Positions 1 through 64,000 of a DNA stretch of 64,000 bases are shown here, in pieces (the stretch's first letter is position 1; every line of letters starts with the position of its first letter). The notes under the pieces were generated by a model. The model was not told the origin of the DNA. It did not search any database and saw only the letters and a list, made by a program, of their open reading frames with translations. The stretch lies in NCBI GenBank assembly GCA_037783415.1, contig JAZGTN010000097.1, positions 3,038,001 to 3,102,000 on the forward strand. The letters run 5' to 3'. The DNA comes from Leptasterias polaris (Eukaryota; Echinodermata; Asteroidea; Forcipulatida; Asteriidae). A program made the position numbers and the translations under genes.

Positions 1-61
1 ATAATCAGAAAGGAATGAGGCAAAACAGCGATGCTGTTGAAACTCCTCAGCCCTTATACAT

Positions 62-2376
62 ATAGACTTGTTGACAAGTCGTTAATGATGGTCGCGGTGA
101 GTCGAGTCGCATCTGGTGCTGTCGCGTAAAAGAATGCTCTCGCGAGATCACTGCTCTCGCGCGAAGTTGCTGGCTGCCAACTCTTCTTCGTCATTAACGA
201 CTTGTGAAACCCGCCGGCGGTTCATATTCATTTATTCATGTACGAACGCAGTGTACATTACGGTTGCTGTAGCGACGATCATGAAGACGAGTCCATTTTA
301 TCTAAGGGTAGTAGTAATTTTAGTTACTGTAAATGTACTGAATGCTTGCGCTTGAGACATCTGTGGGTGTGTTTTGTGGGTGTTAACTCCTTCATTAATT
401 TAGTAACTAAAGAAATAAAGTAAACTTATCTTAAAATTCATTATTATAATAATTGTTTAAGATGTGTGTTTTGCCTCATAAAAATAAATAATGCCTTCCG
501 TGAATAGTTACTGATCGCTCCAATCATTTAACCCGATGTGTTCTACAGTGATTGTGCGTATTAAGTGTGTATAAACAACAGACACGGAAACCAGTCAACT
601 CGCCCCCCTAGCAAAGTCGCCAATTTCAAAAAACACATGTACAAAGTCACCAACTACAAAGTCGCCCCTAGCAAAGTCGCCCCCTGACAACAAACTCGTC
701 CCCTCTCATAGTCGCCCCTCACAAGGGAATTTAACAAATTTGTGTGATTGGACTACAGGGCTTCGAAAGCTATCTTAAGGGAACAAAAGCTAGCTATCTT
801 AAGGGAACGAAAGAGGAATTTTGGGGAACAAAATCTCATTGCGAAGGAACGAGAGCGTATATTAAGGGAACGAAAGCATATTTCGGACGAATGAACGTAT
901 ATTTCTGGCAACTAATTCAAAGTCGTATTTTGATGAAACAAACGCTTGTTTTTAGGGAAAGAAATCTCCTTTCGGTGGAAAAAATTCATATTTTTATAGA
1001 ACGAAAGCATATTTCGGACGAATGAAAGTATGTTTCGGGCAACTAATTCAAAGTCGTATTTTGATGAATCGAAAGCTTGTTTTCAGGGAAAGAAATCTCC
1101 TTTCGGTGGAAAAAATTATTTTTATTGAACGAAAGCATATTTAGAGCGAACAAAATTATATTTTGTGCGAACAAAATCATATTTCGAGGAAACGAATGCG
1201 TATCTTTCAGGGAACAAACGCGTATTTCTGGGTAACAAAATCGTATTTCGGGTGGAGAAGGCGTGTTCGAGGGAACAAAAACATATTTTCTAGGAAAAAT
1301 CTATTTTGCTACCTAGAAAAACACAACTTTGTTTACAAATTTAAAAAAATATAATTTTATGTGACAAAATTATATTTTGATTGAATTATATAATATTTTG
1401 AGGAAACGAAATGACTTTGTTGGAATTTTGTGTGTCGAGAGTGGAAAAAGAAATTCAGAGTGAGAATGTTTTTTTCACATTTTAATTTGTAATTTATTTT
1501 TCACCTGTTCCTTCAGGGGCTCTGGTTTTGTGTGTTTTTTTTTTTTTTTGGGGGGGGCTCGTTTTTGTCTCACAAATTGTTTAACTTAATTGCACCGTCA
1601 ATATAAGAGTGGTTTTCCTATTTATTGACATAAATCTTATTTAATTTCCAAATCGGGGGAAAGGAACGTACACCGAACATTGAAACGTAACGATTTTAAA
1701 ACAGCGGATTCGATCAGCGAGGTTTACCGACTAACAAACCCGCAATGACAAGGTAGTTGGTGGTCTGGCTCCCTAACCCCTCCCACATGTTCATGAGCTT
1801 CCAGGTACAGCTATCTCTTGGCATGCTAGGGTAGGGGTTTCCGTCATGCTGAGCCCCCACCGAGAGAAACTCTGCGCGCCATGGCATGCAGCTACACGAT
1901 TTGCCCGTGTGTTTTACGTCATGTCCCCACACGCTGTGCACTGTCAAACACTGAAATAAAATCTTACGTTCGATTTTTTGTAATTATTTACAAGTTGTAC
2001 CCATAATTTGAATACGTATTTTCTTGTGTCAAAATATTCATGAACACAATCACTCTCACCACTCAGTGTTTGGTTTTGATCGTGCATGATCAAAGCAACA
2101 TAAAACTCCATCCAGTACAGGATTTGATGTTTAATATTCATCTACAGTTTGAATATTCATAGATATAACGAAATTGACCAATCAGATGCGTCCGTACGAA
2201 TTCGGCTGAAGTGGCCATAGGCCGTGCACAAACCGCCAGCGGGTTTCACAAGTCGGTAAATGCGACCAGTCGTGAGAGCAATAATCTCGCACAGAGCAGC
2301 CCTCTCGCGGGATATTGCGAGAAAGCCGTTCCGCTATCACCGCGACAGACATTTAACGACTTGTCCACAAGTCTAT
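62..2376. mobile_element. Foldback-like element with long inverted arms
   Basis: The left arm (62-222) and right arm (2231-2376) are diverged reverse complements: the left ends in GAAACCCGCCGGCGGTT and the right begins AACCGCCAGCGGGTTTC, and both outer ends carry GACTTGT-ACAAGTC palindromes. No transposase reading frame is seen between them. Confidence 0.5.
869..1145. repeat. Tandem repeat, period about 130 bp
   Basis: GAACGAAAGCATATTT recurs near 869, 1000 and 1125, with long matching stretches between. The surrounding 760-1290 is full of shorter variants (GGAACGAAA..TATTT). Confidence 0.7.
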
Positions 2377-3224
2377 TATACATAGTGCAGCTGAGGCCAA
2401 ACAAAAATAGGCCTGTATGTGTGTTCCGGTTACCCGAACCTCCCCCAAAAATTACTGGATGTAACGGAGTTATGACTTGCAGATAAAATAAAAAAAATTC
2501 TGAAACCTGACTATTGCGACCTTGACCATGGAGGAAGTGTATTTTCCTTCTTACATGCCTTGACTTAGACCTTTGACCTTTCCACCCTCAAAATAGTCCC
2601 ATCCCTTTTCTTTCCCCGAGTGAACCTGCCTACCCAATTCGGCAAAGATCCGGAAACCATAGCCTAAAACTCACCACCGTGACCTTGACCATTGACCCTT
2701 TCACCCCAAAACAATCTCAATTTTCATTTCCCTAAGGGAATCCCCCCTCCCCCACCCACTCATATGTCATTTCTAGAGTAATGACCATTTTCCTGCAAAC
2801 TCAAGTGTGAACTTGTTTTTCACACTCATTCACCCCCCAAAAATCCCAACTTCCCTTTCCCCAAGGGCACCCCCAGTCCCCCACCCAAGATACAAGTCCA
2901 ATGTTACTTAATGGTGCAGAAAAGTGCAGTAGTAGCCGGACCATACATCCACCATGCATATAACAGCCCGACCGTGCAGTCAGACAACAGACGGACAGCG
3001 GACGGACGACGAAGGCAGTGACGCTGAGGGGCAACTAGCCTTTTGTCAATGCCTTCGTGGCTTGAACAGCTTTGTAGAGCCGTGATCCCAAGCGACTGAA
3101 ATGGGAGACCACGCACGCGAGTGGCGAAGCCACGAGCGCCTTTTCGTGTTTCTTTATAATCTCGACTTTTGCTACCCGAAACGGTAGCAAAAGTATGGTG
3201 TTCCATATGTGCCACTCCTTTCCG
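2377..3224. repeat. Non-genic stretch with degenerate pyrimidine-rich repeat
   Basis: About 2515-2910 shows three diverged copies of TGACCTTTGACC..TTTCACCCC..TTTCCCC. No exon recognised. Confidence 0.5.
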
Positions 3225-3382
3225 TCGCCTTTTCAATTTTGTCCGTCGCCTTTTCAATTTTGTCCGCCGCCTTTTCAATTTTGTCCGTCGCCTTTTCAAT
3301 TTTGTCCGTCGCCTTTTCAATTTTGTCCGTCGCCTTTTCAATTTTGTCCGTCGCCTTTTCAATTTTGTCTGTCGCCTTTTCA
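3225..3382. repeat. 21-bp minisatellite
   Basis: About seven to eight near-identical copies of a unit containing CGCCTTTTCAATTTTGTCC. The period is a multiple of three, so it opens several long frames on both strands; these are artefacts. Confidence 0.95.
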
Positions 3383-3443
3383 AGCGTTGAAAATAATCTC
3401 ATTCGACCCTCGTGTGCCTGGACGAGTCCATTTTATTAGAGAG

Positions 3444-3704
3444 TATAGACCTTTCTTTTGCAACGTCACAGCCCGAGTTTTTGCCGACCCAGGTTGGAAA
3501 AGTATGGAAAGCCATAACTGCAAATCAAAAACAGATTGCCAAAGTTTGTAGCAGTGTTACACAAATATTCAAAAATAGTGTTGAATTTTTTGGAAACAAA
3601 TCAACCAATCATGGAAGGTATTTCCGATGATTGAATGTTTTGCTAACATTCGGGCGTCCATGCCAACCGGCGCATTTTGTTTATCAACAAAAGAAAGGTC
3701 TATT
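3444..3704. mobile_element. TATAGACC MITE, copy A
   Basis: Ends are TATAGACCTTTCTTTTG and its reverse complement (CAAAAGAAAGGTCTAT). The body is closely similar to 11062-11364. Confidence 0.85.
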
Positions 3705-4922
3705 ATTATCTTCAAATGGTGTACTAATTCACCAAATCTTTACACTAGAAAACCTTCTTAACTATTTTTTTTGGCGTTGCCACTTGCTTCAGTAATTTAA
3801 TAATTTAATAAACAACATATATTTACTGTAAACGGCATGTATTACATATCTGTTTCAGATGTGTGTGTGTTGCCCATAGAAATAGAACCCGGTTCTATTT
3901 CTATGGTGTTGCCTCAGAATTAACATTACCTGCGGCAAATGTTCCCGTCCGTCAACTGAGACCGTTTAGTTTGCACGATTGGCAAAAACAATTGTTTTAT
4001 TTTTTTTTTTTTTTTTTAAATCGTCAAATATCTAGAGGATGTATATAGAGGGATTCTGTATAAAATTTCAGGAATGAAAGATCTATCCTTAACTTAATAT
4101 TACGTTCAGCGAAAAAAATCAGAGGATGAACCATTTTTTCTTCGTCACATTATGTCGATATTTGCAGCCATTTAGGGGAGACGTTTTGTAATGAAATTCC
4201 CACCTGGACCCATTCATACACGTTAGCCGCTTCAATAAACCAACGGAAAATTGTGGGTAATATTTTTACGCATTTTATTTAAAACTAATTAGCACCTCAT
4301 CAATTGAAAAGACTCTTATAATATATGTTTTCGGTGCTGTTTCTTTTTGTTTTTTAATGGTCCTCCTCTTTAGACTTTTGGTCACCTCTTTATGGTCACC
4401 TCTTTTTAAAATGGAGTGTACCCAAACAGCAATTGCGCAACACCCCTTCCGCCCCCCCCCCCCCCCCCCCCCCCCACTGCTTGTTATATAAAGAGAGGGT
4501 AGGTCAAAGAGTGGTAATCATTCTGCCAACTCGACCGTTGAGTTACTGACATTCGAAATTTACTGTGAATTTTGTTAAGTAGGTCTGTGGGCATTGTACC
4601 GTATTTTACTGAAACTTTTAAATGAATAAGTGTCGAGTGTATCTTTCTTGATAATATTTTGCCTAAATCAGCATTTATGATTTAGGCTTAGTTTTGACAA
4701 AACTTGACCATAAATAATTAATCACAATTAATAATAATTAATCACAATTAATAAGTACATTGATAAAATAAAAATCATAAATCCATCAGCTGATGTACAG
4801 TCCAATCCAGGTTTGATCTGAATGGTACGGCTTGTTTTCCGTTGCTGTGTCAAAGTTCGTTTTGACTTTGCGTCACTCTCTCCCGCCGCCGCGCCTATGA
4901 CTTTTTCTAGATCTTTCGATAG
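3705..4922. other. Non-genic stretch
   Basis: No exon recognised. Contains T and C homopolymer runs (4001-4017; 4452-4475) and a short ATTAATAATTAATCACA repeat near 4716-4752. Confidence 0.5.
4485..4493 (+). promoter_or_regulatory. TATA box candidate
   Basis: TATATAAAG just after a long C run (4452-4475). It is an alternative core promoter for the Rel-ZU5 gene or chance. Confidence 0.2.
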
Positions 4923-5099
4923 AATAGACCTTATGCATTGACGTCACCAAGCCGCCATCTTAGAGGTAAACTGATGATGAAACAATGGAAACGCGCTGAT
5001 TTGTACGCGCGGCGCACAGGACTGGCCAATGAGCATCTTCCTTTTGACCTCTAGGTGAGGGCGCCCTACTCAAATGACGTCATATGCATAAGGTCTATT
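4923..5099. mobile_element. Small MITE
   Basis: Ends AATAGACCTTATGCATTGACG and the reverse complement (TGACGTCATATGCATAAGG..) form inverted repeats of about 24 bp around 177 bp. Confidence 0.8.
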
Positions 5100-5310
5100 A
5101 AGCCAAAGAAGCCCACTGATCTCTATATAATAGAGATCAGTGATTAAGCCTGGGCGAGACACAAGCTTCTGTCAATAAAAGGGTAAACAAATGGCACGGC
5201 AAGATCGACTATCACTGGGAACGAGATTGAGTTAACTCGCTCGAGCAATTGCTGCGCTCGAGATAACTCGCTCATTGACTAGTCAGAGTTCGGTCGTTTA
5301 TGTGCACGCG

Positions 5311-5320
5311 TATATATAAA
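5311..5320 (+). promoter_or_regulatory. TATA box candidate upstream of the Rel-ZU5 gene
   Basis: TATATATAAA lies about 2.1 kb upstream of the first recognised Rel exon, close to an NF-kB site. No start site is visible from sequence alone. Confidence 0.4.
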
Positions 5321-5346
5321 GAGCAGTCAGGGGGACAAACTGTTGT

Positions 5347-5357
5347 GGGGATTTCCC
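5347..5357 (+). promoter_or_regulatory. NF-kB (kB) site
   Basis: GGGGATTTCCC fits the kB consensus GGGRNNYYCC exactly. It lies 27 bases after a TATA-like box, so it would sit near the transcription start. A second TTTCCC half-site follows at once. Confidence 0.45.
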
Positions 5358-6935
5358 ACATTTTCCCACCACAGTTGCGACATAAAAATGATGAGGGCAT
5401 CATAATGTTTCTGAATCTGAAAAATGTATGTAGTCGACAAACATCATTCCACAGTTCCTTGCTACGACTGAACAGTTAACAGGTTTTTGTTTTTATCTTC
5501 TCTTCTTTGTGCTTGAATGATTAATGAAGTACAGTAGTGGTAAGGAATAGTCAGGTAATTTCCTTGTTTAAACATAAAATTTATATTTTTGTATCGTAAT
5601 CGTTTATTGTAATTTGCGTTGATGATTGATTGACATGACTTGACACTGTTTTGTTCCAAATTTAGAGTCACTTGACAGACAGTGTACTCTACTAGTACTA
5701 TAGTGAGTGGTGTACTGTTACAACAGTAGTATTATTAGGGAAAACCCATTCATTTTCATTAAGCACATTCTTTGTGTCAAAAAATATATATTTTAGATAC
5801 CTAAACCCTTTTTAACGAAGAATATTCTTTTAAAAAGTGTTCATGTTGGACGAATCTCTTGAGAAAACGTTACAAGGGGATCTGTCACATAATCCCAAAC
5901 TATGATTTTGGCACACTTTCATCTTCCCTTGGGCTTGGTCCAGTCCCACTTCTGTGGCCAAGCTGCAAGGATTCAGAGCTTGGCAACAGAAGTGGGGCTA
6001 CTTGGTCCACTGTGCGTTGCGTCATGAGAATGGTCATGGAGGGTTAAGATTGTCGCAACTACAGAAATTGGCACAACAGCTAACAACGTTTTTTTAATAA
6101 AAGTTAATCTGTCTATGCCTATGGCTGCAAGCCATGTTTTCTCATTTTGATTGCATTTGTTTATTTTGATATAGGGAACTACAAACTGAAGCGAGACGCT
6201 CTTTTTCTTTGAGATATTAAACTTCTTGAGTTGAAGCTTGATGGCAGTTATGCTGGAAAACCAAACATGGAGTCATCTCCCGTCATCTGGTGGTAGGCCA
6301 AGTGTAGTAGTGTTAGCTTGGAGTTCAGACAACTCAATGTTTGACCGAATCAACTCGAGACAGCTCGAGAGTCGAGATAACTCAACAGTTCAGACAACTC
6401 GACGATTCGCTAACTGGACTACAAGTTCAAGACAAATTAGTAGTCAGAGAAAAATACCAGAGATATGGACCGTTCCACTTACCTTTGTCTCAACTGAGTT
6501 GTTTGAACTGTCAAGTTGTCTTGGTTAGAGTCAGTCAACTGACCAGTTGTCTAACATTCTCAACATTCTGGTAGCTTTTGGCCAGAAAAATTTCCCCTGT
6601 CTGACAGCCACTTTTTCATTCATTGTGACAAAAAGTAGTTAATATCATCCTGTTTACCCCGATCGGCATGATGTAGTTAAGATGATTGTAACCCTCGATC
6701 CTCCCATCGTAGACCAGAGAGTTTCTGAAAAAACATTTTTGGCTTCTTTTTTTCTCATTACTTTAGATAACAACTAAATGCACTGTAATTATCACAAATG
6801 TGGTGTTTCATACTTGTTTTGCAAAAGAAGCCAAATTTAAATATCCCTAATTTAGAATAAAGTGGAAACAAAGATAAAAGTATGCACCCAGATTTTTATT
6901 AATAGTAATAGTACAGTATCTATATGGTGCCAAAA
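5358..6935. other. Non-genic stretch upstream of the Rel-ZU5 gene
   Basis: No coding exon recognised. An untranslated first exon could lie here. 6320-6540 is a degenerate CAACTCGA/GACAACTC array. Confidence 0.45.
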
Positions 6936-7182
6936 TATAGACCCTTTGAACCAACATCACATTTCTATAGCAATGCGGGAGGTCTGTCATGCTGGAGCAA
7001 TGCGGGAGGTCTGTCATGCTGGAGTACTTTGCACTTAGTGCGTGTAGAGTCATCCAGTGTTGTGTCTTCTAGTTCTAACGCATGTTTGTGCAGTTCTAGT
7101 AACCTGCGTGCATGCCGTGCACGTGTAAGTATTTCAGCATGGCAAGCAATAAAATAGTGACATCATCTGAGAAGGGTCTATT
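6936..7182. mobile_element. MITE with TATAGACCC ends
   Basis: Left end TATAGACCCTTTGAACCAAC and right end ATCTGAGAAGGGTCTATT are imperfect inverted repeats. A 27-bp direct duplication lies inside (6974-7027). It ends about 220 bp before the first Rel exon. Confidence 0.65.
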
Positions 7183-7403
7183 CGACTGTTAAGATTCTAT
7201 TGCAGCATGTATCTGAACATAGCATCTGCAAACTCTTTGGGCCAGCCAAGGGAACCAATGGACAACATGATACGGACATCAACTGGGGTTATTTTCCCCT
7301 CCCCCCTTCCCATAGTTACACCACTGCTTGTTGCATCAGTTATACCACACACTTTAAAAAAATTTCTGCTTTGTAGTCAATTTGAATTTTCTTTAACCAC
7401 CAG

Positions 7404-7612
7404 GTACATGTAAGCGCAAGTCTGAAAATGACATAGAGATGTCGTCTCTGAAGAAACGACGACCGAGCGCCAAGTCTTACTCTGTCGACATCTATGAACA
7501 ACCCAGGTCAATGTGGGTTTCTTTTCTTAATGAAAATGAGATGCCATCTTCCTCGTCGTATATTGTAGGGGAAAGGAGTGAAGCACTGGTCCAGACTAAT
7601 CCTAGCCTGTTG
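7404..7612 (+). CDS. Exon 1 recognised: start of Rel homology domain
   Basis: The acceptor is a pyrimidine-rich tract ending in CAG at 7401-7403; the donor GTAAGT starts at 7613. The exon opens with two bases completing a codon, so an upstream exon ending in phase 1, or a 5' UTR exon, must exist. ATG 7439 has G at -3 and is the first methionine. A basic stretch (KKRRPSAK) precedes YSVDIYEQP, which matches the start of Rel domains (YVEIIEQP in RelA). GERS further on also aligns with RelA. The DNA-recognition loop here reads WVSFLNEN instead of the usual RFRYxCEG. Exon ends in phase 0. Confidence 0.8.
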
Positions 7613-10600
7613 GTAAGTGGGATATCGTTGAATCTCTTACTACTGTAGAGAGTTTCCGGCATAAAGAATGGGAGGATACACATGACACATGACACATGGC
7701 ATGACACTGGTTCAGTGTTATAGTACTCGGGAATTTACACTCCAGTACTACTCAAGTACTGTTTTGACGGTACTCGTACTTGACTTGCAAAGTACCGGTA
7801 CTCCCGCCTGAAGTCTATTCTCGATACTCAGCTGAAAAATAACCTGTACTCGAGTCATGTACTCGATACTCAAGAACTCATGTACTTGGACTTGATTTTA
7901 AGTACTCATGGTCAAAATACAGTTGTCTAAATTATATCACGTTAGTGTAGACTTCTGTCATTGCTATATCCAAGGAATAGAGGAATAGAGCAATGCTAAT
8001 AGTAACATTGAAGTTTTCTTTGATGTATCTATGTGTAAAAGAAAGTTATCATAACAAGCACAGGTCTCATCAAGAAATTAGTCCAAAATACAACAAATGT
8101 CTTGACACATCATTTTGTAGCATTGTTAAAAAAAAAGATCCAAGTACTTGGTACTCAGCTGTTGGACTTGATACTCGGATATTAAAATACTACTGGGCCA
8201 CCCTAGTACTTTGCAGTACTTAATACTTGACTTAGAAGTACTTGACTACAACACTGCACTGGATTGCATCCAATATTGATTTTCACAGAGTCCCTGATAT
8301 AACCTGGACTTGGGTTTTGTGCCTGAAATTTGACGCACTTCCTCTTTCCTGTCATAATGGCGGAAGTTCAGTGTGGGAATTCTCTAGTGAGCAGTGCCAG
8401 TTAGCTCGATTTCAAAAGAAAAACAATTGGAAAACAAAATTTGTGTGCGGAGTAAAGATTAGCAGAGAACCAGTCATATTACGTACTTATGTATGTACCA
8501 TGGTACTCGTGACACAATTTGTCTGGGCAGATTTTGTTTAATTGGTAAAGCAGCTGCCCAAGGTTTCTGTCTTTTGTTCTGTCTTCTGGTTGCTCACGGA
8601 AATGCGTTCTGGTTAAAAAGCATTGAGTGGCATTCCACTTCAGTTCGGCTTTTCATAAATGTTTCCGGTACCACCCTGTCTGTACTGGGCCAACAAAGCA
8701 TAACACCATGAGTGCATGGTGCACGCTACAAGGGGTCAACCTGCCAAATACTGTTGTTTGTACCACACAGAAAGTTCTGGGCGTTTTTTAAACACGTTAA
8801 CTGCCCCACACCTGTTTCCTTGAAAAGTTTGGATGTTGACGTGTCTTCCGGTATTAAGTGGTTAAAAGGAAAGTAGCTATTTAGCTGTTCCGACCTAGCT
8901 GTCGGAACAGCTATTGTTTTCGTCGAGATTATTATTATTTTTCTTATACTTGTTTCCACCTAAATCCCATAGCATTTGCACACGTTTTTTCTTTAAACCT
9001 AATATCCTAAAGCGTAATACGAAAGAGTGAGATTATTATATCAAATTGAAGCTTAGTACATGAACTTAACTCTAAATGTAATAAATGTAAAAATTCTTAA
9101 TTAATTAGCTACTTAACAGCGAGGTGAATATTTAATTAGCCAACCTTGTTAGCACCATATCTCTAAAAGTATACCCCCGATCGTCAAACTTTTTTCAGTT
9201 TTAGACTTCTGGGACACTGTAGATGTGCCTTTTGGCCTAAAATTACGAACGACGTCACAATGACGTCATTTATTGCGCATTTTCGCCCGTGTACAAAACA
9301 CATGGAGATATTGAAAACAAATCCGACTTCTAGAAACACAGTTTTTTCAATTAAGCTCAAATTTAACGTCCTAGATTACACAAATGTTTCTTAAAACAAG
9401 AAAGGTTTTATAGACAATCAGTTTAAAAGCATCAAAACTTATTAAAACGTCAGTAGAAAAAAACACCCCAAATTCTCAGGCAAATTGAACGCCATGGGTA
9501 CTCTGACTAGAATTTGATGTGTTTATTAACGACAAGGATTAAATTTTTCACCTTTTTTTTAAAGTAAAAAATGCACCGTTAAACTCGTATAGCGCCCTCA
9601 CAGATTGAGGGCGCTATATGAGTTTAACGGTGCTCTTTCTTGGGTTTCCTAGACTCGTTCAAGTCCTAAACCCATTTATGACCCGTGTTGTTGACGTTTT
9701 TGTAGAATATACATAGAGTCATCATTCCTGTCGCCGACTGACACAAGTCTACGTTCATTCACAAGAATCGAAAAGAATTTGTCTTATTGTCTAATTCGTC
9801 TTCTCAAACGACAATAAATTATTTTCATTGCCGCCTTCCTGATTATTTTACCTGAAAAAGAATACATTTTATAAATGACATTACGTTTGGGGAACACCGA
9901 GCTTCGATGCAAGCGTTGGACAAATAAGACGTCTGTTTTGCTTGCATTGAATTCGGTCAGTGCCAACACCCTCCTAAAGCACTGCAGCTCCTTGCTGCTT
10001 TACATACCTATTCAAATAACTCGCTCAGGCTTGACCCAACGAAAATACATTTGCTATCAGCGCAGCGTCGTGTAATCAGATAGTTATTCAGATTTCAGCG
10101 TGGACGTAAAGAATATGAGCGCTGTGTTCTTGCCGCTGTTTCGGGGTGGCAAACTTGTCTGCGCTTGGGTCCAGTTCGCCGGAAAACGATATGTTTAAAA
10201 TTTCTTGTGCAAAGGCATTACTTCAGGAAACCGCGATGTATCAGTTACAAAACTTGATGGCGCTTGCAATAAAGCAATAAAAAGAGCTGATTGAGGAAGT
10301 GTGGTAAAGAGAAATTAGTTTTTCCATGGCTAAACGGTCAGTGTTGGATTTGGGGGTGTGAAGAGACAAAATTACAATACAATTGTATCCCATATGAATT
10401 TACTGTTTTAGCCTAAACAAATATAACATACTCGATTGGCATTTCAGGGTAGAAAAATTGTTACGATTACGATTTAAATACAACATCATTTTGTTTACCT
10501 GCACAAATATTGCTGCACGCACAGTTGTATTGAAATAACAAAGACTACGAGTCTGTAAATTGGGAATGATATGTGTGTGTGTTTTATGGGATATTGTGCT

Positions 10601-13600
10601 GTGAAAATCGTGATCACAGTTATTATGGTCAGCATTACGCGCAACTTTTTAAGTGAATTTTTCAACGTTTATCCAAACCGTACAAATAAATGTAAACGTT
10701 TAACCGTAAGATCTGTCACTTAACCGTGTAACCGTCACAGGCTTACGTATAAGCCTGAGCATTCACGGTTATTTTTTGTCAACATTTCTGAAACAGTTTC
10801 TGAAACAGTTGGTGACCCGTGTAACAGCAGTTTCATAAACAAAATATCAAGAAAAAAAACCTGTTTACACAACCGTGCATGTGACCTAATATCCTAAAGC
10901 GTAAAAATATAAAAGAGTTAGATCCTATATCAAATTGAAGCTTAGTACATGAACTTAACCCTCAATGTAAATTTTTTTTTTATTCTTAATTAATTAGCCC
11001 ATTTACAGCGAGGTGAATATTTAATTAGCCAATCTTGAAACCACTTATCTCGAAAAGTATAGACCTTTCTTTTGCAACGTCACAGCCTGAGTTTTTGCCA
11101 ACCCAGGTTGGAAAAGTATGGAAAGCCATAACTACAAATCAAAAACAGATTGCCACAGTTTGTAGCAGTGTTACAGAAATATTCAAAAAAAGTGTTGAAT
11201 TTGTTGGAAACAAATCAACCAATCATGGAAGGTATTTCCGTTCATGAATCTTTACAGAAAATGTTGAATTTGGTCACAACATTTTTTAACACGATTGAAT
11301 GTTTTGCTAACATTCGGCCGTCCATGCCAATCGGCGCACTTTGTTTATCAACAAAAGAAAGGTCTATACAACCGATCGTCAAACTTTTTTCAGTTATAGA
11401 CTCCTTGGGCATGGGAGATTAGCCTTGGGAAACCGTGACCCCATGTTGACCTTTACTTCCGGGTCAACCGGAAGTGAGACCATATCTCAAGAACTACACA
11501 ACCGAAGTTCAAACTTTTTTCAGTTATGGACTCCTTGGGCATTGGAGATTAGCCTTGGGTAACCGTGACCCCATGTTGACCTTTACTTCTGGGTCAACCG
11601 GAAGTGGGACCATATCTCAAGAACTACACAACCGATATTCAATTTCTTTTCAGTTATAAACCCTTTGAGCATTAAATGTTAGATAAGGGTTACCAAGACC
11701 CCATGTTGACCTTTAATTCTGGTTTAAAAGCTCCTTTCGAATCAGTATCAGAATGAAGACCAGGTTTAGGTTTTTAGGCACACTTAGGTGAAAAGGGGCT
11801 TGTCAAAAAGGTCAAGAGTCTTCTATCTTTAAATCAGACCAACTTTAAAGCTTTGAAGCACTGAATCGAAGCAAAAAAACATGGAACAGCTTTGTGTTTG
11901 TCGACAAACACTTAATGTCTAGTTTTGTTTGTTTGTTTTTTAAAGAGTGACTTAATTCCCAATACCTTACTATCAATAAACACACCATCGCACTAACTTG
12001 TGAAAATTTCATCACATTAGGTGGTCCTATTTCAGTGAAAAACAAATAAAAACGATTTATGCTTTTTCATGGACTTTTAACACCACGTTAATTTTTATTG
12101 TGGCAATCAAAATAAACAACAATGGTTTTGAGAGTCTTCAAATGCTATTCTGTCTATTTCGACTGTTTGTCAGATGCCAATGAGGGTTGGTTCTTGTGTG
12201 AACTTCATAATAAGTACTGGTATGATTTTAGAATAAAACTAATGCATTTTTTGTTCTTGCTTTTAACACTCCTCTACATTGTCATTCATCCCGCTCTCAA
12301 AGCTGTCCAACTTCCGTGGAACTGTCAAGTTAATCTGGTACCTGGTTGCCGATGATGTCAGATATCCCCATCCTTACATTTTGGAAGGGGATGATTGTGT
12401 TGAGGGAGTCTGCACCAAGACCATCAAGGCCAAAGGAGAAGTCGTAAGGTAAGCAGTTTTACTAACTGGATTTTGACGCTTGCCTCTTGTTGGTGTTGTT
12501 AGCTGTTGACAGTGCTGTTGTTGTTGTCACTCAAGCAAGCCCAGATCTTACCATTATAACACTGACTCGGCTGGGGGGGGGGGGGGTGATGTAGTTGGGG
12601 AATTTGATGACAATTACAAGGGGAGAGGAGAAACTAGTCAATAGGTAATAGGGCTTTTTTTATACCATGGCTTGAGCTTGGGCTTCAAATTGGGATCCTT
12701 GGGATCTGTTTGAAGCCTTATAAGGAGAGCACACATCTTCTAAATAACTGACTACGCCCAAGCCCAAGCTGTATTTTATTACTGTGTTGAAATGTAGTAC
12801 TCGTACTTGCAAACGTACTGGTACTCAAGTGCTTTGTTATCTGTACTCATTCTATACTGGTACTCATGAAAATGTCATCAAAGGGATAATAATACAATAA
12901 AGTTTCTTGTACTCGTATTTATACTCACAAGAAAGGGTCTTGGTTTTGTACTCGAACTCATGGCAAAGTCATTTTTACTTGTACTTGTACACATCAAAAT
13001 GTACTCAATGTAATTTCTGCTACAGTAATCTTTATTTTGTTTACACCAACGAGACTTTCTTTACTACTGCCCCCCCCCCAAGGTACATAAAGTTCCAGCC
13101 ACATTGAGAGACTTGCTCAGAGTTTGAACAATCTTATTACAAATTTTTTTTAAACTAGTTTTTCAGGGTTGTCCATTCGCAAGGTGTCTTGGAAAGAAAT
13201 GGAGCAGGTGCTCTCGAATCGAGTTGACCGTCTGAAACAGCTTGTACCAGGTAAATTTTAATTATTTTAACTATTTAATTAGTGAATATCCTTCCCTATC
13301 TTGAATGCTCGTTCCAAGATGTGATCATTTTTATAAATGAATGGTTTGCTTGTGAGATTGCTTTTAGATTTCCAGCCACTTCTAACACACACACACCAAC
13401 ATATGTTTGTCGACTCCATCAATCAAGGACTTCTTTTTGTTTGGACTTACTCTTTTTTTAACAATGTCTCTACTTGTTTAGTCCGCAAAAGCTAAGCAAG
13501 GACTTTCTTGATCTGTCAAAACACCGAGATCCGTTTTGTTATTGTCCTTGGTTTCTACACCCCCTCTACACACACAAATTCAAGTAAATTATTCACAAAT

Positions 13601-16600
13601 CATGTATGCAACTTTTCCTCGGATCAGCTGAATTCCTCTTTTTTATATTCTCATTTGTGCCATTCAAACTTGAAAAAACACTGCACAAAACCATTGGAAT
13701 TTTGTAATTTCCTCTTTTTTGGTGAAGTTACAGTTGCATGCCTGACAAATTGAGAAGTCATTTTGAACTGCCAATGAAATTAACGATAATGAAAAAATCT
13801 AACACAATGAGTTTGGCGAACAACATTACACACTTTCAAGTGACCTGAACATATCTTTTTCTTCCATTAAAATTAATGTTAGTACCCCATGCCCTGCTGA
13901 GAATGAGTTGTGTTCAGTTTTCAAGCATTGTAAGTTTTGCCAAATGAAACCTGTATAGTTTCCGATTTTTGCCATCTTTAAGGCAGGGTTGTGACTACAC
14001 TGGTCGGGGCTGGTCGGCACTAACCAGTTCTAAAAAATCCCGACCGGCTCTCAAGCAATATTACGACATTGCCGACCGGTACTTTTTGCTTCTAAATAAG
14101 CTTAAAAACTAAGGAATTCTTCTTACGTAACTGAAAACTATCAAAATCAAAAGTGTTGTTAAATCTTGTCCTCGACGATCGCGATTGATCATTTCTTGTT
14201 GTGTCATTTTTATTTCAAGTTGACTGTTTGATGCAGCGATGTTTCCCCTTTCCATGTTAGCAGAAAAAAATATATCTCACAGCGTCTGATTGCTGCCGCA
14301 TCCTTTGAGTAAAGCATTAGAAAAACCTAGAAACCAGACGAAAGTAGAACGTATAGCTCTACGTTACCATTGCTCTATGACGTTACGCATCAGTACACGT
14401 AGCCAGACTTCCTCCTTTTGATGCATGTGTTTTATTTTTTATCTAACTCACCAAGTTGTGAGCACATGTCGTTCGTTCACGCGGCGGTGTTATTTTTCTT
14501 GTCGTTATTGTACGACAGATACCCTCGCTTCACGCCGCTCCGCCATACCAGTTGTTCACAAATCGTTCTCCACTGTTTCTTCATTATTTTGTTCACATTT
14601 ATGTGTTCACGAGGGAGATATAGACAAGAAAATTATTTTCTTACGGAAGTATGACGAAAGAAAGCGCACATCTCCGAGCAGTGCACAATCCAATAAAAAT
14701 CTTTTTTAGTCTGGACCGTACGTGCGTTACTGCGCAAACCACATTGACTTCTACTGGGTACTTGACTCACTGCACATTAGACTTGTTAAAAGTCCATCAA
14801 TTTTCAAAGGTTTCTGCGTTCAGCGCTCGCACACCAAATGTATCGTGATCTTCTGTCCCCATTTTTCTCACTGGATTTACACGATTCACACGGGTCGACT
14901 TTTTGGTAAAAAAAAAAAAGAATTTCCGGCAAAAACCGGAGGAATTACATCCCTGGATCATTCTATGTTTTCTTAATACTAACTTACCTTATTAAGTTGC
15001 AAGAATTTTACACAACTTATATTTAATAAATAACAAATACTTTATTTGATTAAATTTGACACTCATCTCATTTCACTTGTCAGCTCCAGATATATGAAGG
15101 ATATTTAGAATTTGTGAGGTATTAAGCAGGCTGGGTATAAGAACTTGATATATTATAGCTCAACATGTGTACTTCTTATTCAGCAAAATACATTGTATGT
15201 TGTTAGTGTCTAGAACCCATAAAATGTGTATTTTTAAGGGTGTAAAATGTAAACATTTTCGGGGCTACCCCCTTTGGACCCATGATGAACGCCTCGCGCA
15301 AGCGCTCTCGGTACCTCGCTTAGCTCGCTCCTCTGTGAAAATTAACCGGCTCTTAAAAAGTTCTGGTCACAACCCTGCTTTAAGGGCAACTTGGGTTTTA
15401 CCTGAGTTGTGTCTAGTGTTCTAATTTGTCTATGCAGCCAAGTGGTCCACTGACCAATCATGCAAGTCATTTGATAAAACTCCCATGTGCTGCACTTTGT
15501 ATTTACGCATAGCGCATAGTAGTGCATTCAACAACAAAAATTGCTTTTTGCTTGTAAAGATGGAGCCATCTTGACGTCACACAGTGTAAAGTCGGCCCTG
15601 CTTTTACAGTGTGTGGCGTCAAGTGGCAACTTACTATATTTAAAGAAATTAGTTTGCTATTCAAATTTATTAGGTATGAAACAACTCCTGGCATAGTGTA
15701 CATATATTTTGCAGGTGTATAATTTGTGAGGATTTTTTTTTTTATGATTTGAGGATTTTTATCACAGTGTCTCTCTGCTGTGAAAACCATGAACATACAA
15801 TCAGAGGATGGAGGAGCTAACCCCGTTGTGTTAAAACCTGTACTTTTTTAGTGTCTGTAATTCCGCTAAAATGTATTGTCCTTTGAATTTCAATCCAGAC
15901 CAAGAGGAGATCGTCACTTACTTTTAGGATTTTGAATTTTAATCACAATTCTGATTGTGTTGCCTCTGTTTCAGAGATGGAGTTTAGAATGAAGAATCTT
16001 AGGGAGTACAACCTGAGGTCAGTCAAGATCTGCTTTCAAGCTCTGCCTCAAGATGCTGTCCATGACTACTCCGTGATCCTTAAACCTGTCATGACAAAAC
16101 ACATACACAGTAAAGGTAAATACATTGGTGTGATGCGTGTTGTATGAATAGTCACAGATTCATCTTAAGACGAGTTGTCACTATCATCATAGTGATTTGT
16201 ATTGTAATAATAATAGTAATAATAAAAACTTATAAAGTGCACAAGTCCACAAAAGTGCTCATGGCGCTACTATACAAAAAATAACATATACACGTACATG
16301 TACAATAATCAAAATGGAAACTTAGACCTAAGCTTTGAAGAAATCCAGAATACAATACATAGTAAAGAAATCCAATTTAAAATATATAAAAACACATGTA
16401 AAAACAAACTATTTACTCAAATACTTGATTGAAAAGATGGGTGTTCAATTTTTTTTAAAATTGGTCTGAAGAAACGGATGTTTTTACTTGCGTGGCGCAG
16501 TGGCGCAGCATGGGAAAAAGATCGATCTCCCCATGAATGATTAAATATTGGCTCAATAAGTAGGTTAGAATTGTAAGACCGGAGTTTGTGAGGAGGATCG

Positions 16601-19600
16601 TATGGTTTGAGAAGATCATCATCATTGTTACATCACACTTTGTTTAGCAATTAAGATACATACAGAGTTAAGATCAATCCTAGCTCTTTGTGAAATCGAA
16701 CCCAGGAACCTTAGTGTAGCACGTTTCTTACCAACACAAATTACCTGTGGTATAAATGCAGAAATTGTTACTGGCTTGTTTCGACCCTAGCAGATTTTTT
16801 CTTAACCACTTCACGTCAGATGATGTGTATATCCGTCAAATTTTCAGATGTACAAAGTTAACTGTAAGATGGCATATTTACCCCTTGCACAACTTGGAAT
16901 GCACTTACACAGACCTGTCCTGCCCGCCATATTGGTAGTCAAAATGTACGCACAGAATGGCGAAATGGTAGCTGCGGAGTTGCATTCCACCTTGTGTGAG
17001 GAGTCAATAGGGATAAATTATAAAGATAAACGTGGTTTTGAAAGGGCTAATTTGTACTATTATTACTTTTAGATCCTTTTCGGCTGAGCGATCCTCAAAT
17101 AGCATCCATAAGTGAGTCCAAAGGAACAGTCCATGGCAAAACTGAAGTCACTCTGCTGGTCTCCAACTTGAAAACTGGTAAGCTAAAATGCATTCATTTT
17201 GAAAGTGTAGTGAGTGACGCACTGTTGCTACTTCTAAGAATATAAGTTTTGCTTTAGTGGGATCAAATTAAATAATACAAAAAACATTGCTAGTTTTAGT
17301 AGATTCAAGTGAAGTCTGATTCACCAAAATCATGACTCAAGTTGAACTTGGGTTCGTGTCTTTCTTAATCACCAAAATTTAGATTCAATTTGAACCCAAG
17401 TCCGAGTCCTGAGTCACCAAAATCATGACTCAATTTCAATCAATCAATCAATCAGAAGACATTTATATAGCGCCAAAATCAACAAAGGCGCTTAAGACAG
17501 TTACATGACAAAGATTTGAGCAGTTTCTTGAAAATATGAATAGTCCGAGCATCCTTGATGTAATTTGGAAGAGTGTTCCATTCTTTTGAACTTGAGACTT
17601 GTGTCTGGTTTTGGCTCCTTAAAGTTTGTCACTATCGTTGAATTGAAATATGCCAAGCTTCAATATGTTTTTATTTTATTTCAGATGATGTTCTGGTGTT
17701 TTTCAGCTATTCAAGTCTTCAACCAAGAATCAGCTGGCAGGCATTTGCTGAAATTTTAACCATCACCCCGACTAAACATAGGGTATGCTTTTTGTTCTTA
17801 CACTATTAGGCTATGGGATTTGAGGCATTGCATGGTGAGGTATCAACGTATATTTGGTTTGCGGTAACACCATGTGTATATCTACTTGCTAGGTGGATTT
17901 TGTTCTTTGAGAACTTGTCTTGCTATTTATTCTACTACCCCGGAGTAGATTATTCGGAATTCGGGAGACTTGCGGAGACTTCTCAGTTCTGAAAAGAACT
18001 GTCCTGCTTATTAACTACTACCTGGGCGGAAGGTAGGAAATCGACCGGGACTACTACTTTCGCTTTGTGGATCAAGGGGACTTCTCATTATTAACTACAC
18101 TGTCGCGGAGTGAGTTCTTAATTGGTCTTAACGTTTCGACTAGCTTGCTCTTGTCATCATCAGGAGACTGTAAATAGCAAGACAAGTTCTCAAAGAACAA
18201 AATCTACCTAGCAAGTAGATATACACGGTGTTACCGCAAACCAAATATGTGACCCGCTCTGCAAAAAAGGCCCATAAGTCGCGCTATGCTAAATCACGTA
18301 ATGAGCTCTTCCATGTTGGAGGAGGGAATTTTTTTTTGCAAATCGATTTTTGTTGTTGTTACCCTGTTTTACAACCCTGATGTCTACTCTTTCATAATTT
18401 AAAACCAGGAAGGTTGATTTTGATCAATAAAGATGAAAAACCCTGTGTTTTGTGATAATGTTTTTAGTGGTTTGGTACGATCAATTTCGTTCGATGATAC
18501 TAAAATGCCGATATTTTCACCTCTGCCAATGCTCTTCCACGAACCCCCCTATTATAAATTTGGTATCATCTTGAAGCTAACGACAAACTCTTTCTATATT
18601 TAGACACAAGAAAGGTGAAGGGTCAAATGCAATTGCTATGCAGGTCATTGTTTCCCCCATAAACAAACTGCGCTTGTTACTAAGGACGTGGACATATCCT
18701 GTCACATGCTCCAAACAGAGCGCATTGATTGGTCAAGACGCCCAATATTGATCTCGCGCATGTGCTGTGGTCTCGCTTCATGGCTTTCTCGGAACACGTA
18801 TGTACTGTACGTAGTGCTAGCATTGTGCGTGCCACGTTGTTTATTCTGCACACACGGCATGGGGGACGAGTTAACCGAGTGCCTTGTTTCCGTCAAAAGA
18901 TCGTCAGGGATTCTTTATCTCCTGTAACTTCTAAGATATGTCACAGATTTCATACTTTCTTTCGTGATTAATTTGATTGAAGATGACTAAAAAAAGACCA
19001 CTATCATGCTAAAGCTTTTTAGGATCTATGAAACGCAAAGATATTCACTTATTCAGAGAAAGGAGAGCTTTAATTATTATACATGTCTGGTTTCGTCGTA
19101 TGATTCGGACTTTTGAGAACTCCTGAATTTATTGAATTGACCATGGTTTTTCTCCTGAAGTCACTCAAGTAATTTTTGAAAAAAATGGGGGATTTTTTTA
19201 TGTAAAGCTGGGTTTATCTCAAGATTGCAAAATGCTACAGAGTTCTATCAAACACCAAACTAAAGCTTAGATTATGGCCTTTCCATCCATGTGTGTAACT
19301 CAAAAAGTGAATTTCGCGACTTATGGGCCTTTTTTGCAGAGCGGGTCACACTATTAGGCTGTTAATAAAGTGTGACACACTGCTGTGTGCCAGTATACAT
19401 CATATTGTGTTATTGGCTTCAGAACCTAAACCACAAGATTGATTGATCGAAGATAAAATGCTTTTAATTCAAACAGTTTCATGTAATTTTATTTTAGTTG
19501 TATTTATTGTATCATTAGAAGAAATAAGAGATAGGTCTGACACTCTCTCTATCTATCTGTAAAATGCCTACTGTTATCATGAAACCAGAGTTTTAATAAC

Positions 19601-22600
19601 GGTTCAAAAGGTTACCATCAAATTGTCATGTCGGTGCAACAAGGTCACAACTCCTAAAATAGCGTTTATGTGAAACGCGAGTTTTAGAATGTCAAAAGGT
19701 CTAAACTTGCTTTAAAAAGCCTGGGTGTACACACAAAGTCAATGGGCTTTGAGGTACGACGTTGTTGCACAGAGCATGTTCACACGAGATGCAACTTTGT
19801 TGCAGAATCGAGTTTTCAAACTTGTTGCACCGGTACAACAATTATTTTTGATTATGACTCATTCATCTAAGAAGGAGAAACATTACCTCTGCTGGGAAAC
19901 ATGTGGTTTCTTAAAGACATGGTTTGGTACTTGGTGATAATCAGAAATGGAAACTCAGTAAATGTAATTGTCTTCTTAAGAAAACTGGTTAGAATGATTT
20001 TATTGAATATCAGATTGGATTGACTCTCCAATATATATTTTTTTAACACCATTATTTTTTCTTCTGTTAAACACAATTAATTGTTGCAAATTACACGTGA
20101 GGCTCCATGCCAAGCCCAGGAACTTCCTGACAAAACACACAACTGGGTTTATTTGCCTATCAGGTTAATGAGAATGAGAGCTTTCAAATAGCGCCTAATT
20201 TTGGCGTACGTGATAATTATTATCAACATATAAAATATTTAAGATGTCCCCTCACACTGTTATCATGGCTAATGTTTCAGTTGTATTCAGTGTTAAAGGT
20301 ATTGTCCAGAATTGGTAGAGCTGACAAAATAGTTGCAGACAGTGTTATTTTTTGTCTAATCAACCACATACATGAAATAACAAACCTGTGAAAATTTGTG
20401 AGTTTGGAAAAAATTGTTGAAAACCATGCACAATTTTCAGCATGTAAACACATTGTCCTTAATTTTGGTTGTAACAACCGAAATCAGAAAAAGAAAATTG
20501 TTCTAGTATGAACTTATAATCAGTAAACTTTCAGACTAGAATTAAACAATGATGTTTTTTATCCTTACCAATCCTGTATAAGACCTTTAATATCATTTTA
20601 CTAGTCCTGAGAAATGCCGGGGTATAACATAGGGCGTCACATATTTTCAGCATTTGCGGTCCCATGCCTCATACCTCATGGTCCCATGCCTCATAGCCCT
20701 TACACTGATTCTGTCCTCTCTGTACTTGACTTCTACAGCAAGCTTCTATTCTGATCCACACGCCACCATTTCACGACCGCAGCATTACAGAGGCAAACAC
20801 TGTGAATGTAGAGATCCGATTGAGGGACAATTCCTGCAGTAACACGGTCAAGTACACATACACCCCTACTACACAAGGTATGTTTTTGCCCCCCCCCCAA
20901 AAAAATAAAAATAAATTGTTTAAAAATAACAAAATGACATGCAAACAGGACGATGTGCGCAAAATGTTTCTTTCAATATAGACCATGTTACCTTTGTTTA
21001 CAGAAATAGTGAACTTGTACATTCTAATGCATGTCCCGACTGGCAAGATACTACACTGGCCATATGGGAAAATTTACATTTTGTGTCATAAGTTTCACAT
21101 AGATTCAAGAGTTACAAAAGCAACAGCTGTACAGCTTTTGAGATGTCCCCCTTTCTTCATATCAAAAGTTGAGAAAAATCAGACAGTGCAATCTCCATAA
21201 AACATAAGATTTATTGTATTCTTCCATTGAGCTACATACAAACTGTGCCTGCAGGAAGTCCAGGCTCTGTGGCTCTTTTGTAAACATGTGATGTCACAGG
21301 TTACACGGTCTATATTTATTTACTTTTGTTAACCCTCCTACTATTAGCCTGTTTTTCAAGACATTTAACCCGTACCACAACAGTGGCATTTTGAGGGACT
21401 CACAAGCTTATTATAGAGAGTAGAGCCTGGTGCCTGGTGCCTGGTGCCTGGTGCCTGGTGCATGTTTCTCTCCATCCTACAATCTAGACTGTTCGAAGAG
21501 GAATATCAGTTCCCACCTTCAGCTCCCCTGAGTTATTTTTATCTTAAATATTTTCATCTTGTAGCCCCTTACCAAGAGTGGCTTTGTTTGGAGCGAATTT
21601 GCATAAAAAATAAAAGACATTTTAAAAAGGGATCCAGGTGTTTTGACAGAGCGAGAAAGTCCTCACTTCAATGGGAGAGAAACTTATCCCTAATTTACCA
21701 GATTGACAATTATGAATGTGTGTGAGTTTTTGGCAATGCATATCTCTCCTTTGAGAAAGACTCTGCTAGGGTCAAAACTCAAAATGTGAGGCCATTAGCA
21801 TAACAATTGACAGGTTGACATATATATGTATGTGTAAGGTGTTATGTATGAACAATATTTCAAAATAAATTTGTTTTTCAGTTGTGAATAGAATCCAGCG
21901 CAGAGTGAAGCAGAAAGGACCAATCTTTGCTAATTACTTCAGCTGCCTGGGAGCTCTGACAAATGTATCCCCGTGTAAGTTCATTTTTCAATTCTGTGAA
22001 TTTCATCTAATCTGTTAAATTTCTCCAGTCTGTTTAATTTGTTCAAAATCTGTGTGTTCTATCAAATTTGTCAGATCTGTCAAATAATCTTTTGTTAGAA
22101 AAAGTTGTCTGCACTGCAACAGATCCATTTGTGCAAAATCTTCCTAAGGCGCAATTGTTTGGATGCAGTATTTAAGGTACCAAATGTTTTCCTGTCATTT
22201 TTTCCAGTGGTACCCACAAGAGAATTGCATCAATATGATGACAAGAGCGCATCAGACTGGGATGAGATCCCCCAAACCACAGGGTTTGATATTAAACCAG
22301 GAAAGCAGAAACAAAAGACACTTACAAGAAAGGAGGACAACAATCCATGGAAATCAACATCTTTGTCATTGCCTGCTGGACAATCCTCACAGGAGAGGAA
22401 ATTGGAAGGGTTCAATTCCAAGGAAGCGATTGATGAAGCAGATGGTAGAGTCGACCCTGATCATCTTAGTCGATACTTGTCTTTGACAAATCTCAATATT
22501 CCAAAAGAGTCCATTGCAAATGGTCCACTATCTCATGAGCGTTACAGAGAGAAGCCCAGCAAAGAGCGTCAATTGTTAATGGAAGCCAGTGGCACAAGTA

Positions 22601-25600
22601 GTTTCAAAACAATAACAGAGGAGAACGTGATGGAAAATCAACTGCACTCCCCTTCGCGAGAAAATAGCCCATTGTCATGGGAAGAAAGCTTCGATGCACA
22701 AGGAGCGAGATTCTACCAAGAGGAAACTACAACAGACGTGACTTATGAAGACAGCTTCATGGGTGATGCATTGAACACAGGAAAGGAGCTGAAACATACA
22801 ACTTATATCAGTAAATCTTCATCCTTGGGAATATTTTCTGAACATGGAGATGGTTTGTCCAAAGTACCTTCGCCTTCTGAGAATTTTATCCCAACAGTTA
22901 ATGACCTAAGAGAAGCAGCTACCCAAATAGGAAATGGAGTCTGGGAAAGAAACACAGACAGTGGTTACAGTGGTTTTACAGTTGCGAGAAGTTCCAATTC
23001 TGCTGTAGTTGTACAAACATGTATTCCAGAACAGAGTGACTCAAGCATTTATGTGGAATCAACACCTACAGATAGTTTAGAAAATAAGGGGTGTACATCT
23101 CATGCAGAGGAAGATGAGAAAAGCACGCCAACAAATCAAACCACCTCTGCAGAAGCTGTGAACTCCACAAATGATCCACAGGGAGCAGAGAGCAATCAAA
23201 ACTTTAGTAGCCAGCATGAAAATGAGAGTGTTTCCAAAGATGGAAATAAAGAAGGTGACGGTCATGATCACTTTGATAAAGATGAAGCAGATGATGATAC
23301 ATTCGTAGAAGAGTTGAACCCTCCAAGAGTGACAAAGCGCATCGATCATAAAGGGGGCACGATCAGTCTAGCCAAGTGCGACATCATCATAATGATCCCG
23401 CCAGGTGCCCTGGCCGAGGGTCAGGAGGAAGAGATTGTGCTGAGTGTTGATTGGAATGACCGTCACATACCTCCGCTGAACAGCTGTGACATGAATGTGG
23501 CACCGATTGTCAACTGTTACCCAACTGGCCTCAAGTTTCTGAAGCCAGTAACCCTCAAGATTCCTCACTGTGCGATACTACCTGATTCTGAGAAGTGCAA
23601 GGCGACAGTTCATTGCAGTCAGACTGATGAAGGTTTGTTGACTTTCAGATCCATTAAAAACATTCTCATTTTAGTTCCGTTTCATGTTTTTTCCATAGAA
23701 TGTCTTTTCTGTCCATTATTATTATTATTATTATTATAAAACGAGTGGAGATGTAGAGGAATGGTTAGTGCAGGTCCTTAATTTACTCAAAACTCTCTAT
23801 CACCCCTCACTTACATCACTCCTGGCGAAACAGATCTTTCTCCCGGTCTGGTCCTTCCCTATGAAACTCACTACCCATCAAACTAAGAAAGGAGACTTCT
23901 TACCTCATATTCAAGAACAAACTCAAAACCCATCTCTTTCACTGATATGTTTTCACCTTCTGATTTTTGTCCATGTCTTCTCAGAAGTCAGTTAAGTTTG
24001 GAGATATTTTCTGCCCCAGGAGTTTCACTATGTGATGAATATGGCATTATTTATAATTATTTTTATTGTTATTTCATTTTATCACAGCATAAAAAATAAA
24101 GATCGCATTTTCTTTTGTGCCGGTAACTCCTCGAGTAGCCTTAGATCTCAAGGGTCTTTTTTAGGATACTTGTAACTTGCTGTTCCCAAACTGCTGCCTT
24201 CTGTAACAGATCTACCCTCACAGTTGTCCCTATTTCATCTAGATGTTTCCCCAGTGATTTCAGAATGGTGCCAAGTGCTCATTTTATTAAAACCATTTAG
24301 AAACAATTGTCTATAGATTCTACATTACTAAATTACGTAAACAGTTAAGCGGTGTGTCCCTTTAATGAGGTCATTATTTGTATACATATTGGTAATAATC
24401 AAACAGGCTTTAAATCTAAAAATGTCTACAATTTATAAAAAGTAAAAACACTTAAATATTTGCTAAACATAAAAACTACAAAATTCAATTACATAATTCA
24501 TGTTTAGTTTTGCTAATAAATACTTTGGGGAAGTTCGATCACCAATAACATTTAATCTGGCATTTCAACATGTGGTAAACCGATTTTATCAAATTCATAC
24601 AAATTGTTATAAGGGCCTTACAGTATTGAACCAACATTATGATGAATGATCATCATTTTGTTTTTTCTTTGCCATTGCTGGACCAGATACATTCAGGAGG
24701 AATGAATATCTTTGATCTTTTTTATACCTTCTATGACAGGTGAAGATCCTAATTGGAAAAGACTGTCACAGGGTGGCGTCACTGATGTCCAGGTTGAATG
24801 CAGTGATAGATACTTTCATCTCCAAATCTATCATTTTACGTCTTTCAGCGTGACTTTAGACAATAATGAGACATCATTGGCAAAAACAGTTATGTTTGTT
24901 ACTTATGGGAAAAACAGGTACTCGGATCTGGACAATCGCGAGATTCGTTTGTACCTTTACGATCACCTTTCAAGTAACAGTGCGGTAAGGAAATGTTTGA
25001 CTGTTTCTGTTAAACTGACTTCTAGTTTTGTACAATGAGGATCCACTATGATGCAGTTCAAGGATAGTTTCATTAGTTTTAGGTGATACTAATACTTGTT
25101 TGCATTTGAGGGGACTGCAAACCGTATTTTTTTTGTTTTACAGTTGTAAAATAATTCAAAATTTGTCATTTTTGTGTGTGGTCAATTGTCTTTAAAACAA
25201 AAGAATACAAACATGTGCTCCAAGGTTTTATCCAGCTAATGCACTTCTTGTTTCGGAGTAAGGCATTCTAAAATGGATGAAAAGCATCACATTTGTGTAG
25301 AAAGCCTTAGGGATTAGTTATTGACAGCAAAAGTTCTTTTTTATCCATTAGTGCAACTTTTGCACATTACAATCCTCATGATTTGTCAATTCTGTAAGGC
25401 CTTTCGTGTGTAAATACTCCACTTATCACTCTATCCTGTTAGTAAGTCAATAAGTCACACGCACACCCACTGTTCAAATGCTTCAACTTTTTACTACTTC
25501 CAGCTCCAAAATTGGCATTGTTTGCAAAATAAACCAAACTTTCCTTAACTGTTTAATGTCAATTCCTTTGACAAACTTCACATTATTTTTTATAAGATCC

Positions 25601-28600
25601 TTAGTCTTTGTACATGTATCCTGATGGTAAGTGATGACGTTTTTGAGCTGGTGTAAACGAATGGTATACATACATGTACATGATTCACATTTGTTACACT
25701 GCACTTCTAGCTCCAAATTGTTACCAACAGGATAGCCTTGTGAAAGGCACGTCCAGAACTTGACATTTTCTTGCAAAAATTCTAAAAGAGAAAATTGCTC
25801 CAATGGATTTCCTACGGGTTTCTGACAATCATTGGATCTGAAGTGTTTAGAGTGGGCTTGGTTTACTGGTACAGTAGAACATTACATAGGATTAGGTATT
25901 GTGTCTCATGACATCACATATTTGCAAGAGAACCCCAAAACCCTGGTCTTCTTGCAGATACAAAAGTGTACAAAGCTCAATGGAAGAAAGCAGATTCTTA
26001 CATTTTATGGAGATGGCAGTGTACAATTTTAATCAGCTTTTTATATGTAGAAAAGGGGCACTATGCAAAACTTAATTTACCCTCCTATGCATTGGTACCA
26101 GCACAGACTTCCACAAAGTACCAGACCTTCCAGGCTAGCATTGGGTACATGGATTTCTTCTGTTTGAACAGCTGGTATTATGTGTAAATCTCATGGCTTG
26201 TGTGCTGTGCACTGTGGAATTTTGTGGGAAGGGCTAGTTGGGCAGGAGAGTATGTCAAATACTTGTTATTATGTGAAATACCTTTTCAGGGAAAGCACTA
26301 TTGAAAACAAGAAATTTCTCGCCATATTCTTTTTAGTTTTTGCCCTACATTATTAATTCGCAATAACTGAGAGAAGTTAGAGGACAAATTTTCTTCTTTC
26401 ATAAAACTGTCCTGCAGAAAATTTACGTAGAGGAACAAAGGTTTGGTGGCAAGATGCTAGATACACCATATTCATATATCGTTGTTGAGCATCGCAAGGG
26501 CTGCATTGATGTGGAAATGCATACCTATATGCATGGCTGGTTGCTGATATCAGAGAACAAACGGGTAAGTCCAATCAGTACCATTGTTCAATGAAGTGTA
26601 CTGTGCTCTTGCAGCCTTCTCAGAATTGTTCTCACTTATAATGAGCAACACCAAACAAAATATTCAAACCTCAGCACAATGGCCTGTTTTTAGAAAATCT
26701 GTAGTTTTGTCCATATTTACCCTCCACCATAGCCAAGCTTGAAATGGTTGGAAAGAGAAAGATCAGATATATCTGATACAGGTAGAAAAACAACTGGAGT
26801 GAACCCAAAAAGATATTGAGTTTATATTTTATTTTGTATTTTATTTATGCTACTTTATTTTTCATTAAAATTCATTGACTTATTGAGCAGATATTTATTA
26901 ATTTATTTACTTATTTAATTATTATTATTCATATATAATTTATTACCCTCAATTATAGCATTTTTAATTTCCAGATTTATTTTCTCATATTACATGTATT
27001 TTATAGGTTTATATATATATTTATTTTGTTTGTAAAATTATTTCTTGTTACCAACCTATGATTGGATGAACAGGCTTTTGAGTCACAGTGTTTTCACTTT
27101 TGTTCTTCCTGGCCATCTTAGATTGGATTGTCTTTACTCTGCTTGTTGTACTCCCTCCCACTTCCCCTCTTCCCCAATCCGCTCCCCTTCTATACATTTC
27201 TCATCCCCACCCATATCTCATTCATACCTACTGTACCGGCCTCTATTACATCTATTCTTTTTGATTGGTATTTGTTATACAATTAATCTCTCATCTTGAC
27301 TGTCCTTGATGTATGACATTTCTTACTTTGTATGTACATGTTTGTATTTAAGAATGTTTTGGCCGAATAAATAATAATAATAATAATATTATTTTTATTA
27401 CATGCACCATTCCCCTCCCAAAGAAACAAAATATTTGCACAATTTTTCAGGTTGCCCATACATGTTGGGTTCAACTAATGATTGTTTATTTTTTGTTTTG
27501 TCTTTCAGTCATTTTCGTTTAGAAAAATCTGGAATGAATGCTCATGGAGCAAATGCAAGTTCATCTTTAAGAACGTATCTCGAAACAAGGAATTTTATTG
27601 CAGAATAAATGCTAAGCAGCAGGGGAGTGAACAGGATTTGTTGGAAATGGAAATCTGTAACAATGTAGAGGTACATATTTATTGAACATCAGCTTTAATA
27701 AATATGGCTATCAAAACCCTGCTTTGTTTGTTGTATTCACAGATCTGACCCTGTTTGACTTTTTCTTTCAATCAAAATCGGAAGTTCAAATTAAATAAAA
27801 AATTAATCTGAACCACATGATATAAATTGTTATTAGGAGAGGTTTTTGAGCCTGTGATAAATAATGCTATTTTATTTTATTTTTGTCACTAGTCAATTCT
27901 GTGGCTGAAGAGGCAAGTTTAATAAAAACTACAGTATTTATTTTAATGTTATTTTTTAAAGTTCTGGTATTGGTTTATCACTTATCTTGACTTGGGGATT
28001 GATTTGTATTTTTTCAGAATTCACCTGGGAACTTGGGTATGCAGAGCCAGGATTTGGTCATGCAGAACGAGAACCCAGAGCCGCTTACCTCAACCATAGA
28101 GCAAGGACTGTCCTTGCTCTATGCCTCAACACAGCAAGGTTTATCTGTAGTTAAAGAGCCAGGTCGCCGTTCACTTTTTGGTAGACCATTATCTACAGAC
28201 AATGCTAGTCTTGACTCTGGAACCAGCCAGATATATGTTCAAGAGGTTCACTATCATTACCAAGGGAGCACGTCTTCAGTTTCTGAAGGTTTAGAGCCAA
28301 TAATTCCTCATGCATTGTTACAAGAGCTTTGTGATTTACTGGATTTACGCTCTCCAGTGAATAATAATTGGAAAAGGCTTGCTGCAGAATGTCAGTATGA
28401 TCGGCACATACGCAAGTGGGAAGACAAGCAGGATAGAAGTGCCGAGTTTTCTCCAACCAAAGAGATTTTTCGTCTTCTTGAGCAAGAAAACAAAATTCTG
28501 TCACTTAATGACCTTGAGGGCCTCTTGAAGAAAATTCAGAGGCCTGATGTTCTTAAAGCATTTACCGAATTTAAAAAGAAGAGGGATCAGCCAAATCCTT

Positions 28601-29202
28601 CATCATCAAACCTGCCTGCACTGACAGGGGGACAAGCAGAGAAGCCTATGAGTACGGACAGCACACCCAGTCCAAATGATACCAACCAACCATTATCTGG
28701 TTTTGGTTTTCCATCACAATGTGATGAAGATGGAACTTCCCGATCAGAGAGAAACGAACCAGTTCAAAGTGATTCTTTCCCCCCTGCCACTGCTTTATCT
28801 TACCAGGGGAGAACAACTCCCAAAAGGCCCTATACAGATCATACCCATGATGATGATTCTACACCATCCACAAATAACAATTGTCGGAGCAATGCTGCTT
28901 GTAAGAAGTTGCCTTGTGATGGAGATGGTACTTCCCGATCGGAGAGAAATGAACCAGTTCAAAGTGATTCTTGCCCCCCTGCCACTGCTTTATCTTACCA
29001 GGGGAGCACAACTCCCAAAAGGCCCTATACAGATCATACCCATGATGATGATTCTACACCATCCACAAATAACAATTGTCGGAACAATGCTGCTTGTAAG
29101 AAGTTACCCTTCAGTGAGTCTGTTAAGGAACTTCAAGATGGATTAGAAGCATTCAATTTGAGTAATGAGGCATTTCGTTCTCGTTCTGACAACTCAAACT
29201 AA
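7404..29202 (+). CDS. Rel homology - ZU5 - UPA - death domain fusion protein (13 recognised exons)
   Basis: Exons join as 7404-7612, 12303-12448, 13159-13250, 15975-16115, 17073-17177, 17685-17782, 20739-20877, 21882-21974, 22208-23632, 24740-24984, 26418-26564, 27509-27670 and 28018-29202 (TAA). All have GT-AG borders and phases that match in series. From ATG 7439 the product is 1,383 residues. Seen: Rel N-terminal domain about 14-185, IPT/dimerisation domain about 186-298, basic patch 300-312, Ser/Thr/acidic linker 330-705, ZU5 about 707-840, UPA about 840-989, death domain about 1084-1175, and a tail with two 65-residue repeats. Family knowledge: Rel proteins are dimeric transcription factors held in the cytoplasm by ankyrin repeats; ZU5-UPA-death modules occur in UNC5, UNC5CL and PIDD. 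No ankyrin repeats are present. Inferred: a Rel-family regulator with a built-in death-domain adaptor. The true start may lie in an unmapped upstream exon, because the reading frame is open back to the 7404 acceptor. Confidence 0.85.
7715..8256. repeat. Degenerate GTACTCG-rich arrays
   Basis: Dozens of variants of GTACTCG, GTACTTG and GATACTC on both strands at 7715-7912 and again at 8135-8256, with unrelated sequence between. Intron 1 of the Rel-ZU5 gene. Confidence 0.6.
8880..9215. repeat. Repeat family R1, uninterrupted copy
   Basis: Begins with a hairpin (AGCTGTTCCGAC..GTCGGAACAGCT, 8881-8912). 8998-9207 is closely similar to 10884-11057 plus 11365-11400, and preserves the empty target of the MITE found in that second copy. 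Confidence 0.75.
9573..9633. repeat. Near-perfect hairpin
   Basis: 28-base arms starting GCACCGTTAAACTCGTATAG with a five-base loop and one mismatch. Probably the remnant of a very short inverted-repeat element. Confidence 0.85.
10884..11400. repeat. Repeat family R1, copy interrupted by a MITE
   Basis: Matches 8998-9207 but is split at AAAAGTATA by the element at 11062-11364; homology resumes at CCGATCGTCAAAC. Confidence 0.8.
11058..11368. mobile_element. TATAGACC MITE, copy B
   Basis: TATAGACCTTTCTTTTG at the left, CAAAAGAAAGGTCTATA at the right. The empty-site copy at 9170-9173 shows TATA where this copy has TATA-GACC..GGTC-TATA, so the target is TA or TATA, as for Tc1/mariner-like elements. 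Confidence 0.9.
11373..11720. repeat. Tandem repeat, period about 129 bp
   Basis: Two full and one decayed copy, each with CAAACTTTTTTCAGTTAT, CCATGTTGACCTTTACTTC and GGTCAACCGGAAGTG. It continues repeat R1. Confidence 0.85.
12303..12448 (+). CDS. Exon 2: Rel homology N-terminal domain
   Basis: Polypyrimidine tract then AAAG acceptor; donor GTAAGC at 12449. It reads through RGTVKLIWYLVADD, PHPYILEGDDC and EGVCTK, matching the Rel core strands that read GTVRISLVTKD, PHPHELVGKDC and DG in RelA. It joins exon 1 in phase 0 and ends in phase 2. Confidence 0.88.
12795..13015. repeat. GTACTCG-rich array in intron 2
   Basis: Same degenerate motif family as at 7715-8256, between Rel exons 2 and 3. 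Confidence 0.55.
13159..13250 (+). CDS. Exon 3: Rel homology N-terminal domain
   Basis: The phase from exon 2 requires the TAG acceptor at 13156-13158 rather than the more obvious CAG eight bases downstream, which would put a stop in frame. The chosen join gives VVSFSGLSIRKVSWKEMEQ, matching VVGFANLGILHVTKKKVFE of p50. Donor GTAAAT at 13251; ends in phase 1. Confidence 0.82.
13976..15385. mobile_element. Non-autonomous hAT-type transposon with 8-bp target duplication
   Basis: The element at 13984-15377 begins CAGGGTTGTGAC and ends GTCACAACCCTG. It is flanked by CTTTAAGG at 13976-13983 and 15378-15385. CAGGG termini and an 8-bp duplication are hAT hallmarks. About 1.4 kb, no transposase recognised. 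Intron 3 of the Rel-ZU5 gene. Confidence 0.9.
15571..15622. repeat. Hairpin
   Basis: TTGACGTCACACAGTGTAAA and a near reverse complement 11 bases later. Confidence 0.75.
15975..16115 (+). CDS. Exon 4: end of Rel N-terminal domain
   Basis: Acceptor TTTCAG at 15969-15974, donor GTAAAT at 16116, phase 1 at both ends. It includes YNLRSVKICFQALPQD and the following SVILKPVMTKHIHSK, matching YDLNAVRLCFQV and the PVLSHPIFD strand of RelA. The region is short, without the long insert of p50, so this half looks more like the RelA/Dorsal class. Confidence 0.9.
16200..16640 (-). repeat. Dispersed retroelement-like repeat
   Basis: An (AAT)n tract, then a GTGCTCATGGCGCTACTATA block typical of invertebrate SINE/LINE 3' ends, then a longer diverged body. 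Intron 4. Confidence 0.4.
17073..17177 (+). CDS. Exon 5: IPT/dimerisation domain, first strands
   Basis: Acceptor TTTTAG, donor GTAAGC at 17178, phase 1 in and out. It encodes PQIASISESKGTVHGKTEV and TLLVSNLKT, matching the start of the Rel IPT domain (LKIVRMDRTAGCVTGGEEI and YLLCDKVQKD in p50). Confidence 0.88.
17433..17590 (-). repeat. Dispersed retroelement-like repeat
   Basis: (CAAT)n then TTTATATAGCGCCAAAAT and AAAGGCGCTTAAGAC, the same kind of 3' end as at 16200. Intron 5. Just upstream (17300-17430) is a degenerate GACTCAA/TTGAAC array. Confidence 0.45.
17685..17782 (+). CDS. Exon 6: IPT/dimerisation domain, middle
   Basis: Acceptor TTTCAG, donor GTATGC at 17783. DDVLVFFSYSS..ISWQAFAEIL..TPTKHR aligns with DDIQIRFYE..VWEGFGDF..TDVHR of p50. 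Ends in phase 0, so the HR of the conserved HRQ motif is the end of this exon. Confidence 0.87.
17850..18248. mobile_element. Element with about 80-bp inverted repeats
   Basis: Left arm from ATATTTGGTTTGCGGTAACA, right arm its near-perfect reverse complement ending CGCAAACCAAATAT. It directly abuts the next element. Intron 6. Confidence 0.85.
18249..19349. mobile_element. Element with perfect 35-bp inverted repeats
   Basis: Bases 18249-18283 (start GTGACCCGCTCTGC) are an exact reverse complement of 19315-19349. The 1.1-kb interior has no transposase frame. Perfect ends suggest a young insertion. Confidence 0.93.
20739..20877 (+). CDS. Exon 7: IPT/dimerisation domain, last strands
   Basis: Acceptor CTACAG, donor GTATGT at 20878. 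It begins QASILIHTPPFHDRSIT and continues NVEIRLRDNS..VKYTYTP, matching RQFAIVFKTPKYKDINIT and VFVQLRR..FLYYP of p50. The usual LRRxSD reads LRDNS here. The intron before it carries two abutting transposons (17850-19349). Confidence 0.88.
20977..21314. mobile_element. MITE family D, copy 1
   Basis: TATAGACCATGTTACCTTTG at the left, TTACACGGTCTATA at the right. Related copies at 50877-51205 and 37937-38191. Intron 7. Confidence 0.75.
21424..21462. repeat. 8-bp tandem repeat
   Basis: Five copies of CTGGTGC-type units. Confidence 0.85.
21882..21974 (+). CDS. Exon 8: basic NLS-like segment after the IPT domain
   Basis: Acceptor TTTTCAG, donor GTAAGT at 21975, phase 1 in and out. NRIQRRVKQKG sits where Rel proteins keep their nuclear localisation signal (QRKRQK in p50). 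Then comes an uncharged stretch FANYFSCLGALTNVSP. The exon joins to 22208 in frame. Confidence 0.8.
22208..23632 (+). CDS. Exon 9: long acidic linker plus first part of ZU5
   Basis: A single 1,425-nt exon, acceptor TTTCCAG, donor GTTTGT at 23633 (less typical), phase 1 in and out. The first 375 or so codons are Ser, Thr, Asp and Glu rich, with no recognisable fold and no glycine-rich region of the p105 kind. The last 98 codons are clear ZU5: GGTISLAKCDIIIMIPPGAL, then PTGLKFLKPVTLKIPHCA, close to UNC5 (PPGAIPQG and GPTGLLLCRPVILTMPHCA). The linker and the ZU5 start share this one exon, so the RHD-ZU5 link does not depend on a predicted splice inside ZU5, only on the 21974-22208 join. Confidence 0.85.
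23836..23945 (+). pseudogene. LINE 3'-end coding remnant
   Basis: One frame reads PSL-stop-NSLPIKLRKETSYLIF then FKNKLKTHLFH-stop, the C-terminal signature of CR1/L2-like reverse-transcriptase proteins (NSLP..FKxxLKTHLF). It is interrupted by a stop. Lies in the intron between exons 9 and 10. Confidence 0.65.
24740..24984 (+). CDS. Exon 10: end of ZU5 and start of UPA
   Basis: Acceptor GACAG, donor GTAAGG at 24985; phase 1 in, phase 0 out. The ZU5 end reads LQIYHFTSFSVTL, where PIDD, NLRP1 and CARD8 carry their self-cleavage motif (HF-S or SF-S). Next comes the first UPA strand, REIRLYLYDHL, matching LRVYCLED of UNC5. Confidence 0.85.
26418..26564 (+). CDS. Exon 11: UPA domain
   Basis: Acceptor CCTGCAG, donor GTAAGT at 26565, 49 codons, phase 0 on both sides. 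FGGKMLDTPYSYIVVEHRKG..DVEMHTY matches LGGQLIEEPRVLHFKDSYHN..RLSIHDV of the UNC5 UPA domain. Confidence 0.87.
27509..27670 (+). CDS. Exon 12: UPA domain, last strands
   Basis: Acceptor TCTTTCAG, donor GTACAT at 27671, 54 codons, phase 0 on both sides. SFSFRKIWNECSWSKCKFIF aligns with the UNC5 strands around YHIWNGTQRYLHCTFTL; IW is kept, and EFYCRINAKQQ follows as the final UPA strand. Confidence 0.85.
28018..29202 (+). CDS. Exon 13: death domain and repeat-bearing C-terminal tail
   Basis: Acceptor TTTTCAG; the reading frame ends at TAA 29200-29202. The death domain (about codons 95-190 of the exon) starts IIPHALLQELCDLLD and includes NNWKRLAAECQYDRHI, matching KIPFLIRQKI and ADWRTLAQKLHLDSHL of UNC5, with the conserved W and L positions of helix 2. 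Before it is a linker; after it come about 200 residues rich in Ser, Asn, Asp and Pro, including a 195-nt in-frame tandem duplication. Confidence 0.9.
   Translation, partial: NSPGNLGMQSQDLVMQNENPEPLTSTIEQGLSLLYASTQQGLSVVKEPGRRSLFGRPLSTDNASLDSGTSQIYVQEVHYHYQGSTSSVSEGLEPIIPHALLQELCDLLDLRSPVNNNWKRLAAECQYDRHIRKWEDKQDRSAEFSPTKEIFRLLEQENKILSLNDLEGLLKKIQRPDVLKAFTEFKKKRDQPNPSSSNLPALTGGQAEKPMSTDSTPSPNDTNQPLSGFGFPSQCDEDGTSRSERNEPVQSDSFPPATALSYQGRTTPKRPYTDHTHDDDSTPSTNNNCRSNAACKKLPCDGDGTSRSERNEPVQSDSCPPATALSYQGSTTPKRPYTDHTHDDDSTPSTNNNCRNNAACKKLPFSESVKELQDGLEAFNLSNEAFRSRSDNSN
28720..29109 (+). repeat. Tandem duplication of 195 nt inside the coding tail
   Basis: Unit 1 is 28720-28914 and unit 2 is 28915-29109. 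They are nearly identical at the DNA level and the unit is a multiple of three, so each copy encodes 65 residues (GDGTSRSERNEPVQSD, then TTPKRPYTDHTHDDDSTPS). The few differences mostly change residues (F/C, R/S, S/N). Confidence 0.95.
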
Positions 29203-29317
29203 ACAATGAAAGCTAGACTGGTGTTGATCATGTCACTTGAGTTGTTTTAGTGCCCAAAGCTACCATGGAAGTATCACAAACAAACTACAGCATTGATTTC
29301 AACAAACTTTTCAAGAT

Positions 29318-29323
29318 AATAAA
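29318..29323 (+). other. Polyadenylation signal candidate
   Basis: AATAAA about 115 bases after the Rel-ZU5 stop codon. More AATAAA copies occur farther on, so the 3' end is not fixed by this. Confidence 0.35.
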
Positions 29324-30596
29324 GCAAGATTCAAGGTACAAATTATAAAAATAATAACAATAATGACTCGGCATTTACACATTGCCTTTTATGGATACCC
29401 AATACAGTACTGCAGAGTTAGGGAAAATAGAGCCATTGATATAACTTGACTAAACATTTGTGTCCTCTTCAGTTAAAAAATGTTGCTGTAGACCTTTCTT
29501 TTGTTTACAAACATTGACCATAATTTTGTATCGGCAGCCTCAAGCATCACAAGATGTGTTACAGAGGGGGTACAACTTGTCCTCTTTTTAATTTATGAAA
29601 CATTTAATTTTCTTTTCATAAATAATATAATTTGTTTTGGTTTTGGATAGCACAACTTATATATCAGTGATGTGGGTAATTTTATAGCATTACTTTGTTA
29701 AATTATAAATTGTAGTGTTTTGGGGGGTTTTAGCATTGAAGGTGGCCTGTACATTTGGCAACAACTTGTTAGCAAAACTTGCGGCTGTGACATTGCAGAA
29801 GAACGATCTTTGTATAGTTTCATAAGTATTTGATGGTTGCGCTATTTCTGACTGCAAAATGCTATCATTGATATTGACATCTTTTGTAGGGTTGTGGTAC
29901 CTGCTTATGTACCCATGATTACAATTGCTGATTTGTGTTCTTGTCTCCACACTTAAGTCAAGGGCTAATAACAAAAGGGACAGTACGTATTTTACCCAGA
30001 AATACCATTTATTCCTGTGATTTTAGTCGGGAGTTGTTTGAGGTACATTGATTTTTGGAACATTCTGAGTCACCTGAATACTGTATGGTTACTAGTTGAA
30101 GTGTGGTTAGAAGTTAGTTTTTATCTTAACATTTAAAACTTTATAACAAAAACGGCATGTAAATAGTGCTTTCTTCTCAAAGTCATTAATACATCTCTCC
30201 GTACAAAAATTTAATTGTACGTAAAGAATTGTAAAGTGTTACCATTTTGACTTTAACTTTTCTTATACAACCATTTTAAAAATTAATTTGTTCCGTCTCA
30301 AAATTTGTTGTTTTTAATTGCTTGATAGAATCATTTTTACAGAAAAAGCTGACCATATTTCCTCCATTTAAATTTAGACTCTAACACATTTACAGTCGAG
30401 ATATTTTTCATTATATTATTATTTATTTTTATTTTTTTCAATTTATGTTTTTAAAAGCCACAAAGGTTGGTTTCTCTCCAGAACAACCATTAGTTTTATT
30501 AACAAGTTCTGTATAGCAATGAACACAGTTTGTAATGATTATTTTTCACTGCCAGGAGGCCAGTTTCTCAGTGTAAGAGCCAGCCTTGAGGTTTTC

Positions 30597-30823
30597 AATA
30601 GACCCTTCCCATGAAATATTTAAATTGCACATCACGCGTGCACACTTACACTGCTGGTTGGCAAAATGATGGAACATTGCCCCTTTTTGTGTGGGGCTGA
30701 TGGTGGCGTGACGCAGACGCGCTTGTGCGTCTACTTTGTGCACAACTCTATGGCGTTTGCCAACCAGCAGGGTCTGTACGCATGCGTGAATGTAATTAGC
30801 ATATTTCATGGGAAGGGTCCATT
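30597..30823. mobile_element. Small MITE
   Basis: AATAGACCCTTCCCATGAAAT and its reverse complement bound 227 bp. An inner inverted pair (CTGCTGGTTGGCAAA / TTTGCCAACCAGCAG) makes nested stems. Confidence 0.85.
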
Positions 30824-31725
30824 AATCACCCTTGACTAGGGTCAGCACTTGGATTTGAGACCCTTTCTTTTATAGACTCGTGCATAATATTTGATTGTTC
30901 AAACCATTCAAAGTGTGCAACTTGCTTTTTTCTTCAGACAGTAAAACAGTGTGTGTGCCTCATCACCAAATATTGGAATTTGTAGTTTGGCACCAATTGG
31001 CACTGCAGCACCTTGTAACGCTTTTGGACAAAGTGATACATGTATGTAAACTTGTATTACAGTCGACTTGCTCACAAATTGAATGGCTCTACTGGGCAGA
31101 AGTAACAAGCTGATTGGGATGTTCGGTTTTATTGAGCCCATGTAGTTTAGTGGTGTTTGCATACGTAATTTGGGGGCAACAGAATAAATCTGTTTCCAAC
31201 GGTAGCCATTGCTAACTATCATGGATTACATAAATATTGTTTATTGTTGTTGCCCCTGATAGACCTTTTAACTATATCATGCTTGCTTGTCATGAGTTTG
31301 ATCATTGAAATGATAAAGATAATGAGAATATAATATGAATAGTAAATTTATGATACAAATAATCAACTTTTTGTAAGAAAACAAAATGTTGCCTAGAGTA
31401 AAGTTATGTGATGACAGAAGATAACGTTAATTATCATACTGTTAATCTTAATATTAGAATAAACAAGAATAAACTGCCTCTTAGGAAGAATATTATTGCA
31501 GTGGCATTCTCTCTGATGGGGAAGAGGGGCCTTTCTTTTTTCCTATTTGTATTTATTTGTGAAAGATTATCCTAGGGGCAAAGGGGGTTGGTCTGTGCTA
31601 CTGTTTTTCTCGGTGAGAAGCAATGTGTATGAGTTATGTTAACAATTTATAGCAAATTTTGCCAACATTTTCTGTGTATGTCTAATTATATAAACCAATC
31701 TACATTTGTAATTTCTTTTTATTTT

Positions 31726-31955
31726 GATTTTGGGTTGAACAAGGAAAAATTTACTAGAGCGGGATTTGAACCAACGACCTCCGGATTGACGTGCCGGCGC
31801 TCTACCAACTGAGCTATCTAGCCCTATGATGGCGGTCTCCCTATTTTGTCAATATCCTTGTTTGGTGGGTGCCAGTCAGAAGCCATTTAACCGTAGACTG
31901 CCGTGTAGCCAAGGATCACACCCAAGTATACGATACAACCTGGGAAGTGGCAAAA
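31726..31955 (-). mobile_element. tRNA-derived SINE, family S1, minus copy
   Basis: The tRNA-like head is at 31752-31823 (minus strand), with A box TAGCTCAGTTGG and B box GGTTCAAATCC. The body CCCAGGTTG..GATCCTTGGCTACACGGCAG follows on the minus strand. Faces copy 2 head to head. Confidence 0.85.
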
Positions 31956-31956
31956 T

Positions 31957-32300
31957 CATTTAAAATTTACCCAGTCAGTTTCCCAGTGGTTTGTTATTCT
32001 TTTTATTATGGTGATCCCCTGGCTGCCGTTTCCCAGGTTGTATCTTAAACTCGGGTGTGTGATCCTTGGCTACACGGCAGTTTACGGTTGAATGGCTTCT
32101 GACTGGCACCCACCGAACAAGGATATTGACAAAATAGGGAGACCGCCAACATAGGGCTAGATAGCTCAGTTGGTAGAGCGCCGGCACGTCAATCCGGAGG
32201 TCGTTGGTTCAAATCCCGCTCTAGTCAATGTTTCCTTGTTCAACCCAAAATCATTAAAATTTACCCAGTCAGTTTCCCTTGTGGTTTGTTATTCTTTTTA
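31957..32300 (+). mobile_element. tRNA-derived SINE, family S1, plus copy
   Basis: tRNA-like head at 32153-32227 preceded by a body found also at 50505-50650 and followed by ATTTACCCAGTCAGTTTCCC. A 7-bp acceptor-like stem (GGCTAGA/TCTAGTC) is kept, but the anticodon arm and T arm have mismatches. Confidence 0.85.
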
Positions 32301-33324
32301 TTTTGTGAATTTAACTGTAATTAAAAACATGTTTGTAGATATCTTACTCATTGGTGTAATTCCAAGTCATGGTGAATAACAAACAATGTTTATGTCAGCT
32401 TCAAAGTGATGGCTACAGGCTAAATATTTAGTTTTTGAAGGGACAACCATAAAATTATACAATAAGGGTAATCAATCATTATAAATGCCATTTGTTTATG
32501 GCATAAAATAATTGTCCGCACAGAAGTAATTTACATGGGGAGACATGCAAACATTAATAAGATAATGTACATATATGTGTGAAATTAAGACATTCGTAAA
32601 ACAAAAATGTTCAAAAACTAAGCTAATTTGAACCACTAATAATAATAATAATGATAACAACAATAATCTTGAACATTTTTAGTGCGCCATGTCTGTCAAG
32701 GATGACACTCCTGATGCAAAAAAAACCCCAAGAACTCTGCTATACACAAAAGCCATCCAAATGCCGAAGCTATTATTTCTGAAATAGATAGGTTTTGAGA
32801 TGTGTTTTAAATTGAGATCAAGGGATAAGGGATTCTTTTAATAAACAAAAAACAAACTAACTTTTGACAATATTGAGTTGTTGATAAAGGGCTAACTGTT
32901 AAAATATTTGTTTAATTAAAGCAATATCACTCTTGGTAAGCTTGTAGCTTACATTTCATAGTACACAGAATAAAGTTTATGATGATAAAATAATGTATTG
33001 GTTGTAATTTGGTCCATGGTAAATCATTTCCACATAAATAATTTGAGTGACATTCCAGTGATCAGGATGGTTATTGGTCAAAAGATTTCTAGCTGTTGTT
33101 GGTTCAGAATTTAAATGAACAAAATTAAATTTCATTAATATGACAGCCTCATTGAATATCTTATTCTTTTCAAGGATATTATTGACAATTACACTTTTTA
33201 ATCATGTTTCAAAAAAAAATCTTAATTTTTCTAGTGCACATGCATTTCTTTTCTAAGAGGTTACAGCATGCTCAATGCTCAAGCCTTTGATTTGCAGCTG
33301 AAGCTGCTCGCCTCTTGGAACAAA

Positions 33325-33450
33325 ACTGCATCAAGTCGCACATTTTCTCATTTTGCTCCTCAAACCTGAAATGCACTCACTGTTTCCACCAGACAATCTG
33401 ACTCTTTATGCAAATTCAAGAAGTGTATCAAACATTATTTATACCCAATC
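33325..33450 (+). pseudogene. LINE 3'-end coding remnant
   Basis: One frame reads RTFSHFAPQT-stop-NALTVS..SLCKFKKCIKHYLY, again the tail of a CR1/L2-like protein with a stop in place of the usual Trp. Confidence 0.65.
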
Positions 33451-33654
33451 CAATTGCACTGCGTTCTTGATGTAGTGATGCTTTATAAATGCCTTATAAG
33501 TAGGCTTATTGTTTGTATGTGTGGACACTTTTAAAAAATCATAAAGCTCAATATTTAAAAGAAAATTAAGTTAAAATAAATTGTTCGATGGTATGTCTCT
33601 TTAAAAAAAAAAGGAAAAAAATTACAATATTAATAAATAAGTGTAAAGCTTAAA

Positions 33655-33827
33655 TTTGGGGGCATAAAACCCTATATCTTTTTCCATAACCACACTACTT
33701 TGAAGTTAAATTATTCTTAAAATGCCTTACACTATCGAAAGCTGCAGTGTACTTCTAACCAAGTGAGTTTTTATTGCCATTGATTTCAAGAGTGATTACC
33801 AAACGTGAACATGACCTTTAACAATTC
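33655..33827. mobile_element. MITE family E, partial copy
   Basis: GCATAAAACCC..TTTTTCCATAACCACA and CTGCAGTGTACTTCTAACCA match the right part of 55717-56060. Confidence 0.65.
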
Positions 33828-34548
33828 ACTGGCAAAACCGATTGCAAAATAAATGAAGTTGCTGGAACAAAATAGAGAGAAAACAACTCTAGAAATCTAT
33901 CCTTTTGAAGTAGGATTGAAAGGAAATTAATGTGAAACAGTTATAGGGTGCAATAAGTGGAAAGAAGGGGGGACTAAAATTGCAAAAGAAATAAACTAAT
34001 AAAATTGTATTCAAGGTGGTAAAGTTGACAAAACATTGGGCTAAATGGTAAATTTGCATCCGAGGATAAAGTTTATCCTTCCAATGGCAAATTTAACATC
34101 TATAAAACTGTTGTGTTGCAGTTAAAAATATAGGATTTGGACTTCCACTAGCCCCCTAGCTACCGGGCAATATCAGTGGTTTAGTGGTAAGACCGGCGTC
34201 TGCTCTAGAATGGTAAAGGTCGTTGGGTGGCCTGTGTTTTTTGTTTCAGTCATCGATCGGTGTAAACCAAAAAAACAACATTGGGTGCTCCGCCCTCTGT
34301 TGTCGTTATTCAAAGATATCGGAATGGGTAATCCCCGGTTGGTCTAGTATAGTACACGGACGGAACACTAAAGCGTCACATTCATGATGATAATACAGGG
34401 CTCGTCGGGTGCCCTTTCGCGGTGTAGTTGTGTACTCTCGTAGCGTACGTGCAATACTTTCTGCCCGGAACTCGTCCTGTGTTGAACGTACCGTGTAACG
34501 TACGTTCAACCGCGGGTCCGGGTATGCAAGCGCCTGACGAGAACCCCG

Positions 34549-34999
34549 ATGCCCCGTAATAAACCCGGCGAGCGCGCCCGTAGTCCCAGCGGTCTGAAGC
34601 GCAAATTGAAGCCGGAACAACAAGAATCTCCCCACCGTCGGAACCTGCGTTTCGCCAGCTACCCTGTGCTCTTCATATTTGGTCTCTTACGATTCATTGT
34701 CTTCCAAGTTTGGATACTTTTATCGCATGCTTTTTGGCGAGCGACCGACATAAAGCAGAAGTACTCGGTGGAACGCTCAGCGTACGCCACTGTTGAGACT
34801 ACCGTAAATGGAACACACTTAACGGGGGTGACCATCACCTCTAGAACGGACAGCAAATCTGGCCAAGCTGGCTCATCTGCAGGAATGATGGATAATAACA
34901 GGACAGAAGATGCAAGTTTGTTATTCAAACAGAAACAGCACCACAAGAAGGCCTTTGAATACATGTCCAAAGCGTTGAAGATAGACGAGGACGACGGAG
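34549..34999 (+). CDS. SPAST: Spastin exon 1
   Basis: 150 codons plus one base, donor GTAAAG at 35000. It carries the basic N-terminus, the hydrophobic hairpin that inserts into ER and lipid-droplet membranes in known spastins, a variable Ser/Thr stretch and the first MIT helix. The first ATG has C at -3 (weak context); ATG 34888 has A at -3 and G at +4 (strong context). Confidence 0.9.
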
Positions 35000-37900
35000 G
35001 TAAAGTACAACAATTAAATTTGCTTAAACCAAATGGAAAAAAAATAAAAAATTGCTACAAAAGGTGGGGTCGTAATTTTTGTGTCATGCATCCACCCCCC
35101 CCCCCCCCCAAAGAAAATTCCCCAACCCAAAACAACACCACTGCTAAAAAAAAGTAAAACTGCAATTGCTTGCTCAAATACTAGTAATATAAGTAAATTA
35201 TAGGCCCTACAAATACGATGGAACTTGCATACATCAACATTTAGTGACAAACACGACTGATGTGATACTGATGGCTCTAGTCATGGTACAGTATGTAAAA
35301 TTACCACTGTCAGTTATTGACTCTCCAGTAATAGCAGAGTAACTTATTTAAACTTGAACTTTTTGACGCAATAAAATTGTTAAAATGTTTTTGTAAACAT
35401 TGGAGAAAATGTTGATGTATCAAAGTTTTTCATTTTTAAACTCTTGCTGTTGTCGGTTTACTGCTGTTGGTCGATGATAGATCAAATTAAAAACAGTCCC
35501 CTAGTCCCTAAAAGTCTGGTTAAAGCAGATGATTCCGTCTCTGTGCTTGGAGGTTCCATTCTATATAATAAATTGAAAAGGCACACGACTTGAGCCAAGG
35601 TACACGTGTAATCTAACCATTTTGGTATCAAGGACCCCACGCCACCCCACCCCACCCCTCTTCCCCCCCGCTGCAGCCACCACCCCTGTAGTGTCACCGC
35701 TCGGTGGGGTACTCCAGCTGAGTTTTTGTTGAAGCCATTTGCTTTGTAATGAGTGAATAAGTAGTATTTGGAATCAGCAACTTTTCAACTTGCCTATTTG
35801 AGGGATTGAGAGCAGATTTATAAGGACAATTTTAATAAAATTGCGAAGAAAAACCCCCCCATAAAAGTTAAAACCCAAGCCTACATGTTTCTGGTTACAA
35901 GTGCTTGCATCTATAGGTACACGAGAAAAGCCAGCCAAAGTCTGAACTTGAGCTTTATTCAAATTAAAGCGTTCGTGAATGTTGAAAGTTTGCAAGCCAT
36001 GATTGAAAATTCATACAATTTACAAATTTGAGAATTCATACCCTATTTTTGCAATTGGTGATCATTTTTAATTTGGTTGTTTAGGAATAAGTTGATAGGA
36101 TTGATTTAGTTTTAGTTTTATTGTTTGATTAATATCGTCCCCATGTTGCACACGATCAATACAAATTCATTCAGATACAACACAGGGCAGGATTGGTACA
36201 TGTATTTGAACAATTTCCAATGTCAGTGTTGGGAGAAATTTAATTAAATTTGTCTTTTGGAGTCCTTCTCTTTCGCCAGTGCAACCCTTACTAGTGGCTC
36301 CGTTGCCTTGATAATCAAGTGTGCGAATATTCCGCTTGAGACACTGGTTGCACTGACTGAGTTTATTGTAAGGCTCCAATAACGTTCTTCTCTCAAATCA
36401 CCACTGGCTTCATTCAATACCGTACAAAACACTCAAGCAACTACTCGAAGGGTTAACTTGTCTGCACAGGTAGTTGCCCCCAGGGTGGCGGGGTCCCAGA
36501 CGAATACTAACATGTTAACTTAAATGCACTCCAATCCAAGAGAAACGAATTGTCACCTGAAACCGCTGCTGATCCTGGCAGACTACTTCTGAGTCCATGC
36601 TCTCTAGGGTAGGCGGTTAAAGAAAGCTCATGAATAAAATAATGCATTACATTCATGTCAACGAAATAGACTTCAGGGGATTCACCTGACAAAGTGTAGA
36701 TGCTGTTTCTCAGGTATTGATGTACGTCTACCATGTACTGTACTATTACTAGGATACAACAAACAGTTTGGCAGTATCACGTAAATTGTTTCTGCATTTA
36801 ATCCTGCATCATGATTAAGGATCTTTCCATGGATGAATTTTTTTTGCGGATGGTTCAATATGTAGCACATCAAGAGAGTTGAGACCGTCCCTCGCACTTC
36901 TTCATTGTGCAACTTGGAATGTATGTGATGACATCACATGGTATGGGATTCCATTTGATTTGACCAGGGCCCAATGTCATATAGAGCTGCTCGAGGCTAA
37001 AAAAGTTGCTGAGCACAGCAAAATTATATTTACCAGAATAAGGTTACCAGCTAAAATATCATTTTATAAACAAATGTAAATATCCTCGCCTTGCTAAGCA
37101 TTTTTATATAAAAGCATCTCTATGGAACCGGCCCTGGCCACAGTTTCATAGAGTTGCTAAGCAAAAAAAGTTGCTAAGCAAAAAAGGTGCTAAGCAAATG
37201 CTAAGTCTGCTAAGCAATAATTAACATGGACCAGTCATAAACACATTTTTGCATTGTTCTGCTCTATACCAAAAAAAATATCTGAGCAAGATTTTCTGTG
37301 CTGAACAAATTTGTGTGTTTAGCTGGTTCTAGTTTCATCCTACTCAGACAAATCTTGATACGTAAGGAAATAATACTTTTATTCTGCCAAAGCAATTTGC
37401 AGAGAATCAGTCACAAACAATGCTTTAGACCTACATGTATGTATACATTTAAGAATGTTTCAAATGGTCGGCCTACTCTGTTTCTGCATGCTACATGTTT
37501 TGTGAAAATCTTTCTGTGCTTTCAAGCAGCTCTATGAAATTGACCCCTGCTCACTGAAATTAGCCTTAGATGACAATCAGTGGTCAGATACTGTCTTATG
37601 AGATAAAGCAACATGAAAAACAGACCTGATCAGCAGAGGGAATTAGTCAGTGCATTGAGGAATTGAATACAGATTGAGTCACTCCTTCATAATTTACCAA
37701 AGTGCCTCTCAAGGAGGAATGTTTACTTTTTAATAAGGGGGTGGGGGATGATTACAGCATTTATATTTTACAAGAGTGGCTGTGGAGTAACACTTCCAGT
37801 TTGATTGGCAATAGCTTTTTATGCATACTAACTAAAAAGCTCCATGGCTTAGCTGATTGTGTGTCTTACATTGTAGCTTCAATACTGTAGACCTACATGT

Positions 37901-40900
37901 ACTTGTTGAATACAATCCATGATGATCGCTGATTGACCATGTAACCTCCGTTTACAAAACGAGTGACCTTGTACATTCCAGGGCCTTACTTGCAGGCAAA
38001 ATAAGACATGGATTGTATGAGAAATTGTAGGCCCCCTACACTTTGTGTCATAATTTTCATAAAATAACAGCTGAAAACATGAGATGTGCTCCTTCATATC
38101 AAAAGTTAAAAACAGACAGTGCAATCCCCATAAAATAGGGCCTATAATAAAAGGGCCTAATGCTTTCTACCAAATCATGCCTGCAGGAAGACAGTACATG
38201 CTACAAAGTTTTACAATAAATAAATATTACACAGATTTGAAACAAAATAAATTGTTTATAGTAATATATACTCAAACAATTATCAACCAACCTTCACATT
38301 GTAATAATGTTGTTGATATATATACCGAATATTGCCTGTGCAGTGCATCTTTATATTGCACAGCACAGTACATGGCTCCCTAAACCCAACACTTGACATA
38401 CGTGTTTCTATACAAATATTGAGCCATCTCTAACAATCCTCATCATTTCCCCGCACACAACTCGCCCGAGGTGCAGCATCTTGATGCAGTAGAGTTCCTC
38501 CTCCCTTCAATAGCCAAACAGGCTTAATCTAGACGCGGGTTGTTCTTGGCCATTTCCAGTGCCTCTCCTCCTCTGTGTATCATCTTCAAGTGAGGCCTGA
38601 AGATATTAATTACTCTCAAGACAAACCATAATGCTGTCATAGCCAGACCCATCTGTGTGGCTCTTTAGCCAAACCATATTAATGCTGTCATAGCCAGACC
38701 CATTGGTGGCGCTGTAGCTAAACCATAATGCTGCCATAGCCAGACCCATTGGTGTGGCTCTTTAGCCAAACCATAATGCTGTCATAGCCAGACCCATTGG
38801 TGGCTCTGTAGCTAAACCATAATGCTGTCATAGCCAGACCCATTGGTGTGGCTCTGTAGCTAAACCATAATGCTGTCATAGCCAGACCCATTGGTGTGGC
38901 TCTGTATATAGATTGCTATTGTATACCTAGATTGAAGTAATGTTTTCATTCTGTTAGTGCTGTGTAGTGTGCAGTCCATCAGTGGCATAATCAGACATTT
39001 TCGTTGGGGTGGGGGGGGAGCTTTGGCAAAGACGCAATTATGTGCACGAACCCCTCTTGTAAGCTCACAACAATGTTTCACATGGAAAAACCCCGATGGG
39101 TGTTTCAAAGCTAAGGTTTAGACAGAAAACTCAATGCAGTAAAAACATTTTGTCACCTCCCCCCCCCCCAAACAACCAAAACCCAATAATCCTATCTTTA
39201 AAGACAATAGGTCTGTTAAGCAACAAATGTTTAAATTGAAACAGACACATGCCAAAATATTTGACCTGTTCCCTGTATGCAAAATCAATAATGCCTAATG
39301 GTTCTCACAGTTCAGATGACAAGGGGCCAGACTATTTTCCCTTCCAGCCTCGCTTTGACTACATACAATTTATTAGAGATAAGCAAGAAGGCTTCACCAT
39401 CTCTAGAATAATTGAAAACAGAAGAAAGCACCTTAAATGCTAATGGGTGAACAACCTTGCTTAGCATTTTTTTGTATTATTTTAAAGAGAATATGAAAAT
39501 GAAAAAGTATTTTCACCTTGAAGTTGCATATCCCTATTTGCACCGAAACAAATTTTGTAAAAGATTTTGTTGGTCCGAACAGATGATTCTGTCTGAAAAT
39601 GAATAACATCAAAGAAACTTTTGCAATGGACAATGTACAAAATACATGTAACATGCAACATTGCTTGTACATGGCTGATAAGGCCAAACAAAAAAAAGGT
39701 TCTGTTTCCGGTTTCCCGACCGACCCTAACTCTATGCCGCGACCCTAAACTTTTTATTCGGCTTGAAAAAAAAAATGGGGGAAAAAAAAAAAAAAATGGA
39801 AAAAAATAAAAATTAAAAAATGTCAGACTTTGACCAAACTAATATGTTTTTAACAAAATTGAACCAAAAAAACAGTGTTAGTGTTAGTTTTGAATCGGGC
39901 AAGTAGGGTATTTACACACTCCCCAAACCTATTGGAATAAAAAAAAGGGCAAAAAAACCAAAACTTTCCGACCTACCAACCCTATTTTAAAATGGCATGT
40001 AATCGGAAACAGAACATTTTTTTTGTTTGGCCTAAACGTGATATATGTTGAGATCCTGGTAATGATTCATTTATAAATAAACTACCGCTAATCATTGGCA
40101 GATTTTTAATGCACACTTTAATGAGAGCTAATAACCTTCTCAAATCTATATAATAAGCCATTTAAAATTGAAATTTGAATTTGGGGGTTAAATTAGCAAG
40201 AAAACGGATTTGGTATATTTTAACGTTTACTCGTAAAATCAAAGGAAGCCTGAAGCTTGATTGTTTTGTTTAATTTTCAATCAAAATTATAAGCCTTTAA
40301 AATACTCGTTCTCCAAAATCAGATTAGATTGATATCACCTTGGAAATCAATTCAAAACTATTTCTGTTGGACCATCATTGTTAGTTTATAGCAAACTATG
40401 TACGTATGCATTGATTACAGATTGTTGTTCAGCTTTTTTAATCAATCATTTGCCACAATTGGAGGCCTCAAAGTACGTGTGTTACGTACGCAATGTGGAT
40501 TGATTTTGAATGTTTCAGTCCAACATGGGTCAATAGTTTAAAGCTTTTGCACATTTTATCATTCTCATGGAAAATTATTTATCAATTTGTCCAAAATTTT
40601 GCAAATTATCAGCTCACCTGTGAAATTTTGAATCTTGTTAATTGTTTACTGAGAAAGTTCCTGAAAATCCATACCCTCCCAAATATTTTCTTTGCCAAAA
40701 TGAAGGATTCAGAAGGACTAATAATTGCTTATCACTGGGTCAGGAGTTCCGATTCTTATCTTTAAGTCCACACAGTTTGGTGTGAAGTGACATAGAAGAG
40801 GAGGATATTGGAGGATTAATCAGGCCGATTGTTTTTCATTAACAATAAAGCTAAATTTGCGTTTGTGTTTGTCGTGATTTCAAATTTGCCAAACTATCTT

Positions 40901-43900
40901 TGAAAAAGAAAGAAAGAAGATTTACCATAATCACATGAGTGAATTGGAAGAATGCAGTGCTGCTTTTTTACAAACATATTTTTAAAATGATTTTTTCTTT
41001 AAAAGAAGAGGGTGCACTGCAGATGGCACCAGGTAGGCCTTTTGCCTACAGGTGACCTTAATCACTGCTGGGGTTAACAGTTGTATCTAACTTCCTATAA
41101 CTGTTGCTCCTAGCCAAACTGTGTCACTATTTGTTAAAAACTTCACAAGTTTGTAACAGTCATAAAATATGCTAAAACTGTGTCGGTTGGCACAACGTTT
41201 TGTGCACCACAACTTTTTAAAACCGTATCAACTTAAAATAGGTACCTTAAATCATCTTGCCACAGTGGCTACTGCAGAAGCTTCTTTGTATGACATCTTG
41301 CTAAAACTGTATCATGAAGCTTAAATTACAAATAATTAGAATTCTGAAAGACATGTGCCTGCACAATGGGGACGTTTTAAGTTACAGGCAAAATGGCAAC
41401 TTACAGATTATTTGTCTCTTTGAAGATTAAAATTTTATTTATATGAATGTTAAAATGAAGAATTTTGTTAACACAAGATGATGTATCGTATGACTAACAT
41501 GTATTGACTCAATTCACCCGATGCCATCACCCAAGATAAATCTTAGTTGTGCAACTTGCAGTCCAGGAATGTCATCTTTGAGAGGGCAAGGCCATTTTTT
41601 ATTTTACAAAGGGCACTTCCATTGGAAAATCTTAAAGACTATGAGACACTTATGAAGGGGGCACCAAGGCCAAGTCCAGGGCAACAGAAGCTATCGCCTC
41701 CGTGGCCTCCGTGTAATTCCAGGCCTGAATTTGTGCTCACTTTCCCTGTGTGTTACCTTGGAATTCTTTCTTCCCTCTATGGTGTTACAGTATAGTGCTA
41801 ATTTTAGGCAATAGGTATGGTTAGCATACCCTGTCTTTACATGCATTTTGACCCCCACCGTGGACACAGACAGTAGCCGCATGTGATGTCAGTGCATGGT
41901 GCTGAGGTCTATACCAAGGAATGCTGGGGATGCATGTTGTCAATTGACATGGAAGTCAACATGCCCATTACTGCATCAATACCATTGTTTCCCTCACTAC
42001 AAGGACACGCTGATGATTCACAAAGGCAGTGCATCAGCGGTTGCTATGGTAACCTCTCATCCCCCATTCATGGCATCTTACCCTGAGTCAGTGTTGTTCC
42101 TTCCTTGTGTCATTGAACTCAGTAAGAACATTTACCTGTGTATCACATCGTGGATGATTGATGAACTGTGAAAACTCTATTTGTTATTTACTGTCGTTAT
42201 TTTGGCCAGGAATCAACATACTTGTAACTTACTGTTTATAAATTAACAGTAACTTCATGGAGAGAAGCCAAAATAGGAATATTGGGAACGGGAAGCATCT
42301 TGGAATACTCCAGTTATGATTGGATTCAAGCTTTAAGTATTAACCCTCTCTAAGCAATAACATTTATTCGTTTATTAATTAATTTATTCATGTATTCATT
42401 TATTCATTTATTGGTCACATCGATTAAACAACATGAAATTTGTTGCTGCAGCAGTGCAAAATCATATTACAAATGCAAGAAGTACATACAAGGCGATACT
42501 GCAGGGAAAAAAAATTAACAATATCGATGGGTTTGAACATTCAGACGAAACAAGTATTTAAAAAAGCACCGCAGAAGAAACATTTATAGTAGTAATAAAT
42601 GATAAGAAACAAACAAGTTTACAAAAAACTAGATAAAAAAATACTCGACCAGCCAGTGAAATCCAATGCAATTCTAACATTTTAAAACTATAATTCACTT
42701 ACAGCTTAAAACATAAATTTACCTACTCAGAGTTGAATAGATGGCAAGCATTCAAATTAGGTGAAAACCAATTACGAAAACAAGATGCACATGATTTGTA
42801 CAGCACCCAAAACATTTTAAGAAACGGGGCTTGATTTTGGAGAAAAAAATCCGGAGGACCACAGGATTTGTTGTTCAAATTTTTTTTACTGGACCGAAAT
42901 TTCTTGGGCTTATCGTTAAAAATGTTTATTAAAGATGATACACAGTGAGGTATTATTCTTATTCCGTTGAAAAACATGAGACCACTTTGTTTGGTAGTGA
43001 GTTTATTGGCGCGATGCTGAAATCACTGGTCCAGTGTAAAATTTGAGCTCTGGTAAAGTGCTGACAATTTTGAAGTTGGTAACAGACACTTCTCCAAGCC
43101 ACCTGGGAGAGTAAATTGTTGTTCTCGTAAAAACTTGAAGGGTTTAGCTTTTTGTATAAAGTGTATTAAAAAATATTTTGTGTGTCTTTCAATGGTTAGC
43201 ATCTTTGCAACCAGCTGTTTTTTATCCTCTTTTCCCCTATCAAATCAATCGCTATTTTAAATTGCCGTATGTGGGTATTTTTTTGAAGATTAATAGATCT
43301 ACAAGCACACACTCATCAGGGCTCAGTCAGAAGCTGTCATATTTTATTCATGTTCAACCAACTACCTGTAATCTACTTTATAGTGGGGCAGCCATGTTGT
43401 CAAGATGCTGTGTCACTGACCATAGAAATCCTTGCGAATTGGTCACTAAACACTGAATCATCATACAACCAGCACCCACAGATGATGGTCCATGAATATT
43501 TCATCATTTAGGGAGCAGTTGGTGATGAGAAAAAGCCAGGCTAGGAGGCCAGCTAAGTGTGTAGTTTGGGACGAGACACTGTCCGTTTATTATGCCCTGC
43601 TTGATCTTAAGGACACACATGCTCAGGTAAAGGTCTTCTGTAGCATAATTAGGGAATGCTGTTCACCTGTGTACTGTGTCCATGGCTCAGGTGATACTGC
43701 TGCATATACCATTTCATTTGAGCCACTTGGGGGAGATCATGTGATGTAGCCAGAATTCGGATAGGTGTCTAATTTTTTGCTGTAAATTTAAGGGCAAGTT
43801 CAAGAAACGATACTCTTGTGTGCTCTTCTTAACAAAAAAAATTAATTAAAAGAACCGAAAAAAGGCTGTAGACATGCGTTAACATAGAGCAGGACAAAAA

Positions 43901-46900
43901 AACAGGCTTTGGTTTATTTGGCTTTGGCCATTTTTATTTTTGAAGCTGAGCACCTCATTGATTTTTAATCCAACTATCTACATGTGAATCTTGCATTAGA
44001 GATGCATACCAATTATTGATTGAGTATGCATTCAGATGTCAAGTCGCTCAGGTATACAGACAATGTGAAGGTGGATCAATTATTCAAACCACAGTTAGAC
44101 AAATACTCAACTTGTCCCTTCTTAGATTTGTTTAAAAATGTTGATTTGTTTAAAAATGTTGTTTAAGAAAGAAAACAAGAAAAAGGACATTTTTGAATTT
44201 ATTATTATGTTCAGACTGATAGTCTTAAGTTTATATTGTTTAATTAACGGGGGACCAGGTTGGCTCAGTGGTTTCTTCCCTGCCTTTCACCTTAAATTAG
44301 TGATTCTGTTTCGAATCCTGGACCAGAGCCTTGCATTTGGAGTGGGTTTTCCGAGTCCCAACCTGATTGAGTGGGTTTTCCCTATTTCAAGTTTTTGTCT
44401 CACATCTAAAACTTAAAATTTCTTTATAATCTTCGGTATCATCAGGCCTACAAGTCAAAGTGCTAGTCACTTTTGAGGTTCCCTTGGTTTCATCACCTGA
44501 AAGAGATTCTTATAATAAAAATAACAAGAAAATGGCAATAATTCATCTTTCATAGAAAGGCAGAACTAATCCATCAGATTGACCACATAAAGAAATAAAT
44601 ATTGCCGATGCAGTACTTTCTCTAAAAAGACGAATTTAAAGGGACGGAAAATCCTCAAATCAGAAGACTTAATAGTTGTCTTTGGAACCCCACTTGTTAA
44701 ATTCACTTTCAGCAGCAGGCAGAACTATGTACAATCCGATTGGGCTGTTGCTGCCTAGCAACCAGTAGTGACCATCATTGTTGACTTATAGGAAAGCAAT
44801 ATTAGAAGTAGTCTCTGGTGGGAATGCTGATGGTTCGGTTCAGCTAGGAATGAGTTATCCTGTGAATGTTTTGCACTCAGACTATTAATAAATAAAAAGT
44901 GCAAATCTGAATTCATCAATGGCTTTTTGGAAGATTAAATTCATACTTAGCCTCAAATTTCGAAATCTCTTTCGTGGCAGTAGAATAAATGAGCAAACCA
45001 AGGTTCTTAAAGAGGGTATGAAGGAGTGTATGTCAGGCAGCCCAAGCATTTTGGCCGGGGTTGTGGTCTTGTGAAAGCAATTGCAGACCAGTAAAATTTT
45101 GAGCTGCAGCCTTGCAATTTTTTCCCCAAAAATTTGAGCCCTTTTTTTTTACAAACATTTTAAAGGATCTAACTCATAATTTTACTCAGCAGTTTTGGTA
45201 TATTTGTACATGACATATGCATCATGTGATTTACACAGTAGTCTTATTATTGTGTTATTTATTTTTTCCTTTTCAGGAAATAAGAAGTTAGCTCTTGACT
45301 ACTACAGAAGAGGTATCAATGAGTTAGAGAATGGGATTGCAGTGGATTGTCAGAAACCAGGTAATGACAATAGACTGTGCAAGTCTCGCGCGCATTCGAA
45401 CTTCCGGGACCATAGTGGTCCCAACCATATGTTTTATAGTTTTACGTGGGCGAGATTTTGTTTCGTCAATTATTTTAGTTTAACGTAGTTTATGACCTAG
45501 AAAATTATACATGTTGTTGGGAACGCAATACTAAGTGATAACAAAATATGAAAGTAAAACCAATTCAACAATATAACGAAGAAAACCCGAGAATTAAACT
45601 TGACCTCAGCTTCCGGTTATTGCAAAAAATTAAGAATTTTGTGCTCACCTCCGATCATAAAACTTATGTAAAAGCTTGTTTTGGATGCGCGATTATAATC
45701 GCCAGATGCTGTAATTGCAAAGCAAACCCTTTTCATTGCAGTCTATGGTGTTGAGGCGTCGGCATTCCTCTTTAAACTGCGATACGGGTCAATTTAAAAC
45801 CCGTTTGACCTTCACGAATCTGCGTAAGGGGTTTCTAAAAAGTTAACATCAAAAAAGCATCCTTGTCCCAGAGTTTTAATTTGTTTTTAATAATAATTAA
45901 CACACTTTGGCGTATTTTTTTAAAAAGCTAAAACTAATTTCATGAAATTGTAATGATTTATTTTTGTTGTTCAGATTTTGTCATGAGATATAATTTAAAA
46001 CAAAGATTTTATTTCAGAAATAAAAATGTTCTTCGTTTGACGTGTTTTCTCGTTCGGATACGCGCGAGACTTGCACAGCCTATTGACAATGTGTTTTTCT
46101 TCTATGGAGCTAGTATTCTTTATAGTCGTTCTCATGTTCAACAAAAATAACTAACAATTTATACTCACACAAATAATTAGACTAGGAAGTAGTAACAACT
46201 AATCTTTAGGAACAGCTGACAATTCATTGGGGCAGGACTATAGGGTTATTAGTGCAGTTTGTATGGATTTTATAAAATTGGTTTGCATATTTTGAAGCTC
46301 CTGGTAATTGGAGTTTATTGATCAACAGTGGTCTCTAAAGTAATTGTTCATCAAAAGGAAACATTAATTTTTCCCCCCAAAACATTGATTTGTGAATGTT
46401 GATTTATTTTTTCAAAATGGGACAAATTTTTCACAGGATGCCCTTTAGATCGTTACCGACATGAAAATGCAATTAATGACTTTATAGCAACGAGCTGAGG
46501 AGTTGTTCTTTGAAGGCATGCAACTTTGTGGATGAGCTGATTTCCTGTGTTCTCTTGGGTTTTAGTGCCATTGAAAACTATTTAAAAAATAAACACTGTA
46601 CAAGTAAATTGCGTCCAAAACAGATTCCTGACATGTCTGTGGCAGAATCCACACATTTGTCATTGAATTTATGACATGAATTATGTGATAGAGTTCCCCT
46701 AACCTGAAACAAGATCCTCAGTGTGGAATAGAACATTGTTTCTTGTTATTTAAAACAAACAAAATTGTTGGCATATTTTCATAATGATGGAAATGTGCCT
46801 TCACTTCACAGGTAGCAATTAACAGATAACAGATTCGGGGCAGTCCCCAAGAAAGAAAACATTCACATTTCAGTCTTGAAATAATTGTATGGGGTAAAGT

Positions 46901-49900
46901 ACTTAAACACCGAAAATGTGCTACAAAAATGTGTTGTTTGTATTCAAGTTACCTGTAATAATTGCCCTGTTGGACAAGGCCCTTCTAGATACAATGTATT
47001 TGCTCATACACACTGTATTGTGTGCGTATGAATGTACATGTACTTGATTTATTTAAAACAATTATCCTAATTCTCAGGTTGGCTCAGTGGTTTCTTTCAC
47101 CTTTGTGGATACTGGTTCGAATCCCACCTTAGACTGGAGCTTGTATGTGGATTGGGTTATCAGTCCCTACCTGATTGCGTGGGTTATTCCCAAGTGGAGG
47201 TTTTCCTTCCACATCTAAAACTTAACATTGCTTCATCATCTAATATTCATACCGTTATTGGCACTAGCTACTCTGTTGGATGTGTAATGAAATAAATAAA
47301 TAAAAATAAATGAGTTTGTAATGTTAAACCTAAATTGACAAATAATACAACAATTGAACGACCTTACCTAATCTCCTTTTGAAGCTATGAATTTACGTCT
47401 GTCCTTTTTAAGACATGTTTAAAAAATGCACTACAAACCAACTTCCCAAAAAGTTATAAAAAGCTGTTAAAACAAAAAAATAACAGTTATTTTTTAAAGG
47501 ATTACACAATAAGTCATTGGCATAGTCGTTGCACTAAGTTGCTAAGACTGACAGATTGCATCTATTGTATCAGATCATTTTTTGTGCAGTTGGACCTACA
47601 ATGTGCTTGCAGTTCATCCAAGAAAAAAATTCTACTTGGCATCCAGGGATTCAAATTACTGGCCTGCTTTTGGGTGCAAGCATCAAAACAAAACAAGTTG
47701 GATTTCGAAGAGACAGCTTAAAATAAAACTTTGTAGGAAAAGCAGTTTTACAGTATAATGAACAATACATTTGAACTGATGACTGAGGAGTGTAACACTT
47801 CTGTGTAGGTCAGGTTAAACCACATTTTACTCATAAATTATTTGACATTTCCAATGTGTTTATCACGGATGGTGTACTCCAGAGACCTCAAGTTCTCTGT
47901 TTGCCATTTGTAGAGCTCTCTGCATTTGTAGAGCTCTCTGCAGTAGTATCGATCCTCGCCTCTGGCTGTCTTATAACTGGCTATATGGACACCTTTATGG
48001 AAACTCAACCTGTTTTCGCATCATTGAAGTTGGTCATCGGTCACTCTGTGACGACTGAGAACGAGGGTTTTGTGTTTGTGTAAAACAAAAGGGTCAGCAG
48101 CATATTTAAATAGGGAGTGCTAAAAGTGGAAATAGGTTCTGAAATGAGCCATGATTATCAGATTTGACCGAGTACAAAATTACTTGTATATAAAGATATA
48201 TTTATAATGAATATATAATTGTAACTCTGTGGAAAAAGACAATTAATCGAACAACCCCAACCCCCCCACCAAAAAAACCCCCCACAAAAAACCCCAAAAC
48301 AACAACAAAAAAACTTAACAAACAAACACCCCAACAGCCCCCCTTCCCCCAAATAAAAATAGAAAATAAATAAAACAAATAAATAAATAATAAATAAATA
48401 ATAAAAAATCAAAACAAACCTGAAACAAATGAATAAATAACTAGATTTAAAAACAAAATTAAGAAAGTAGAATAAAATAAATAAAACTAAATGAATAGAT
48501 AATATAGAAATCATATAATAAGCAGTAAATACATGTCATTCAGTGAAATGAAGAGAACAAACTAACAGTACAGATTCTGCAGAAAAGAAATAAGGATGTT
48601 TTCATAAGTTTTTCAATTTATCATCGGAGTCACAAGCTATTGTGAGTAAAGAATCTTTGGTGATTTTTATGTTGTATGGATTTTGGTCTTTAAGCACAAA
48701 ATCCATGATCTGTGATAAAAGTACATTGTTTGTGTAGTAATCGTAGAATGTTCTTTTATCCACAAGAAAAAATAGCTCTATTTGTTTTCGTGTGTATGAG
48801 TAATTAGGAGACATTGCTGAGTTTACTACGGGCTCGCAGGCTAATTAATTATGTCAGAAGTAATTGATTTAATTATAGATCCCGTGCATGTTATAATTAA
48901 ATGACCAGTGAATCATTAGTCAAATGTTAGAATTGCAACTCTGCGAAGAGGAGACCAATCGTTAGTTGTGAGTTGTTGTCAGTGTGTGTAATTGTACATG
49001 TTCATGTGTACTATTTATACTTCTGTCCTAATTTATACTTCTGTCCTAATTTATACTTCTGTCCTAATTTATACTTCTGTCCTAATTTATACTTCTGTCC
49101 TAAAATTACAATAAAGCATTAATACAATTGAATTCAACTTATCAGCTTTGCATGAGCAATTTGGTACTGCATACAAGTAACTGATGATGCAAAAAAGCAA
49201 TTACATTTATTATGTCAGATGTTGAAATTTAGAGACAAAATGGAACATCTGTTTTTACAGGTTACATTGTGCCACCTTTTCTGATCAAAAACAATGTACA
49301 AATTTATGCGCCTTTTTGCTATACAGCACAGCACACTACATTATCTTCATCCAGTGCTGGGGGAGGAGGTATTGGGCTATGGGGGGTAGATACTCTTCTA
49401 AGATCTGCAATTATCTTTTAGAAAAAATATTTTTAACACTTTTTTAAAACTAGGCAAATATTGATCGGCTGCATTACAAGAATGAACCCTAATGAACTGT
49501 CCCACTCCTGTATTATTGTATCGTTATTTATACACCATATTACTGGAGAGCTAGACACATATACAAATAATTCTAAATACAAACAAGAAAAAGAACAAGT
49601 AAGAATAAGTAAAATGCATCAATGAAAAACAGACGGGAACAAATAATACCAATTGCAGGCCTGAAGGATTTTCTAAAAAGCTAAAAGCTTGTCTGGAGGC
49701 ATTCCAACTGCAATATAAATGTTTATTATTGTATTAGATCATAAAATAGGCAAGATAAGTATATGAAGCTATTAAAATAAAATACTTTTAAACAACCCAG
49801 AAATAATTTATATAAAATAAATAAATACAAAAATAAAACAAGTCATTAAATACAAAAGTGAATAAATAAATGTATATGCAGTTTGTTTTATTTATACTTT

Positions 49901-52900
49901 TTTTATTGTTTTATTTGTTTACATTCGGTGGTTGAATTTGACTGCAGTCCCATTCCTAGGAGAAATCCTGAGCACCAAGAACCATTGGCATCAGTTTAAG
50001 ATGTTGTCATAATTAATGTGTTGTGGTGCATTGGACTCAAACTCTGGTGTTCCTGATCAGCAGAGTGTGGGTTCGAGTCCCAGTCTTGACACTTGTGTTC
50101 TTAAGCAAGACACTTTCTGCTTCATCTTTCAGATGGGACAAAAAGCTGTTGGTCCCGTGTGTTGTGTAATGCATGTAAAAGAACCCAGAAACAGTTTTCG
50201 CTAAGAGAAGGGGTTCGCCTGGTGAAGGTGTTACATAAATGGGTCTCATAGTTAAAAAACTTCAAAATCCTGTCTGGAAATAAATAATGATTTTGGGTTG
50301 AACAAAGAAAATAGGGAGACCGCCAACATAGGGCTAGATAGCTCAGTTGGTAGAGCGCCGGCACGTCAATCCGGAGGTCGTTGGTTCAAATCCCGCTCTA
50401 GTCAATTTTTCCTTGTTCAACCCAAAATCATTAAAATTTACCCAGTCAGTTTCCCTTGTGGTTTGTTATTTGATATCTGATATATGAAAAAAGTCGCATC
50501 CCCTTATGGTGTTCCCCTGGCTGCCGTTTCCCAGGTTGTATCTTAAACTCGGGTGTGTGATCCTTGGCTACACGGCAGTTTACGGTTGAATGGCTTCTGA
50601 CTGGCACCCACCGAACAAGGATATTGACAAAATAGGGAGACCGCCAACATAGGGCTAGATAGCTCAGTTGGTAGAGCGCCGGCACGTCAATCCGGAGGTC
50701 GTTGGTTCAAATCCCGCTCTTGTCAATTTTTCCTTGTTCAACCCAAAATCATTTTTACCCAGTCAGTTTCCCTTGTGGTTTGTTATTTGATATCTGAAAT
50801 AAATAATGATAAGCACTTTGAGATGGTTGTAGATAAAGCGCTATTTAAAAACTAGTTATTATTATAATTATTCATTACAGACCTTTGTTTACAGAGTGGT
50901 GACCATGTACATTCTAAAGCGTTTCCTGCTGGGCAAGATACTACACAGGCTATATGGGAAAATTTACATTTTGTGTCATAATTTTCACATAAATTCAAAA
51001 TTTACAAAAGCAACAGCTGTACAGCTTTTGAGATGTCCCCTCTTTCTTCATATCAAAAGTTGAGAAAAATCAGACAGTGCAATCTTCATAAAACATAAGA
51101 TTTATTGTTTTCTTCCATTGAGCTGTGTACAAACTGTGCCTGCAGGAAGTCCAGGCTCTGTGGCTCTTTTGTAAACATGTGATGTCACAGGTCACATCGT
51201 CTATAGTAACTCTGGGTGCATCTCTCACACAAATCTTAACATCTATCCAACAAATGTTGTGAACTGGAATCCTGTGTTATGATCAGAGAGAGACTGTCCA
51301 CACAGTGAGTGGCATCATAAAGTAGTAATGCTGAAGGCAAATTAAAGAAAAGTGCACAAATTTTTGTTTTTCTTGGATTAATTCCCAAATGTACGACAAA
51401 TCCCTGAGGTGTCATCTAATCCAATTAGGCTCATCACAATATTCCCTGCCAGACCTTTAAGTTACTTAGCAATCAGATGCCTGACTGCAATCTGGCAATG
51501 ACTCAACCACCCTACCGGTCTCCCTCTGGCTGGGCTTCCCTTCGTGGACTTTGACTACCAAACCCAAAACAAGACTCCTATTTTTTCGCCCGGACAAACA
51601 GAACAAGTCCGTGGACAGATGGAGTGACTGGATGAATCAAGTCTCAGTCAGATGAGAGCATCTGTGTTGTTGTCCAAGTACTTCCGATCATGGCGAAGTA
51701 GAAGGCTTCTGACTGTGACATAGATACAGAGTAGGGGTTTTGACCTACAAAATAACTTGAAGTCAGACTGAGGGGGTTTTGTATTTATTCATGTACCCAG
51801 TGAGGTGTGACAATTTGATGAGTTTCTTTTTATTAGAGGGATAGGAGATTTATTAATAATAATGATCACACCCTAGGGCACCTTAATGCTCTTGTTATTT
51901 TTTTCTATAAGGTATGCGGATCTATGTTTGAAATATAAGACCCATTTATTTACATAGCACCTTGTAACAGATTTACAAGGTGCTGTAGCGCAATCTGCAG
52001 CCAGCCATACCAGACGACACCAGGCAAACCCCTTCTCTTAACAATAAGTGAACTGGGTTCTTTTACGTGCATTACACAACACACAAGACCTATACGTCTT
52101 TCCGTCCCATCCAAAATAATAATGTTTAGGTGTCTTGTTTAAGGACAGAATTGCTATGAGCGGGACTCTAACCCACACTCTGTTGATCAGAATGTATGAA
52201 CATATTTTGCGAACACTATTTCAAATCCTGCTCTAGTCAATTTTTCTTTGTCAAACCCCAAATTATTGAAAATTTACCCAGTCAGTTTCCCTTGTAAATT
52301 ACTACTTCACTTTTTAGTGTGTTTTCTTGTAATTGTATACATCCCTAAAACTGATTTTAATGTTTTTAATGTTTCAATGTTTTTACTGTATGCGAGCATT
52401 TGAATTACCCTTTTTGGGATGTAATAAAGATTAAAAGATTGAATTGACATATTCTAACAGATTAACATATTTTTATATTTCAAAAGGTTATATGACAATG
52501 TTATTATTAAAAACTTGAGGTTTGAAACGAAAAAATCAAAAACAATAATGCACTTGATCCCTTTGAACAAAATCATACGAATTGAAGGTTCAGATTTCCA
52601 GATTTTGAAAGAGATACCGTAGAGCTTTGAATCTATAATATCCTCACCATTTCAATACTTGGCAAACAGTCACTGCAGTTGAAGCGTGCCACTCTTCAGA
52701 GAGTACACTCATGGGGAAGTAACGTTAAGTCACCCCGCTGAAAGGATTTACCTTCCAACAAGAAACGACAGGTGGATGTTCAACTTCACTTGGTCAGATC
52801 GTCTAATTCAGCCAATTTCTGATATTCTTTAGGTTTTTTCCTCTTCCTTTTAACAGCATATTGTGAGTCATATATGATCACGCCGCACATTACGATATTG

Positions 52901-55900
52901 CTGGGTGCCTTTTTCATCAGCTCGGTGAAGGCAATTTTCTTTCCATGGCCAGCCAGGTTGTATTCCTGTTAAATCGGGCATTATGTCAGGCTTTGTCATG
53001 TGAAGCAAAGTCAATTGCTAAGATGACTTTGATTGCTGATCCAATTGGCTCTAATCTATTTTGCCCTTGTAGTTCGTGTATAAATTGGCTTATGTTACCA
53101 GTGATGAAGGCGGTTGGAAAATGGTTAGAGTTCCTTTCTTTGGTTTGGTATTGGCACATTTTTTCTTCTTCAAGAAAACACTTTTCTAAGCATAGGAAAA
53201 CTTTGTGAGTAGACTGACATTACCAGCCAAAATGTTATGTTTGTGAATGGTGGTGCCCTGCCAGTTTGGGCTGAGCAAATGAATATTTGATGTGATTTAC
53301 CTCTGCTTAGTCACTCTAAGCAATTGGCCTATAATTAGTATAGTATGAGGGGATCACCTTGAATCACAAACTGATTTCAGATTTCATCTTGATAAACAGC
53401 ACACTGTGATATCCATCAGTAGTCAATTATTAATGCGCATTTTTTGCCAATTTAATCAAATGTTAATTTCGTGAACTAATCTGTACTTCTGGTTAGTAAA
53501 TATACAAAAATCAAGATATGACTCATTTGAAAGCTCTGTGAAGTCAAAGCTAATATTCTTGTATGCCAAGCATACGGAAGGGGCTTGCCCCTGTGTAGAC
53601 AGTGTGCAAGAGGGCTTGCCCCTGGGTGCATCGAGTGTTTGGAAGTTAATACTGGGCATTGATCAGCAGGAAGTTTAGTGGTATTTGGCTGCTTTAATAC
53701 AGGAATCAAGTTTTCTCTTACACTAGACCGCAGGCCAGAGGCCAGTGATTTTAGCATCAGGCCAGTATTACTCATGACTGGACAAGTTCATTGGTCTTGT
53801 GTTTTTTAATTGAATATCAATACCTAACTGTGTAATATCTTTATTAATAAAACAACAAAACCCAAAACAATTTTGTTCTAATATTGACTTTGAGTTTCAT
53901 GATTTTTCAATTCTGTTGAATATTGAAGGATAGTTACGTCTAATCCAAATGAGATAAGTCTTCTCTTTAGTGCTTGTTCAAATAAAAACTGTCTATGTGA
54001 TAAACTGTGTGGAAAGCTCTCTTAGATTCTGGTATTGTAAATCAAATTATAGTCCGGGTAAAAATATTGAGCTACAAGCCCTACGGGCTTGTGGACTTTT
54101 ATCCCATATTCGAGTCCTGTCCTAGAAACACAAGAAACACAAAACAAAACAGAACAAGAAAACAAACGAAAACAAGGAGTAATTTTAGTCAGAAAATTTC
54201 AGGAAAAGTGAAAAGGATTTTTATCTTTGCATAAATTTGTTGTGAAAGGATTAAGTTGAGACCATTCATCGGCAGACAGTCATACTTTTCTTTCATAATT
54301 AAGCAACAAATTGATATGTAGCAGTTTTTTTGGCCATTTGACTGATTTAATACCATGTTGGTTTGATGGGTCTTATGCTTGGATTTTTAGTGCCTGCATT
54401 TCATTCTACTTTCTTCATGTCACTTTAATCAATCTTTTCAAAAAACTACCAAGAATGAAGATGGGAAATAAAAATAAAAATAAATAAATCCACAAAGTAC
54501 CTGATTGAACAAAACATGTTAGCAGTGACAGGCAAGGCCATGACAGTAACAGGCCCATCATGCTCCGAAGATGGGTGTTTAAAAATATTGATTTTGTCTA
54601 TGCTTACAGGCTGTCATAGTAAAACTTCATCAAACAATAGTAATGGAGTCAAGGATTCCAAGTGACAATCATGTGCCCCCATTAGCGGGTACGATTCCAT
54701 ATATTGCACCCAGTGTTAAATTTTGTACGCATCACGGACCTCTTTGGTTGACAATGTTGGCACAACTGAACGAACTGCCAGCGTGACTCAAGATGAAACC
54801 TGCATTCGATGCGTAGTGAGCAGTATGCATACCAGTAATGGCGGGGAAAAAACATGGTAAACTGGACATTTGCAAATGACCAAAAATGGACTGGTCTATA
54901 AATGTAAGCAATCAAGTGATCAACTTGAATGGCCAATGTTCGTGAGTAAACTGTGTTTTATCTTTTATTTTTTGGTAGGTGTGGAATGGGAGAGAGCAAA
55001 AAGGTTACAGGAAAAGATGAGAACCAATCTGGAAATGGCTAAAGAGAGAATAGATCTTCTGAGTAAGTAGACTTTTATATAGTTTATGATGTTCAAGTAT
55101 CACTCAAGTACCCTGAAAAACCCACTAAATGTGAGGGTGTAACAAAGAAGATTTTGATAATAAGGCTGTCGCATCGTATACTTTCATTAAACAAATATGA
55201 TTTTGTTTGTGTATGCATGGCCAAAGAAGCATGATGTACGAATGTTTCAGTGAAGTGATTCCGAAATAAGATCAAAGATTTGTAAAATGAAGTTGTTAAA
55301 GTCTATCACCGAGTTTGAGTACTTACTTTGTGTCCCTACAACTCCAATACAACAAAGGCTGTGTCTATGTCTATGCCTATTGAGCATTAAAATAAGTAGC
55401 TGTACTCTACCTGCTTCCCTATGATAAGAAATCATAGGATCAGCCTAAATTTCTTAATTTCCATGCTTGATGAAGATTAATAATGTACATGTATATGAAG
55501 CTTCATTGTAGCATTCTAAGCATTCTTGTGGTCTTCAGATGGACCAGTAAATGGGACCAAAGATTTGATTTTTTGTGTTTATGTAAAAAAAATTATATAG
55601 ATTTAACCCCGAACAGTATTTTCAACAAATCTAGCATTAACTCATTCTACAAATGCTATCACACAGTTCTATAAACTTCTGCTATAGCATACAGTTCTGT
55701 TTCATACGGTTACACTTTAAAGGCAAAGTATACCTTTGGTTTTTAGAACCGTTCAATAGTTTTAATCCTATATAAATGTAGATACATACAATAAAATTAA
55801 CCTGTAAAGATTTCACTTCAAAAGGTGATCCCGTTTTTGAGATATTGCCAAAAAACCGGAGCGTATATGTCCTCGCAGAAAAGAATAATACCTATCGTTT

Positions 55901-58900
55901 CTGACAGAAACGTTTCTCAGATTCAAGTTTTTTGGCATAAAACCCGATGTCTTTTTCCATAACCACATTGCTTTGAAGTGAAATGATTTGCAAAATGCTT
56001 TGTACTATCAAAAGCTGCTGTACTTCTAACCTTCTAACCACGTATACCTTCCCTTTAAAACTACACACACGCCGCAAAGCAATCAGAACAATGTATACTT
56101 TTAATCAAGGACCGATTAATTTATTCTCATGATTTTTGGGGCACTGTCAATGGAATAGTCATCGCTTCACGTCAAGATCGCATCTTCATCGCAATGGGAA
56201 CCCCAAGATGGTTTCAATCTCTGCAAGGAGATGCCCAATTTGTTCACGGATTAGTTGGTGTGGCTTTGCTGAAAGGCATCGCCTGGAGTCTCCTTGATTG
56301 ATGGGGGAAGATGGTTGTTTGACAAAAAAAAAGGAGAAAGCGATGTTGTCGGTGCCGCAGCCTTCTCTGAGTCAGAACAAGCCTGGAGGGTTCATAAAGC
56401 TCACGGTTCGTGTAGCGCTAACTCAGCATAGGCCAATAGGACGTTTTAGTCATACAGTAGGGACTGATTGAATGTCGGTTTCATACAGTTAAACTCCAGT
56501 GAGAGAATGTTGTTCTTTTGGGGTTAAGGCCTGCATTGACTTTTTGGAGAGAGTGCTGATTCAGTTTATGCGTTCACTGCTGTTGAAGGCACGTAGAGTT
56601 TTTCTCATTAGAAAGACACAGTTGAACGTCTGTTCGGCCATAGACATCTTTTACGGAAGGGCTTTTTTTTTAACGGAAAAGCATAGCTTCTGCAGTTAGA
56701 ATCCACACCTCATTCAAATAACCTGTCACTGTTATTTGTGGTATTCTTCTTGCTTGGAGGTTTAGTTCATCATTGGCTTTTGGAAGAGTAAAATAATTTC
56801 CATCTTGTAATTTTAAACCAAGCATCCAACTATCCTGTGAAAATGAGGCCAATGTAGTTGAACCTGTTTCAGTGACACAACAATTATATAACTTTATATT
56901 CTGCACACACAAATCCTTGTCATTTGATCGGTGCAACATGCTTCATGTGTCATACTTTATTTCACCTTATATATTGCAGCAATGCCCCCAAATTTAATAT
57001 ATATGTAGGAGTCCTATAGCTAATTGTAGGAAGCCTTGCAGCATAATTTCCCCCCAAAAATTGTTTCCAGACGTTTTACCAAATGAAGCAAGGTTGTGTC
57101 ACTTTGTTTAGACATTTAAAAGAAATAACTTTCAGAGTGTAGGGAGGACAAGTTTCTGCAGCCTATTTTGTGTTTTAAAATAGGAAAAGAATTCAAACGA
57201 CATGGATGTATGTGTGAGTTATGTAAAATAAATATTGTCATCTGTATTTCTGTATTGTCACAAAATATAATCATGACTTGAAGTCTGGCTATTCCATGTT
57301 ACTCAGCTTGCCCTCATAAAATGAAATAGTCCAGATTTCATCTTGTGACTTAAAGGGACACGGGATCGGGCGAGTTGGTCTATGAAAAGCGTTTGAAACC
57401 GTTTGTTATGAAATGTATATGGTTAGAAAGATGTTTTAAAAGTAGAATACAATGATCCACACAAATGTGCCTCGAAATTGCGTGGTTTTCCTTTTACTTT
57501 GCGAACTAACACGGTCCGCTATTTTAACGAGTCAAAAATTTGACTCCACAAAATGGTGTGCCGTGTTAGTTCACGATGTAAAAGGAAAACCACGCAAATT
57601 CGAGGCACATTTGTGTGGATCATTGTATTCTACTTTTAAAACATCTTTCTAACCATATACATTTCATAACAAACGGTTTCAAACGCTTTTCATAGACCAA
57701 CTCGCCCGATCCAAGGCAACGTGTCCCTTTCACATTCAATTCTTTTTTGTGCCAATGAAATGTTTGCCCTTTAGAAAAAAATATGTATCTGTAATTATAC
57801 GAAGAAAGAATTTTGTTCTATTACTGTGGTATTCTTCTCTAGATTCAGGATATGGTTTTGTCTGAATTGCTCTAATCCATCCCTAACCCAACACATTCCA
57901 ACAGCTTATACTACCATGCGATGGGAACTGTACCCAATCTTATAGGGGGACGATACACAAACTCGAACAGGCCTTTTTTGTTTGATTTTGTTGGAGTGTG
58001 TACACTTGGCATGTGCAAAATTTGATCAGTGAAATCACACAGTACCCAACATAACATAATCCAACAACTATCTCATTAGACCATGGAGGAAAGAGCAATG
58101 CCAGACATGTACATTTCACACATCCACCATACCCACTCAATCAAATTCAAACACCATTACTTGGCAGCAAGGATACACAATCCCACAGAATCAAACACCC
58201 AATCCTAACTTCACTGTACTTAACCTAACAAAATTAAACACTTTGCCCTGTTTGAATTTGTAGGGTTAGGGATTGTTAGGGTTAAGAGATTCAAAGCTAC
58301 ACAAAAATGTTAAAATTTAATTAGCTGTGAGTAGAATGTGAGTTATTGAAAATAACATTGAAATAGAATTCGTGCACTTAACAATATGTACCAACGTACT
58401 CAATGCCCTGTATGTTGTGTTTACCTTTGTGTACTGCAAGTTGCTGAGTGTTTGCCCCGCTATGTTTTTAGTCGTGTGGTAAATGTTCATTGGGTTTACA
58501 GCACATTAAACCTGTACAAACCATTCAGAGGCCATGCATTACTATTGATTTTTGAGTGTGTCTTTTAAATATTATTAATTATTAATTGCCGTCAGAAAAT
58601 TTGAATTCATGAGGTAAGAAGGGGGCAGAATGGGACTAGCTTAAATTCTATGGGTGCCTGTGGTTTCTGTGTGAAGTATTTTCTTCTATGGTCTTTGAAG
58701 GTTTAAAAGGCAAAAGCATTTTTGTTAATTTGCCTTGTTTAATTTGCTTGCTTGTTTTCCTCCTGCATGCCATTTTTTTGCTTTTGTTTCCCTGTACCCT
58801 ATAGATGCAATGGCACAAAGCGCTGTACATGAGTACACATATAGCAAAGGGGAAACCATGATGACAAGACCAAACAGAGCAACGGGTTCTCAGGCTAAAC

Positions 58901-59011
58901 GAAAAGAAGCAGCAATGACCAAACAAGTTGGAAATAGACCACGAAATGTTCCTGTTGGACCGAAGGGAACACATGACAAAACAGACAAACAATTTGGGTC
59001 TGCTCGTCGAG
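34549..59011 (+). CDS. SPAST: Spastin, N-terminal part (4 exons; AAA domain beyond the window)
   Basis: Exons 34549-34999, 45277-45360, 54979-55062 and 58805-59011 join in phase 1 throughout, giving 275 residues plus one base. Spastin is an AAA ATPase that severs microtubules and acts at endosomes, ER and the midbody. Seen: ESPHRRNLRFASYPV followed by a hydrophobic hairpin (about 35-62), as in human ESPHKRNLYYFSYPL; then the MIT domain (about 131-206) with KKAFEYMSKALKIDEDDG, YYRRGINELENGIAV and ERAKRLQEKMRTNLEMAK; then a basic Ser/Lys linker where the microtubule-binding segment lies. Exon borders follow those of the vertebrate gene. The catalytic domain is not in the window, so the record is partial, not broken. 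Confidence 0.92.
34885..34891 (+). promoter_or_regulatory. SPAST: Internal start codons of spastin (Met113/Met114)
   Basis: Two adjacent in-frame ATGs; the second has A at -3 and G at +4. Starting here would remove the hydrophobic hairpin and keep MIT, as the Met87 form of human spastin does. Confidence 0.45.
36966..37550. mobile_element. Element with GGGCCCAA-type inverted ends
   Basis: Left CAGGGCCCAATGTCATATAG..CTGCTC, right AGCAGCTCTATGAAATTGAC..CCTG. The interior has many GTTGCTAAGCA copies (37000-37220) and an inner second end near 37125, suggesting a nested copy. Confidence 0.65.
37937..38191. mobile_element. MITE family D, diverged copy
   Basis: Shares CTTTGTGTCATAATTTTCA, CTTCATATCAAAAGTT and CAGACAGTGCAATC with copies at 20977 and 50877. 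Confidence 0.65.
38617..38905. repeat. Minisatellite, period about 48 bp
   Basis: Six to seven copies of CCATAATGCTGTCATAGCC..AGACCCATTGGTG..GGCTCTGTAGCTAAA with small indels. Confidence 0.9.
39681..40033. mobile_element. MITE with AGGCCAAAC ends
   Basis: AGGCCAAACAAAAAAAAGGT with TCTGTTTCCG at the left; CGGAAACAGA then TTTTGTTTGGCCT at the right. 353 bp, A-rich interior. Confidence 0.85.
44252..44440 (+). mobile_element. tRNA-derived SINE, family S2, copy 1
   Basis: A box TTGGCTCAGTGG and B box GTTTCGAATCC, then GAGTGGGTTTTCC and CACATCTAAAACTTAA shared with 47077-47240. Confidence 0.75.
45277..45360 (+). CDS. SPAST: Spastin exon 2 (MIT helix 2)
   Basis: 84 nt, acceptor TTTTCAG, donor GTAATG at 45361. 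It encodes KKLALDYYRRGINELENGIA, matching EQAVEWYKKGIEELEKGIA of the human protein. A transposon inverted repeat starts only a few bases after the donor. Confidence 0.93.
45364..46090. mobile_element. Element with CTGTGCAAGTCTCGCGCG inverted ends
   Basis: Left core 45375-45400, right core 46052-46078. Imperfect pairing extends outward to about 45364 and 46090. About 0.7 kb. Sits at the splice donor of spastin exon 2. Confidence 0.8.
47077..47290 (+). mobile_element. tRNA-derived SINE, family S2, copy 2
   Basis: TTGGCTCAGTGG and GGTTCGAATCC (A and B boxes), then the same body as at 44252, ending in an AAATAA repeat. Confidence 0.8.
49014..49103. repeat. 19-bp tandem repeat, five copies
   Basis: Unit ATTTATACTTCTGTCCTAA, nearly perfect, with no spacers. 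Confidence 0.95.
50016..50285 (+). mobile_element. tRNA-derived SINE, family S3
   Basis: B box GGTTCGAGTCC, then TTGACACTTGTGTTCTTAAG, CATCTTTCAGATGGGAC and GCATGTAAAAGAACCCAG. 51950-52200 carries a minus-strand relative. Confidence 0.75.
50288..50470 (+). mobile_element. tRNA-derived SINE S1, copy 3 (5' truncated)
   Basis: tRNA-like head 50331-50404, then the same 3' part as at 32228. Confidence 0.85.
50505..50870 (+). mobile_element. tRNA-derived SINE S1, copy 4
   Basis: Full body and tRNA-like head (50652-50725), then a tail AAGCACTTTGAGATGGTTGT and AAGCGCTATTTAAAAAC, a LINE-type 3' end seen in many SINEs. Confidence 0.85.
50877..51205. mobile_element. MITE family D, copy 2
   Basis: Closely similar to 20977-21314 along its length, including ATATGGGAAAATTTACATTT and GTGCCTGCAGGAAGTCCAGG. 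Follows directly after the SINE. Confidence 0.85.
51950..52290 (-). mobile_element. SINE S3 relative joined to an S1 fragment
   Basis: Minus-strand S3 sequence (CTGGGTTCTTTTACGTGCAT and TTAGGTGTCTTGTTTAAGG) runs into a plus-strand S1 tail from about 52215 (AATCCTGCTCTAGTCAATTT). Confidence 0.65.
54979..55062 (+). CDS. SPAST: Spastin exon 3 (MIT helix 3)
   Basis: 84 nt, acceptor GGTAG, donor GTAAGT at 55063. It encodes ERAKRLQEKMRTNLEMAKER, matching [20 protein letters not shown] of human spastin. Confidence 0.93.
55717..56060. mobile_element. MITE family E, full copy
   Basis: TTTAAAGGCAAAGTATACCT at the left and GTATACCTTCCCTTTAAA at the right are inverted. The interior matches 33655-33827. 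Confidence 0.75.
57352..57732. mobile_element. Foldback element with about 170-bp arms
   Basis: AAAGGGACACGGGATCGGGC at the left, reverse complement at the right (GCCCGATCC..GTGTCCCTTT). The arms pair almost perfectly for most of the element, with a short centre near 57530-57545 (the arms meet around AACACGGTCCGC / TGCCGTGTTAG). Confidence 0.9.
58805..59011 (+). CDS. SPAST: Spastin exon 4 (linker)
   Basis: 207 nt, acceptor CCTATAG, donor GTAATT at 59012. A Lys/Arg/Ser/Thr-rich linker with KRKEAAMTKQVGNRPRNV. Sequence is poorly conserved here, so the call rests on frame, phase and position. Confidence 0.75.
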
Positions 59012-59474
59012 GTAATTTCAACGATGTGTTTTTGTAATTGTCTTTCATGATTGGTCTGCTTTTTCTTCTTCTTTGGATTGGAGTACGTGAATTTCAATTT
59101 GTCTTACATGTAATCAAATTTGTTATTTGTCAATTATGTGAAGCAAACAAATGGTTTTGATCTATTAAGGGTGTTTTGGTTTTTTTCATTTTTATTCCCT
59201 GCTTTTCATCTCAATAGTAGTTTAAATCCCAACTTGAGGCAAACCCCTGCATTTGGTTATGATTTTTGGGTCGTGGTCTTCCTTGGTTTATATATAAAAA
59301 AATACAATTGAGAAAATTATTTTGCTCTTAATTAGTTGTATGTGCACTCAACTCTTTGTTAGATGTATTCCATGTTGATGGTTGCATCTGTTGAATTTAG
59401 AATCCCCAGGGCTCTGAATCTCCCTTTATGCTAAACCGTTGAATCGGGCCTCAGAGAATATACCACCCCCACCC

Positions 59475-59512
<38 letters not shown>

Positions 59513-62500
59513 AAATCTCTGAATGAGGAAAACCCAGGTGTGCTCCTATAGCAATGCAGTGCTCCTGTAGTGGTGCAGCGTATATAAGAAACTCTTAATA
59601 GTTGCAAGCGTGTATGGTAACCCTACATCCCATTAGCTGCACTTTCCTTGCGGTTCAGGTTCTGGCCTCTTGAGCTGATCATCTACTGACCCTTGAATAG
59701 CAGACCAAGCTTCTCTTAACTCACTAGATTGGAGAACTCCACTCTGCATGGATTGGATGAAAAATGTCAAGGCTTCACAGTTAAGCTGCTTTTTAGAATT
59801 GCATTACTGTGGTCCTATGGAGAATGGACGACTGTTCTGGAATTAACCAATGAGCCACAAACTGATCAAATCAGCTCCCATTTTTATGGAGGTCTCTTTG
59901 AGATTTCTATGAAGAAAACCAGACAGTTTGAAACTACAAAATTTACTGCCCAAATTCAGTATCAAATCACTCATTAAATTCTAACTTGACATGTAGTTAA
60001 TTAATCAAAGGATGTATTTGAAAAGAGGAATGTCAGGAACGCTGTACTTTTTTCGTCTTGAGAAAGCTGGAATGAAATTGCAGAGGTGAGGAAAAACACT
60101 GGCTGTCCATCTTTAATAAAGCGCACTTGAAACCTTACACTTGCTCGTGAAGTAAACCTCTTTGCATATCACTCAAGTCCAATTTTCCCCCAATGTGATG
60201 TTCTGTCAGCCTGTGCAGCAATCAGTCGATTGAGCCAGGACAAGGAGATCCTCACTTACTATTGTACGTGATCTCAACACTGATAGATCCATCTGTGCTG
60301 GCCATAGATTATTTGATACTGTACTAAATCCAGTAGGTGCCGGGTTGAGATTTACGAATACGAGGCATTGAATTAACCTAATGGGAATTTTCAATTTGAA
60401 GTTAGGTGTACTCATTTACATTTGACGAGCATGTCAACATTGAGCTATGACTTCAATCACCATATCTGTGTTGGTAGCAGTTAGGAATCCAAGGAGAAGG
60501 CTGTAAAAACAATCTGGGGAAGGTGGGGGGGGGGGGGTAGGGGGTTGCTTTTGTCTCAGTCTACTGAGGTGCAACGTCACCGGAAGAAAGGTTGTTTGTT
60601 TTATAAAATGGTTGTGGCTTGAAAATTGTACCAGTTCTAAGACTGGAGCTATTACTGGCATGATAGAAATGGCAGCGGCATAGAGTCTTGGATTCTTGCA
60701 CACAGATGTTTTGAAGTTACTGCATTATAAGATCGTCTTGCTACCCTTTCAAAGGATGGGATTGAACAATCTATTCATGGACAGAGCCAGTCCATAATTC
60801 CCTTGTCAGCGCTTGCGTGCTGATGAAAACAACAACACACTTTGAATGCGAATGCAGCTGCAGGAACTGTTATCAACAGCATGCAGGTCATCCAATAGTT
60901 TTGAGCTGGCTTCTCTCTTACCTAGAGAGCACCCTTGCGTGACATTTCCATAGAAACTAAAGCTGCATTTTTTTTTTCATCGAGGCATCGGTTAAAAATA
61001 GTCCGGTCGTTTTCATCCTGACAAATTAGAAATATTCATTTTGACGAATAACATAATGAAGTGCGTCCAGTACCTTGAACCTGTTTTTATCGGAATACTC
61101 ACCTCATATCGGAGGTGGTTAGAATAGACACTGTGTGGATGTCAGTAGGAGTTACATCAATACATTGGTACTTTAAATTTACTCCTCATTTTGTGATGAA
61201 AACCAAGTTTGTTCAGCTTGATATCTGTTTCTGGAGGCGAGAGCTGACAGGTCCGGCTGACAGTGTCACTACTCCATTTCACGCTCAGCGAACCCTCCGA
61301 CAATGTGTAATTGCTGCCTTACAGGCAGAGTGTGAGAACAATTAGCATAACGAGATACTGAGCATACGGCCTGGATGCATCGTAAATGTCATTAAAACCC
61401 ACAGATTCAATCAGGCTTTAAGGGGCAACTTTCAGCCAGCAATTTGTTTTTTTTAACCTGAAGGAGGGAAAAAGAAGAGGAGAAAAAACCCAACAAAAAA
61501 ACCAGAAAAAACCCCAAGAAGAAATCCTTTGTAGTGATGAGTAATACTGTAGTGTGATTTCCATATTCACAGATATGATGTCCAACCTTTGCTGAGAATT
61601 TAGCGCCATTTCAGCAGTTTCAGCATTTCTATAATTTACTGATATAGGGCACTGGGTAGATGTTTGTCATTCAGGGGGAAGTATTTAAGCTGTGCAAGTA
61701 AGCTGTGCTTTTAATTCAGTTGTTTTTTAAATTGTACATGAATCTAACCTGCCAATAAATTGTCTTTACCCCCACCTTAGTGTGTTACATCTCTGTAGAT
61801 AAAGGGTTGACAATGAAAAACGTGAATGGGTATTGAACGCATTTACAAGAGTTGGCTGTTGTACTAAGGAGGTATTACAGCATCATTTCACGTTTCCTGA
61901 AATTGAAACATGTATATCTCTACCAAGAACGAGTTAACAAATAATGTCCGTTGTTTCTCAGACTGACTTCAAGCTCTTGACTTTGGTTGTTTGGTTTTTG
62001 GAAAAGCATTATCAGCAAGATGTTAAAATAGAAACAGTATTAATTAATTAAAAAATTAAAAGGGTTATTTGGCAGTTTGAAATCCTCAAGAAAAAGCTCG
62101 CATGGAAAGGAATGCATGTATCCCTATGTAAAGATGCTTCTCAATTTACATTCTGCAGATGCGATATATGTCAACCAATTATTTATGCTGGACACTTTTT
62201 TTTAACAAATTGACCTAAACCTATATGTGTTATTGATGTCTGTACACAGCATACAGATGCTACCCAGCTAATAATGTCTCCCATAGCAACTGTTGCCTAG
62301 TAACACTTCCCTCTTCAGGGAACAATTACTTAACTTTTAATCACATTTTTTTATTATACCAGGGGAATAAGCCGCCAGAGAAAAACAAATAATAGTGCAA
62401 GCATTCTTGGATATTGAATGCTCATTATGTATTAATCTCTGGGTTGGATTTAGAGACAAACGATCCCTCTTAAAGATAGGATCATAGATTGTATTTTTGT

Positions 62501-62744
62501 CATCATAATGCCGATTTGTAGGCAAAACTATAAAGAAAGATACAATAAAAGTCACATGCAAATGTTTCAGCTGAATACAGTGTCTACTTAATGAGAAAAC
62601 AGCAAAAAACTGTCATGGTATTTTCAAAAGAACTTTTAGCCAGCTAGCGCGGTGTAACAGCGGCTACCAACCCCATTTCTGGCGGCAGCATTCGCGAACT
62701 GACATCAACCCTCAGAAATCTGAGAATCGGCATGCATGAATCAT

Positions 62745-62900
62745 TTCTCAGATTCAAATGTGTTTTGGGTGAAAAATTATCCAAACCATATTACTTCGAA
62801 GGGAATCCCTTCTCAAAATAGTTCATACTATCAACAGCTGCAGTGCTTCTCACCAAGTAAGTTTTTATGGTCATGAATTTTTTGAGTATTTACCAATCTA
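62745..62900. mobile_element. Partial copy of the 62962-63333 family (opposite strand)
   Basis: Reverse complement shares ACTTACTTGGTGAG..GCTGTTGATAGTATGA with 63010-63060. Confidence 0.6.
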
Positions 62901-62961
62901 TGACCCTACTATTAAACTGAGGTAACTGATTGTGGAAATGTACATTTATAGGCAGTCCCTC

Positions 62962-63333
62962 AAAGGCACTGAACACGTTTGGTAATTACCCAAAATATAT
63001 ATTAGCATAAAAACTTACTTGGTAACGAGCAACGGAGAGCTGTTGATAGTATAAAACATTGTGAGAAACGGCTCCCTCTGAAGTAACGTAGTTTTTGAGA
63101 AAGAGGTAATTTCTCACTAAAATAATAAAAGACTTCATGCATGAAGCCTTTTATTAGCATCTGAAAGCACACCAAATTGTGCAACAAGGGTGTTTTTTCT
63201 TTCATTATTTTCTTGCAACTTCGATGACCAATTCAGCCCAAATTTTCACAGGTTTGTTATTTTATGCATATGTTGGGATACACCAAGTGACAATACTGGT
63301 CTTTGACAATTACCAAACGTGTTCAGTGCCTTT
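62962..63333. mobile_element. MITE with AAAGGCACTGAACACG ends
   Basis: About 27-bp inverted ends (AAAGGCACTGAACACGTTTG / CAAACGTGTTCAGTGCCTTT). I recall closely similar elements as very abundant in sea-star genomes; this recall is the main support for the organism call. Confidence 0.85.
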
Positions 63334-63984
63334 AAATGTTTATTGGCAGTCACTTACTGCCAGGGATGTTCATGGCATCCCTGCTTGGTGAGATGGATGA
63401 CTTTAGTAAATGACTACTGTGGATGTGATCTTAATCGATGATTGGCTCATACTGACGGGAACCAACGGCATGGATAATTGGAGCGAGTGGACCATAAATT
63501 CAGATCATTTATACTCCACTGGTCTGTAAATCGACTGCACTTTTCATTCGTAGCGGGAAAGGTGTTCAACCACTGCGACAGCTCTGGCTTCATTCTACAT
63601 GTGTCATATTGTGTCAGTTCACAGTAATATTAATGATAATTCAACTGACCTTAAGAAGTTATTTTTATGCCAAAAGTTCATTTCTAAGTGTAACTTCCTT
63701 TCTGTCCACCTGTAATTAATCGTAAAATAATTATAATAATACTACATGAGTATTTTTAGAGAATCTTTATAAGTAATTTGATAACTTTTGAGGTCCCAAT
63801 TTTAAAAAGGGAATAATTTTCATCATTACAAGCAGTTTGACCCTCACTTGCTGAAATAAAACTGTAGAAGCTACTTTCTAATAAAATACAATTTAGCCGT
63901 TGAAATGTAGACTTGTTAGAACATTTATTTACATTAGTGCTAGACACACTTTAGTCTCTGAACCATCGACTGTCCCTATTCCAG

Positions 63985-64000
63985 AGCCTGACTTCCTGGT
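63985..64000 (+). CDS. SPAST: Possible start of spastin exon 5
   Basis: CTATTCCAG is a good acceptor in the right phase, giving EPDFL before the window ends. Too short to confirm. Confidence 0.25.

Follow-up and report, generated by a model that had tools for sequence, protein, structure and literature searches.

A predicted starfish gene joining a Rel homology region without most of its DNA contacts to an UNC5CL-type ZU5-UPA-death module

Introduction

A locus of the sea star Leptasterias polaris raises the question of whether a Rel homology region and a ZU5-UPA-death module, which lie one after the other on the same strand, belong to one gene, and if so, what kind of protein that gene would make. 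We address this in a window of 64,000 nucleotides (the whole stretch of DNA analysed, to which all coordinates refer) and in the 629.7-Mb assembly of 334 contigs that was searched for relatives. We examine in turn the structure and domains of the gene, the unity of its two halves, its relatives in the same genome, the origin and state of the Rel half, and the functions that these features may point to.

Results and discussion

Structure of the gene and its surroundings

The gene was rebuilt from the raw sequence as 13 exons with exact borders, extending from 7404 to 29202 on the forward strand (Table 1). All 12 introns have GT-AG ends, all phases fit, and the joined frame of 1394 codons is free of internal stops, its stop codon ending at 29202. 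The thirteen exons and consistent phases of the original prediction, including the junctions 21974/22208 and 23632/24740, are reproduced by this reconstruction. The acceptor of intron 2 that fits the phase lies before 13159 (after CTAG) and restores VVSFSGL, which agrees with other Rel proteins. The earliest in-frame ATG, at 7439, yields a protein of 1383 amino acids. Exon 1 opens at an acceptor (7404), which implies one or more 5' exons further upstream. The basic stretch of exon 8 lies near what we take to be the usual place of the Rel NLS. The final exon carries an in-frame tandem duplication of 195 bases (28720-29108) whose copies are 96% identical, and intron 1 contains a 130-base tandem repeat in 2.8 copies (11364-11722).

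Table 1. Exons of the fusion gene in window coordinates, with the phase in which each exon ends
Exon	Position	Strand	End phase	Content
1 (as seen)	7404..7612	+	0	RHD-n start; ATG 7439; basic KKRR; opens at acceptor, 5' exon missing
2	12303..12448	+	2	RHD-n; flanking introns match both ordinary Rel genes in place and phase
3	13159..13250	+	1	RHD-n
4	15975..16115	+	1	RHD-n end
5	17073..17177	+	1	RHR-c (dimerisation domain) start
6	17685..17782	+	0	RHR-c
7	20739..20877	+	1	RHR-c end
8	21882..21974	+	1	Rel-half tail; basic RIQRRVKQK
9	22208..23632	+	1	linker of about 375 aa and most of ZU5 (match 23335-23589)
10	24740..24984	+	0	HFT motif at ZU5 end; UPA start
11	26418..26564	+	0	UPA
12	27509..27670	+	0	UPA
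13	28018..29202	+		death domain (residues 1091-1172, about 28321-28566); tail with duplication; stop codon

The flanking DNA contains, roughly 2 kb ahead of exon 1, TATATATAAA followed some 30 bases on by the perfect kB site GGGGATTTCCC (5311-5357, the kB site itself at 5347-5357). The window contains seven matches to the kB consensus, overlaps included, where 3.65 are expected, and 13 of 100 shuffles had as many, so that the excess is not clearly above chance; as an autoregulatory promoter site, GGGGATTTCCC is a lead at most. Downstream, an open frame at 34486-35157 (+) matches spastin (PDB identifier 6p07, E 3.8e-6) and marks the start of a spastin gene, while the open frame at 45180-45488 (+) resembles a further spastin exon by eye only and has no Pfam match. 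Four tRNA-Asp (GTC) genes, one of them on the minus strand, are also present (31751-31823, 32155-32227, 50332-50404 and 50653-50725).

Domains of the joined protein

A Pfam profile search with the 1383-residue protein found seven families at E values up to 1. Both Rel subdomains score above their Pfam cut-offs, RHD_DNA_bind over residues 16-183 (6.2e-20, 72.3 bits, cut-off 27) and RHD_dimer over residues 194-296 (1.2e-16, 61.1 bits, cut-off 28.3). They are followed by ZU5 (residues 706-790, 4.4e-21), UPA (residues 853-983, 4.9e-4, with 20.2 bits under the cut-off of 27) and Death (residues 1091-1172, 7.1e-8); TIG and DED matches remain under their cut-offs. The UPA region is also covered by the alignments to UNC5B and to the closest relative in the same genome, on contig C69. 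No ankyrin family and no LRR matched the protein at E values up to 1. The predicted order of Rel, ZU5, UPA and death domain without ankyrin repeats is thus borne out by the domain search, with UPA under its cut-off, and the C-terminal half has the three domains of the UNC5/UNC5CL type in their usual succession.

Comparison with solved structures leads to the same families. The Rel half finds c-Rel first (1.3e-30) and also RelB, p65, p52 and p50; the C-terminal half finds UNC5B first (3.8e-16) and then ZO-1, with ankyrins far weaker (0.0078 at best). The alignment to UNC5B falls into two parts, of which the first covers ZU5-UPA and the second, covering the death domain, is weak (E 0.3 alone), and that to C69 is likewise made up of a ZU5-UPA stretch and a weak death-domain stretch. 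When the isolated death domain is used, Unc5h2 (E 0.0034) and UNC5B (0.019) are the only solved structures below 0.1, and no p105 chain occurs among the 12 matches to E 10. A structure model of the death domain is poor (mean pLDDT 64.6) and was not used as evidence; it found nothing in the PDB at E 0.001, the first two of its 17 matches being the death domains of UNC5H2 (0.49) and p75 (0.93). The linker of about 375 residues is rich in Ser (13.0%), Thr (8.5%) and Glu (10.6%). No membrane-type hydrophobic segment is seen in the fusion protein by 19-residue hydropathy, which peaks at 1.44, as against 3.33 in C69.

Evidence that the two halves form one gene

The junction between the two halves lies at intron 8. 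From its acceptor, exon 9 runs open through 123 codons before the earliest in-frame ATG (22579). An opening of this length arose in 11 of 20000 trials of a first-order Markov model of four local introns and in 57 of 20000 trials of a model with the composition of the stretch itself, and the other frames contain 1 stop and 11 stops. Using codon statistics trained on 4360 codons from seven other ZU5-locus open frames of the same genome, the opening scores 20.0 in frame, a value that none of 1861 overlapping intron windows reaches (maximum 8.9); since the remaining two frames also score above all intron windows (17.0 and 12.8), this test shows exon-like composition more than frame. Coding sequence therefore most likely reaches the acceptor at 22208. 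This would require a phase 1 donor upstream, and exon 8 has one. Phase 1 is also shared by the ends of exons 3, 4, 5 and 7, so that exon skipping could keep the frame as well.

A phase match at a single junction has a 1 in 3 chance of arising, and two neighbours, one Rel-like and one UNC5CL-like, might have been joined in error, or be joined solely through rare read-through. The long opening of exon 9 ahead of its ATG and the exon-like composition there speak against such a pair, as do the shortness of intron 8 (233 bases), in which AATAAA, ATTAAA and TATAAA are all absent, and exon 8 itself, which has no in-frame stop ahead of its donor. We consider two separate genes improbable. The sequence tests favour a single gene for the Rel half and the ZU5-UPA-death half, with a transcript that would join exons 8 and 9.

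Relatives in the same genome

A search of the contigs with the RHD_DNA_bind profile returned six matches, which fall at two other loci. The locus on C91 encodes the loop RFRYDCEG with ankyrin repeats downstream and is an ordinary NF-kB, and that on C300 encodes RFRYECEGRSAGS and both Rel subdomains and is an ordinary Rel. The fusion gene is absent from these matches, presumably because single exons score low. The death-domain module had been proposed to stand in place of an IkB half; this description is incomplete, as an ordinary Rel-ankyrin gene (C91) is found elsewhere in the genome.

The ZU5 profile has 27 matches genome-wide, that of the fusion gene included. Among these loci, C72 encodes a PIDD that has LRRs and two HFS motifs, and C69 has a single open frame of 725 amino acids in which one membrane-type segment precedes ZU5, UPA and Death; we take this to be the layout of UNC5CL. 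A genome search with the whole protein gave 29 matches, the best of which outside the fusion gene is C69 (residues 704-1174, 8.9e-13; 70.5 bits against the C-terminal half). It is also the only one of the 29 to span ZU5 through the death domain, so that, of the UNC5/PIDD-type module originally put forward, the PIDD label suits the C-terminal half less well than UNC5CL-like would. The whole-protein search revealed no second copy of the fusion, but it missed C91 and C300 too and is thus weak for divergent Rel exons. Because separate NF-kB, Rel, PIDD and UNC5CL-like genes exist in this genome, the fusion gene is additional to them.

The genome also contains an expanded ZU5 family on contigs C9, C14, C68, C73, C125 and C169 (loci L013-L017 and L020-L025). 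Two of its members, L013 on C9 and L014 on C125, have ZU5 exons with identical open frames of 257 amino acids, which would fit either a haplotype left uncollapsed or a duplication of very recent date.

The HFT motif at the end of ZU5

A candidate that looked promising at first, and was then ranked low, is self-cleavage at the HF|T of the ZU5 end, in the manner of the HF/S of PIDD, which would yield two fragments, Rel-ZU5 and UPA-death, each with its own fate. According to the accessible text of PMC3210808, PIDD is cut at HF/S and CARD8/NLRP1 at SF/S, and in the alignment the H-F-T falls at or next to the Q-L-G position of UNC5B; the genome's own PIDD carries two HFS motifs. In the fusion protein, however, the Ser nucleophile is replaced by Thr, and H-F-T recurs at the same place in eight of the 20 ZU5 loci read in this genome (two of the eight being identical), with HFC in another four. 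This recurrence makes H-F-T look like a structural motif of the family, and cleavage unlikely.

Origin of the Rel half and loss of its DNA contacts

Intron positions connect the Rel half to ordinary Rel genes. Introns 1 (phase 0) and 2 (phase 2) have identical places and phases in all three genes, the fusion gene, C91 and C300. With C300 the fusion gene further shares intron 5 (phase 1), which C91 lacks, and, on a comparison of exon ends by eye, introns 4 and 7 (phase 1); intron 6 (phase 0) is offset by one codon from the C300 and C91 intron, and intron 3 has no counterpart in C300. These matches in place and phase show that the Rel half derives from a Rel gene and is not a chance similarity.

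The fusion protein was aligned with five ordinary Rel proteins, namely C300, C91, c-Rel, p65 and RelB, and compared at 11 positions that we take to be the DNA contacts of the p65 literature. (The C91 sequence is probably one residue too long after the PIYDS join, the contact column being K either way.) The recognition loop R-F-R-Y-x-C-E is replaced in the fusion protein. The residues R33, R35, Y36, C38 and K122 of p65 are changed to S, L, N, N and S, and K123, R187, K218, Q220 and K221 to W, D, N, K and T, leaving E39 as the sole contact kept among the 11 listed p65 positions. By comparison, c-Rel keeps all 11, C300 10, RelB nine and C91 eight. Although the Rel subdomains are recognisable by profile, the protein departs from the Rel/NF-kB family in its loop and contacts.

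We further asked how this loss compares with that at other conserved positions. The ordinary proteins are invariant in 80 columns in which at least four of the five have a residue, and eight of these columns are contacts; the fusion protein keeps one of these eight contacts and 45 of the 72 other invariant positions (Fisher p 0.009), or one of eight against 41 of 67 when all five are required to have a residue (p 0.018), a test that rests on eight contact columns. The loss therefore appears to be heavier at positions that touch DNA. As judged from the alignment, the residues with which a Rel protein reads kB DNA are gone from the Rel half, while much of the fold is kept. The working Rel factor initially envisaged accordingly finds no support as regards kB binding, the loop being replaced and 10 of the 11 listed contacts differing.

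The identity of the Rel half to the five ordinary Rel proteins is low, 28-32% over RHD-n and 27-37% over RHR-c, as might be expected if the gene were decaying and its Rel half drifting without function. The frame nevertheless runs through 1394 codons without a stop or frame break, the splice sites are all intact and the contacts are lost more heavily than other invariant positions, which makes decay very improbable. The dimer face is altered as well. Six of the 15 positions that we take to form it match p65 in the fusion protein (E211, L215, H245, R246, Q247 and I250, the other nine differing), as against 13 in C300 and 12 in C91; of the 11 that are invariant in the five ordinary proteins six are kept, which is about the background rate. 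Docking of the ordinary Rel-dimer kind is therefore not assured. It is possible that the fusion protein dimerises, and its partners may differ from those of ordinary Rel.

A proposed function

In UNC5B, the ZU5 domain is packed against both UPA and the death domain, and the three form an autoinhibited unit. Binding to p65, with impaired DNA binding by p65, has been reported for human UNC5CL or ZUD (Zhang 2004, as cited in PMC13255311), as have recruitment of IRAK1, IRAK4 and TRAF6 and MyD88-independent activation of NF-kB and JNK (Heinz 2012, as cited in PMC7570868); as related in these secondary sources, the two reports oppose each other in direction, one describing inhibition and the other activation of NF-kB. 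The fusion had been read as a Rosetta-stone link between two proteins of one pathway, and this idea gains weight from the reported binding of UNC5CL to p65 and its action via IRAK1, IRAK4 and TRAF6.

Taken with the gene structure, the domains and the lost DNA contacts read from the sequence, the UNC5CL reports and the autoinhibition of UNC5B make a Rel-fold death-domain signalling adaptor, or a modulator of NF-kB, the best-supported reading of the fusion protein, to which we give an even chance of being correct, as opposed to an ordinary kB-binding factor. Such an adaptor would face the receptor side with its death domain and the NF-kB side with its Rel half. ZU5-UPA would hold the death domain shut, as in UNC5B, until a signal from the receptor side freed it to meet other death-domain proteins. 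The Rel half would dock on NF-kB subunits or on another partner, and docked NF-kB subunits could be brought to the signalling complex or held from it, so that the effect might be either to promote or to restrain NF-kB. The changed dimer face speaks against this reading, and the basic stretches would fit nuclear entry.

The main rival reading is that the protein is a Rel transcription factor that does bind DNA, perhaps preferring a new kind of site, and is released or activated via its own death-domain module. The Rel fold is recognised in both halves of the Rel region, the basic stretches could serve as nuclear signals and the Ser-, Thr- and Glu-rich linker could activate transcription; as the equivalents of p65 R33, R35, Y36, C38, K122, K123, R187, K218, Q220 and K221 all differ, however, we regard such a factor as rather unlikely. 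The adaptor or modulator may, more tentatively and with somewhat less than an even chance, represent a new class of Rel protein that does not read kB DNA, with the Rel fold as an arm for docking on NF-kB subunits, the ZU5-UPA-death module as a switch and the vertebrate partnership of UNC5CL with p65 fixed in one chain. A natural fusion of Rel with an UNC5CL-type module constitutes an evolutionary argument for the presence of both in one complex, and offers a single protein in which the Rel-UNC5CL link becomes testable. If a Rel homology region survives with its DNA contacts gone, this would further show that evolution can retain the Rel fold for uses other than reading DNA.

Comparison with known systems

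No paper among the matches listed in our literature searches, whose coverage leaves most subscription papers outside, describes a Rel-ZU5-death protein, and co-mentions of 'ZU5 domain' and 'Rel homology' among the matches listed concern, in the text displayed, human ankyrin repeats and honeybee castes only. Rel proteins that carry ankyrin repeats, transactivation tails or death domains are described in the accessible parts of two papers on the evolution of the family (PMC8763368, PMC11432056), and the term 'ZU5' has no occurrence in either. According to the available portion of the latter, echinoderms average two p50/p105 proteins and have members in two p50/p105 groups (PMC11432056); database copies of the fusion gene may therefore be filed as p105-like. 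Shuffling of UPA-ZU5-type modules has precedent, given that a clade of TRADD-N proteins bearing a fused UPA-ZU5 module (PMC8195603) and many hybrid immune genes in amphioxus (PMC2575513) are reported in the accessible text of these papers.

The fusion protein resembles p105/p100 in having an N-terminal Rel homology region and a death domain towards the C-terminus. It differs from them in carrying ZU5-UPA where they carry ankyrin repeats, in a death domain that is nearest to UNC5 by sequence, and in the loss of DNA contacts. With PIDD it shares the ZU5-UPA-death core and an H-F motif at the ZU5 end; unlike PIDD, it has no LRR, a single ZU5 and HFT instead of HFS, and the PIDD of this genome is a separate gene (C72). 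The ankyrin repeats of p105/p100, the membrane segment of UNC5CL and the LRR and HF/S of PIDD are thus all absent from it. Rel, c-Rel and Dorsal are matched in both Rel subdomains, and introns 1, 2, 4, 5 and 7 are those of C300, whereas the DNA-recognition loop has been lost and a C-terminal ZU5-UPA-death module added. UNC5CL/ZUD consists of an N-terminal membrane segment, ZU5, UPA and a death domain, and is not known to have a large N-terminal domain. The fusion protein has the same ZU5-UPA-death order, and its nearest relative in the same genome, C69, is of the UNC5CL kind, but in place of the membrane segment it bears a Rel homology region and a linker.
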